From positions 1 to 44,812 of the forward strand of contig NZ_CALWXV010000018.1 in the NCBI RefSeq assembly GCF_944385615.1: 44,812 nt of DNA. Reading direction: 5' to 3'. This DNA comes from an uncultured Flavonifractor sp. (GTDB lineage Bacteria; Bacillota; Clostridia; Oscillospirales; Oscillospiraceae). This document shows, piece after piece, positions 1 through 44,812 of this stretch. The position numbers and the translations under genes were made by a program. Each line of letters begins with the position of its first letter. The first letter of the stretch is position 1. The notes under the pieces are model-generated. The model was not told the DNA's origin. It did no database searches and saw nothing but the letters and a program-made list of their open reading frames with translations.

Positions 1-1199
1 AGGTCCAGCCGCTCCTCACGCTGGGAGCCGCCGATGATCTCGCCGATGCCGGGCACCAGGCAGTCGGCGGCGGCCACCGTCTTGCCGTCGTCGTTGAGGC
101 GCATATAGAAGGCCTTGATCTCCTTGGGGTAGTCGGTGACGAACACGGGACGCTTGAAAATCTGCTCGGTGAGGTAGCGCTCGTGCTCGGTCTGGAGGTC
201 ACAGCCCCACTCCACCTTGTAGTCGAACTTGTCGTTGTTCTGCTTGAGCAGCTCCACTGCCTCGGTGTAAGTCACCCGGCCGAAGTCGGAGGTGGCCACA
301 TGCTCCAGCCGCTCCTTCAGGCCCTTATCCACAAAGGAGGAGAAGAAGTTCATCTCATCGGGGCACTTCTCCATCACCGTGTTGATGATATACTTAATCA
401 TGGCCTCGGCGGTATCCATATAGTCGTTGAGATCGGCAAAAGCCATCTCGGGCTCGATCATCCAGAACTCAGCGGCGTGGCGCTGAGTGTTGGAGTTCTC
501 CGCCCGGAAGGTGGGGCCAAAGGTATACACATTGCCAAAGGCCATAGCAAAGTTCTCGGCGTTCAGCTGGCCGGACACGGTAAGGTTGGCCTTTTTGCCA
601 AAGAAGTCCTTGGAGTAGTCCACCTGGCCATCCTCAGTCTTGGGCACGTTGTTCAAATCCAAGGTGGTGACCTGGAACATCTCGCCGGCGCCCTCGCAGT
701 CGGAAGCGGTAATCAGCGGGGTCTGGGCGTACACAAAGCCCCGGTCCTGGAAAAAGCAGTGGATGGCATGGGCGGCCACAGAGCGCACCCGGAAGGTGGC
801 GGAAAACAGATTGGTGCGGGGCCGCAGGTGCTGGATGGTCCGCAGGTACTCCACACTGTGGCGCTTTTTCTGCAAGGGGTAGTCGGGGGTGGAGGTACCC
901 TCCACCTGGACCTGGGCGGCCTTGATCTCCAGGGGCTGCTTGGCCTCGGGGGTGAGGACCACGGTGCCGGTGACAATGAGGGCGGCCCCCACATTCTGCC
1001 CGGCGATCTCCTTATAGTTGTCCAGCACGTTGGCGTCCAGGACCACCTGCAAGTTCTTGAAGCAGGAACCGTCGTTGAGCTCCACAAAGCCGAAGGTCTT
1101 CATATCCCGGATGGTACGGGCCCAGCCGCAGACGGTGATCTCCTTGCCGCCGAACTGCTCCTGGTCCGCGAAAATCTGTGCGATCTTGGTGCGTTCCAT
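1..1199 (-). CDS. asnS: Asparaginyl-tRNA synthetase, C-terminus missing (window edge)
   Basis: Cytoplasmic class II aminoacyl-tRNA synthetase that charges tRNA-Asn. The reading frame is open to the left edge and covers about 399 residues, so roughly the last 60 residues of a typical ~463-aa AsnRS, with class II motif 3, are outside the window. The N-terminal OB-fold anticodon-binding domain is visible ([20 protein letters not shown], about residues 18-37). The class II core includes motif 2, [15 protein letters not shown], a hallmark shared by AsnRS and AspRS; the [15 protein letters not shown] segment favours AsnRS. The ATG at 1199 is preceded by GAGGA at 8-nt spacing. It is the last gene of a minus-strand cluster, 49 bp after the permease, with no terminator between them. 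AspRS is the only realistic alternative. Confidence 0.95.
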
Positions 1200-1248
1200 G
1201 TTCTCATTCCTCGATTCGTAAAAATTGGTCTCAGTGGGCAATAGTATA

Positions 1249-2697
1249 TCATTTTTTGCTGGTTTTGCAAGGGGTTGCAGGCAATTCCCCCGGCAGCAGC
1301 TCCCCAAAGACCCGTTTTTGCCGCTCTGCGGGGCTCACCGACCGGTCCCGGAACTGGTAGAGCCCCCAGCCCAGGGCCGCCAGAGCGGCGGCCAGGGCAT
1401 ATTCCAGACCGCTGAGGGCGCCGGGGCTGACTGGAATCAGGATGTTTCCCGCCAGAAACACCGAGGCCAGCACCCCCAGTACCGCCGTCACCCGTCCGCC
1501 GGGCATGGAAACCGGGCGGCGCAGGTCGGCGCGGGTCCGCCGCAGCCACAGCACCGCTCCGAAGGATATGACCCACATGACGATGGTGGTAAGGGAGGCC
1601 ACGTTGATAAAGGGAATGAAAAACAGCTTGCCGGTAAAGGGGGTGAGCACCACAAAGGCGGCGGTAAAGCAGATACACCGCACCGGTGTGCCGTACTTGG
1701 GGTGGAGAACGGCAAATTTGGGGGACACCAGGGCAAACCGGGCCAAGCCATACAGCATTTGGGCCGAGGAATAGAGGGTGGAGTTCATCACCCCCACCGC
1801 CCCTACAAAGGCGGTGACCAGGAACAAAAGCCGCACCCAGGGCAGGCCGGTGATAGCCACCAGCACATCGGCAAAGGGTGCGGTACGGCCCACCGCCTCC
1901 CGCCAAGGCATACAGCCCGCCACGGCGGTAGACACCAGGCACAAAATGCCGGTGACCAGCACCAGACAGGTGATAAGGGCCGCCCCCGCCTTTCTGGCGG
2001 CGGGGCCGGTAGCGTCGGCGGCGGCTTTGGACACCGTCTCCCACCCGGCCACCGAGAACACCAGCAGAGACAGCAGAGAGGCCGAGCCGGCAAAATCAAA
2101 CTCCATGCCCCCGTCAGAGGCGTATATTGCCGGGTCAAAGTGGACAAAGCACACCGCCAGACCGATGGCGCACATGACCAGCAGCACCACGGTAGCGATT
2201 TTGGCCAGGGATGCGCACACGTTGGCCCCCTTGATCTGGACCCACAAAATGGCTCCCGCCAGAGCCAGCTGGAGGACCAGGTTAGGCAGGGTCACCGGAA
2301 ATTCCCCCACATGGTAGAGCACCGCCGTCTCTTTCAGCACGGGGAACAGCTCGTCCAACAGAGAGATGGCCGCCAGATCCACCCAACAGAACACAATGGT
2401 ATTCATTAAAATACCTGCCCAGCCCACGGCGAAGCCGCCCCTGGGGCCGAAGGCGGCGTAGGAGTATACCACTTCGCCTCCCGGCAGGGGAAACATGGGA
2501 ATGGCCTCCATGTAGGCAAAGGCAAAGGGCAGCTCAATGACAACGCACAGAAGGAAGGCCACCGCCAGGTTCAGAGGGCCTCCCGCCGTGTCCAGCCAGG
2601 TACCGGTGAGCAGCAGCCAGCTGGTACCCAGCATACAGCCGATGCCCATGGCCACCAGGCCGAAAAAGCTGATGGACCGGCTTTTCGGTCGTTCCAT
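1249..2697 (-). CDS. APC-superfamily amino acid permease
   Basis: Integral membrane transporter of 482 aa with about 12 to 14 hydrophobic segments, most likely an amino acid/cation symporter or antiporter. The N-terminus shows the APC signature of a first helix with a glycine-rich break ([19 protein letters not shown], about residues 10-28). A second conserved patch is [20 protein letters not shown] (residues about 69-88), which matches the PxGGxY-type element of amino acid permeases. Length is normal for the family. The substrate cannot be told from sequence. The start ATG has AGGGAG at 9-nt spacing. It lies 24 bp downstream of the GH3 lipoprotein gene and 49 bp upstream of asnS, all in one direction, so co-transcription is likely. 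Confidence 0.88.
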
Positions 2698-2721
2698 GTC
2701 TCTATACTCCCTTCCCCCTGC

Positions 2722-3993
2722 TTATTGGGACAAAAACCCCTGGATCTGAGCGTTGAGGGCCTCCAGGTCAGGCTCCGGCACCGGGTCGCTGGTGAGGCCG
2801 TAGCTCTGCTTGACCGACAGGATGCGGTAGACGCTCTCGTCCAGCCGCTCCTGGGAAATGCGGCCGGTCTCCACCGCCTCCAGCAGGGCGTCCCGGGCGG
2901 CCGTCAGGTTGTCCGCCCCATGGCACACCAGCAGCAGGTCGCACCCGGCCTCTACCGCCATGACGGCGGCCTCCCCCATACCGTATGTATTGGAAATGGC
3001 CCCCATGGTCAGATCGTCGGTACACACCATCCCCTCATACCCCATCTCCTGCCGCAGCAGGCCGGTAACCACCTTGGGAGACAGAGAGGCGGGCAGGTCC
3101 GGGTCGATCTGGGTCATAAGAATATGGGCCACCATAACGGCGGGGGCGGGGTCCATCTTGGGTTCCCCCCAGTATTCCCCCGAAAGGGCCATATCGAAGG
3201 GGACCAGCTCGCCCTGCCGCAGATCATCCAGGGTCTTGTCCACCACCGGCAGGTCCACATGGGAGTCGGTGTTGGTATCCCCATGGCCGGGGAAGTGCTT
3301 GACCACCGGCACTACGTTCCCCGCCTCCTCCATGGCCTGTACCGCGTAGAAGCCAAAGTCGCTCACCGTCTCCCAGTCTCCGCCAAAGGCCCGGTCCCCG
3401 ATGACTGTATTCTCCGGGTTGGACCAGATATCCAGACAGGGGGCAAAGTCCAGATTGAACCCGAAGGCGGCGCACTCCGCCGACAGCAGCGTGCCATAGG
3501 CCGCCCCCATCTCGTTCCAGTTTTCGCTCTGTCCCACCTGTCCGGCGCTGGGGGTGCGGTCAACCTCCGGGGGCATCCGGTCTACCCGTCCCCCCTCCTG
3601 ATCCACCCCCAGGAAGAGGGGCACCGCATCGCCATTCAGCTCCTTCAGGCCGTTGGTCAGCTCCACCAGCTGACTGGCGCTCTCCACATTCCGGCCAAAG
3701 AGGATGATTCCCCCTACCTGGGCTGTCTGGATGGCCTGAACGGCGTCCTCCCCCGGCTGGGTCCCTTCCATCCCTGTCACCAGCAGCTGGCCCACCTTCT
3801 GCTCGGTGGTCATAGTCTCCATCTGCTCCGCCACCGGGTCCGGGGTGGGGGTGGGTTCCGGGGTAGCGGTTGGGGCGGCGCTGGGCGCGGCCGCTGGGGT
3901 TGGGGTCACGGCGGCGGGGGCGTTCTGTGCGCACCCCGCCCCCAAAGCCAATACAACAAAGGACAGTACCAGAGCAAATATCCGTCTTTTCAC
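2722..3993 (-). CDS. GH3 beta-N-acetylhexosaminidase-like lipoprotein
   Basis: Probable secreted, lipid-anchored glycoside hydrolase of family 3 (NagZ/YbbD type) removing N-acetylglucosamine from peptidoglycan fragments. The 423-aa product starts with a signal peptide ending in LGAGC (Cys21, a slightly imperfect lipobox), then a Pro/Thr/Ala-rich linker (about 25-55), then the GH3 barrel. The diagnostic NagZ-like motif KHFPGHGDTNTDSH is at about 232-245, with the Asp-His dyad on this loop. MVCTDDLTMGAI, about 322-333, carries the likely nucleophile Asp326. The GTG start at 3993 overlaps the stop of RNase R (GTGA, 4 bp), indicating translational coupling; an earlier in-frame start would extend into RNase R and add a non-signal N-terminus, so it is rejected. 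Family assignment is strong; the exact substrate is inferred. Confidence 0.9.
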   Translation of the reverse strand: MKRRIFALVLSFVVLALGAGCAQNAPAAVTPTPAAAPSAAPTATPEPTPTPDPVAEQMETMTTEQKVGQLLVTGMEGTQPGEDAVQAIQTAQVGGIILFGRNVESASQLVELTNGLKELNGDAVPLFLGVDQEGGRVDRMPPEVDRTPSAGQVGQSENWNEMGAAYGTLLSAECAAFGFNLDFAPCLDIWSNPENTVIGDRAFGGDWETVSDFGFYAVQAMEEAGNVVPVVKHFPGHGDTNTDSHVDLPVVDKTLDDLRQGELVPFDMALSGEYWGEPKMDPAPAVMVAHILMTQIDPDLPASLSPKVVTGLLRQEMGYEGMVCTDDLTMGAISNTYGMGEAAVMAVEAGCDLLLVCHGADNLTAARDALLEAVETGRISQERLDESVYRILSVKQSYGLTSDPVPEPDLEALNAQIQGFLSQ

Positions 3994-6023
3994 CGTTTCC
4001 GGCCTCCCTTCCGCCGTTTGGGCACATGCATGGCCCGCCGTTTGCCCCCTTTTCTCCGGGGCTGTTCGGTCTGCTCCTTCTCTCTGGGGCGCTCCCGCTG
4101 GGGTACCGTCGTACCGCCGGGCAGGATAAAGTCCACCTGTCCGCTGACCGGGTCGGCGGCGGCACATTCCACCTCCAAGGCCATGCCGAAGGTGTACCGG
4201 CCGCTGCCGTTGTCCTCCAACAGGGTGAGGTGGGCCTCATCAAAATGCCAGGGGCCGCCGGGCAGGGCCTCCGCAGGCAACAGGCCTTCCACCCCACCGG
4301 CCACCGACACGAAAAGGCCAAACCGGGTGACTCCGGTGACCACACCGGCGAAGATCTCTCCCACATGGCCCGCCATAAACTCGGCCAGGTAGCGCTTTTC
4401 GATCTCCCGCTCGGCCTCCTGGGCAGCCAGCTCCCGCTGGGAGGAGTGGACGGCGGCCCGCTGGACAGCGGCGGTCAGTTTCTTCTCCTGTCTGTCCAGG
4501 GTACCGTCCAGCAGGGCGGTGAGGATACGGTGGACCATCAGGTCGGGGTAGCGGCGGATGGGGGAGGTGAAATGGCAGTAGTATGGGGCCGCCAGGCCAA
4601 AGTGGCCCAGGTTTTCCCCGTCATACCGGGCCTTCATCAGGGAGCGGAGCACCATCATGGACACCGCCCCCTCCTCTGGTCGCCCCTTGGCCCAGTCCAG
4701 CAGCTTCTGAAGGGCGTGGCTGTCGGTCTCCTTCAGATCATAGCCCAAGGGGGCCACCAGGGTACGCAGGGCCTCGCTCTTATCATTGGAGGGCTTTTCG
4801 TGGACCCGGTAGACACAGGGCTTTTGCAGCTTGTTCAGGTGCTCCGCCACGCACTCATTGGCCGCCAGCATAAAGGATTCAATGAGCTTCTCGCTCTCCC
4901 CCTGCTGCCGCAGGGCCACAGCCACCGGCTTGCCCTCCCCGTCGCAGATCACATAGCTCTCGCGGGTCTCCAGGTCCAGGGCCCCCCGGCTTTTCCGCCG
5001 CCGTTCCAATACTTTGGCCAGGGCGGCCATGTCCTGCAACATGGGCAGAATGTGGCCATACCGCTCCGCCAATGCCGGGTCCTCTCCGGCTAACAGCACG
5101 TTGCAGTCCTCATAGGTCATTCGTTCAGCGGAGCAAATCGCCGACTTCTGGATGGTGTAGTCTGCCACCGTTCCATCGGGGTTGAGGGTCAAAATACAGG
5201 ACAGAGCCAGCCGGTCCACCTGGGGATTCAGGGAACAGATGCCGTTGGACAGCTCCACCGGCAGCATGGGCACCACCTGGTCGGCAAAATAGACCGAGGT
5301 CCCCCGCTCGAAGGCCTCCAAGTCCAGCTGGGAGCCCTCCCTGACATAGTGGCTCACATCGGCGATATGCACCCCCAACACCCAGCGGCCCTGCCCATCC
5401 CGCTCCAGACTCACCGCATCGTCAAAGTCCTTGGAGGATGCCCCATCGATGGTAATAATAGTCTTGTCCCGCAGGTCCAGCCGCCCTGCCAGGGCGGAGG
5501 GCTCCACTGCCTGGGGCACCCGTTCCACCTCCGCCAGCACGGCGGGCGGAAAGGCCCGTTCGATATCGTGGGTGTAGAGGATGGCCTCCACAGCGCTCTC
5601 CCGCCGGTCCGCGGGGCCGAATCGCTCCTGCAGGGTGCCCATAGGGACAGTCTTGCCGCCGCCGAAGCTGGTCATAGCCACGGCGGCTCGCTCCCCCGCC
5701 CGCACTCCTTTCCGTTTGGTAAAGACCTGAATGGGGCCGGGCAGCTTGTCATTGTCGGGCCGCAGCCAGAGGGTGTGGTCCTTTCGCTCCAGCACGCCGG
5801 TGACCGTCTTGTTGGCCCGCTCCAGCACCTGCGTCACCTTGGCCACCCGGCGGCCCGCCGACCGATCCTCCTCAATGACGCTGGCAGCCACCTTATCTCC
5901 ATTCCAGGCCCCGCCGTTGGCCCGGGGCGGGACGAAGCAGTCCTCTCCCTCCTCCGGGATCAAGAAACCGAATCCCCGGCCGCTGGCCTGGTAAATACCA
6001 ATCAATTCTTGTAATTCTTTCAT
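3990..6023 (-). CDS. rnr: Ribonuclease R (RNB-family 3'-5' exoribonuclease)
   Basis: Processive 3'-5' exoribonuclease acting on structured RNA. The 677-aa protein has an N-terminal cold-shock-type OB domain (SGRGFGFLIPEEGEDCFVPP, about 13-32) and a catalytic RNB domain. The RNB domain includes the Mg-binding aspartate cluster in TIDGASSKDFDDAVSLERDG and a later YCHFTSPIRRYPDLMVHR block. A C-terminal S1 domain (FAGVVTGVTRFGLFVSVAGG) and a basic tail (KRRKGGRKR) follow. It is shorter than E. coli RNase R (~813 aa) mainly because the N-terminal HTH region is missing. The chosen ATG (6023) has AAAGGA at 7-nt spacing and a good promoter 30 bp upstream; the longer frame runs antisense through the next gene and is rejected. 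It overlaps the downstream GH3 gene by 4 bp. Confidence 0.95.
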   Translation of the reverse strand: MKELQELIGIYQASGRGFGFLIPEEGEDCFVPPRANGGAWNGDKVAASVIEEDRSAGRRVAKVTQVLERANKTVTGVLERKDHTLWLRPDNDKLPGPIQVFTKRKGVRAGERAAVAMTSFGGGKTVPMGTLQERFGPADRRESAVEAILYTHDIERAFPPAVLAEVERVPQAVEPSALAGRLDLRDKTIITIDGASSKDFDDAVSLERDGQGRWVLGVHIADVSHYVREGSQLDLEAFERGTSVYFADQVVPMLPVELSNGICSLNPQVDRLALSCILTLNPDGTVADYTIQKSAICSAERMTYEDCNVLLAGEDPALAERYGHILPMLQDMAALAKVLERRRKSRGALDLETRESYVICDGEGKPVAVALRQQGESEKLIESFMLAANECVAEHLNKLQKPCVYRVHEKPSNDKSEALRTLVAPLGYDLKETDSHALQKLLDWAKGRPEEGAVSMMVLRSLMKARYDGENLGHFGLAAPYYCHFTSPIRRYPDLMVHRILTALLDGTLDRQEKKLTAAVQRAAVHSSQRELAAQEAEREIEKRYLAEFMAGHVGEIFAGVVTGVTRFGLFVSVAGGVEGLLPAEALPGGPWHFDEAHLTLLEDNGSGRYTFGMALEVECAAADPVSGQVDFILPGGTTVPQRERPREKEQTEQPRRKGGKRRAMHVPKRRKGGRKR

Positions 6024-6054
6024 AGATGATTCCTTTCTGTGTTCACTTTCGATT

Positions 6055-6083
6055 ATTATACCCCCTTTTTCCGTTCTTCTCAA
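6055..6083 (-). promoter_or_regulatory. Promoter of the rnr cluster
   Basis: On the minus strand, TTGAGA (6078-6083) and TATAAT (6055-6060) are separated by exactly 17 bp. This sits about 32 bp upstream of the rnr start and fits a vegetative sigma-A promoter for rnr and probably the co-directional GH3, permease and asnS genes. Confidence 0.7.
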
Positions 6084-6117
6084 CAAAAGATAAGAACCCT
6101 CCGACAGCCCTGTTTTC

Positions 6118-6891
6118 CTACCAGTTCTGTGCCAGAAAGACAAGAAGATTCTGGAGAAACCGGGGTGCGCCGGAAGCCGCCGCCCGGATGGCGGCTTCCA
6201 CTGCCGCCGGGTCTGCATTCGGCCCAAAGGTAAGGGCACCCTCCGCCGCCTGGCCGATGGCCAGCGGGGCATGGGCCGAACCGCCGATGGCGATTTCCGA
6301 GGCAATCGCCCCGCCCCCGGCGGCGTACATGCCCAAGGCGCCGCCCCCCATGGCAAACAGGCCCACGGCCCCGCCGCCCAGGGCAATGAGCCCCATGGCA
6401 AGCCCCCCGATGGCTAGGCCGCCCACAGCCCAGCCCCCCAGCGCAAAGAGCAGGCCCAGAGACAATCCACCCACGCTGAACAGTCCAAAGGAAACACCGC
6501 CCAGCGCCACCACGCCCACCGCATAGTTGCCCACGGCCAGAATGCCCTTGGCAATCCCAATCCCACGGTGTCCAAAGCGGATATGGACCAGGGGCAGTCC
6601 GAAAAGGGTACGCTTGCTCTTGTACTCATACTGATAGCAGGTATAGTAGTTGTTGACGATGGTGGTGGGAGGCTGTTCCGGGGCAGTCTGACGCTCCTGC
6701 CCGGTGACCAGGTAATCCAGCGACACATTGAAGTACCGGGCCAGGGCGGCCAGGTTGTCCAGGTCGGGCCGTGAGGCGCCTGTCTCCCACTTCTGCACTG
6801 CTTGCCGGGATACCCCTAAAAGCTCTGCCAGCCCTTCCTGGGACAGTCCGGTTTTTTTCCTCAACTCATAGAGCCGCTGCTGAAATTCCAT
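6118..6891 (-). CDS. XRE-family regulator with glycine-rich repeat tail
   Basis: DNA-binding regulator of 257 aa. Residues 1-60 are a classic Cro/C1 helix-turn-helix (GLSQEGLAELLGVSRQAVQKWETGASRPDL). A linker contains YYTCYQYEYKSKRTLFGLPL. From about residue 110 to 225 the protein is a tandem array of roughly ten-residue units of the form GxxAhGGxxhG, rich in Gly, Ala and hydrophobic residues, which could form membrane hairpins or a beta-solenoid. The ATG at 6891 is chosen because GGAGGG lies 6 nt upstream; an upstream in-frame ATG has no ribosome site. It has its own promoter (6940-6968) with a possible operator. The target is unknown, and the tail may sense an envelope state (inference). 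Confidence 0.85.
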   Translation of the reverse strand: MEFQQRLYELRKKTGLSQEGLAELLGVSRQAVQKWETGASRPDLDNLAALARYFNVSLDYLVTGQERQTAPEQPPTTIVNNYYTCYQYEYKSKRTLFGLPLVHIRFGHRGIGIAKGILAVGNYAVGVVALGGVSFGLFSVGGLSLGLLFALGGWAVGGLAIGGLAMGLIALGGGAVGLFAMGGGALGMYAAGGGAIASEIAIGGSAHAPLAIGQAAEGALTFGPNADPAAVEAAIRAAASGAPRFLQNLLVFLAQNW

Positions 6892-6916
6892 TTCCAACCC
6901 TCCGAAACAAAGAATG

Positions 6917-6932
6917 GTCAATGGCCCTTGAC
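6917..6932. promoter_or_regulatory. Possible operator of the XRE regulator
   Basis: Inverted repeat GTCAA-N6-TTGAC between the promoter -10 box and the start codon of the XRE gene, positioned where a bound repressor would block transcription. Autoregulation is inferred from position only; 5-bp arms can occur by chance. Confidence 0.35.
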
Positions 6933-6939
6933 GGAGTCC

Positions 6940-6968
6940 AGCATAGCAAACTACAGCCGGCAGCGCAA
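6940..6968 (-). promoter_or_regulatory. Promoter of the XRE regulator
   Basis: TTGCGC (6963-6968) and TATGCT (6940-6945) with a 17-bp spacer on the minus strand, about 49 bp upstream of the regulator start. Confidence 0.5.
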
Positions 6969-7022
6969 CCTAAAGTGAGATACAATTTGACAACTGCCGG
7001 TTGCATTCGCCTTTTTCACAAC

Positions 7023-7054
7023 AAAAAACGCCCTTCCGAAAACCGGAAGGGCGT
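7023..7054 (-). terminator. Rho-independent terminator of secG
   Basis: An 11-bp GC-rich stem (7028-7038 with 7044-7054) and a 5-nt loop are followed on the minus strand by a run of T (A-tract 7023-7028 on plus). It lies 15 bp after the secG stop. Confidence 0.9.
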
Positions 7055-7068
7055 TTTTATTCGCTTTC

Positions 7069-7302
7069 TCAGAGCAGGCAGATGACAAAGGTCAGGATCA
7101 TAAACCCGATGGCCACCCACTTGGTCATCTTGGCCAGCTTGGCGTCCCAGCTCTTGGCCTTGTTCTTGGCCAGGAAGGTGTCGGCCACACCGGCGATGGC
7201 GCCGGACAGACCGGCGCTCTTGCCGGACTGGAGCAGCACCACGGCGATGAGGAACAGGCAAGCTGCCACGTCGATAATGCTCAGGATCAGCTTCGGAATC
7301 AC
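7069..7302 (-). CDS. secG: Preprotein translocase subunit SecG
   Basis: Small membrane subunit of the SecYEG channel, 77 aa. It has two hydrophobic segments (about 2-22 and 57-76) joined by the family-typical loop LLQSGKSAGLSGAIAG, followed by TFLAKNKAKSWD, close to the canonical SecG TFxGKxxxxxxD pattern. Length is normal. The GTG start at 7302 is chosen because AAAGGA lies 9 nt upstream and the protein then begins VIPKLILSIID, directly at the first helix; the longer frame would add a 40-residue polar N-terminus. It is monocistronic, with its own promoter at 7394-7422 and a terminator just behind the stop. In many Firmicutes secG is next to rnr; here the XRE gene lies between them. Confidence 0.92.
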   Translation of the reverse strand: MIPKLILSIIDVAACLFLIAVVLLQSGKSAGLSGAIAGVADTFLAKNKAKSWDAKLAKMTKWVAIGFMILTFVICLL

Positions 7303-7374
7303 GCTACATCGTCCTTTCGGCCCCGGGGACGGGGCAATCTCCACGCTATGTTTGGGCGCACGAAAGCCGCGCCG

Positions 7375-7392
7375 TCTCTTACACGTAAGAGA
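7375..7392. promoter_or_regulatory. Palindrome just downstream of the secG promoter
   Basis: TCTCTTA-N4-TAAGAGA: perfect 7-bp inverted arms with loop CACG, beginning 2 bp past the -10 box, i.e. over the expected transcription start. It could be an operator or a 5' stem-loop; its binding partner is unknown. Confidence 0.4.
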
Positions 7393-7393
7393 A

Positions 7394-7422
7394 ATAATAG
7401 CACAGATGAAGGCCGATTGCAA
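7394..7422 (-). promoter_or_regulatory. Promoter of secG
   Basis: TTGCAA (7417-7422) and TATTAT (7394-7399) separated by 17 bp on the minus strand, about 90 bp upstream of the secG start. Confidence 0.65.
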
Positions 7423-7438
7423 GGGCTTTTTGTATTTT

Positions 7439-9211
7439 TTACGCCGCTGCCCGCAGGATTCGGCGGCTTCCCCAGCAGGTAGCCAGGAAATAGCCTCCGT
7501 ACACCGCCACCAGCAGCAGAGCAGTCACGGCGCTTGAGGCGGCGGCGTCCACCCGGCCCACCTCCGCGATGACGGCGTTGGCGGCGGTCATGCCTACCAC
7601 GGCGTGGACCAGGGCCAGAGCCAGGGGCAGGAAAAAGGCCAGAAAGACTTGGATATCCACCGACCGGCCCCGCATTTTTTCCGAAACTCCCAGCCGGGAG
7701 AGGACCTGATAGCGCCCGGCGCTGTCGGCGGCCTGGCTGAGCTGCTGAAGGGCCAGCACTGCCGCCGAAGCCACCAGAAACACCACCCCCAGATAGAGGC
7801 CGATGAATAGCACCAGCACTTTCGTACCCATCAGGTCCATCCAGATGGACTGCTTGGTGGTGTACTGATAGCCGCCGGTATCGGGAATGTAGCCCGCCGC
7901 CTGGAGAAACAGCTGCTCTGCCTCATTGGGATCTCCGGCATAGTCGGCCAAAAAGTACCACCGGAGCGCGGTCAGCCCCGCCCCCTCTCCGTCTACGATC
8001 CGGGCGCCCCAGCTCTCCAGAAAGGCGTCGGCCGGCTCCTGCCCCCAGGCGGACACGTAGGCATCGTAATCCTGCTGGAGCAGACAGGGTTCTCCCGCCT
8101 CGTTCTGGTACAGGGGAAAGGTGGTCCAGCTGCTGCACTGCTGTTCCGGGTCAAAGCCGCCTGCCTCCAGTGCGGCGGCCAAATCCAGGGTGTCTCCCTC
8201 TTCCTCCGGCCAGGCAACAAGCTCCACATCCTGGAAGATGGTCTGATCTGCCATCTGGCTCACGGTGTTATTCAGGCCCACCGAGGTGGCGGTGATGCCG
8301 ATGGCCAGCAGCAGCATCAGGCAGATCACCGTCATAGACCGATAGGTGGTGTTGATGCTGGCGTTGAACTGCCGCAGAATAAACATGTTCAGATTTTTAT
8401 AGTAGAGCTTTTTATTGCTCTGGCACAGCCGCAGCAGAAAACCGGACAGGGCCCGGAAAAACAGCAGGGTCCCCAGGCTGCCCAGGCCGATCATCACCCA
8501 AAACAGGCCGTCCACCCGCAGCAGCCCCCGGGTGAGGAGCATGGCATAGGCCACCACCAGCAGGGCGCACCCCACCAGAAAGAGGACCACCGACATCCCC
8601 AGGCTGCGGACCTTCAGCTCCTGATTGACCCGCCGGGCCCGCAGCAGGTCAATGAGCTTCCGCCGGGAGACGGTAAAGGCGTGATAGAGCATCACCAGCA
8701 GGAAGATCCCCACAAAGGCCAGGATGGTACGGAGCAAGGCGGGCAGAGATACGCTGAATTGAAACTCTGTCTGGGGAACGGCAAACAGCCCAGCGGTAAA
8801 GACCGACAACGCCTGGGACAGCACCACGCCCAGGGCCAGTCCCACCGCCAGGGCCACCAGGGCGGTAACCGCCGTCTCGGCCAGCAGCAGCCGGGCCACC
8901 TGCCACCGCTCCATACCCAGCATCAGATAGGTGCCCATCTCTCTGGACCGGCGGCGGACCAGAAAGCCGGAGGCATAGAGAATCAAAAAGGCCAGCACGA
9001 ACCACACAAAGACAGACAGCACCCCGATGAGCTGCTGAATGGCCCCCACCAGCTCCTGCCGCTGATGGGATGACAGATAGCGGATGACCGTCTGGGTCTC
9101 CAGGGCGTTGAACACATAAAACAGGCACACGCCGAAGGCCACAGTGAGGAAATACACCCCATAGTCCCGGAAGCTGCGCCCCACATTTTTGACCGCCAGC
9201 TTAGAGAACAT
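7439..9211 (-). CDS. BceB-type FtsX-family ABC transporter permease
   Basis: Membrane subunit (590 aa) of a peptide-antibiotic resistance/sensing type ABC transporter. The N-terminus [20 protein letters not shown] is the typical BceB/YtrF-like start. Three or four N-terminal helices precede a cytoplasmic ladder containing SRREMG-like RRRSREMGTYLMLGMERWQV, characteristic of FtsX permeases. A large extracellular domain (about 320-450) follows, and C-terminal helices close the protein. The ATG at 9211 is used because GGGAGG lies upstream at about 12 nt, whereas the earlier GTG at 9223 would overlap that ribosome site. The gene overlaps the end of its ATPase by 11 bp. Unlike classic bce loci, no histidine kinase or regulator is adjacent. 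Confidence 0.88.
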   Translation of the reverse strand: MFSKLAVKNVGRSFRDYGVYFLTVAFGVCLFYVFNALETQTVIRYLSSHQRQELVGAIQQLIGVLSVFVWFVLAFLILYASGFLVRRRSREMGTYLMLGMERWQVARLLLAETAVTALVALAVGLALGVVLSQALSVFTAGLFAVPQTEFQFSVSLPALLRTILAFVGIFLLVMLYHAFTVSRRKLIDLLRARRVNQELKVRSLGMSVVLFLVGCALLVVAYAMLLTRGLLRVDGLFWVMIGLGSLGTLLFFRALSGFLLRLCQSNKKLYYKNLNMFILRQFNASINTTYRSMTVICLMLLLAIGITATSVGLNNTVSQMADQTIFQDVELVAWPEEEGDTLDLAAALEAGGFDPEQQCSSWTTFPLYQNEAGEPCLLQQDYDAYVSAWGQEPADAFLESWGARIVDGEGAGLTALRWYFLADYAGDPNEAEQLFLQAAGYIPDTGGYQYTTKQSIWMDLMGTKVLVLFIGLYLGVVFLVASAAVLALQQLSQAADSAGRYQVLSRLGVSEKMRGRSVDIQVFLAFFLPLALALVHAVVGMTAANAVIAEVGRVDAAASSAVTALLLVAVYGGYFLATCWGSRRILRAAA

Positions 9212-9965
9212 CGCTCTGGTCACCTCCCAGCTGGGTCACCACGCCGATGATCTGCCGGAAAAAGTCCTTGCGGTCCTGGTTCCCCCGTTCCACCTGGGCA
9301 AAAAGGGACCCATCCTGCAGGAACAGAATCCGGTGGCAATAGCTGGCGGTAAAGGCGTCGTGGGTCACCATGAGAATGGTGGCCTGCCGGAGCTGATTCA
9401 TCAGCTCAAACCGTTCCAGCAGCAGCCGGGCGGATTTGGAATCCAAAGCGCCGGTGGGCTCGTCAGCCAGCACCAGGGCAGGCTCGGTAACGATGGCCCG
9501 GGCCGCCGCCGTCCGCTGCTGCTGGCCGCCTGACATCTGGTAGGGGTATTTGTTCAGACAGTCGGTGATCTCCAACAGCTGGGCGGTCTCCCGCACCAGG
9601 GCGTCCACCTTTTGGGCCGGGGTCTTGCGGATGGTCAGGGCCAGAGCGATATTTTCATAGGCAGTGAGGGTGTCCAGCAGGTTGCAGTCCTGGAACACAA
9701 AGCCCAGCCGTTCCCGCCGGAACCGGGAGAGTCCCTTCTGCTTCAGGGTGGTAATGTCCCTGCCCTCCACCCAGATATGCCCCGCCGTAGGGGTATCAAT
9801 GGTGGAAATGCAGTTGAGCAGCGTGGTTTTTCCGCTGCCCGACGGGCCCATAATGCCTACAAATTCCCCCTTTTCCACCGAAAAATCCACATGGTCCACC
9901 GCATGGGTGACCGTGCCTTTGCCATAGTCCCGGCAAAGGCCCTCTACTTTCAGGATCTGCTCCAT
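9201..9965 (-). CDS. BceA-type ABC transporter ATP-binding protein
   Basis: Cytoplasmic ATPase partner of the downstream permease, 254 aa, MacB/BceA subfamily. All ABC motifs are present: Walker [12 protein letters not shown] (about 40-50), Q-loop [16 protein letters not shown], signature [17 protein letters not shown], Walker [17 protein letters not shown] and the switch histidine in LMVTHD. The second LSGGQ position reads MSGGQ, which is common in this subfamily. The ATG has GGAGG at 7-nt spacing. A role in export of, or resistance to, cell-wall-active peptides is inferred from the family, not from the local sequence. Confidence 0.92.
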
Positions 9966-10052
9966 CTGTATGCCTCCTTCTCAGATTGTATATAGCATAC
10001 CAGATCCATCTTAAAAATTTCTAAATACCCTCTTACCCTTTTGTGAAACTGG

Positions 10053-10099
10053 AAAGCCGCCGTGGAAAACCGACTTGATTCGGCTCCCACGGCGGCTTT
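10053..10099 (-). terminator. Probable terminator of psuKG
   Basis: A long hairpin with a 13-bp outer stem (10053-10065 with 10087-10099) and an inner CCGA/TCGG stem, about 30 bp after the psuG stop. The T-run behind it is weak (CTTTCC), so termination is likely but imperfect. Confidence 0.6.
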
Positions 10100-10129
10100 G
10101 CATTTGGTTTGATCTTCAGGTTTGCCCGC

Positions 10130-11053
10130 TCAGCCCAGCTGACACAGGGCGGCGGCCGTCTTGGCGGCCAGACGGGCGTTGTTGAACACCAGCTGGATAT
10201 TGGAGTCCAGGCTGTCCCCGCCGGTGAGCTCCTTTACCTTGGCCAGCAGGAAGGGGGTGGTGGCCTTCCCGTGGATGCCCTGGGCATTGGCCTGGGCAAT
10301 GGCCTCGTCGATGGCCTTGTTGATAATGTCATGGTCCATGGCAAACTCCTCGGGGATGGGGTTGGTCACCAGCATACCACCCTTGAGGCCCAACGTCTGG
10401 GAGACGTGGAAGGCGGCGGCCAGCTCCTCCGGGGTGTCCATGCGGTAGTCCACCTCAAAGCCGCTCTTCCGGGTATAGAAGGCGGGCAGCTCCTTGGTGC
10501 CGTAGCCGATGACGGGCACGCCGTGGGTCTCCAAATACTCCAGGGTCAAGCCCAGGTCCAGGATGGACTTGGCGCCAGCGCACACCACCATGACGGGGGT
10601 GGAGGCCAGCTCCTCCAGATCGGCGGAGATGTCCATGGTGGTCTCGGCCCCACGGTGGACGCCGCCAATGCCGCCGGTGGCGAAAATCTGGATGCCCGCC
10701 ATGTGGGCGATCATCATAGTGGTGGTAACGGTGGTGGCGCCGTCAGCCTTTTGAGCCACCAGCACCGCCAGGTCCCGACGGCTGGCCTTGGTCACCGCCT
10801 GGCCCTGCTTGCCCAGATACTCGATCTCCTCCACGGTCAGTCCGGCCTTCAGCCGTCCACCCAGAATGGCGATGGTGGCGGGCACCGCGTCGTTCTCCCG
10901 GATGATCTGCTCCACCTTCAGGGCGGTCTCCACGTTCTGAGGATAGGGCATACCGTGGGAAATGATGGTGGATTCCAGGGCCACCACCGGGCGGCCCTCC
11001 GCCACAGCCTGGGCCACTTCAGGGGCTACGTCCAGATACTTGTTGAGATTCAT
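10130..11053 (-). CDS. psuG: Pseudouridine-5'-phosphate glycosidase
   Basis: Cleaves the C-glycosidic bond of pseudouridine 5'-phosphate to uracil and ribose 5-phosphate, the second step of pseudouridine breakdown. The 307-aa length matches the family. Recognised blocks are VVALESTIISHGMPYPQN (Glu27), QAVTKASRRDL (Lys89) and FATGGIGGVHRGAETTMDIS (Asp141). The spacing of Glu, Lys and Asp agrees with the known catalytic Glu/Lys and metal-binding Asp of E. coli PsuG (YeiN). A conserved C-terminal block reads HGKATTPFLLAKVKELTGG. The ATG at 11053 has GGAGGG at 7-nt spacing; the upstream in-frame start overlaps that site. It follows psuK by 39 bp on the same strand, forming a two-gene catabolic operon. 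Confidence 0.95.
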   Translation of the reverse strand: MNLNKYLDVAPEVAQAVAEGRPVVALESTIISHGMPYPQNVETALKVEQIIRENDAVPATIAILGGRLKAGLTVEEIEYLGKQGQAVTKASRRDLAVLVAQKADGATTVTTTMMIAHMAGIQIFATGGIGGVHRGAETTMDISADLEELASTPVMVVCAGAKSILDLGLTLEYLETHGVPVIGYGTKELPAFYTRKSGFEVDYRMDTPEELAAAFHVSQTLGLKGGMLVTNPIPEEFAMDHDIINKAIDEAIAQANAQGIHGKATTPFLLAKVKELTGGDSLDSNIQLVFNNARLAAKTAAALCQLG

Positions 11054-11092
11054 GTTGCTTCCCTCCAAATTGATTGTAATCGGTATCCTGTA

Positions 11093-12172
11093 TTACGCTT
11101 CCATTCGTTTTTTGAGCAGTTGGGCGCTCATGGACGGATTGATGGTCTCGCCGCTCTCCATGGCGATGGCACCCGCCGCCATGGCGGCCCTGGCGGTGCC
11201 CTCCAGGTCGGTACCTTCCAGATAGGCCCAGGCAATGGCCGCCATACCCGCGTCCCCGCAGCCGGTGGTGTTGACCATCCGGCCGGGACAGCAGGGCACG
11301 TGGAGCCGCTGATGGTGGTCAGCAGCCAGCATTCCATCTCCCCCCAGGCTGATAAACACCCGCCGCAGGCCGGTTTCCAGCAGGGCGTCGGCCGCCGCAT
11401 GCAGGCTGGCCTCGTCGGTGATGGTGATGCCGGAGAGCAGCTGGGCCTCCAGACGGTTGGGCTTGAGGGTATGGAGCTTGCCCAACACCGGCCGCAGCTT
11501 TTCCGCTTTGGCAGTAGACACCGGGTCGGCAAAGATGGGCAGCCGGATATTGTCGGCCAGCCAGGCAATGGACTGGGCCGGAATGTTGGTATCTACCACC
11601 AGCAGCTGGGCATTTTGCAGCAGCCGGGACCGCCCTGTCAGAAAAGCGGGGGTTATATGGTCATAAATCTCCATATCGCTGACGGCTAAAGCCATATCCC
11701 CCTTGTGGTCCGCGATAAACAAATAGGTGGAGGTAGCACCTCCCGGCACTGTCAGACACTGGCTGATGTCAATACCCAGCTCTCCGCAGCTGGCGGCGAT
11801 GCGCTGGGCGTTGAGATCGTCTCCAAAGGCGGTGAGCAGCCGCACATCTACCCCCAGCAGAGCCATATTGTGGGCAATATTCCGGCCCACGCCCCCCAGG
11901 CTGGTACGCACCTGTCCCGGGTTGGAGTCCTCCGGCACCAGCTCGCCCAGAGACCGCCCGCCAATATCCAGGTTGACCCCGCCCACCACCACTGCATAAG
12001 GGGCGGTGCGGACAATATAGCCCTTGCCGGCAATGTGTCCCTGCTTCATCAGGTTGGAGATGTGGACCGCAACCGACGACCGGGTGATACCGGCCTTGTC
12101 GGCCAGCTCCTGCTGGGAGATCATGGGATTTTCCTCGATCCATTTGAGGATCTGCCGTTCCCGCTGGGTCAT
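11093..12172 (-). CDS. psuK: Pseudouridine kinase with N-terminal HTH (PfkB family)
   Basis: Phosphorylates pseudouridine at the 5' position, supplying the substrate of PsuG. Residues 1-60 form a winged-helix/MarR-like HTH (MTQRERQILKWIEENPMIS...ITRSSVAVHISNLMKQG). Residues about 65-359 form a PfkB ribokinase fold with VVVGGVNLDIGGRS at its start, SLGGVGRNIAHNMALLG, and the C-terminal PfkB signature NTTGCGDAGMAAIAWAY containing the catalytic Asp. HTH-PfkB fusions are known for pseudouridine and nucleoside kinases and suggest that the enzyme also regulates its own operon. The ATG at 12172 has a near-perfect GGAGGT at 5-nt spacing. A strong promoter and an inverted repeat lie upstream. No dedicated pseudouridine transporter is seen nearby. 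Confidence 0.88.
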   Translation of the reverse strand: MTQRERQILKWIEENPMISQQELADKAGITRSSVAVHISNLMKQGHIAGKGYIVRTAPYAVVVGGVNLDIGGRSLGELVPEDSNPGQVRTSLGGVGRNIAHNMALLGVDVRLLTAFGDDLNAQRIAASCGELGIDISQCLTVPGGATSTYLFIADHKGDMALAVSDMEIYDHITPAFLTGRSRLLQNAQLLVVDTNIPAQSIAWLADNIRLPIFADPVSTAKAEKLRPVLGKLHTLKPNRLEAQLLSGITITDEASLHAAADALLETGLRRVFISLGGDGMLAADHHQRLHVPCCPGRMVNTTGCGDAGMAAIAWAYLEGTDLEGTARAAMAAGAIAMESGETINPSMSAQLLKKRMEA

Positions 12173-12183
12173 GGGGCACCTCC

Positions 12184-12216
12184 TAAGCATTTATCTATAT
12201 ACTAATCTTATGCTTA
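12184..12216. promoter_or_regulatory. Candidate operator of psuKG
   Basis: Inverted repeat TAAGCAT (12184-12190) ... ATGCTTA (12210-12216), arms 7 bp and 19 bp apart, overlapping the -10 region and running to the ribosome site. This is a plausible binding site for the HTH of PsuK (inference). Confidence 0.4.
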
Positions 12217-12233
12217 TATTCTCCTCTTGTCAA
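12205..12233 (-). promoter_or_regulatory. Promoter of psuKG
   Basis: Perfect TTGACA (12228-12233) and TAAGAT (12205-12210) with a 17-bp spacer on the minus strand, 33 bp upstream of the psuK start. Confidence 0.75.
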
Positions 12234-12250
12234 GAGACAATCAAAAGGGG

Positions 12251-13393
12251 TTACCCCGCCTGGATCTGGGCAGCCACAGTGTTAAGCACTTCCTGGTGAG
12301 TCTGGTCAAAAATGTGGGTGTACACCCGCCCGGTAATGGACACATCCTTGTGGCCCAGAGCTTTTCCAATATCCACCAAAGGTACTCTGGCGCTGTTGGC
12401 CACGCTGGCAAAGGTGTGGCGCAGGCCGTGGACGGTGATCGGGGGCAGATCATGCTCCTCCACAAACGCCCGGAAGGCCACAGTCACCATGTTGGGATGC
12501 CTGGGGGCGCCTTTGTTGTCGGTGAGGACATAACCGCTGTCCACATAGTCGGGGCACTCAGCGGCTTGCTTCAGCTGTTTGGCCCGGGTAGCCCGGAGCA
12601 GCTGGATCAAATCATCCAGCCCTGCGATACCCAGGGTGCGAATGGAATTCTGAGTCTTGGGCTCCTTTTCCACCACTCGCTCCCCAGCGGTGGTGCGGGT
12701 CACGCGGATGCGGATGACCCAGTGCTCAAAATCCACATCTTTCCAGCGTAGGCCGCAGATTTCCCCCCGGCGCAGGCCCAGATAGGCGCCCAGCTTGACC
12801 ACCGGCTCCAGCCAACAGCCCTCCACCGCCCGAAACAGGTCCCGCAACTGCTCCGGGGTGTAGAAAAACTGCTTGGTTGGGTGCTCCTTGGGCGGCTCCA
12901 CCCGGGCGACGGGATTTTCCTGCAAAATATGCTGCCGGTAAGCCATCTGAAGGGCGGTGTGGAGCAGAATATGGTGCTTATGGATGCTGTTGGGGTCCAA
13001 TTTTCCCTCCCGCAGCTTGTGGGCGTAATATTTTTGAATATGCCAGGCCTCCAGCTGCTGAACCCGGAGATCCCCCAGGATGGGGTTGATGTGGTTTTTG
13101 ATGATCCCCCGATAGCAGTAATAGGTGGTATAGGCTCGATTGGGTGCCACAATCTCCTCCAACCAGTAGTTCAGCCACTCTTCTACGGTCAGCAGCCGGC
13201 AGTCCCGGGGCAGTTCGGTGCTGTTGCCCCTCTGAAACCGCTCCAGGGCGGCCTCTGCCGACTCCTGATCTACAAAGGTGCGCACCCGTCTGTCCCGGCG
13301 GCCCCTGGAATTTGTGCCGTAATTAAACACCGCATAATATAAATTTTTCTGATCGTCATAAGCTAAATTTTTTTTGATTGTCTTTCGTGCCAT
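12251..13393 (-). CDS. Tyrosine recombinase / phage-type integrase
   Basis: Site-specific recombinase of 380 aa, full length for Tn916/phage-type integrases. An N-terminal arm-binding-like region (1-60; YYAVFNYGTNSRGRRDRRVR) is followed by a SAM-like core-binding domain (about 68-165) and the catalytic domain. The catalytic residues are all present: Arg208 in AYLGLRRGEICGL, His322 and Arg325 in HGLRHTFASV, His348 in LGHKDV and nucleophile Tyr358 in GRVYTHIF. The ATG has GGAGGG at 6-nt spacing. No excisionase, relaxase or phage structural genes lie next to it. It is divergently placed 238 bp from the left S-layer gene, with a 20-bp palindrome between them. It may be an orphan integrase or part of a rearranged element. 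Confidence 0.93.
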   Translation of the reverse strand: MARKTIKKNLAYDDQKNLYYAVFNYGTNSRGRRDRRVRTFVDQESAEAALERFQRGNSTELPRDCRLLTVEEWLNYWLEEIVAPNRAYTTYYCYRGIIKNHINPILGDLRVQQLEAWHIQKYYAHKLREGKLDPNSIHKHHILLHTALQMAYRQHILQENPVARVEPPKEHPTKQFFYTPEQLRDLFRAVEGCWLEPVVKLGAYLGLRRGEICGLRWKDVDFEHWVIRIRVTRTTAGERVVEKEPKTQNSIRTLGIAGLDDLIQLLRATRAKQLKQAAECPDYVDSGYVLTDNKGAPRHPNMVTVAFRAFVEEHDLPPITVHGLRHTFASVANSARVPLVDIGKALGHKDVSITGRVYTHIFDQTHQEVLNTVAAQIQAG

Positions 13394-13441
13394 GGTTAGC
13401 CCTCCCCTTGTCGTAATTGGTCGAATTTGAACTTACTGCCT

Positions 13442-13470
13442 ATTCTGTCAGGGTTTTTCTCTACCGTCAA
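13442..13470 (-). promoter_or_regulatory. Promoter of the integrase gene
   Basis: TTGACG (13465-13470) and CAGAAT (13442-13447), 17-bp spacer, on the minus strand about 49 bp upstream of the integrase start. Confidence 0.5.
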
Positions 13471-13501
13471 TGCCCCCCTCCCCCCACTTTTCCTTGAAAA
13501 A

Positions 13502-13530
13502 TGGCTACCTGCTGGCTACCGGTAGCCAGC
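13502..13530. repeat. 20-bp perfect palindrome with three TGGCTACC octamers
   Basis: GCTGGCTACCGGTAGCCAGC (13511-13530) is a perfect palindrome. Together with the preceding bases it contains TGGCTACC at 13502-13509 and 13513-13520 (11-bp period, one helical turn) and an inverted copy at 13521-13528. It sits between the integrase promoter and the left S-layer leader. It may be a recombinase or regulator binding site; no second copy was noticed by eye in the other intergenic regions. Confidence 0.6.
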
Positions 13531-13602
13531 TCCATCCCGGTAATCCCTTGCTGTACAACAGGTTTTCATTTTTCTAAGAGTATGTTCCCTCATCTAGACC
13601 AG

Positions 13603-14656
13603 GGTCGAAAAAAAATAAGGAGGAATTCCCAATGAGAAACCTCAAGCGGACTCTCAGTCTGGTTCTGGCCGCTCTCATGCTGATGGGCATGATGGTAGTC
13701 GGCGCCGGTGCTGCGGGTGTTGACGACTTCTCCGATAAGGATGAGATCGTCAACAAGGACGCCGTTTCCATGCTCACCATTCTGGGCGTGATCAACGGCA
13801 AGGAAGATGGGTCTTATTATGCCCCCAAGGATAATGTGACCCGTGCCGAGATGGCTAAGATGATTGCCACCATCCTGAACCAGGGTGCTGATGTCAATGA
13901 TCTGTACGCCAACCTCGAGACTGGCCTGACTGACATCGACAACAGCTGGGCCAAGGGCTACATCAACTACTGCTACAGCCTGGGCATCATCGCCGGCCGT
14001 GGCAACGGCACCTTCGACCCCACTGCCCCTGTTACCGGCAATGAGGCCGCCAAGATGCTGCTGGTGGCTATCGGCTACGACCCCGAGGTTGAGGGTCTGA
14101 CCGGTGCTTCCTGGGCCATCAAGACCACCTCTCTGGCTTCTACCCTGGGTATCTTTGATGACCTGACTGCTCCCACCGCTGAGAACCTGAACCGTGACAA
14201 CGCTGCTCTGCTCATCTACAACGCTCTGGACGTTGAGATGATCCAGAAGTACGAGGACGGCTATGCCATGATCTTCGAGGATCACCGCACCCTGCTGTCC
14301 AACAAGTACGGCGTGTACAAGGTCGAGGGTATTGTGACCGCCAACGAGTGGGCTGAGCTGAATCAGACCAACTCCGAGGCCACTGCCAAGACTGGCAAGA
14401 CCACCCTGGATCATGTCAAGGTGTACGCTTCCACCACCTCCAACACCACTGTTGCTGAGTACGTGGAGGAGAAGGAGCCTGTGACCTTCAACGTGTCCAC
14501 CGACGTGAGCATGCTGGGTAAGGCTGTCACCATGTACATCAAGAAGACCACCGTTCTGGCCAACTCCACCGTGCTGGGCGTGACCGTGGACGACAAGGTC
14601 AACGTGATCGAGGGCACTGTGGCCAACAGCAGCAAGGTGACCGACCTGCTGAAGGG
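13603..14656. repeat. Left arm of ~1.05 kb inverted repeat (S-layer 5' ends)
   Basis: Reverse-complement match to 32098-33151. It covers the end of the 5' leader, the AAGGAGG ribosome site, the signal peptide, the three SLH motifs and following sequence up to about codon 341. I saw one mismatch in the leader A-run and none in the coding part that I compared; the next difference is at 14657. The bodies diverge after this point, though conserved blocks recur. Confidence 0.9.
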
Positions 14657-17600
14657 CACCGGCCTGTCCGTGACCGACGACACCGAGTACTATGTGAACT
14701 ACGGCTATGAGACTGCTTCCAAGGCCGCTGAGCTCATCAGCGACTACGATTGGACCAAGACTGCCAGCAAGTTCAACATGAACGGTGTTGACGTGAAGCT
14801 GATCGACAACAACAACGACGGCGACGTGGAGTACGTGCTGTACATCCGCGAGACCCTGTCCAACGTTGTCCGCACCAACACCAAGGACGAGACCGTCACC
14901 ATCAACGTGCCTGTTGTGGATGCCAACGGCATTCTGACCACCACTACCAGCAAGGCCAGCACCACCACTCAGGTTCTGGACAACGCCGACGTGGTGACCA
15001 GCATGGAGCTGGCTGCTGACGACCTGATCCTGTATGTCCAGTACGGCGGCCGTACTTACATCACCGAGCCCACCATCGTGACCGGCACCATGACCCGTGT
15101 GGATCGCGACCAGGCTGAGGAGCTGTACATCACCGTGGACGACGGCGAGACCTACAAGATGTCCTACATCCGTGAGGTCGAGTCTCAGGTGGACGCTGAC
15201 ATCACCCGCTTCTACATCGAGAACGCCGGCCAGAGCACTGGCGCCAAGTTCGACACCAAGTACGACTTCATCCTGGACTCCAACGGCTACATCGTGGCCT
15301 TCCGTCCTGCTGAGGATGTGGTTGCCAACTACGGCCTGGTGATCGGTTCCGCTTGGACTCAGAACGCTCTTACCAAGGCTGGCGAGGTCAAGATCCTGCG
15401 TGCTGATAACGTGGAGCAGACCTACACCATCGACTGGAAGGCTTCTGACGACTGCTTCACCAATGGCGAGACTGGCCTGGAGAACTATCTGGGCACCCGC
15501 GACGTAAACAATAACATTGGCGGTACTACCACTGGCAACAACCTGAACAATGCTGCCGGTACCGTGATTGAGTACTCTCTGACCGAGGACAACATCCTGA
15601 CCATTGAGAACGTCCTCAACCTGAACGGCCTGACCGCTGGTAAGCTGACTGTGGCCAGCAACGGCGATCAGAGCAAGATCACCATCGACGACAACAGCAA
15701 GGCTGTTGCCAAGATCGACTCCTCCAACCCCAATTTCCCCGCCAACCTGCAGTACAATCTGAACAGCAAGTATGAGAACGGCAACGGCTACCTGAACGTG
15801 AATGTGAAGGGCACCGCTGTCCAGGAGACCTTCGCCATTGACAAGAACACCATCGCTTTCTACTATGACGTGAAGGACGACGGTACCGTGAAGTATGGCG
15901 TGGCCACTGGCTGGGAGAACATGGGCGATGTGGCTGCCAATGTGGATGCTCAGGTCTATCCTGTCATCACCAAGAGCGGCGGCCAGTATGTTGCTTCCTC
16001 TCTGGCTGACGTGGTTCTGTTCAACGCTGAGCTGACCACCAACACCGCCAACTACATGCTGGTTCTGAACGCCAACGCTGTTGACTCCAAGAACCTGGAG
16101 CTGAACGTTGTCTTTGAAGACGGCACCACCGCTGCTATCACTGTTTCTAAGTCTGACTATGGCACTGCCTTCGGTACCAACGCCTCCTTCATGAAGGCTT
16201 ACAAGTACGGTGTGGACGGCAACGGCAAGTACACCATCGACACCACCAGCGCTATTGCCGCTAAGCCCGCCGCCCTGCTGCAGAACGGCACTGTGGATGT
16301 GAACGGCACCTACCTGACCATCCTGGGCAACACCAACATCTGGGATGTCACCGATGTTGACAGCGCCAATGATGAGGTCACCACCGGCAGCTTCGACTAT
16401 GTCAACAAGAAGTGGGCCGTGGTTGTTGACACCAACAGCGGTAAGACCATGAAGACCGCTTGGGTGTGGGATATGGACAGCGACAACATCTATGGCACCA
16501 GCTGCACCTTCGACTGGAACCTGACCAACTATGAGACTGTTTGGGCTACCGGTACCATCTATGACTACATGCAGCTGGCTCAGGCTCTGAACAGCGGCAA
16601 GAACGTCCGTGTGGTTGGCAACCTGACCCTGACCTACCCCCTGAACATCCCCGCTGGTATCACCGTTCAGGTGGAGGGCAACCTGACCACTACTGCTACT
16701 AACAACGTGACTGGCCAGGGCAACCTGCGCGTCTACGGCACCTACTACGCCAACTCCAACATCGTGGTTCCCACCCAGGTTCTGGCTCTGGAGACCGCTG
16801 ATAACATCTCCATCAAGGCTGATACCCATGTGTACAATAGCGCCACTCTGGGTGCTACTGTTACCAACACTGCCACCAACACCATTGACACCGGCGTCCA
16901 CTTCTGCTCTCGCAACGGCACTGTTGACGCTTGGAACTACCTGGTAATCAACGGCCACTATGAGTCCAACGATACCATTCTCAACGTTGGCGGCGAGATC
17001 AACAGCACCAATACTATGATCGTCTTTGGTAACCTGACCATCAAGAGCGGTACCCTGACTGTGGGTAAGACTGCTGCCGGTAACCTGGTTATGGCTGGCA
17101 ACGGTACCATCTCCGGTAACGGTACTCTGCAGGTTGGTACTGCTGGCACTGTGGACGGCAACGTGACCCTGACCACCGGTTCCGCTGTGAACATGGCTGG
17201 CAGCGTGATCGTGGATGCCAAGGGCACCATTTCCCAGAACTATGTTTCCGGCAAGACCCTGACCGCTGGTTCTGTCACCATCAATGGCGGTACTGTGAAC
17301 GTGCCCGGCAGCATTGTTGCCAGCACTGGCAGCGTGGTCATCGGCGCTAACTCCCATGTGACCGTGACCGGCACCATCAGCGCCCCCAACGGCGTTGTCT
17401 CCATCTCTGACGGCGCTACCGTTGAGACTGGCTCTGAGAGCGGCAAGCCCGGCACCGGCCTGGCTCTGGGCAGCCTGACCGTGAAGGGCCAGAGCATTGC
17501 TGTCAGCGGCTCCGACCTCTATGTCAACCTGAGCTATGCTGCTGCCAACAACACCAACAGCGTTGCCTTCGCTTACTCCCTGGCCAATGACACCACCAAT

Positions 17601-18641
17601 GTGACTGTGTCCATCCGCGATGAGCACAACAACGCAATCGTGGGCAACACTGGCACCAACGCTCTTTCTACCGGCGTTTACACCATCGTGCTGTCCAGCC
17701 CCACTGCTGATGCTGTCACCTACAGAGTGCATGTCACTGTGGGCGATGCCATTAAAGACACTTCTCTGACCAGCATCACCGTGAAGGGCGTGACCGCCTC
17801 CAAGGTGGACGATAGCACTGCTAACGGGAGCGAGGAGCACCCCATCAAGTATGAGGTCGAGCTGACCTACAACCTGGCTTGGGATACTGTGGCCACTCAG
17901 CTGTCCATCGTAACCAAGGAGTCCTCTGCTACCGTGGCAAACTTCAAGGCTGGTACCACCAATATCGCGGACATCACCGATGCCGACGCTGACAAGACTG
18001 GTACTGTTGCCGCTGGTTTTGTAACCTTCTCTGTGAAGGCTGACAAGCGGAATGAGACTTTCTACCAGCTGGAAGTCAAGGTGAATGACAGCAAGAAGGT
18101 CACCCTGAACACCACTGTTGACTCCAGCAATGTGACCCTGAGCGCCTACAAGGTTTCCGGCGATACCAAGTTTACCGCTGTTGCCGGCAACATTGAGACC
18201 GTCTCCAACAAGGAGATGTTCCTGCAGTTCAACAATGTTGGCTATGAGGGCCTGAAGGTTTACTATCAGATCCTTAGCGCCGGCGCCATTGCTGATGAGA
18301 AGGCTTGGGTGGAGCTGCCTGCCAATCCCGACGGCACCTACACTCTGACCACCACCATCCTGGCTCAGGCCGAGGGCAAGACCATTGTCCTGAAGGCTGA
18401 GGCTACCACTCCCATGGTGCAGTTCACTGTTAAGTCCAGCACCAACGTTATGGTCAACAATGTGCCTGTGAGCGGCAATTCTCTGTACGTCTCTCAGAAC
18501 AGCACTGCGACTGTCAGCGTGAAGGCTGGTGAGAAGGTCAGCTTTAACGGCGCTACCTATCAGTATGTCAAGGCTGAGAACGGTTACGACATCTACAACG
18601 TGACCTTCGGTACTGTCGATGCTTCTCTGACTGTTGGCTAA
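13632..18641 (+). CDS. Giant SLH-domain S-layer-type protein (left copy)
   Basis: Secreted surface protein of 1669 aa, probably a main S-layer protein. A signal peptide (1-27, MRNLKRTLSLVLAALMLMGM start) is followed by three SLH motifs (about 32-85, 97-150, 158-205) that would bind secondary wall polysaccharide. After a long middle region (about 210-980) comes a repeat-rich beta-helix-like part (about 985-1270; GNLTLTYPLNIPAGITVQVEG, SGNGTLQVGTAGTVDGNVTL). At least two Ig/cadherin-like repeats follow (about 1275-1490; SLTSITVKGVTASKV). Codon use is strongly biased (CTG, ACC, AAC, GGC), as expected for very high expression. The ATG has AAGGAGG at 8-nt spacing. No convincing promoter is visible just upstream, unlike the right copy. 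It ends at a bidirectional terminator. Confidence 0.92.
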   Translation: MRNLKRTLSLVLAALMLMGMMVVGAGAAGVDDFSDKDEIVNKDAVSMLTILGVINGKEDGSYYAPKDNVTRAEMAKMIATILNQGADVNDLYANLETGLTDIDNSWAKGYINYCYSLGIIAGRGNGTFDPTAPVTGNEAAKMLLVAIGYDPEVEGLTGASWAIKTTSLASTLGIFDDLTAPTAENLNRDNAALLIYNALDVEMIQKYEDGYAMIFEDHRTLLSNKYGVYKVEGIVTANEWAELNQTNSEATAKTGKTTLDHVKVYASTTSNTTVAEYVEEKEPVTFNVSTDVSMLGKAVTMYIKKTTVLANSTVLGVTVDDKVNVIEGTVANSSKVTDLLKGTGLSVTDDTEYYVNYGYETASKAAELISDYDWTKTASKFNMNGVDVKLIDNNNDGDVEYVLYIRETLSNVVRTNTKDETVTINVPVVDANGILTTTTSKASTTTQVLDNADVVTSMELAADDLILYVQYGGRTYITEPTIVTGTMTRVDRDQAEELYITVDDGETYKMSYIREVESQVDADITRFYIENAGQSTGAKFDTKYDFILDSNGYIVAFRPAEDVVANYGLVIGSAWTQNALTKAGEVKILRADNVEQTYTIDWKASDDCFTNGETGLENYLGTRDVNNNIGGTTTGNNLNNAAGTVIEYSLTEDNILTIENVLNLNGLTAGKLTVASNGDQSKITIDDNSKAVAKIDSSNPNFPANLQYNLNSKYENGNGYLNVNVKGTAVQETFAIDKNTIAFYYDVKDDGTVKYGVATGWENMGDVAANVDAQVYPVITKSGGQYVASSLADVVLFNAELTTNTANYMLVLNANAVDSKNLELNVVFEDGTTAAITVSKSDYGTAFGTNASFMKAYKYGVDGNGKYTIDTTSAIAAKPAALLQNGTVDVNGTYLTILGNTNIWDVTDVDSANDEVTTGSFDYVNKKWAVVVDTNSGKTMKTAWVWDMDSDNIYGTSCTFDWNLTNYETVWATGTIYDYMQLAQALNSGKNVRVVGNLTLTYPLNIPAGITVQVEGNLTTTATNNVTGQGNLRVYGTYYANSNIVVPTQVLALETADNISIKADTHVYNSATLGATVTNTATNTIDTGVHFCSRNGTVDAWNYLVINGHYESNDTILNVGGEINSTNTMIVFGNLTIKSGTLTVGKTAAGNLVMAGNGTISGNGTLQVGTAGTVDGNVTLTTGSAVNMAGSVIVDAKGTISQNYVSGKTLTAGSVTINGGTVNVPGSIVASTGSVVIGANSHVTVTGTISAPNGVVSISDGATVETGSESGKPGTGLALGSLTVKGQSIAVSGSDLYVNLSYAAANNTNSVAFAYSLANDTTNVTVSIRDEHNNAIVGNTGTNALSTGVYTIVLSSPTADAVTYRVHVTVGDAIKDTSLTSITVKGVTASKVDDSTANGSEEHPIKYEVELTYNLAWDTVATQLSIVTKESSATVANFKAGTTNIADITDADADKTGTVAAGFVTFSVKADKRNETFYQLEVKVNDSKKVTLNTTVDSSNVTLSAYKVSGDTKFTAVAGNIETVSNKEMFLQFNNVGYEGLKVYYQILSAGAIADEKAWVELPANPDGTYTLTTTILAQAEGKTIVLKAEATTPMVQFTVKSSTNVMVNNVPVSGNSLYVSQNSTATVSVKAGEKVSFNGATYQYVKAENGYDIYNVTFGTVDASLTVG

Positions 18642-18677
18642 AAATTGCTGACTCTTGATTGTAGATAAACTGCAATC

Positions 18678-18710
18678 AAAGGACCCCCGGGTTTCCCGGG
18701 GGTCCTTTTT
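18678..18710. terminator. Bidirectional terminator between S-layer and tail-fibre-like genes (left)
   Basis: A 14-bp stem (18678-18691 with 18695-18708), 3-nt loop, with A-run on the left and T-run on the right. It serves the plus-strand S-layer gene and the convergent minus-strand 208-aa gene. Confidence 0.92.
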
Positions 18711-18753
18711 ATGTTTGATGCAATTTATAGCTCTGCCCGTAAAAAGCAAGCTC

Positions 18754-19380
18754 TCAGCGCAAAGCCAGATATGTGTATGAGATTCCGCTTGTGTTTGGCG
18801 TATCACCATACGCATAGTCATATGTGACTTCCATGCCTGTAGAAACAATGCGGAGCAGAGTGGTTTGGTTGTTGCCAATGGCGATTCCATAAAAATTCCC
18901 GCCTGAAACAAAAACTGCCTTTGGCTGAAATCCCAAATTGATTGTTTGTGAAATTTGGTTGTAAGGTATATTGCTCGTGCCGTTGCCAGTATAGCTGCCC
19001 CGGACAAACTCCGCCTTGCCGCTGGACAGTGAGTTGATTTGGCCCTGCTGGGTATTGATCTGGCCCTGCTGGGTGTTGATTTGGTTCTGCAAATTGGTGA
19101 TGGAATCGAAGCCGGGCTTGCTGTTGATCTGCTGCTGCTGGGTGTTGATTTGATTTTGCAGATTGGAAATGGCGTCTGGATTGGGTAGATTGTTGATCTG
19201 GCCTTGCAGATTGCCGATGCTGCTGTTGAGCTGCCCCTGCAAGCTGGTGATGGCGCTGTTGTCAGCCTTACCGGCCAGAGCAGTGTCGATTTTGCTCAAG
19301 TCGGTGTTGAAATCGGTCCGCAGGAAATTGTCCTGCGGGTCCCACTGGTGCAGCTGATAATTTGGTGTGAATGTACCCAT
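18754..19380 (-). CDS. Tail-fibre-like coiled-coil protein (left copy)
   Basis: Protein of 208 aa with no signal peptide and no known enzymatic motif. Residues 1-36 (FTPNYQLHQWDPQDNFLRTD) resemble the N-terminal segment of phage tail-fibre or appendage proteins. Residues about 45-120 are a Gln/Asn-rich coiled coil of repeated LQNQINTQQ-type units, probably trimeric. Residues about 128-208 form a predicted beta-rich tip (GSYTGNG...INLGFQPKAVFVS...) ending YTYLALR. The ATG at 19380 has GGGAGG at 6-nt spacing; an upstream frame extension lacks one. The homologue at 27531-28157 has the same length and lies in inverted orientation. It is convergent with the left S-layer gene across one terminator. 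No other phage genes are present. Function unknown. Confidence 0.8.
   Translation of the reverse strand: MGTFTPNYQLHQWDPQDNFLRTDFNTDLSKIDTALAGKADNSAITSLQGQLNSSIGNLQGQINNLPNPDAISNLQNQINTQQQQINSKPGFDSITNLQNQINTQQGQINTQQGQINSLSSGKAEFVRGSYTGNGTSNIPYNQISQTINLGFQPKAVFVSGGNFYGIAIGNNQTTLLRIVSTGMEVTYDYAYGDTPNTSGISYTYLALR
19231..19380. repeat. Inverted homology arm in tail-fibre-like gene (left)
   Basis: The first ~150 bp of this gene match the start of the gene at 27531 in reverse orientation. The stretch from CACCAAATTATCAGCTGCAC to the GATTTCAAC block has only one mismatch over about 60 bp. Confidence 0.75.
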
Positions 19381-19477
19381 GCGATTCCTCCCTCTGTTTC
19401 TCTGTATGTGAGGCCCTTTGCCCCACTTTTGATTTTTCCCAAGGACCCCTTTGGCATGGGATTTTTGTTGCACACAG

Positions 19478-19522
19478 AAAAAACGCCCCCTGTACGGAGC
19501 ATTTGCTCCATACAGGGGGCGT
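19478..19522 (-). terminator. Terminator of the glycan polymerase gene
   Basis: A 12-bp GC-rich stem (19483-19494 with 19511-19522), with an inner GGAGC/GCTCC stem, is followed on the minus strand by TTTTTT. It lies 21 bp after the stop of the polymerase gene and separates it from the tail-fibre-like gene. Confidence 0.9.
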
Positions 19523-19542
19523 ACTTTCTGCAAAATCCGCGC

Positions 19543-21921
19543 TCAGCCAGCCGCAATGCCCAGCTGGGTCAGCCAGGTCATGGTCTGCTCAGGCAGGACG
19601 ATCTCACCCATGTGAGTTGCGTTCCAATCCAGCATTTTCTGATACAGCTCGGTGACAGCCGTGCGATAAGTGGGGTCCTCCTGGTAGACCTGCATAATGA
19701 GGTCAAAGGAGGTCTGCCACGCATCGCTGTCCGCCGCCATATAGTCCACATACTGATTGATCATTTCAAAGGCCTTGGGCGCGTTCTGCTGGTTGAAATA
19801 ATACTGGGCCAGGTAGATGGGGATGGTATTGGAATGGACCTTCTCCAGCCGCTGGGCGTACTTGGCCGCGGTTTCGTGGATCTCGGTCTGCTGGGCGTCC
19901 ACGCTCATGCTGCTGGTCACATAGGAGAGCATATGGTCGGCCCATTCAAACCGGTCCAGCCCAATGGCCTGCTCCACCGCGTCAAAGCTCTTTTCCCGCT
20001 CCACCAGGGCGTTGGCGTACATATTGCAGCCCAGCAGAATGGCATAGATCAGCAGCAGCGCCGCCAGCACCCAGCCGATGCCCTGGCGGATACGCTCTTT
20101 GACAAAGGTCAGGGGCATGGTCTGACCACAGCACAGGGCCACCAGACCAAACACCCCCAGTGCGAAGGGAAGATAGGCGAAGAAGGAGAATACCACTTCC
20201 ACCCCGGCGTGCCCCGCCATAAAGACCAATACACCGCCCAGCGCAGCGGCCAGGGGGTGGGACTGCTCCTGGGGCTGGCGGCGGGATTTGATGACAGCGA
20301 TAAACGCGGTCACAAATACCCCCACAAAGAGGATCAGGCCGATAATACCGGTCTCCACCAGAGACTCGATATAGTGATTGTGGGCATATTTGGTCTCATA
20401 GTAGAAGGACTGCACGCTGATGATGCCGTTCTCATAGGCGCCCATACCCAGGCCAATGATGGGGCTGCGCTGGAACAGCTTCATGCCGTCCTCAAAGAAC
20501 ACCAGGCGCTGAATGGCGTTCTGGTTGGCCCACAGGCCCTGTAGACGGTTTGCCACAAATTCAGGCAGCAGGGTATAGCCCAGGGGGAAAGAGACGCTGC
20601 CGCGCTCTCCCTGAAGGGAGAGCTCTTCCACGGTGACGTCCGCCCCCGCGGTGATGTTGGCATACACCACAATGCTGTCCTCCGGTACGGTGACGGCCGC
20701 GCCGTCCGCCGGTCCGGAATAGAGCACCGTGCTGGTGTGCATCATGGTGTCCTCCCGGTTCTGGCTTTCCAGCGTGATCTCCACCGGACCGTCACTGACC
20801 ACAGACAGGGTATAGCTGCCCGCCTCGGGGTAGGCAGCCCGGCGCAGGCTCTCCCCTGCCTTCAGAGAGGCGGAACCGGTCAGCTGCATGGCGACAAACG
20901 CAAAGACCGCCAAAACCGCCACCGCAGTGACAATGAGAATGGGCACCACGCGGGTGTGCTGCCCCAAAAGCTTGCCTATCCGCTGGCCCACAAAGTGGTC
21001 CAGCACGCAGAGCAGAGCGGCGCCGACTACGATACAGAGCAGGGGGATGGGCTGGAAGCCGGTCCACTCCACCAGAGAAGTGGCGGACACCGCGAATCCA
21101 GCCCCACAGACCAGGATCAGCGTCTCCACCATCAGCACCAGCAGGCTACCCCGGGTCTCGCGGCGCTCCAGCAGCAGGTACACCAGAAAGCCCACCGCAA
21201 TGGTGGCGCTGCCGCCCATACTGAAGGCCAGGAAGAAGGAAAGGGCGTTGATATAGAGGCACACCAGATGGAACTTTCTGTGGGTGTTGTGAGTGGAGGT
21301 CAGGGCCAGGCCCAGGGAGAGAAACACGCCGATTCCCATGCACCCGGCAAACACATTGGGGTTGGTGAAGATGGAGTTGATCCGCACCCCTACCTCCACG
21401 GGCGTGAGGGCGCTGTAATCCGGAGTAAAAAGCCCCAGAATCCCCAGCACCGGGGTGCTGATGAGGTGGGTGGACAGCAGATCGATGCTTACCAGTCCGG
21501 AAATGGCCGCCGCCCCTTCCAGGATGGCGGCAAAGCCCCGCCCAATTTCTTTTCCTGTGCCTTTGGCCAGGGCCAGCAGCAGCACCACACAGCAAAAGGA
21601 CCCCAAAAGAACCACAAAGGATTTCAGGGCAAATTTTCCCGAAATGGCATACAAGGTGGAAATTCCATTCAAAATCACCCAGGCACTCAATGCCAGGAAG
21701 GGAATGGACAAACGCTCCCTGATCTGCTTGTACCGGATGACCAGAGCGGCTACCGCGCACAAGGTCACAAAAAGGGCGACCCCCTTGGCGGTAGAGAGAT
21801 TGTTCAGGCAGATGAACAGAAAATAGGCCACTGTCAGTCCCGCCATGATGCCAAGCTGTTTCGGACTGCAGCCCAACACTGTCATAGCCGCGTTCTGTTT
21901 CTGTGTTCTATGCGACGACAT
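19543..21921 (-). CDS. O-antigen ligase/polymerase-like membrane protein (Wzy/WaaL type)
   Basis: Polytopic membrane protein of 792 aa, probably polymerising or transferring lipid-linked glycan repeats outside the membrane. About ten or more N-terminal helices are followed by an extracytoplasmic loop with a beta-rich domain (about 375-450). The Wzy_C-type block comes next, with the motif GLGMGAYENG and the conserved HNHYIESLVETGIIGLILFV. More helices and a C-terminal helical TPR-like region (about 665-792; YLAQYYFNQQNAPKAFEMIN) follow. The ATG at 21921 has GGGGAGG at 6-nt spacing; the longer frame lacks a ribosome site. It lies downstream of the sugar transferase and GT4 genes on the same strand, 144 bp away, and may have its own promoter. 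Polymerase and ligase cannot be told apart from sequence. Confidence 0.85.
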   Translation of the reverse strand: MSSHRTQKQNAAMTVLGCSPKQLGIMAGLTVAYFLFICLNNLSTAKGVALFVTLCAVAALVIRYKQIRERLSIPFLALSAWVILNGISTLYAISGKFALKSFVVLLGSFCCVVLLLALAKGTGKEIGRGFAAILEGAAAISGLVSIDLLSTHLISTPVLGILGLFTPDYSALTPVEVGVRINSIFTNPNVFAGCMGIGVFLSLGLALTSTHNTHRKFHLVCLYINALSFFLAFSMGGSATIAVGFLVYLLLERRETRGSLLVLMVETLILVCGAGFAVSATSLVEWTGFQPIPLLCIVVGAALLCVLDHFVGQRIGKLLGQHTRVVPILIVTAVAVLAVFAFVAMQLTGSASLKAGESLRRAAYPEAGSYTLSVVSDGPVEITLESQNREDTMMHTSTVLYSGPADGAAVTVPEDSIVVYANITAGADVTVEELSLQGERGSVSFPLGYTLLPEFVANRLQGLWANQNAIQRLVFFEDGMKLFQRSPIIGLGMGAYENGIISVQSFYYETKYAHNHYIESLVETGIIGLILFVGVFVTAFIAVIKSRRQPQEQSHPLAAALGGVLVFMAGHAGVEVVFSFFAYLPFALGVFGLVALCCGQTMPLTFVKERIRQGIGWVLAALLLIYAILLGCNMYANALVEREKSFDAVEQAIGLDRFEWADHMLSYVTSSMSVDAQQTEIHETAAKYAQRLEKVHSNTIPIYLAQYYFNQQNAPKAFEMINQYVDYMAADSDAWQTSFDLIMQVYQEDPTYRTAVTELYQKMLDWNATHMGEIVLPEQTMTWLTQLGIAAG

Positions 21922-22024
21922 GATGCTCCTCCCCAAATGATTACAAATTCCTGTTTCGACAAAACTTGTGAAAAGACAGGCAACCTGTCCGTCGTCTGTT
22001 GTCAAAGAAAGCCGAAACTATGTT

Positions 22025-22053
22025 AGTATACCACGGATTCCCAATTAAGTCCA
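22025..22053 (-). promoter_or_regulatory. Possible promoter of the polymerase gene
   Basis: TGGACT (22048-22053) and TATACT (22025-22030), 17-bp spacer, on the minus strand in the 144-bp gap before the polymerase gene. The -35 box is weak. A small GACAGG/CCTGTC hairpin (21974-21988) lies in the leader. Confidence 0.4.
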
Positions 22054-22065
22054 CACGCATGGAGG

Positions 22066-23451
22066 TTAATTATGCAGTTTTTCCTGGTTAATCAGGGCTT
22101 TGGTCACAGTCAGCAGCAGGATTTTGATATCAAAAAAGAAATTCCAGTTCTCAATATAGTAAATGTCATAGCGGATGCGCTCCTCAATAGAGGTGTCGCC
22201 CCGCAGGCCGTTGACCTGGGCCCAACCGGTGATACCGGGACGGACCTGATGCTTCACCATATACAGCGGGATCTCTTCTTTAAACTGCTGAACATAGTGG
22301 GGGACCTCCGGCCGGGGTCCCACCAGGCTCATATCCCCCTTGAGGACATTGAACAGCTGGGGCAGCTCGTCGATGGAACACTTTCGGAGCAGAGCGCCGA
22401 ATTTGGTCTTGCGGGGATCGGAGTTCCTGCTCCATCCGGTGTCCTCCTCTGCGTTGACCCGCATGGAGCGGAATTTATACATCTGGAAGGTCTTGTTGTT
22501 GCGGCCCACCCGCTCCTGCTTGAAGATCACCGGCCCAGGAGATGAGAGCCGTACGCCGATGGCGGCGATGAGCATAATGGGAGAGGTGCAGACGATCAGT
22601 ACCAAAGAGCCGATGACATCCAGCGCCCGCTTGGAGGCGCTATGGAACCAGCAGTCCAGCGGAATGTGGCGGATGTTCATCAGCGGGATGCCCTCGATGT
22701 TGTCAAACTGGGGATTGGAGGGGATATATTCCGCATAAAACGGAATGATGGAGAGCTTGATCCCCTCCTTTTCGCAGGCCTCGATCACATTGCGGGTAAA
22801 GCGAAACTCCTCTGCCGGAAGGGCCACCACCACTTCGTCCGGGGAGCGGCGCTCCAGCACTTTTTCCAGCGCCATCACACTGCCCAGATAGGTCAATCCG
22901 GGGATGGAATCGTGCTCAGAAAGATAGCCGTCAATCAGGTAGCCGTATGCCTTCTGGCGTTGGACCACCTGGACATAGCGGACGGCCATGTGGCTGTCCC
23001 CCACCAGAAGGATATGTTTCTGGTTAAAGCCCCGCTGACGGTAGTACCGCAGCAAATAGCGGAGAATGACCCGCTTTGTGGCCATGCCCAAAAAGGCCAG
23101 TGTGAAAAAGGTTACCAAGGTAAAGCGGGAGAAATGGACCACCTTATACAAAAAGAGCAGGGTCTGAATGAGAATAAAGTTCAGCACACAGCCCCAAAAC
23201 ACTTTACTGATCTCCCAGCCCACAGGCTTTTTACGGAGGGAGTCGTAGAGACCCATGGTTGCAAAAGTAATGAGGTGACCGGGGATCAGGACAAGCAGCA
23301 GCCCCATATAGCCGCGCAGCGGAATGGTGGCAACGCCGCCGTCCAACAGATAAAATCGGAAGGCAAAGGCCAACGGCATGGCAAGAAAGAGAATCAGTGC
23401 ATCCAGCAGCACATTGATATAATTGAGCGTACGCTGGTTTTCTTTAATCAT
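22066..23451 (-). CDS. Polyprenyl-phosphate sugar phosphotransferase (WcaJ/WbaP family)
   Basis: Membrane enzyme that starts exopolysaccharide or surface-glycan repeat assembly by moving a sugar-1-phosphate from a nucleotide sugar to undecaprenyl phosphate. The 461 aa comprise four N-terminal helices (about 10-125), a CoA-binding-like central domain (about 143-262; HILLVGDSHMAVRYVQVV), and a C-terminal sugar-transferase domain with KRALDVIGSLVLIV, PGPVIFKQERVGRN, FQMYKFRSM, DELPQLFNVLKGDMSLVGPR and PGITGWAQVNGLRG. These are the hallmark blocks of the family. The ATG has GAGGAG upstream at about 11 nt. It lies 64 bp after the GT4 gene in the same direction. The sugar specificity (glucose, galactose or an amino sugar) is not determinable here. 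Confidence 0.93.
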   Translation of the reverse strand: MIKENQRTLNYINVLLDALILFLAMPLAFAFRFYLLDGGVATIPLRGYMGLLLVLIPGHLITFATMGLYDSLRKKPVGWEISKVFWGCVLNFILIQTLLFLYKVVHFSRFTLVTFFTLAFLGMATKRVILRYLLRYYRQRGFNQKHILLVGDSHMAVRYVQVVQRQKAYGYLIDGYLSEHDSIPGLTYLGSVMALEKVLERRSPDEVVVALPAEEFRFTRNVIEACEKEGIKLSIIPFYAEYIPSNPQFDNIEGIPLMNIRHIPLDCWFHSASKRALDVIGSLVLIVCTSPIMLIAAIGVRLSSPGPVIFKQERVGRNNKTFQMYKFRSMRVNAEEDTGWSRNSDPRKTKFGALLRKCSIDELPQLFNVLKGDMSLVGPRPEVPHYVQQFKEEIPLYMVKHQVRPGITGWAQVNGLRGDTSIEERIRYDIYYIENWNFFFDIKILLLTVTKALINQEKLHN

Positions 23452-23515
23452 GGTCGAGCAGACTCCTCTATCTCAAATGGCCCCTACACCAGAGGGGAAC
23501 GAGGGAATAAGCGCG

Positions 23516-24649
23516 TCAGGTATGGGTTATTGTCTCATCCCTCAGCGGGATCAATGCCTCATATTGAGCCATAATGATGGGCAGCACCTGGTCCAGACAA
23601 TAAACCCCCACGCTCTGCCGCCCCTGCCGTCCCATACGCTCCCGCTCTTCGGGGGATTGGAGCAATTTTTGGAGCTGGGCGGCGCAGGCCTGCCAATCGC
23701 CGTAGGGGTAGAGCAGACCACATGTATCGGGGACCAGCAGATCGGTATGGCCCTTGACCGCGCTGGCCACCACAGGCAGGCCGTAATACATAGCCTCCAT
23801 GATATTAAAGGGCAGGCCTTCGCTGCGGCTGGCGGAGACAGCAATATCCGCCGCCCCATACCACTGGGCCATACGGGCGACCTGGCCGGGGAAGATGACC
23901 CGCTGCTCGATTCCCAGGCTGCGGGCCAGGGCAACGCACTCCTCCAGAAGCGCCCCCTGGCCGGGCAGAGCCAGCTTTACCTGGAGCGGCAGCTGCGCCA
24001 GCGCCCGGAGAAGGACCTGCTGGCTCTTTCGCCCGGAAAACTCGGCCGCATAGAGAAGCAGGGTATCCGTCTCCTCAATCCCCCACTGGCGGCGCAGAGC
24101 GGATGCCTCCTCCCGGCTGATGGGAGGCAGGCGGCTGGGGTCTAGTCCCACGCCGGGAATCTCCACCATTTTTTTGCCCAGTCTATGGGCGGCGGCATAC
24201 TGGGTATCCCACCGGTTCATGGTCATCAGAAGGTCGGTCCTGGAAGCCACCAGCTTTTCGGCAGCCTGAAGAATGAGCCCCTTGGCGGCGGGATTATTTT
24301 CTCCAAATAAATACCCGTGTACCATACAAACCACTTTGGGCCGCTGTTTTCCACCATTTACCGCCAATCTGGTAAAAAAGGACGCCAGCGCCGTATGGCA
24401 GCTGACCACATCGTAGGCAGTCTCCCGCATGGTACGCCGAAGCTGGCGCAGAGCCCTGCCATTGCGCGGAGAGAGCATCTGTTTTTCAAAATCCAGGTGG
24501 ATGGTCCGGTGGGCCTCCGGGATTTCCATGGGAGCGCCGCCGCAGGCCACATCCACCGTCCAGCCCAGAGCGCGGAAGGCGGACAGATACGGACGGTGGA
24601 ACTGCACAATATGGGAATATGTAGATGCCGTAAATAGGATTTTTGGCAT
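23516..24649 (-). CDS. Glycosyltransferase family 4
   Basis: Cytoplasmic GT-B retaining glycosyltransferase of 377 aa that likely adds a sugar to the lipid-linked repeat begun by the neighbouring phosphotransferase. The N-terminal acceptor domain begins MPKILFTASTYSHIVQFHRP. The C-terminal nucleotide-sugar domain contains VIFPGQVARMAQWYGAADI and the GT4 signature SRSEGLPFNIMEAMYYGLPV (EX7E-type, about residues 280-299), followed by VVASAVKGHTDLL. The ATG has GAGGAG at 7-nt spacing, and a TATAAT box lies upstream at about 24692-24697 on the minus strand without a good -35 box. It heads the glycan operon GT4 - sugar phosphotransferase - polymerase. Confidence 0.92.
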   Translation of the reverse strand: MPKILFTASTYSHIVQFHRPYLSAFRALGWTVDVACGGAPMEIPEAHRTIHLDFEKQMLSPRNGRALRQLRRTMRETAYDVVSCHTALASFFTRLAVNGGKQRPKVVCMVHGYLFGENNPAAKGLILQAAEKLVASRTDLLMTMNRWDTQYAAAHRLGKKMVEIPGVGLDPSRLPPISREEASALRRQWGIEETDTLLLYAAEFSGRKSQQVLLRALAQLPLQVKLALPGQGALLEECVALARSLGIEQRVIFPGQVARMAQWYGAADIAVSASRSEGLPFNIMEAMYYGLPVVASAVKGHTDLLVPDTCGLLYPYGDWQACAAQLQKLLQSPEERERMGRQGRQSVGVYCLDQVLPIIMAQYEALIPLRDETITHT

Positions 24650-24790
24650 TTTCCGCTCCTCTTTTACAGAAGAATTTTGTAGGTTTTTGTATTATATCAC
24701 ACCCATCCTGAAAAAGAAAGGGAGCTTGCCACAGGGAATGTCTGCACGGTTTGTCAAGGAAACATCCCCCAAGATCCAAAGCTCCATATC

Positions 24791-24841
24791 AAAAGAACCC
24801 CCTCCCTGCACAGATCATAGACCTGTACAGAGAGGGGGTTC
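24791..24841 (-). terminator. Terminator of the third SLH gene
   Basis: A 10-bp stem (24795-24804 with 24832-24841), partly pairing loop, followed on the minus strand by TTTTG. It lies 48 bp after the SLH gene stop. Confidence 0.8.
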
Positions 24842-24889
24842 CTGTATCCAATTTTGTGGGGGAGTATCTGCCCCCTTTCGTCTGTTCCC

Positions 24890-27166
24890 TCAGTGTGCCA
24901 CGGTGGCAAAGACCACGGCTGCCCCGCCGGAATTGGGGGTAAGGGCCCGAATGACTACGCTGGCATCCTCCATGCCGGACACAGCAGCCGGCAGATTGGC
25001 AATGCCCTGGTAGCACACCGCCTGCTGGACAGCCGGGTCATAGACTACAAACACGGTTTTATTGTCGATGCTCAACACATAATGTCCGTGGGTGAGCTCA
25101 TTGCCACCCATAGAGGAGATATCCAGGCCGGTCTCCAGATACACATTGCAGGCCGTCATATCGCCGGAGACATTAGATAACGGATAAAGGGACACGGTAT
25201 CCCCCTGCCGGGTATAGGCCCAGATACCGGACAGTGCAGCGGCATCGTTGACCGACTGGCTGGTGTTCTGGCCGTTGGCTTCGGTCCCGTCGGCACTGAC
25301 GTCATAGACCAACAGGTTGGTATTACGGATCACCACGTCTCCATCCTCTAAGGTAACGGCCTTCTCGCTGACATAGCCCGCCCCACCTTCAGTCACTCCA
25401 GCGGGATTGTTGGAAGATTCCGGGCCAAAAGCGCCGTTTTTTCCATAGGGGCCGCCAGCGCCCAGGTCGGTATCGGTCAGGGTTTGCAGGGCCACGGAGA
25501 ACTGCCCCACCGTGCCGTCGGAAAGCACCAGCGAAGCGGTCACCAGGGGCTGGGCACTCTCTGCCACCGGAGCCAGCTCTGCCTCGTCCCCGTCAACCAC
25601 CGTTTCCCCCTCTGCCGGCTCTTCCGGCACCTCGGGCAGCTGTAGGCTGCCCTCTATGGACAACAGCTGGGCATAGCCGGAGCTGATTTCACTGGTACAG
25701 ACATCTACCACGCTGCCGGACTGGTCCAGGCTGAACACGCCTTCCGTACCTTCCGTCAGCACGGGCAGACCGGAGACCGCCGTCCCCAGGGGATAGGTTT
25801 CCCCGGAGATCATCACCTGATCTTCTTCCAGGCTGGTGAGGATACCGGTAACTTGCCGTGTGGGGTAGATATGGGCCACACCGTCAGCCACAGCGTAGGT
25901 AACGGTATCCCCCGCCTGCACCGGGCCATAGACCACCGCTGTGTCGTCAGAGGAATAGCGGTAATCCGCATAGCCCTTGCCGCCGATGGTGTAGATGGTC
26001 ATGCCGGAGGCAGCGGTAACGCTGGAAAGGGTGTCCACCTGGTAAGTAATCACAACGATGTCGGTGATGACGTTCTTTTCCCCGGTGTAGATCTCCACCT
26101 GCCGGCCGTTCTGGGTCAGGTCGGCCAGAAAGCCCGCGGTGGTCTGGTTGTCGATCCAGCAGGCGGACTGGGTGGAGCGGCCCTCTGAGCCTGCAAAAGT
26201 CAAATTGGCCGCAGCGTTAAAGCTGACCCGTTTGGTGGCGGAAATGCGCTCACCGGCAGCGTAGAGGTAGGTATTTTTAAAGGAACAGGAGGGCAGCGCG
26301 TCGGCCACTTGCTTGGCACTGGTGCTCAGGGAGAACACAGCGGCAGGGGTGCGGGCGCTATAATAGATGGACTCATCCTGATAGCACCAGCTGCTGCCGG
26401 GGCGGCCAAAGCTGTCATAGTCGGTAACCAGCAGCAAATCGGGAAGGTAGGCCTCACAAAACTGCTGGATGCCGTCCTGGCTGCCGTTGTAGTCCCGGTC
26501 ATAGTAGCCGTCCACCTTCACCGCCGAAAGGCGGTTAGTCAGGTTGTTAACACCGGTATAGTGTACCATGTTGCAGGTCAGGGTACGGTAACACATCAGC
26601 GCAGCATCCTGTCGGGTCACATGGTCGATCAGGTTCATATCCTGGGTGGCGATTCCCACCTCCATGGCGGCGGATGCCACATTGAGCAGCCAGTCGGTGC
26701 CGGTATATCCCTCTGCCTCCGGGTCATAGCCCAAGGCCACCAACAGCATTTTGGCAAAGGCTGCCCCGCTCAGAGGCTGCTCGGGGTAAAACTGCCCGTT
26801 TCCGTTTCCTGTCAGAATCTGATGTTCCACGCAGTAGGCGATATAGGGAGCCGACCAACGGTCTGCCTCCACATCGGTAAACAGCTGGCTGCCGCCCTCA
26901 AGCAAAGCGGCATTGGTCTGCACCCCCATCATCGAGCAGATGATTTTGGCGGCCTGCTCCCGGGTCAGTACATCGTCAGGATGAAAAGCGCCGTCGCTGC
27001 TGCCGGTAAACACCCCCAGGCCGGTCATAACGTCTACCGCCTCGGTCTGGATGATTTGATCGCTGTCGGTGAACCCGCTGCTGGCCGCCGAAGCGCCCAG
27101 AACCAGAGAGCCGGACAACAGCAGCGTGGACAGAGTAAGCGCCAGAAGCCGTTTCAGGTTGCGCAT
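24890..27166 (-). CDS. SLH-domain surface protein (third SLH gene)
   Basis: Secreted wall-anchored protein of 758 aa. The signal peptide (MRNLKRLLALTLSTLLLSGS, cleavage near ASAAS at about 25-28) begins with the same MRNLKR as the two giant S-layer proteins. Three SLH motifs follow (about 30-82, 92-146, 152-195; GVFTGSSDGAFHPDDVLTRE, GNGNGQFYPEQPLSG). The remaining ~560 residues have no domain I recognise. They contain beta-rich stretches, an acidic Pro/Glu linker (about 515-530) and a segment VNDAAALSGIWAYTRQGDTV. It is much smaller than the S-layer pair and not as codon-biased. It has its own promoter carrying the same 18-bp upstream element as the right-hand S-layer gene, which suggests co-regulation. 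Confidence 0.88.
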   Translation of the reverse strand: MRNLKRLLALTLSTLLLSGSLVLGASAASSGFTDSDQIIQTEAVDVMTGLGVFTGSSDGAFHPDDVLTREQAAKIICSMMGVQTNAALLEGGSQLFTDVEADRWSAPYIAYCVEHQILTGNGNGQFYPEQPLSGAAFAKMLLVALGYDPEAEGYTGTDWLLNVASAAMEVGIATQDMNLIDHVTRQDAALMCYRTLTCNMVHYTGVNNLTNRLSAVKVDGYYDRDYNGSQDGIQQFCEAYLPDLLLVTDYDSFGRPGSSWCYQDESIYYSARTPAAVFSLSTSAKQVADALPSCSFKNTYLYAAGERISATKRVSFNAAANLTFAGSEGRSTQSACWIDNQTTAGFLADLTQNGRQVEIYTGEKNVITDIVVITYQVDTLSSVTAASGMTIYTIGGKGYADYRYSSDDTAVVYGPVQAGDTVTYAVADGVAHIYPTRQVTGILTSLEEDQVMISGETYPLGTAVSGLPVLTEGTEGVFSLDQSGSVVDVCTSEISSGYAQLLSIEGSLQLPEVPEEPAEGETVVDGDEAELAPVAESAQPLVTASLVLSDGTVGQFSVALQTLTDTDLGAGGPYGKNGAFGPESSNNPAGVTEGGAGYVSEKAVTLEDGDVVIRNTNLLVYDVSADGTEANGQNTSQSVNDAAALSGIWAYTRQGDTVSLYPLSNVSGDMTACNVYLETGLDISSMGGNELTHGHYVLSIDNKTVFVVYDPAVQQAVCYQGIANLPAAVSGMEDASVVIRALTPNSGGAAVVFATVAH

Positions 27167-27229
27167 AAAATATCCCTCCTTTTGGGGTTTCTGGAATAGA
27201 GCCTTGGCTCCTGATGGTTTTTATTATCC

Positions 27230-27257
27230 ATGATACCGGATTCACCGCCACCGTCAA
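27230..27257 (-). promoter_or_regulatory. Promoter of the third SLH gene
   Basis: TTGACG (27252-27257) and TATCAT (27230-27235) with a 16-bp spacer on the minus strand, about 64 bp upstream of the start codon. Confidence 0.6.
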
Positions 27258-27271
27258 CCGTTTTGCAGAGA

Positions 27272-27289
27272 TTGTAACACAAGCGTAAT
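27272..27289. promoter_or_regulatory. Shared SLH-promoter element, copy at third SLH gene
   Basis: Plus strand TTGTAACACAAGCGTAAT. It differs by one base from the element at 33247-33264, and both begin exactly 14 bp upstream of the -35 box. Likely an activator site (inference). Confidence 0.7.
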
Positions 27290-27367
27290 GTTACCATGGG
27301 TTTTTCCCATAATATTTCCATAAATCTGCCATTTTCCTGCTCGCTTTGTATCTTAACATTATATATA

Positions 27368-27406
27368 CGAAAAGGGCGCGCTGCTCAATGCAGCGCACCC
27401 TTTTCG
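27368..27406. other. Strong symmetric hairpin in a 361-bp intergenic region
   Basis: A 9-bp CGAAAAGGG/CCCTTTTCG outer stem, one mismatch, then GCGCTG/CAGCGC, 7-nt loop. It stands between the divergent third SLH gene and the right tail-fibre-like gene. No T-run follows outside the stem, so it may be a leader structure, insulator or weak terminator. The rest of 27167-27527 contains the SLH promoter and element, and no gene. Confidence 0.6.
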
Positions 27407-27530
27407 TCAGGATGTGATGATATGCATCTATTTTATACCGGTGCAACAGTTTGGCAAGTACGGCAGCCCATAAGACACGGACGGCTAATCTTTTCGGAAG
27501 GAACGTTCGTCAAAAACAAGGAGGAATATG

Positions 27531-27680
27531 ATGAGCAGATTTACACCAAATTATCAGCTGCACCAGTGGGACCCGGAGGACAATTTCCTGCGGACCGATT
27601 TCAACGAGGACTTGAGCAAGATCGACACCGCTCTGGCCAGCAAGGCCGACAACAGCGCCATTACTAACTTGCAGGGGCAA
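27531..27680. repeat. Inverted homology arm in tail-fibre-like gene (right)
   Basis: Partner of 19231-19380 in reverse orientation; high nucleotide identity over the N-terminal module. Confidence 0.75.
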
Positions 27681-28157
27681 ATCAACAATTTGCCAAACTC
27701 CGATGCTGTTGCCAACCTGCAAAATCAGATCAACGCCCAGCAGCAGCAGATCAACAGCAAACCTAATTTAGACGCTATTACCAATTTACAAAATCAAATC
27801 AACACCCAGCAGGGGCAGATCAACGGGAAAGCCAATCTTGACAGCATTACCAATCTGCAAAGCCAAATCAGTGCCCAGCAGGGACAGATCAACAGCTTAT
27901 CCAGCAGCAAGGCCGAATTTATCTATGGAAGCTATACCGGTAATGGTGGTGTATCACCGGCCCAGGTCATCACCATTGGTTTTCAGGCCAAAGCCATCTT
28001 TGTGTACGGTCAGAACTATACAGGTTTGGTGGATGCCTCTAACTGTTCCAATCTCTTGACGCTTACCACAACTGGCTTCAATGTCGTCTTTTCCCCCCTT
28101 TATGAGGGCACCCCAAATAAAAGCGGCGTCAGATATGCCTATCTGGCTATGCGTTAA
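27531..28157 (+). CDS. Tail-fibre-like coiled-coil protein (right copy)
   Basis: Homologue of the gene at 18754-19380, also exactly 208 aa and inverted relative to it. The N-terminal module FTPNYQLHQWDPEDNFLRTD is almost unchanged, with DLSKIDTAL following. The coiled coil (about 45-125) is built of LQNQIN/QQGQIN units arranged differently from the left copy: it lacks the SLQGQLNSSIGN insert and instead has an extra GKANLDSITNLQSQIS unit. The C-terminal tip (GSYTGNGG...ITIGFQAKAIFVYG...) differs strongly but ends alike in YAYLAMR. The second of two adjacent ATGs is chosen: AGGAGG is then 6 nt away, and the start matches the left copy. It is convergent with the right S-layer gene across a bidirectional terminator. 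Function unknown. Confidence 0.8.
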   Translation: MSRFTPNYQLHQWDPEDNFLRTDFNEDLSKIDTALASKADNSAITNLQGQINNLPNSDAVANLQNQINAQQQQINSKPNLDAITNLQNQINTQQGQINGKANLDSITNLQSQISAQQGQINSLSSSKAEFIYGSYTGNGGVSPAQVITIGFQAKAIFVYGQNYTGLVDASNCSNLLTLTTTGFNVVFSPLYEGTPNKSGVRYAYLAMR

Positions 28158-28178
28158 ACCGGAGTGACAGATAGCAAT

Positions 28179-28210
28179 AAAAGGCCCCCCGGAAATCCGG
28201 GGGGCCTTTT
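28179..28210. terminator. Bidirectional terminator between tail-fibre-like and S-layer genes (right)
   Basis: A 14-bp stem AAAAGGCCCCCCGG/CCGGGGGGCCTTTT with a 4-nt loop, at the same place in the module as the left terminator but with a different stem sequence. Confidence 0.92.
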
Positions 28211-28229
28211 GATTTGTGTTACAAATCGC

Positions 28230-31200
28230 TTAGCCGATGGTCAGAGTGGCGCCATTCAGCTTGAAGGAAGCCAGCTCGTAGTACCAGAAGTTGCCGTCGG
28301 CAGTAGGAGCACCAACAACAACGTTCTCGTTCTGAGCGTCCTTGCAGGTCACGCTGGTGCCAGTAGCAACCTGGACCTTGATGGTAGAACCGGTGCTCAC
28401 ATAGATGTAGTCCTTGCCGTCAGCGGGAACAACCTGCTGATCGTTGACAAACAGCCAGTAAGTAGCGGTGCCAGCCAGGTTCACCTTCAGCATCTCGGTC
28501 TTAGCCTCGGCCTTAACGGTCAGAGTCTGACCCTCAGCCTGAGCCAGGATGGCCTTGGTCAGGGTGTAGGAGCCATCAGCGTTGGCGGGCAGAACGATCC
28601 AGCTGCCGTTACCAATCTGATAGGAAACCACGAGACCCTCGTAGCCCTCAACAGCCTGAGCGGTGAACTTGATGTCGTTGCTGGAGACGGTGTCGCCAGT
28701 GGTGATGTACACGTTGGCATTGACAGAAGAACCAGTAGCCAGCTTCACCTTACCAGTATCGGTGGTGGTGATGGTGATGGTGTAGTCCTTAGTAGTGCCA
28801 TTCTCAGCCTTAACAGTGATGGTCACAGTACCAGCAGCAACAGTGCCCTTGCCGTCAGCCACAATACCGGTGGTACCGGCATCGGTGATAACCACAGTAG
28901 CATTCGCGTCAGCGGTAGTCACAACCAGCTGGTCGACAGTGGTGTCGTTAGCCTGGTTGTAGGTCAGGGACACGGTGTAGTTACCATTGGAATCCTTGGT
29001 AGCCACAGCACCCTTCACGGCAACGCTGCTCACCTCAGTGCTGATGCCAGCAGCGTTGGTGGTCACGGTCAGGGTGTAGGTGACGGAGTTGTAACCAGCC
29101 TTGGACAGGATGATGGTGTAGGTGCCGGCGGTGATAGCGGTAGTGTCGTTAGCGACAGTCTGGCCATTCTGCAGCACGGTCACGGTAGCACCAGCATCGT
29201 TGCAGGTGAAGGCGAACTTGTTCACAGTGGTGTCGTTAGCAACGCTGTAAGCCAGGTTCACGGAAGCGGTGTTGCCCACCAGGTTGGCGGACACGCCCTT
29301 GACCTTCAGGCTGGTCAGAGCCAGACCAGTCACGGTGCCGCTGCCAGTGCCGGAGGACACGTTGGTGAAGGTCTCAATCACGCCGGCCTCGGTGAAGACG
29401 CCGCCGATCTTGCCGGTAGCAGTACCGGTAACGGTCAGGGTGGTGGTAGCAGCCACGTTGCCGGGCACGTTGATGGAGCCAGCAATGTAGATGGTGTTAG
29501 CGGACAGGTTCTTGTTGTAGGCGTAGTTCTGAGTCACAGCGCCGTTGGCATTCACGGTGAAGCTACCGGTCATGTTCACGTCGGAAGCAGTGCTCAGGGT
29601 CAGGGTGCCGTAGTTCACAACCAGGGAGCCGTTGCCCTTGATGGTGCCAGCGCCGCCCATGGTCAGAGCGCCAGTGTAGGTAGTGCTACCAATAACGCCG
29701 CCCACGGTCACAGCAGCGGGAGCATTGATCTCCAGGTTGCCGAAGACCAGCAGAGTGTTGTTGCTGTAGATGTTGATGTTGGCATTGGCCTGAACGTTAG
29801 CAGCCTGCACGTGGCCATAGATGTCCAGAGTGCTGTTAACATACAGAGTGCCGTTGGAGCAGACATGGACGCCATTGCTCACGGTGGTGGCAGCATTCAC
29901 GTTGATATTGCCAGCAACATGAGTGTCCTTAATGATGGTAGTGGGAGCGCTGATGGTGAGAGCGCCGCCGACCTGAGTGGGAACAGTGATGTTGCCGTTG
30001 GACACGGTGTAGTCGCCGTAGACACGCAGGTTACCAGCACCGGTAACAGTGTAGCCGTTGGTGTTCAGGTTGCCCTGGAACTGAACGGTGAGACCAGCGG
30101 GAATCACCAGGTTGAAGTTCAGGGAAGCGGTCAGGCCGTTGTTCATGACCATGACGTTCTTGCCGGCCTGCAGGGCCTGGACAATGTTCATCTGATCATA
30201 GAAAGCGTTGCCAGTCAGATAGACCTCGCTGTAGTTGGACAGGCTCCAGTCGAAAGCACAGGTGCTGCCGAAGCTGCCGTCGCCGTCCATATCCCACACC
30301 CAAGCGGTCTTCAGGGTCTTGCCGCTGTTGGTGTCGATCACAACAGCCCACTTGTCGTTGACATAGTCGAAGCTGCCGGTAGTGACCTCGTCCTTGGCGC
30401 TGTCAACATCGGTGACATCCCAGATGTTGGTGTTGCCCACGATGGTCAGGTACTTGCCGCCGGCATCCACGGTGCCGTTCTGCAGCAGGGAGGTAGCCAC
30501 AGGAGCCACAGCGCTGGCGGTGTTGATGGTGTACTCGCCCTTGCTGTTGACGCTGTACTTGTAGGCCTTCATGAAGGAGGAATTGCTGTTGAAGTAGCTA
30601 TAATCGCTCTTGGAGACGGTGATCACGGAGGTGGTGCCGTCCTCGAAGACAACGTTCAGCTCCAGGTTCTTGGAGTCAACAGCGTTGGCGTTCAGAACCA
30701 GCATGTAGTTGGCGGAGTTGTTGGTCAGCTCAGCGTTGAACAGAACCACGTCAGCCAGAGTAGAGGCAACATACTGACCGCCGGACTTGGTGATGACGGG
30801 GTAGACCTGAGCCTTCACACCGGCATTCACATCGCCCATGTTCTCCCAGCCAGTGGCCACGCCGTACTCGCCGGAATCAGCCAGACCATCATTGTCCTTG
30901 TCGTCGAAGTAGAAGGCAATGGTGTTCTTGTCAACGGCAAAGGTCTTCTGGTTGCCGTTCACCAGCACGTTCAGGTAACCGTCGCCGGTCTCGTACTTGC
31001 TCTGCAGGGTGTACTGCAGGTTGGTGGCATTGTATCTATTCTCGATGTAGGCATAAGCCTCGCGGGAGTCATCAATGGTGATGTTGTCCTGATCAGAGCT
31101 GCTGGAAACGCTCAGATCGCCGTTAGCCTGCAGGCCGTTCAGGTTGAGCACGTTCTTGATGGTCAGAACGTTGTTCTCATTCAGAGAGTACTCAATCACG

Positions 31201-33122
31201 GTGCCCACAGCAGCATTCAGAGTGTTGCCGTACAGGTTCACGTCGCGGGTGCCCAGGTAGGTCTCCAGAGCGGTATCGTTAGCGAAAGCCTTGTCGCTGC
31301 CGACGGAAGCGCTCCAGTCGATGTCATAGGTAACCTCAAGGGAGTCAGCGGTCAGGATCTTGATCTCGCCAGCCTTGCTCAGAGCGTTCTGAGTCCAAGC
31401 GGAACCGATGACCAGACCGTAGTTGGCAACCACATCCTCAGCGGGACGGAAGGCCACGATGTAGCCGTTGGAGTCCAGGATGAAGTCGTACTTGGTGTCG
31501 AACTGAGCGCCGTTGTTCTTGCCGGCGTTCTCGATGTAGAAGCGGGTGATGTCGGCGTCAACCTGAGACTCGACCTCACGGATGTAGGACATCTTGTAGG
31601 TGTTGCCGTCGTCCACGGTGATGTACTGCTCATCAGCCTGATCGCGATCCACACGGGTCATGGTGCCGGTCACGATGGTGGGCTCGGTGATGTAAGTACG
31701 ACCGCCGTACTGGACATACAGGATCAGGTCGTCAGCAGCCAGATCCATGCTGGTCACCACGTCGGCATTGTCCAGAACCTGAGTAGTGGTGCTGGCCTTA
31801 TTGGTGGTAACGGTGGGCAGGAGGCCGTTAGCGCCCACAACAGGTACGTTGATGGTAACGGTCTCGTCCTTGGTGTTGGTGCGGACAACGTTGGACAGGG
31901 TCTCGCGGATGTACAGCACGTACTCCACTTCGCCGTCGTTGTTGTTGTCGATCAGCTTCACGTCAACACCGTTCATGTTGAACTTGCTGGCGGTGGAGTT
32001 CCAGTCATAGTCGCTGATCAGAGCGGAAGCGCTGGAAGCGCTCTCGTAGCCGTAGTTCACATAGTACTCGGTGTTGTCGTTCACGGACAGGCCGGTACCC
32101 TTCAGCAGGTCGGTCACCTTGCTGCTGTTGGCCACAGTGCCCTCGATCACGTTGACCTTGTCGTCCACGGTCACGCCCAGCACGGTGGAGTTGGCCAGAA
32201 CGGTGGTCTTCTTGATGTACATGGTGACAGCCTTACCCAGCATGCTCACGTCGGTGGACACGTTGAAGGTCACAGGCTCCTTCTCCTCCACGTACTCAGC
32301 AACAGTGGTGTTGGAGGTGGTGGAAGCGTACACCTTGACATGATCCAGGGTGGTCTTGCCAGTCTTGGCAGTGGCCTCGGAGTTGGTCTGATTCAGCTCA
32401 GCCCACTCGTTGGCGGTCACAATACCCTCGACCTTGTACACGCCGTACTTGTTGGACAGCAGGGTGCGGTGATCCTCGAAGATCATGGCATAGCCGTCCT
32501 CGTACTTCTGGATCATCTCAACGTCCAGAGCGTTGTAGATGAGCAGAGCAGCGTTGTCACGGTTCAGGTTCTCAGCGGTGGGAGCAGTCAGGTCATCAAA
32601 GATACCCAGGGTAGAAGCCAGAGAGGTGGTCTTGATGGCCCAGGAAGCACCGGTCAGACCCTCAACCTCGGGGTCGTAGCCGATAGCCACCAGCAGCATC
32701 TTGGCGGCCTCATTGCCGGTAACAGGGGCAGTGGGGTCGAAGGTGCCGTTGCCACGGCCGGCGATGATGCCCAGGCTGTAGCAGTAGTTGATGTAGCCCT
32801 TGGCCCAGCTGTTGTCGATGTCAGTCAGGCCAGTCTCGAGGTTGGCGTACAGATCATTGACATCAGCACCCTGGTTCAGGATGGTGGCAATCATCTTAGC
32901 CATCTCGGCACGGGTCACATTATCCTTGGGGGCATAATAAGACCCATCTTCCTTGCCGTTGATCACGCCCAGAATGGTGAGCATGGAAACGGCGTCCTTG
33001 TTGACGATCTCGTCCTTATCGGAGAAGTCGTCAACACCCGCAGCACCGGCGCCGACTACCATCATGCCCATCAGCATGAGAGCAGCCAGAACCAGACTGA
33101 GAGTCCGCTTGAGGTTTCTCAT
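28230..33122 (-). CDS. Giant SLH-domain S-layer-type protein (right copy)
   Basis: Secreted surface protein of 1630 aa. Its first ~341 residues (signal peptide, three SLH motifs, first body domain) are identical to the left copy. Beyond that the two proteins alternate near-identical blocks (for example VEYVLYIRETLSNVVRTNTK and FRPAEDVVANYGLVIGSAWT) with divergent ones. A beta-helix-like part lies at about 985-1255 and two Ig-like repeats at about 1265-1460 (LTSLKVKGVSANLVGN; VSSVAVKGAVATKD). The C-terminus differs in detail but ends LTIG, against LTVG in the left copy. Codon bias is as strong as in the left copy. This copy has a good promoter with the 18-bp element, so it looks like the expressed S-layer gene in the present orientation (inference). 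Confidence 0.93.
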   Translation of the reverse strand: MRNLKRTLSLVLAALMLMGMMVVGAGAAGVDDFSDKDEIVNKDAVSMLTILGVINGKEDGSYYAPKDNVTRAEMAKMIATILNQGADVNDLYANLETGLTDIDNSWAKGYINYCYSLGIIAGRGNGTFDPTAPVTGNEAAKMLLVAIGYDPEVEGLTGASWAIKTTSLASTLGIFDDLTAPTAENLNRDNAALLIYNALDVEMIQKYEDGYAMIFEDHRTLLSNKYGVYKVEGIVTANEWAELNQTNSEATAKTGKTTLDHVKVYASTTSNTTVAEYVEEKEPVTFNVSTDVSMLGKAVTMYIKKTTVLANSTVLGVTVDDKVNVIEGTVANSSKVTDLLKGTGLSVNDNTEYYVNYGYESASSASALISDYDWNSTASKFNMNGVDVKLIDNNNDGEVEYVLYIRETLSNVVRTNTKDETVTINVPVVGANGLLPTVTTNKASTTTQVLDNADVVTSMDLAADDLILYVQYGGRTYITEPTIVTGTMTRVDRDQADEQYITVDDGNTYKMSYIREVESQVDADITRFYIENAGKNNGAQFDTKYDFILDSNGYIVAFRPAEDVVANYGLVIGSAWTQNALSKAGEIKILTADSLEVTYDIDWSASVGSDKAFANDTALETYLGTRDVNLYGNTLNAAVGTVIEYSLNENNVLTIKNVLNLNGLQANGDLSVSSSSDQDNITIDDSREAYAYIENRYNATNLQYTLQSKYETGDGYLNVLVNGNQKTFAVDKNTIAFYFDDKDNDGLADSGEYGVATGWENMGDVNAGVKAQVYPVITKSGGQYVASTLADVVLFNAELTNNSANYMLVLNANAVDSKNLELNVVFEDGTTSVITVSKSDYSYFNSNSSFMKAYKYSVNSKGEYTINTASAVAPVATSLLQNGTVDAGGKYLTIVGNTNIWDVTDVDSAKDEVTTGSFDYVNDKWAVVIDTNSGKTLKTAWVWDMDGDGSFGSTCAFDWSLSNYSEVYLTGNAFYDQMNIVQALQAGKNVMVMNNGLTASLNFNLVIPAGLTVQFQGNLNTNGYTVTGAGNLRVYGDYTVSNGNITVPTQVGGALTISAPTTIIKDTHVAGNINVNAATTVSNGVHVCSNGTLYVNSTLDIYGHVQAANVQANANINIYSNNTLLVFGNLEINAPAAVTVGGVIGSTTYTGALTMGGAGTIKGNGSLVVNYGTLTLSTASDVNMTGSFTVNANGAVTQNYAYNKNLSANTIYIAGSINVPGNVAATTTLTVTGTATGKIGGVFTEAGVIETFTNVSSGTGSGTVTGLALTSLKVKGVSANLVGNTASVNLAYSVANDTTVNKFAFTCNDAGATVTVLQNGQTVANDTTAITAGTYTIILSKAGYNSVTYTLTVTTNAAGISTEVSSVAVKGAVATKDSNGNYTVSLTYNQANDTTVDQLVVTTADANATVVITDAGTTGIVADGKGTVAAGTVTITVKAENGTTKDYTITITTTDTGKVKLATGSSVNANVYITTGDTVSSNDIKFTAQAVEGYEGLVVSYQIGNGSWIVLPANADGSYTLTKAILAQAEGQTLTVKAEAKTEMLKVNLAGTATYWLFVNDQQVVPADGKDYIYVSTGSTIKVQVATGTSVTCKDAQNENVVVGAPTADGNFWYYELASFKLNGATLTIG

Positions 33123-33151
33123 TGGGAATTCCTCCTTATTTATTTTCGACC
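32098..33151. repeat. Right arm of ~1.05 kb inverted repeat (S-layer 5' ends)
   Basis: Reverse complement of 13603-14656. The arms are separated by 17.4 kb (14657-32097) that includes both S-layer bodies, both tail-fibre-like genes, the glycan operon and the third SLH gene. Confidence 0.9.
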
Positions 33152-33203
33152 GTGAATATTAGATGACAGTATTAGGGAACATCTTCTCCACGAGTCTGGC
33201 ATT

Positions 33204-33232
33204 ATCATAATCCATCAAAATCGTTCCGTCAA
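33204..33232 (-). promoter_or_regulatory. Promoter of the right S-layer gene
   Basis: TTGACG (33227-33232) and TATGAT (33204-33209), 17-bp spacer, on the minus strand. The predicted leader is about 75 nt. It lies outside the inverted-repeat arm and so would stay in place after an inversion. Confidence 0.75.
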
Positions 33233-33246
33233 CACCTCCGGCGGTT

Positions 33247-33264
33247 TTGTAACATAAGCGTAAT
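33247..33264. promoter_or_regulatory. Shared SLH-promoter element, copy at right S-layer gene
   Basis: Plus strand TTGTAACATAAGCGTAAT, 14 bp upstream of the -35 box; 17 of 18 bases equal the copy at 27272-27289. Not found in front of the left S-layer gene. Confidence 0.7.
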
Positions 33265-33404
33265 CTTCCGGGCAGAGGGTGGACACAGAGGAAAGGGGTG
33301 GAGCGCCCAATGGCCCCTCCCCCCTGCCCCTCAACGGGTTATACGTAAGAAAACCGGGATAAAGCAGTCCTTTTTTTGTGCATATTGCGCAAATCCGTTC
33401 TGTT

Positions 33405-34559
33405 TCACGATTTCAGCAAAAGTTCGTACACCGCCCCCTGAACGTAATCGATCTGCTCAAAGGTATTGAAGGGGCCAACCGAAAATCGGACCGCTCCCTG
33501 GGGATAGGTGCCCAAGGTCTGATGGGCCAGAGGCGCGCAGTGGAGGCCGCAGCGGGTCTGGATGCCATACTCCTGTTCCAACCGGAAGGCCATTTCGGCG
33601 TTGTCGGCGTGCAGGAAATCCACCGACACCACCCCGGTGCGGCGGGACGGGTCCCGGGGCCCCAGCACCCGCAGGCCGTCCTCCTCCAGCTCCATGAGCC
33701 GGGCCCACAGGTGACCGGCCAGCTTGCGCTCCCGGACCCGGAGGGCCTCTCCCTCCCCTTCCAGGTAGTCCAGCGCCGCTCCCAGGCCAAAAATGCCAGG
33801 CAAATTCAGGGTACCTGCCTCAAACCGGTCGGGCAGAAAGGCTGGCATATCCAAAGACTGGGACTGACTGCCGGTGCCGCCGGAGATCAGGGGCTCCAGC
33901 TCCGCCGCCAGAGCGTCGGTGACCACCAGCCCGCCGATGCCCTGGGGACCCAGCAGGCCCTTGTGGCCGGGGAAAGCCAGAGCGTCTATACCCATTTCCT
34001 CCATATCCACCGGAACGGCTCCCAAAGTCTGAGCCCCGTCCACCAGAAAGAAAACCCCTCTCTCCCGGCACAGAGGGCCTATTTTTTCAATGGGAAACAG
34101 GCCACCGGACACATTGGAGCCGTGGCACAGCATCACCGCCCGCGCTCCGGCCAGCTTGTCCTCCAGGCTGTCCAGAACCAGCTCTCCCTGGTCGGTGCAG
34201 GGCAGCAGCTCCACCGCTACCCCCTGCCGCTTCAGCTGCTCCAGGGGACGAAGTACCGCATTGTGCTCCATGGGAGACGTGAGTACCTTGTCCCCCGGCC
34301 GCAGCAAGCCCTTCAGCAGCTGATTGAGCCCGGCTGTGGCGCCGGCAGTAAATATGACATTCCGGGGACCAGGACCATGGACCAGGGTGTTGAGCTTTTC
34401 CCGTACCTCCAGCACCCGGCCCGCCGCGTCGTAGGCCTTTTGGTAATCTCCCCGGCCAATGTTGCACCCCACATTGGTGATGAAATCAGATATGGCCTCC
34501 GCCACACCGGGGGCCTTGGGGTATGAAGTAGCCCCGTTATCCAGATAGACGCTGCCCAT
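33405..34559 (-). CDS. Class V aminotransferase, cysteine-desulfurase-like
   Basis: PLP enzyme of 384 aa of the NifS/SufS-like group (cysteine desulfurase family protein). It begins MGSVYLDNGATSYPKAPGVA, the canonical YLDNAAT-type start. HNAVLRPLEQL (about 100) carries the PLP-stacking His, FLVDGAQTLGAVPVD contains the PLP-nitrogen-binding Asp, and FPGHKGLLGPQGIGG carries the Schiff-base Lys. A cysteine-containing loop TRCGLHCAPLAHQTLG near the C-terminus fits the sulfur-accepting region. The ATG has GGAGG upstream. No iron-sulfur scaffold gene is adjacent, so the sulfur acceptor is unknown. Selenocysteine lyase activity is an alternative. It lies upstream of the right S-layer gene on the same strand, with no clear terminator between them. 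Confidence 0.88.
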   Translation of the reverse strand: MGSVYLDNGATSYPKAPGVAEAISDFITNVGCNIGRGDYQKAYDAAGRVLEVREKLNTLVHGPGPRNVIFTAGATAGLNQLLKGLLRPGDKVLTSPMEHNAVLRPLEQLKRQGVAVELLPCTDQGELVLDSLEDKLAGARAVMLCHGSNVSGGLFPIEKIGPLCRERGVFFLVDGAQTLGAVPVDMEEMGIDALAFPGHKGLLGPQGIGGLVVTDALAAELEPLISGGTGSQSQSLDMPAFLPDRFEAGTLNLPGIFGLGAALDYLEGEGEALRVRERKLAGHLWARLMELEEDGLRVLGPRDPSRRTGVVSVDFLHADNAEMAFRLEQEYGIQTRCGLHCAPLAHQTLGTYPQGAVRFSVGPFNTFEQIDYVQGAVYELLLKS

Positions 34560-34594
34560 AGCCGCGCCTCCTTCCTACCTTATAATATATAAAA

Positions 34595-35752
34595 CTATGA
34601 AATCTCCGTTTCCACCGGGAGCCGGAACCGGCAGTCCTCCAACCGGGTCAGGGTACGGCTCAGGGCACCGGCGGCGCTGTCATCCACCATCAGGCGGAGC
34701 GAGCCCTCCCGCCGGTTCACAGCGGATACCATGGCGGCGGACAGGACGCTGTCGCTTCGCTCATCTCTGGTATAGTCCAGCTGGGGAGTCCAGCAGACCC
34801 AGCCCTCCGCCTGCAACGCCCCAGCTACCCCGCTGCCTGCGGCCTCCAGATAGACGGTGTGGGTCCGCAGATGGGCTACCTGCTCCAAAAAAGCACCGCC
34901 CGCCGCCAAAGCCTCCTCCACCTCCTCCTGGGTGGACTCTGTAAGCCACAGCCCCACAGCGTGGCCTCTGCCTACCAGGCGGCGGATGGTCTGGGCCTGG
35001 TCCAAAATGTCCTGGGGGCGGAACAGAAACAGGCCGTAAACGCCCGCATCCTCCAGCTGGTCTGCCACCTGGTCCGCTGTGCCGGTTTCACACTGCACCG
35101 CCAGATACACCGTCAGCTGGTCCTCCTGATCGGGGGAAGCGGTGGGCCGGGCGGTGGTCACAGGCTGGGAGGGAGCAGGGCTGCTTTGAGTCGTTTCCAG
35201 CTCCTTGAGGTAGTTGTTGTACCGGTCCCGCATGGAGTTTTCCGCGTATTGGATAAACTGATCGTCGGTAAGATGGCTTGAACTGTCTGTAATCCGCACC
35301 AGATCGCCATAGTCCGTGGGGATATAACTGTAGCGCAGGCCAAAATAGGAGCACACCGACGCCGTCGGCAGGAAGATCAGCCCATTGCGGGACACCGCCC
35401 GCATATTCTGGTCCGCCCCGTTCCGGTCGGTGCAGGTGCCCTGATTGAGGTCAAAGGTAAGCGTCTCATTCAGGCTGTACAAAGTGAGGAGAGATTTACC
35501 CTCCTCCCGGACCAGCCCATAGGACACCCCCAGGTTCACTCCGGTCAGCGACCGGTCAAAGGCAGTATAAGGTGTGTACAGCTGTCCGCTGATCCAGGCC
35601 GGCATGGCCTCCACCGACAGATTCACCATTTTATTATTCTCCGCCAGCAGACAGATCTGGGGCGTATCCGCCCAGGCCTTTCCCGCTAATCCCGTCCCCA
35701 GTACCAGTGCCGCCACGCACACCAGAGACAGCAGTCTTTTTTTCAAGCGCAT
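34595..35752 (-). CDS. Secreted protein: stalk domain plus degenerate NodB-like domain
   Basis: Protein of 385 aa with a signal peptide (1-28, cut near AWA-DT). Residues about 35-150 resemble the copper-amine-oxidase N-terminal-like 'stalk' domain of Firmicute surface proteins (LYTPYTAFDRSLTGVNLGVS; GLIFLPTASVCSYFGLRYSY). A Ser/Pro/Thr linker (about 188-210) follows. Residues about 212-380 follow the order of a polysaccharide-deacetylase fold (LTVYLAVQCETGTADQVADQ, then LFLFRPQDI, RGHAVGLWL). The catalytic Asp-Asp of TFDDG and the HxxxH metal site are absent, so it is probably not an active deacetylase. It has its own promoter (35776-35804) and is divergent from the DUF4342 operon. Function unknown; a glycan-binding role is possible. 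Confidence 0.7.
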   Translation of the reverse strand: MRLKKRLLSLVCVAALVLGTGLAGKAWADTPQICLLAENNKMVNLSVEAMPAWISGQLYTPYTAFDRSLTGVNLGVSYGLVREEGKSLLTLYSLNETLTFDLNQGTCTDRNGADQNMRAVSRNGLIFLPTASVCSYFGLRYSYIPTDYGDLVRITDSSSHLTDDQFIQYAENSMRDRYNNYLKELETTQSSPAPSQPVTTARPTASPDQEDQLTVYLAVQCETGTADQVADQLEDAGVYGLFLFRPQDILDQAQTIRRLVGRGHAVGLWLTESTQEEVEEALAAGGAFLEQVAHLRTHTVYLEAAGSGVAGALQAEGWVCWTPQLDYTRDERSDSVLSAAMVSAVNRREGSLRLMVDDSAAGALSRTLTRLEDCRFRLPVETEIS

Positions 35753-35775
35753 GGATCCGCCCCCTTTCTGGTGGC

Positions 35776-35804
35776 ATTATAGCATGATTTTTAAAGGCGG
35801 TAAA
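35776..35804 (-). promoter_or_regulatory. Promoter of the secreted NodB-like gene
   Basis: TTTACC (35799-35804) and TATAAT (35776-35781), 17-bp spacer on the minus strand, 24 bp before the start codon. Only 8 bp separate it from the divergent promoter. Confidence 0.65.
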
Positions 35805-35812
35805 GCGGCCGC

Positions 35813-35841
35813 TTGCGCCCTGCTCCCAGGGCTGGTATAAT
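35813..35841 (+). promoter_or_regulatory. Promoter of the DUF4342-two-component operon
   Basis: TTGCGC (35813-35818) and TATAAT (35836-35841), 17-bp spacer, plus strand, 82 bp before the first start codon. Confidence 0.65.
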
Positions 35842-35923
35842 ATTTTCATCCAATTTTAAGATTGGTTCAATTCCATTTTTACCCCTGGCTGCGTATACTG
35901 CCCTCATGAAAGGGTGTGTTTCT

Positions 35924-36478
35924 ATGGACGTTACATTGGAGCTGGTGGAACAGCTGCGCAAACGGGCCGACCTCTCCTATGAGGAGGCCCGGGCTGTGCT
36001 GGAGGAAACCGGCGGCGACCTGTTGGCCGCCCTCATTCTGCTGGAGCAGCGGGGAAAAATCCGCCCCGACGGCGGCGCCAGCGCCCACTACTCCACCAAG
36101 TCCGGCGGTCAGTCTGCCCCGCCGCCGCCCCAGGAGCCGGACGCCGCCCAGACCGGCGGCAGCTTTTGGGGATGGTTTACCGATCTGCTTCACCGCTCGG
36201 TATCCAACCATTTTCAGGTGTGGCGGTGGGGGGAGCTGCTGGCCTCCATCCCGCTGATTATTTTTGTGCTGCTGATCCTGCTGGCCTTTTGGATCTCGGT
36301 GCCCCTGCTGATTGTAGGCCTGATTCTGGGGTGCCGGTATCGCTTTGCCGGGCCCGACCTGGACCACAGCCAGGTGAGCCAGGCGGTCAACCGTGCCGCC
36401 GATACCGTCAGCGACGCGGTGGACCGGGCCAAGGCCCAGGCCGAGCAGGCCGCCCGGCAGCGGCAATCCAAGCAATGA
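35924..36478 (+). CDS. DUF4342-type membrane protein with UBA-like N-terminus
   Basis: Protein of 184 aa. Residues 1-45 (VTLELVEQLRKRADLSYEEA...ETGGDLLAALILLEQRG) match the DUF4342/UBA-TS-N-like three-helix module, which is often found in Firmicute membrane proteins. A Pro/Gly-rich linker is followed by hydrophobic segments at about 103-123 and 125-140 and by a charged, Ala/Gln-rich C-terminal helix. The ATG at 35924 is used because AAGGGTG lies 9 nt upstream; an earlier in-frame ATG lacks a ribosome site. It is the first gene of an operon with a response regulator (9 bp gap), so a role in the same envelope signalling circuit is plausible. The molecular role is unknown. Confidence 0.8.
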   Translation: MDVTLELVEQLRKRADLSYEEARAVLEETGGDLLAALILLEQRGKIRPDGGASAHYSTKSGGQSAPPPPQEPDAAQTGGSFWGWFTDLLHRSVSNHFQVWRWGELLASIPLIIFVLLILLAFWISVPLLIVGLILGCRYRFAGPDLDHSQVSQAVNRAADTVSDAVDRAKAQAEQAARQRQSKQ

Positions 36479-36487
36479 GGTGAGAGC

Positions 36488-37174
36488 ATGGAGGAGCATA
36501 TCCTGCTGGTGGAGGATGAGGAAAAGCTGGCCCGCATGGTGGAGCTGGAGCTGAATTATGAGGGCTATCAGGTGGAAAAGGCCTTTGACGGCCGGACAGG
36601 GCTGGAGCTGGCTCTGTCCGGCCGGTTTGACCTGGTTCTGCTGGACATCATGCTCCCTGCCCTCTCCGGTATGGAGGTACTGCGCCGCCTGCGGCGGGAA
36701 AGCCAGATCCCGGTCATTATGCTGACCGCCCGGGACACGGTGGTGGATAAGGTGTCCGGTCTGGACATGGGCGCGGATGATTATGTGACCAAGCCCTTTG
36801 CCACCGAGGAGCTGCTGGCCCGCATCCGGGCCGCTCTGCGAAAGCGCCCCGACCGGGCTCTGTCAGACGCCCGTCTGTCCGCCGGGCCCCTGGTGATGGA
36901 CGTAGACCGGCATCAGGTGGCGGTAAACGGCCAGAGCGTGGCCCTGACCCGGAAGGAATTTGATTTGCTGCACTGTCTGCTGGAGCACAAAGAGAAGGTC
37001 CTCTCCCGGGAAACGCTGCTGGAACAGGTGTGGGGCTTTGACTTTGTGGGCGAAACCAACACGGTGGACGTATACATCCGCTTTCTCAGGAGCAAGCTGG
37101 ACGAGCGGTTCCATATCAAGCTGATCCATACCATCCGTGGCGTGGGATATGTGATACGGGAGGAGTTATCATGA
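36488..37174 (+). CDS. OmpR/PhoB-family response regulator
   Basis: Cytoplasmic DNA-binding regulator, 228 aa, partner of the histidine kinase encoded downstream. The receiver domain (1-118) has the acidic pair in LLVEDEE, the phospho-acceptor Asp53 in LVLLDIMLP, the Thr switch in IMLTARD and Lys102 in YVTKPF. The C-terminal winged helix (about 130-228) includes LTRKEFDLLHCLLEHKEKV and RSKLDERFHIKLIHTIRGVG. The ATG has GAGGTGAG upstream. The stop overlaps the start of the flavodoxin gene (ATGA, 4 bp), indicating translational coupling. The targets are unknown; the shared element upstream of the SLH promoters, about 3 kb away, is one candidate (speculation). Confidence 0.95.
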   Translation: MEEHILLVEDEEKLARMVELELNYEGYQVEKAFDGRTGLELALSGRFDLVLLDIMLPALSGMEVLRRLRRESQIPVIMLTARDTVVDKVSGLDMGADDYVTKPFATEELLARIRAALRKRPDRALSDARLSAGPLVMDVDRHQVAVNGQSVALTRKEFDLLHCLLEHKEKVLSRETLLEQVWGFDFVGETNTVDVYIRFLRSKLDERFHIKLIHTIRGVGYVIREELS

Positions 37175-37650
37175 AGGCTTCCGCCATTGTCTATACCAGC
37201 AATACCGGCTTCACGGCACAGTACGCCACTCTGCTGGCCCATCAAACCGGCCTACCCCTTTTCCGTCTGGAGGATTCTTCCGCCTTGGCCCCCGGCACAG
37301 AGGTTCTCTTTCTCGGCTGGCTGTGCGCTGGAAAAATCCAGGGACTGAAAAAGGCCATGGGCCGTTTTTTCATCCGGTGTGTGTGCGCCGTGGGCATGGC
37401 GCCCTCTCAGGGTTACGCCCAGAAGCTGGCCCACGATCTGGGCCTGTCCCTCCCCCTGTACTATCTGCGGGGCGGCTATGCGCCCGCTCGTATTCGGGGC
37501 AGATATCGGCTTATGATGGCCATGATGAAGGCCATCTTGTCCAAAAAGACCGACACCCAATCCCGGGAGGCCCTGAAAGCCATAGAGCTGGGCGCCGACT
37601 GGGTAAGCGCCCAGCAGCTGGAGCCAGTGATGGACTGGCTCCGGAAATAG
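37171..37650 (+). CDS. Flavodoxin-domain protein
   Basis: Protein of 159 aa with a flavodoxin-like alpha/beta fold. The N-terminal strand and FMN-phosphate loop read IVYTSNTGFTAQYATLLA, which fits the T/S-x-T-G-x-T pattern. FLGWLCAGKIQGLKKAMGRF lies at about 47-66. The C-terminal half is shorter and more basic than in classic flavodoxins and contains RGGYAPARIRGRYRLMMAMM. It is translationally coupled to the response regulator and 7 bp before the histidine kinase, so it is an integral member of the two-component operon. A redox input or protoporphyrinogen-oxidase-like (HemG-type) electron carrier role is possible; neither is proven. Confidence 0.8.
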   Translation: MKASAIVYTSNTGFTAQYATLLAHQTGLPLFRLEDSSALAPGTEVLFLGWLCAGKIQGLKKAMGRFFIRCVCAVGMAPSQGYAQKLAHDLGLSLPLYYLRGGYAPARIRGRYRLMMAMMKAILSKKTDTQSREALKAIELGADWVSAQQLEPVMDWLRK

Positions 37651-37657
37651 GCCCGCC

Positions 37658-39127
37658 ATGGCCGCCAAATCAGGCCGCGCCGCCGGCCCCATCCGCTCCT
37701 CCATTGTGGCCCGGCTCAACATCCGCCTTTTCTTCCGGCTGTTGGGGATCTATTTTTTTCTGGATTTGCTGCTGCTGGTGCTGGCCTGCGGCGGACTGCT
37801 GGTGTGGTGTGAAACCCAGGCCGGTCAAGTCGCCGCCCAGGTGGAGGCGGTTGGCCTGCCCAATTTGGAGGAGAAGGTCTGGACCCAGACGGCGGGCCTC
37901 ACCCTGACCGACGGTTCCGCCCCCGACCAAGGCTTTGCCCTGCCCTCTTTTATCACCAGGCGGCTGGACCCTCCAGACGCTCCCCGGTATTTTGAGCCAG
38001 GCACTCGGGACTTGGTTCAGGCGCTTTCCTCCCAGCATCAGCAGCCTGCCTGCTACACCATCCAGCTGGAACGAGATGGAACACTCTACACCCTGACCCT
38101 GGATCTGACCCTGCCTGTCAGGCTCTTTTTCTTTGCCGCCCGCGTGGTGCTGATCTGGCAACTGGTCAGTCTGGTTCTCCATCTGTTCCAGAATGCCGGT
38201 ACCATCCGCCGCACGCTCCGGCCCATTCAGGAGCTGGCCGCCGCCGCCAGTCAGTTGGGAAACGCTATGTCCCCCGAGGAACTCCAAGCCTTGGCCGGGA
38301 GGCTGGATAAAATCAACGCCAGCCATCTGGACTGGCGTATTCCAGTAACCGGCACCCAAAAGGAGCTGAGGACCCTGGCGCAGGCCATCAACGCCATGCT
38401 GGACCGGATCAACGGGGCCTATCGCTCCCAGACCCGCTTTGTCTCAGACGCCAGTCATGAGCTGCGCACCCCCATTGCCGTGATTCAGGGCTATGCCAGT
38501 CTGTTGGACCGGTGGGGCAAGGATGACCCAGCCACCCGGCAGGAGGCCATCGACGCCATCCGGCAGGAGGCAGACGCCATGAAGGCCCTGGTGGAGCAGC
38601 TTCTCTTCCTGGCCCGGGGAGACAATGATTCTGTGCGCTTTGAGCCCCAGCTGTGCGACTTGGCCGAGCTGGCCGCCGAAGTGCTGCGGGAGACCAAAAT
38701 GCTGGACCACACCCATCGTTTTTCCGGCCATTGGCTGAGCGCGGTGCCGGTTGTGGCTGATGAGGGACTTATCAAACAGGCCCTGCGTATTTTGGTGGAC
38801 AACGCGGTCAAATACACGCCGGAAGGGGGAAAGATCTCCCTCTCTGTCCAGGGCCAGGACCGTTTGGCCCGGCTGACGGTGGCCGACGAGGGACAGGGCA
38901 TTGACGCTGAGAGCCTGCCTCATATTTTTGAACGCTTTTACCGCACCGATGAGAGCCGGGCCCGCCAGACCGGCGGCACTGGTCTGGGCCTCTCCATTGC
39001 CAAATGGATCGCCGACCGCCACGGAGGCTGGTTTGAAGTGGTATCCTGGCCGGAGGTGGGCACTCGTTTTACTCTGGTGCTCCCCTTGGAACCGTTGACA
39101 GGGGCCGCTTCGCCGCCTACTGCCTAA
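37658..39127 (+). CDS. Sensor histidine kinase
   Basis: Membrane sensor kinase of 489 aa that would phosphorylate the operon's response regulator. TM1 lies at about 25-50, an extracytoplasmic sensor region of ~100 residues follows, and TM2 is at about 152-175. A HAMP-type linker (about 180-255) leads to the HisKA domain with phospho-acceptor His267 in SDASHELRTPIAVIQG. The ATPase domain has the N box LRILVDNAVKYTPEGG, G1 VADEGQGIDAESL, F box FERFYRTDESRA and G2 GGTGLGLSIAKWIADRHGG. All catalytic boxes are intact. The ribosome site is weak, consistent with coupling to the upstream flavodoxin gene. A terminator directly follows the stop. The stimulus is unknown. Confidence 0.95.
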   Translation: MAAKSGRAAGPIRSSIVARLNIRLFFRLLGIYFFLDLLLLVLACGGLLVWCETQAGQVAAQVEAVGLPNLEEKVWTQTAGLTLTDGSAPDQGFALPSFITRRLDPPDAPRYFEPGTRDLVQALSSQHQQPACYTIQLERDGTLYTLTLDLTLPVRLFFFAARVVLIWQLVSLVLHLFQNAGTIRRTLRPIQELAAAASQLGNAMSPEELQALAGRLDKINASHLDWRIPVTGTQKELRTLAQAINAMLDRINGAYRSQTRFVSDASHELRTPIAVIQGYASLLDRWGKDDPATRQEAIDAIRQEADAMKALVEQLLFLARGDNDSVRFEPQLCDLAELAAEVLRETKMLDHTHRFSGHWLSAVPVVADEGLIKQALRILVDNAVKYTPEGGKISLSVQGQDRLARLTVADEGQGIDAESLPHIFERFYRTDESRARQTGGTGLGLSIAKWIADRHGGWFEVVSWPEVGTRFTLVLPLEPLTGAASPPTA

Positions 39128-39130
39128 TCT

Positions 39131-39158
39131 ATCCCCGCTCCGGCGGGGATATTTTTTT
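39131..39158 (+). terminator. Terminator of the two-component operon
   Basis: An 8-bp stem ATCCCCGC/GCGGGGAT (39131-39138, 39143-39150) with loop TCCG, then a run of seven T. Confidence 0.9.
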
Positions 39159-39235
39159 AGAAACAGACGGGAACTTTTTGGCAAGCACTGCCGTCCAATA
39201 GAGCGATTCAGAAAAAAATGTAAAGGAGCGTTCTT

Positions 39236-39964
39236 ATGAACCACCGTTTTCTCGCCCTGGCTTTGGCCGGGACCATGACCTTTGGCCTGCTGACCGCCTG
39301 TGGAGGCGGGAATGGCGACGGTATTTCCCAGACCCCCGACGCCGTCACCACGCCCCCCGCTGTGGAGAGCACCACCCCCGCCCCGGAAAGCACCTCCCCC
39401 ATCGTGGAGGAAAGCCCTGACGCCAGCCCTGAGTCCTCCGCGCCGGTGGAGGAGAGCGCCGCTCCCTCCAGCACGCCCACGGCCAAGCCCTCCGCTTCCG
39501 CCAAACCCACTACACAGCCCACCGCTACTCCCAAGCCCACTGCTAAGCCCACTCCCACTCCTACCCCGGAGAGCAAGCCCCAGACCAACGCCGTTCAGTC
39601 CACCTGGGATGATATCTCCAAGCTGTCTCTGCCCAACCTGACCGCCATGGACGACGCCACGCTCTCCGCCATGTATGGCATCAACGCCTCTGATCTGGAG
39701 GAATACGTGTGCATGATGCCCCTGATGGGGGTCCACTCCACTGAGTTCTTTATCGCCGAGGTAAAGGACGGCAAGATGGACACCGTCAAGGCGGGCATTG
39801 CCAAGCGGCAGGCCGATCTGGATGCCCAGTGGTCCCAATATCTGCCCGATCAGTATGAGCTGGTAAAGAATTATAAGCTGGTAACCAATGGGAATTATGT
39901 CCTGTTTGCCATCAGCGAATATGCCGACAAGGCCGTTTCTATCTTCGATAGTTATACCAAATGA
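39236..39964 (+). CDS. DUF4358-type lipoprotein
   Basis: Surface lipoprotein of 242 aa. The signal peptide ends in the lipobox LLTACGG (Cys22). A long Pro/Ser/Thr/Ala/Glu-rich unstructured spacer (about 30-120) suits a wall-spanning stalk. The C-terminal domain (about 125-242; LTAMDDATLSAMYGINASDL, MMPLMGVHSTEFFIAEVKDG) fits DUF4358, a domain repeatedly found next to MBOAT and DHHW genes in Firmicutes, as here. The ATG has AAAGGAG upstream. It is followed by an independent promoter for the MBOAT gene, so the two may be regulated separately. A helper role in surface O-acylation is inferred from context only. Confidence 0.85.
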   Translation: MNHRFLALALAGTMTFGLLTACGGGNGDGISQTPDAVTTPPAVESTTPAPESTSPIVEESPDASPESSAPVEESAAPSSTPTAKPSASAKPTTQPTATPKPTAKPTPTPTPESKPQTNAVQSTWDDISKLSLPNLTAMDDATLSAMYGINASDLEEYVCMMPLMGVHSTEFFIAEVKDGKMDTVKAGIAKRQADLDAQWSQYLPDQYELVKNYKLVTNGNYVLFAISEYADKAVSIFDSYTK

Positions 39965-39986
39965 GTATTTTTGGGCAGAATAGAAG

Positions 39987-40015
39987 TTGCGCTCCGGCGT
40001 GGCAGCGATTATAAT
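39987..40015 (+). promoter_or_regulatory. Promoter of the MBOAT-DHHW operon
   Basis: TTGCGC (39987-39992) and TATAAT (40010-40015), 17-bp spacer. It gives a leader of about 145 nt before the TTG start. Confidence 0.65.
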
Positions 40016-40027
40016 ACCCCATGTCAG

Positions 40028-40054
40028 CGCCCGGCAGCGCAAGCCTGCCGGGCG
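40028..40054 (+). other. Hairpin in the MBOAT 5' leader
   Basis: A 10-bp GC-rich stem (CGCCCGGCAG with CTGCCGGGCG, 7-nt loop) begins about 6 nt after the expected transcription start. No T-run follows. It could stabilise the mRNA 5' end or end read-through from the lipoprotein gene. I recognise no riboswitch class. Confidence 0.5.
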
Positions 40055-40168
40055 TCAAATTGCCGAACGATCTTTGACTGGATGGGAAAGCCCCCCTGAC
40101 AGTCTATCTCCGGCCTTGTTGGACAGGCTCCGCCTGGATCCTGAGTTCTGAAAAGAGAAGGTGAGCAG

Positions 40169-41569
40169 TTGGTCTTTTCCAGTTTGTATTTCTTGTTTCT
40201 CTATTTACCCATTGTATTGCTTGTCTATTATATCACTCCGCTGCGGTGGCGGAATCTGTGGCTGCTGGTGGTTAACCTGGTCTTTTACGGCTGGGGCGAG
40301 CCCAAGTATATCCTGCTGATGATCTTTACCATTGTGCTGGACTACTTCGCTGGACTGATGGTAGCCCGGTACAAAAAACAGGGGAACGACAGGGGCGCAA
40401 AAATCGCCATGGCGGTGGCCCTGGTGCTCAACCTGGCCATTCTGTTCTTCTTCAAGTACTGGGATCTGGTGGCCCGCACCTTCCAGCACTTCGGTGTGGG
40501 TATGCCGGTGCTCAACCTGACCCTGCCCATCGGCATCTCCTTCTATACCTTCCAGACCATGACCTACCCGGTGGATATCTACCGGGGAGACGCAGAGCTG
40601 CCCAAGAACATCATCAGCTTCGGCACCTTCGTCACCCTTTTCCCCCAGCTTATTGCCGGTCCTATCATTAAATATAAGGAACTGGCCGACCAGATGAACT
40701 ACCGCACCCACTCCCCGGAGCAGTTTGCCTCCGGCGTGCAGGTATTTACGGTGGGTCTGGCCAAAAAGGTGCTGCTGGCCAACAACATCGGCAAGCTGTG
40801 GGACGTATACCTGGCCCTGCCCATCGACCAGCTCACTGTCACCGGAGCCTGGCTGGGCGTGGTGGCCTTCTCCCTCCAGCTGTACTTTGATTTCTCCGGC
40901 TACTCCGATATGGCGGTGGGCCTGGGTCGGATGCTGGGCTTTGAGTTCCTCCGCAACTTTAACTATCCCTATATCTCCAAGTCGGTCACTGAGTTCTGGC
41001 GGCGGTGGCACATCTCCCTGGGCTCCTGGTTCCGGGAATACCTGTATATCCCCCTGGGCGGCAACCGGGTGAGCAAACCCCGGCTGTTTTTCAACCTGCT
41101 GGTCGTGTGGGCGGCCACCGGCATCTGGCACGGCGCCAGCTGGAACTTTCTGATCTGGGGACTCTACTTCGCCGTGCTGGTGATTGTGGAAAAGGCCTTC
41201 CTGGGCAAGCTGTTGGAACAGCTCCCCGCTGCGGTGCAGCACATCTATACTCTGTTTTTGGTGCTGGTCAGCTGGGCGATCTTCGCCGTGGAGGACTTCG
41301 GACATCTGGGCGCCTATCTGTGCGCCATGTTCGGCATGGCGCAGGGCGGACTGATTGACCCATCCGTGGGGTATTACTTCACGTCCTATCTCCCCATGCT
41401 CGTCATCTGCTGCATCGCCTCTACCCCGCTGGCAGCCGCCCTGTGGCGCAAGCTGCCGGTGAAGGCGGTCAAGGTAGTGCTCCCTGTGGTGCTGCTGGCC
41501 GGGCTGATTTTCTCCACCGCCTATCTGGTGGATGCCACTTACAACCCCTTCCTCTACTTCCGCTTCTGA
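40169..41569 (+). CDS. MBOAT-family membrane O-acyltransferase
   Basis: Polytopic membrane enzyme of 466 aa (AlgI/DltB-like) that passes acyl groups, usually acetyl, across the membrane to a surface glycan. The start MVFSSLYFLFLYLPIVLLVY is the canonical N-terminus of this family; it requires the TTG at 40169, which has AAGGTGA 6 nt upstream. Conserved blocks are PIGISFYTFQTMTYPVDIYRG, FVTLFPQLIAGPI, FWRRWHISLGSWFREYLYIP (about 275-294), and the catalytic His region ATGIWHGASWNFLIWGLYF (His about 319). It is 15 bp upstream of the DHHW gene and downstream of a DUF4358 lipoprotein. The acceptor is unknown; the glycan made by the operon near 19500-24650 is a reasonable guess. Confidence 0.93.
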   Translation: MVFSSLYFLFLYLPIVLLVYYITPLRWRNLWLLVVNLVFYGWGEPKYILLMIFTIVLDYFAGLMVARYKKQGNDRGAKIAMAVALVLNLAILFFFKYWDLVARTFQHFGVGMPVLNLTLPIGISFYTFQTMTYPVDIYRGDAELPKNIISFGTFVTLFPQLIAGPIIKYKELADQMNYRTHSPEQFASGVQVFTVGLAKKVLLANNIGKLWDVYLALPIDQLTVTGAWLGVVAFSLQLYFDFSGYSDMAVGLGRMLGFEFLRNFNYPYISKSVTEFWRRWHISLGSWFREYLYIPLGGNRVSKPRLFFNLLVVWAATGIWHGASWNFLIWGLYFAVLVIVEKAFLGKLLEQLPAAVQHIYTLFLVLVSWAIFAVEDFGHLGAYLCAMFGMAQGGLIDPSVGYYFTSYLPMLVICCIASTPLAAALWRKLPVKAVKVVLPVVLLAGLIFSTAYLVDATYNPFLYFRF

Positions 41570-41584
41570 TTGGAGGTTATGACC

Positions 41585-42721
41585 ATGACGAAAAAGTACT
41601 GTATCTTTATCACCACGTTGTTCTGTGCCTTCATCGGCCTGTTCCTGGTGGCCAACGCCGCCGCCCCCGACCGGGAATTCTCCGAAATGGAAAACCGCAA
41701 TCTGGAGCAGATGCCCACCCTTTCGGTGAATACCCTGCTCAGCGGAGAATTCATGAAGAATTTTGAGACCTACACCACCGACCAGTTTGTGGGCCGGGAC
41801 GCATGGATCGGTCTGAAATCCTCCACGGAGCGGGCTCTGGGCAAGAAAGAAAACAACAATGTGTATTTCTGCGACCAGAACACCCTGATTACCCGCTTTG
41901 ACCAGCCCGACGCCGCCAAGGTAACGGAAAACCTGAACTATGTGAACACCTTTGTGGAAAATGTGGACATCCCTGTGACCTTCTCCCTGATCCCCACCCA
42001 GGCCTGCATCTGGGCGGACCGGCTGCCTGAGGGCGCCCCCAACGCCAGCCAGACCGCTCTGCTGGAGCAGGCGCAGGCCGCAGTACCCGGGGCCACTTGG
42101 GCCGACCTGTACACCCCGCTCATGGCCCACAAGGATGAGAATATCTTCTACCGCACCGATCACCACTGGACCAGCCTGGGCGCCTATTACGGCTATACCG
42201 CTCTGGCCGACGCTCTTGGCTATACGCCGGTGCCCCTGGATACCTATACCGAAACCGTCCGTTCCACTGAGTTCTACGGCACGGTGTTTTCCTCCTCCGG
42301 CGTGCGGTGGGTAAATCCCGACACCATTACCACCTATGTGCCCGATACCGGCATCACCGTCACCAGCTACACCTATGACAGCAGCGGCAATCCGGTGGAG
42401 GAGCCCCGGGCCCTGTACGATACCTCCTTCCTCTCTGTGAAGGACAAGTACTCCATGTTCCTGGGCGGCAACCAGTCTCTTGGCGTGGTCAAGACCCCCA
42501 ATGCCGATAAGCCCAAGCTGCTCATTCTGCGGGACTCCTATACCGACTCTCTGGTGCCCTTCCTGACCCCCCATTTCTCCGAGATCCACCTCATCGACCT
42601 GCGCTATTACAAGCTTTCTCTGTCGGACTATATTCAGCAGAACGACATTGACCAGGCGCTGGTGCTCTACAGCGTGCCCAACTTTGTCACCGATTCCAAT
42701 CTGTTCTGGATGACCCGCTGA
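41585..42721 (+). CDS. DHHW-motif surface acyltransferase partner (AlgJ/AlgX-like)
   Basis: Extracytoplasmic, membrane-anchored protein of 378 aa that likely accepts the acyl group exported by the MBOAT protein and places it on the glycan. An N-terminal signal/anchor helix (about 4-25; CIFITTLFCAFIGLFLVANA) is followed by the SGNH-like fold. The eponymous motif is seen in FYRTDHHWTSLGAYYGY (about 183-199), and a later LLILRDSYTDSLVPFL carries the catalytic Ser of the RDSY element. The ATG at 41585 is preferred because GGAGG lies 8 nt upstream; the in-frame ATG at 41579 would be only 2 nt from it. It is the last gene of the operon, followed by a terminator. Confidence 0.9.
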   Translation: MTKKYCIFITTLFCAFIGLFLVANAAAPDREFSEMENRNLEQMPTLSVNTLLSGEFMKNFETYTTDQFVGRDAWIGLKSSTERALGKKENNNVYFCDQNTLITRFDQPDAAKVTENLNYVNTFVENVDIPVTFSLIPTQACIWADRLPEGAPNASQTALLEQAQAAVPGATWADLYTPLMAHKDENIFYRTDHHWTSLGAYYGYTALADALGYTPVPLDTYTETVRSTEFYGTVFSSSGVRWVNPDTITTYVPDTGITVTSYTYDSSGNPVEEPRALYDTSFLSVKDKYSMFLGGNQSLGVVKTPNADKPKLLILRDSYTDSLVPFLTPHFSEIHLIDLRYYKLSLSDYIQQNDIDQALVLYSVPNFVTDSNLFWMTR

Positions 42722-42734
42722 CCCAGAAGGCACA

Positions 42735-42767
42735 AAAAGCCGGCCCCCATTCGGGGGCCGGCTTTTC
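42735..42767. terminator. Bidirectional terminator between DHHW and nhaC genes
   Basis: A 14-bp stem AAAAGCCGGCCCCC/GGGGGCCGGCTTTT with a 4-nt loop, serving the plus-strand DHHW gene and the convergent antiporter gene. Confidence 0.92.
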
Positions 42768-42778
42768 TGTTGTGTAAA

Positions 42779-44473
42779 TCAGTCGCGCTGAGAGTGGAGG
42801 TGCATGGAGTGGTTTACCTTGCCGATGATGAAGAGCACCACGACCATGGAAACCACGGCAATCACCAGATTGAGCACCATGTTCTGCAAGAAAGCAGCCA
42901 GGATGTAGTTAAAGAAGCAGACAGCCGCCACAGTGATCGCGTAGGGCAGCTGGGTAGCCACGTGATTCAGGTGATAGCACTGAGCGCCGGAGGAGGCCAT
43001 GATGGTGGTGTCGGAGATGGGAGAGCAGTGGTCGCCCATAACCGCGCCGCCCAGAGTGGCCGCGATGGCAATCATCAGCATGTCATTGCCGTTGATCAGA
43101 TCGGTGGTCAGGTCGGCCGCCGCCACACCGCCGGAGAATACCGGGATCACGATGGGCAGCAGGATGGTAAAGGTGCCCCAGGAGGTACCGGTGGCAAAGC
43201 CCAGGAACGCGGCGATGATAAACACCACGGCGGGCAGGAAGTTGTGCAGGCTCTCACCGAAGCCGGACACGATATCAGCCACAAACTGGGGGGCGCCCAT
43301 GGCCTTGGTCACGTCGCCGATGGTCCAGGCCAGGCAGAGGATCAGGATGGCGGGCACCATCTGCTTGAAGCCGCCGGGCAGGCAATCCATCAGTTCAGAG
43401 AACTTTATGGAGCGGCGCACCATGAAGAAGATCATGGAGAACACCAAGGCAATGAGAGAGCCCAAAGGCAGGGCGGAGAAGGCGTCGGTGTTGGCGAACA
43501 TATTGATGATGTTTACCGCAATCTGGCTGCCCTCCGCGTTCTGAGCCTGAATGGACTGATAGCCCACATAGGTCATGGCGCCCACACAGCAGGCCACCAG
43601 CACGATGACGGGAATCACCAGATCGATGACCTTACCGTTGGGATTGAACTTCATCTCCTCCGCGCCGTCAAAGGGCCGCTCGGGGGTGGTGTACAGATCG
43701 CCCCTGGCGGCGTTGTCCTCATGTTTCTTCATGGGACCGTAGTCAATGTTCAGGCTGGTCATGACCACGATAAACACCAGGGTGAGAATGGCGTAGTAGT
43801 TATACGGGATGGCCTTCAGGAAGATCTGGAAGCCCAGCTGATCGTTGCCGATGATACCGGTGACGGCCGCGGCCCAGGAGGACACGGGCATCATGATACA
43901 CACAGGAGCGGCGGTGGCGTCGCACATGTAGGCCAGCTTGGCCCGGGAGATGTGGTGGCCGTCGGACACGGGGCGCATCACGTTACCGGTGGTCAGGTTG
44001 TTGAAGTAGTCGTCCACGCCCAGCACGATGGCCAGGATGAAGGTGGCCCACAGAGCGCCGGACTTGGACTTGATGTGTTTGACGGCCCACTCGCCATAGG
44101 CCTTGGAGCCGCCGGCCCGGATCATCAGGGCCACCATGGTGCCCAGAATGACCAGGAACATCAGGATGCCCATGTTGCCGCCGGCGTTGCTGCACAGGCG
44201 GGACACGAAATCCTGGAGGGCGTCAATGGGATTGCCGTTGGTGTACAGCAGGCAGCCCACGATGATACCCAGGAACAGAGACGAATACACTTCTTTGGTA
44301 ATCAGTGCCAGAACAATAGCCGCTACAGGCGGGAGCAAGGAAAATACGGTGCCCCAGAGTTGACTGGTATGCTCCGTATCACCTTCGGCAAAAGCCACGG
44401 TAGCCAGGATACAGGATAGTGTAAACAGGACCAGCAGGACTTTGCCAAATTGTTTGATACGCGGTGAATTCAT
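42779..44473 (-). CDS. Na+/H+ antiporter, NhaC family
   Basis: Integral membrane antiporter of 564 aa with about 12 to 14 helices. An N-terminal hydrophobic segment (about 8-28) resembles a signal or first helix. Family-like regions are GTVFSLLPPVAAIVLALITK, VLGVDDYFNNLTTGNVMRPV (about 160-180, with conserved acidic and Asn residues), SSWAAAVTGIIG, FATGTSWGTFTILLPIVIPV and GDHCSPISDTTIMASSGA near the C-terminus. These blocks are typical of NhaC-type Na+/H+ or substrate/Na+ antiporters. The ATG at 44473 is chosen because GGAGGG is 5 nt upstream. It is monocistronic, with its own promoter. Whether protons, lactate/malate or amino acids are exchanged cannot be told. Confidence 0.92.
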   Translation of the reverse strand: MNSPRIKQFGKVLLVLFTLSCILATVAFAEGDTEHTSQLWGTVFSLLPPVAAIVLALITKEVYSSLFLGIIVGCLLYTNGNPIDALQDFVSRLCSNAGGNMGILMFLVILGTMVALMIRAGGSKAYGEWAVKHIKSKSGALWATFILAIVLGVDDYFNNLTTGNVMRPVSDGHHISRAKLAYMCDATAAPVCIMMPVSSWAAAVTGIIGNDQLGFQIFLKAIPYNYYAILTLVFIVVMTSLNIDYGPMKKHEDNAARGDLYTTPERPFDGAEEMKFNPNGKVIDLVIPVIVLVACCVGAMTYVGYQSIQAQNAEGSQIAVNIINMFANTDAFSALPLGSLIALVFSMIFFMVRRSIKFSELMDCLPGGFKQMVPAILILCLAWTIGDVTKAMGAPQFVADIVSGFGESLHNFLPAVVFIIAAFLGFATGTSWGTFTILLPIVIPVFSGGVAAADLTTDLINGNDMLMIAIAATLGGAVMGDHCSPISDTTIMASSGAQCYHLNHVATQLPYAITVAAVCFFNYILAAFLQNMVLNLVIAVVSMVVVLFIIGKVNHSMHLHSQRD

Positions 44474-44534
44474 GTCAGCCCTCCTATCAAAATGGTGAAT
44501 CCTAAAAGCTCCCCAACCCAAGGACTCGAGTTGT

Positions 44535-44563
44535 ATCATACAAAATTACGGTTAACTTTACAA
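44535..44563 (-). promoter_or_regulatory. Promoter of the NhaC gene
   Basis: TTGTAA (44558-44563) and TATGAT (44535-44540), 17-bp spacer on the minus strand, 61 bp before the start codon. The AT-rich stretch from here to about 44735 holds no gene that I can support. Confidence 0.65.
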
Positions 44564-44735
44564 TGTTTTTTCGGCATTTTGAATATTTTCGTCTAGGCGC
44601 ACAGAAAAATCGCCAATTTTTTGGGTAAAACCTCAAGCAATTTTGTAAGCTTTTTCAAGTTCCGTTTTTTTCTCCTAGTTCTTGTTTTTTGCGCCTTCCC
44701 ACATGAAAGCATGAAAAATCTCCGCCACTCAAAGA

Positions 44736-44812
44736 TGAACTGCACCCCATTTGTTAGACAGTATGATATACTGAATAACAAGTGGGGTGCTTTATTATGC
44801 CAAAAAGAAAGC
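44736..44812 (+). mobile_element. Left end of a probable IS3-family insertion sequence (partial)
   Basis: TGAACTGCACCCCATTTGTT followed by AGACA (44736-44760) closely resembles the terminal inverted repeat of IS3-family elements of the IS150 group. A start codon for the first transposase frame follows at 44797 (MPKRK...), and only five codons lie inside the window. GCACCCCA (44742-44749) pairs with TGGGGTGC (44783-44790), so a read-through transcript from outside could fold over the ribosome site. Confidence 0.6.
44797..44812 (+). CDS. Start of a probable IS transposase OrfA (cut by window edge)
   Basis: ATGCCAAAAAGAAAGC encodes MPKRK, a basic start typical of IS3-type OrfA HTH proteins. The identification rests on the adjacent terminal repeat; nothing more is visible. 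Confidence 0.45.

What the first reader, a model, noticed from the sequence alone, without database searches (positions are those of the whole stretch)
13603..33151. Candidate S-layer switch: two giant S-layer genes face each other with identical 1.05 kb 5' arms
The leader-proximal sequence and first ~341 codons of the two S-layer genes are essentially identical in inverted orientation (13603-14656 versus 32098-33151), while the bodies differ. Recombination between the arms would invert 14657-32097 and join the other body to each promoter region without breaking either frame, because the arm contains the start codon, signal peptide and SLH anchor. Campylobacter fetus sap uses this logic (conserved 5' region, invertible segment). 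I am not aware of a described equivalent with SLH proteins in Oscillospiraceae. That the segment inverts is inference; the repeat is seen directly.
Basis: partly seen in the sequence, partly recalled or inferred. Interest (0 to 1): 0.92.

Follow-up and report, generated by a model that had tools for sequence, protein, structure and literature searches.

The report
Recombinase-linked S-layer gene switch
A gut bacterium carries two facing surface-coat genes, one behind a promoter and one silent beside a dedicated DNA-flipping enzyme, and the same layout recurs in relatives, which suggests the cell can swap its outer coat by turning a DNA segment around.

Summary
The inverted arms are real: 13603-14656 and 32098-33151 differ at 3 of 1054 positions. 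They are the 5' ends of two convergent SLH-type S-layer genes in a Flavonifractor-group draft genome (Oscillospiraceae).

Only gene B (33122-) has a promoter (TTGACG-17-TATGAT). Gene A (13632+) lies 238 bp from a divergent, catalytically complete lambda/Tn1549-type tyrosine recombinase, with GGCTACC repeats instead of a promoter. Both leaders share a short core (ATGTTCCCT).

The layout is conserved. The recombinase is in 17 of 20 genomes of the genus (window included) and, divergent from an S-layer gene, in three other genera, two of them single-contig genomes with exactly two such starts, facing each other. Of 41 scorable leaders, 18 have the promoter and 23 lack it, never more than one promoter per genome in that set. 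One gene body sits at the silent site in one species and at the promoter site in another, with both flanks conserved; leader bases 3' of the core moved with it.

Best reading: a site-specific inversion switch connecting either S-layer gene to one promoter, like Lactobacillus acidophilus slp in outcome and Mycoplasma Vpma/Xer1 in mechanism. Inversion within a population is not shown.

The parts
12251..13393 (-). lambda/Tn1549-type tyrosine recombinase (380 aa), divergent from gene A; proposed invertase
   Evidence: PF00589 6.7e-22 and PF14659 3.9e-14; R208, K246, H322, R325, H348, Y358 invariant in the 16 aligned orthologues (catalytic roles recalled); Foldseek top hits lambda Int and Tn1549 Int, TM-scores 0.4-0.5
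13503..13527 (.). GGCTACC / GGCTACC / GGTAGCC repeats in the silent leader; proposed arm-type recombinase binding sites
   Evidence: sequence; such repeats in 20 of 23 silent and 0 of 18 promoter leaders
13582..13590 (+). candidate recombination core ATGTTCCCT at the silent end
13603..14656 (+). 5' arm of gene A (RBS, start, signal sequence, SLH)
13632..18641 (+). S-layer gene A (1669 aa), promoterless in the assembled orientation (predicted OFF)
   Evidence: SLH 6.1e-21; best promoter score 7.5
18754..19533 (-). small coiled-coil-like ORF convergent with gene A
19543..22005 (-). O-antigen ligase/polymerase-like (Wzy_C) gene in the inner segment
22066..23451 (-). bacterial sugar transferase in the inner segment; orientation marker
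23516..24649 (-). group 1 glycosyltransferase in the inner segment
24890..27166 (-). third SLH protein gene (758 aa) with a promoter-like leader of its own (TTGACG-16-TATCAT); orientation marker
27528..28157 (+). small coiled-coil-like ORF convergent with gene B
28230..33122 (-). S-layer gene B (1630 aa), at the promoter site (predicted ON)
   Evidence: SLH 4.6e-21
32098..33151 (-). 5' arm of gene B, inverted copy of 13603-14656
33174..33182 (-). candidate recombination core ATGTTCCCT at the promoter end, followed by extra bases compared with the silent side
33204..33232 (-). promoter: -35 TTGACG 33232-33227, 17-nt spacer, -10 TATGAT 33209-33204
11093..12190 (-). PfkB kinase, conserved outer flank on the recombinase side, 60 bp from the recombinase
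33405..34559 (-). class V aminotransferase, conserved outer flank on the promoter side

Best explanation
A recombinase-driven S-layer switch. One fixed promoter sits at the right end. A dedicated lambda-Int-type recombinase and its arm-type repeats sit at the left, silent end. Each S-layer gene points inward and starts just inside a short core site in its 5' untranslated leader. The recombinase joins the two cores and inverts the roughly 19.6-kb segment between them (about 13590 to 33174), so that gene A or gene B comes under the promoter while promoter, repeats and recombinase stay in place. SHOWN by sequence: the parts, the one-sided promoter (prediction), conserved linkage, the shared core, and a gene body at opposite sites in two related species. 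INFERRED: that this recombinase acts on this core, that the GGCTACC repeats bind it, that inversion happens within a population, and that the effect is antigenic or phage-receptor variation. Near-identical arms are read as gene conversion between the two genes, strongest at the 5' end.
For: (1) Recombinase linkage. Close orthologues (56-79% identity, plus the window's own) are in 17 of 20 genomes of the genus. In 12 of the 17 the start lies divergently within about 270 bp of an S-layer start whose leader has no promoter; G017's copy has no match to the first 26 residues. The three strongest hits outside the genus (G068, G096, G222) have the same divergent layout. (2) One promoter. Of 43 start-motif leaders in 50 loci, 41 had enough upstream sequence: 18 score 10.5 (TTGAC-17-TAT) and 23 score 9 or less; no genome has two in this set; mono-shuffled leaders reach 10 in 90 of 8200. 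(3) The single-contig genomes G096 and G222 each have exactly two copies of the start motif (up to 3 mismatches) genome-wide, facing and 11-12 kb apart, one with the promoter and one beside the recombinase. (4) In 12 of 13 leader pairs from 12 genomes the two sides are unrelated upstream and alike downstream of one core. (5) Site exchange. Body X is at the silent site in G013 and at the promoter site in G014, with the recombinase flank 78% identical over 4466 nt and the promoter flank 84.5% over 5412 nt; it is at the silent site in G017. Leader bases 3' of the core (AGTGGAC/AGGTGGAC with X, GATGG with the other gene; read by eye) moved with the gene. (6) Inner markers point opposite ways relative to the promoter: third SLH gene, window versus G008; sugar-transferase/Wzy pair, window and G096 versus G222.
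Against: No reads were available, so no within-strain inversion is shown. The arms hold a 914-nt exact repeat, so the assembled orientation, and thus which gene is ON, could be an assembler's choice. The window's promoter-side leader has extra bases right after the core, so its site may be impaired. The left halves of silent and promoter sites are not alike, and a dyad around the core is not significant overall: mean 8.76 of 13 in 17 promoter leaders, 7.88 in 16 silent leaders, shuffle means 6.5-8.0; only 2 of the 17 beat all 100 shuffles. G002 is an exception twice: its recombinase-adjacent pair is in direct orientation, where recombination would delete, and with the looser motif it has two promoter leaders, one of each leader type. 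In G003, G007, G011 and G019 the recombinase is at the 3' side of an S-layer gene or small ORF rather than divergent from a start. No promoter leader was found in the fetched loci of G005 and G068. In the body-swap test only one of the two bodies is matched between species, and G017 has X-like bodies at both sites, so hidden paralogy is not excluded. The glycosyltransferase marker does not follow the sugar-transferase/Wzy pair between G096 and G222. G008 bodies do not discriminate.
Confidence: 0.78

Rival explanations
1. RecA-type homologous recombination within the 1.05-kb arms inverts the inner segment; the neighbouring recombinase is incidental.
For: Arms 99.7% identical with a 914-nt exact block, long enough for RecA; identity highest at the 5' end in the 10 pairs long enough to compare, weakest in G019.
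Against: Leaders are alike from a core upstream of the arms; the first 100 codons are only 70% (G019), 85% (G013) or 89% (G016) identical in some relatives; the recombinase goes with the locus in 17 of 20 genomes; leader bases between core and arm moved with body X.
Confidence: 0.1
2. A fixed duplicate pair: old inverted duplication of S-layer genes kept alike by gene conversion, without inversion.
For: No direct proof of inversion; the 5'-to-3' identity gradient fits conversion.
Against: One gene lacks a recognisable promoter yet stays open over 1669 codons; dedicated recombinase; body X at different sites in G013 and G014; opposite orientation of inner markers.
Confidence: 0.08
3. The recombinase is a remnant of an integrated element that happens to use the S-layer leader as attachment site.
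For: Family and fold are of phage/ICE integrases; 30 of 37 fetched loci of more distant relatives show no SLH ORF nearby.
Against: It lies 60 bp from PfkB in the window and next to PfkB in G001, G003, G007, G008, G010, G011 and G016, with no room for element genes on that side; a pattern scan found no relative in viral contigs.
Confidence: 0.04

Closest known systems
Lactobacillus acidophilus slpA/slpB (slp segment inversion)
   Same: Two S-layer genes on one chromosomal segment, one expressed and one lacking a promoter, interchanged by segment inversion (passages of PMC6015585 and the title of its reference Boot 1996).
   Different: 6 kb rather than 19.6 kb; different S-layer protein class (recalled: no SLH domains); no dedicated linked recombinase known to me (recalled). 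Here a recombinase and arm-type repeats are part of the locus, and the layout recurs across genera.
Mycoplasma agalactiae Vpma / Xer1 (and M. bovis Vsp)
   Same: One active promoter, silent genes linked to it by site-specific inversion, proposed sites in the 5' untranslated regions, tyrosine recombinase encoded beside the locus (passages of PMC2268961).
   Different: Lipoproteins, not S-layer; Xer-like recombinase by its name, here best matches are lambda and Tn1549 integrases. Site and enzyme sequences were not compared.
Campylobacter fetus sap
   Same: S-layer protein genes using a single promoter through inversion (a reference title, seen); conserved 5' regions (recalled).
   Different: In C. 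fetus the promoter rides on the invertible segment (title seen); here, in the nine genomes with facing pairs, the promoter would stay outside and the genes move. G019, with divergent genes 62 kb apart, would be C. fetus-like.
Clostridioides difficile CwpV switch
   Same: Phase-variable cell wall protein in Clostridia (start of the abstract in a listing).
   Different: Small leader inversion giving ON/OFF of one gene (recalled), not exchange of two S-layer genes.

Membership tests
S-layer gene inversion switch (L. acidophilus slp type) | two S-layer genes in opposite orientation with shared 5' ends | tested here: met
S-layer gene inversion switch (L. acidophilus slp type) | promoter at one gene only | tested here: met
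   sequence prediction, no transcript data
S-layer gene inversion switch (L. acidophilus slp type) | both orientations seen in a population | not testable with these tools
   no reads; only between-species exchange
S-layer gene inversion switch (L. acidophilus slp type) | homology to Lactobacillus Slp proteins | not tested
   genes A and B are SLH proteins; no comparison with Slp made
Vpma-type single-promoter site-specific switch | recombinase gene linked to the locus | tested here: met
   17 of 20 genomes of the genus have it, 12 of them divergently beside a promoterless start
Vpma-type single-promoter site-specific switch | recombination site in the 5' untranslated region of each gene | tested here: inconclusive
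   conserved core and mapped exchange, but no enzymatic test and no significant dyad
Vpma-type single-promoter site-specific switch | switching abolished by recombinase loss | not testable with these tools
   needs a mutant
lambda-type tyrosine recombinase | R-K-H-R-H-Y catalytic residues | tested here: met
   invariant in 16 of 16 aligned; residue roles recalled
lambda-type tyrosine recombinase | N-terminal arm-binding domain of three strands and a helix | tested here: inconclusive
   model shows E10-13, E18-27, E33-40, H43-54, blocks of pLDDT 58-81; no Pfam arm-domain hit at E <= 1

The most novel reading that the evidence does not exclude
A family-wide S-layer switching system in gut Oscillospiraceae in which a dedicated lambda-Int-type recombinase acts on two unequal sites, an attP-like silent site with arm repeats and an attB-like promoter site without them. 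Because repeats, promoter and enzyme stay outside the flipped segment, the asymmetry is restored after every flip. A parallel second leader type, with nine silent genes inverted against one expression site on one contig of G002, extends it to a multi-cassette system.
Probability: 0.45. Interest if true: 0.82.

Novelty: new variant of a known kind. Interest (0 to 1): 0.72.

Why it matters
The S-layer is the outermost coat and a likely target of phages, antibodies and host receptors. A dedicated switch would mean that clonal populations of common gut Oscillospiraceae carry mixed coats, which matters for phage resistance, immune recognition and strain typing. It would also offer a compact system with unequal sites for studying directional tyrosine recombination. 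In the held library no paper has S-layer, phase variation and Flavonifractor together, and none has invertible, SLH domain, recombinase and phase variation together; the related searches showed no description of such a locus in the titles and abstract starts listed. Most subscription-journal papers are missing from that library.

Tried and rejected
Rejected: equal promoters at both ends. Rejected as an unrelated integrase beside an S-layer gene: conserved linkage. Tried without result: a dyad around the core; G008 bodies and the small coiled-coil ORFs as orientation markers; recombinase relatives in viral contigs; RNA families and tRNAs in the window, none found. Of the 40 fetched recombinase loci of the family search, the 37 other than G068, G096 and G222 were set aside: 30 showed no SLH ORF and 7 did (L147, L153, L163, L165, L167, L171, L181); only L163 was looked at further.

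Choices that bear on counts: loci were fetched because they matched the S-layer arm or the recombinase. The 41 scored leaders are related, not independent; 2 of 43 were dropped for short upstream sequence; leaders more than 3 mismatches from the start motif (among them both of G002's recombinase-adjacent pair and one of G015, each of these two genomes with a promoter leader there) are outside the 41. The promoter and GGCTACC criteria were set after looking at leaders. The 20 leaders (3 with a promoter score of 10 or more, none with GGCTACC repeats) are not in the 41. In the dyad test 17 of 18 and 16 of 23 leaders had a recognised core.

Full report
OBSERVATION. The window is a whole contig (C18) of a 2.69-Mb, 87-contig draft genome, 89.55% complete. 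The inverted arms are as described: 3 mismatches in 1054 positions, two copies in the genome. They begin 29 nt before the start codon and hold the ribosome-binding site, signal sequence and SLH stretches. Beyond the arm the genes stay homologous and drift apart: nucleotide identity per 100 codons is 99, 100, 100, 93, 93, 90, 74 and so on down to about 50%.

Directly outside gene A, 238 bp away and divergent, lies a 380-aa tyrosine recombinase. Its catalytic residues are invariant in 16 aligned orthologues (the residue roles are recalled). Its model (mean pLDDT 76.7, pTM 0.57) matches lambda integrase and Tn1549 integrase best, at TM-scores of 0.4-0.5. Gene B has a promoter, TTGACG-17-TATGAT, starting 110 nt before its start codon. 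Gene A has none that scores (7.5), and instead has the repeats GGCTACC, GGCTACC and GGTAGCC. Both leaders contain ATGTTCCCT.

RELATIVES. Of 20 genomes of the genus, all 20 have SLH-arm matches and 17, the window included, have a close recombinase orthologue. In 12 of these 17 the recombinase lies divergently beside a promoterless S-layer start: window, G001, G002, G004, G005, G008, G009, G010, G013, G014, G016, G017; G017's copy has no match to the first 26 residues. In G003, G007, G011 and G019 it lies at the 3' side of an S-layer gene or a small ORF. In G012 the contig ends before a neighbour can be seen. Ten facing pairs with both leaders on one contig were found in nine genomes: window, G001, G010 (two pairs), G013, G014, G016, G017, G096 and G222.

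ONE PROMOTER PER GENOME, WITH ONE EXCEPTION. With the start motif at up to 3 mismatches, 50 loci gave 43 leaders, 41 of them with at least 125 nt upstream. Eighteen scored 10.5 with a 17-nt spacer; 23 scored 6.5 to 9. No genome had two promoter leaders in this set. Mono-shuffled leaders reached 10 in 90 of 8200 trials. GGCTACC-like repeats occurred in 0 of 18 promoter leaders and 20 of 23 silent ones. With a looser motif G002 has two promoter leaders, one of the type described here (L058) and one of the second type below (L055). G005 and G068 had only silent leaders among the fetched loci. The single-contig genomes G096 and G222, of two other genera, each hold exactly two start motifs, facing each other, one with promoter and one beside the recombinase.

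WHERE THE EXCHANGE HAPPENS. In 12 of 13 leader pairs from 12 genomes the two sides are unrelated upstream and alike downstream of the core; the thirteenth, G010's C1 pair, has two silent leaders that resemble each other further upstream too. In the window, G002, G004 and G014 the pair also differs by small indels just 3' of the core; in the window these are large enough that the promoter-side site may be impaired. The best evidence of exchange is G013 against G014. Both loci are on single contigs with orthologous outer flanks: recombinase side 78% over 4466 nt, promoter side 84.5% over 5412 nt. Per 50 codons, beyond codon 200 the silent-site body of G013 is 52-79% identical (mostly 64-79) to the promoter-site body of G014 and 38-62% identical to G014's silent-site body. 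In G017 the body matching G014's promoter-site body (71-95%, mostly 82-95, beyond codon 300) is again at the silent site. The few bases 3' of the core (AGTGGAC or AGGTGGAC with this body, GATGG with the other gene) moved with the gene, while promoter and silent flank stayed (read by eye). That places the exchange within GAGGTCTYCTCTCCT. It is one species pair, only one of the two bodies is matched, and G017 has X-like bodies at both sites, so paralogy is a residual doubt.

ORIENTATION MARKERS. Relative to the promoter, the third SLH gene (65% identity) points away in the window and towards it in G008; the sugar-transferase/Wzy pair points away in the window and G096 and towards it in G222, while the glycosyltransferase beside it points towards the promoter in both G096 and G222. 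Gene order also differs between genera, so this is supporting only. G008 S-layer bodies do not discriminate.

RESULTS AGAINST. No within-strain inversion could be tested. G002's recombinase-adjacent pair is in direct orientation. The dyad test failed overall. The exact 914-nt repeat could have misled assembly, so which gene is ON in the window is uncertain.

COMPARISON. The outcome is that of L. acidophilus slp (PMC6015585, passages). The machinery resembles Vpma/Xer1 (PMC2268961, passages; PMC5634654, passages). C. fetus sap uses a single promoter on an invertible segment (a reference title seen in PMC4902306, passages). A genome-wide inversion survey (PMC5903667, passages) has no occurrence of S-layer, SLH, Flavonifractor or Oscillibacter in its main text. 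It is filed as a new variant of a known kind: the logic is known, while the protein class, recombinase type, unequal sites and lineage appear not to have been described in what I could search.

Noticed in passing
G002 contig C10 (L054-L057, L059, L060); L271, L283, L287: A second leader type (core AAGGGGNGTYRTAC). In G002 nine S-layer genes with promoter scores of 8-8.5 all lie on the strand opposite to the one second-type gene with a promoter leader (10.5), as a multi-cassette inversion system would need; similar leaders occur in several other genera. Its recombinase was not identified.
   Followed up: partly
L163:4370-14811 (G089): Facing SLH genes with 78% inverted arms and a more distant recombinase between them, itself flanked by a 200-nt 90% inverted repeat.
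   Followed up: no
window 18754-19533 and 27528-28157: Small coiled-coil-like proteins (TPNYQLHQW near the N-terminus) sit convergent to the 3' end of each S-layer gene, and similar ORFs do so in many relatives.
   Followed up: partly
window 36488-39127: A response regulator and histidine kinase stay on the promoter side in several relatives; a regulator of the S-layer promoter is possible.
   Followed up: no
L067:7483-8511 (G017): The recombinase has no match to the first 26 residues and the silent leader lacks GGCTACC repeats, so this locus may be frozen.
   Followed up: no
L076, L089, L090, L091, L218 (G005); L062, L063 (G010): More than two S-layer genes with the same core in one genome: four leaders in G010 and at least six in G005, so the pair may be the minimal form.
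   Followed up: partly
window 33151-33174: The promoter-side leader has extra bases between core and arm compared with the silent side, which could impair site-specific recombination in this genome.
   Followed up: no
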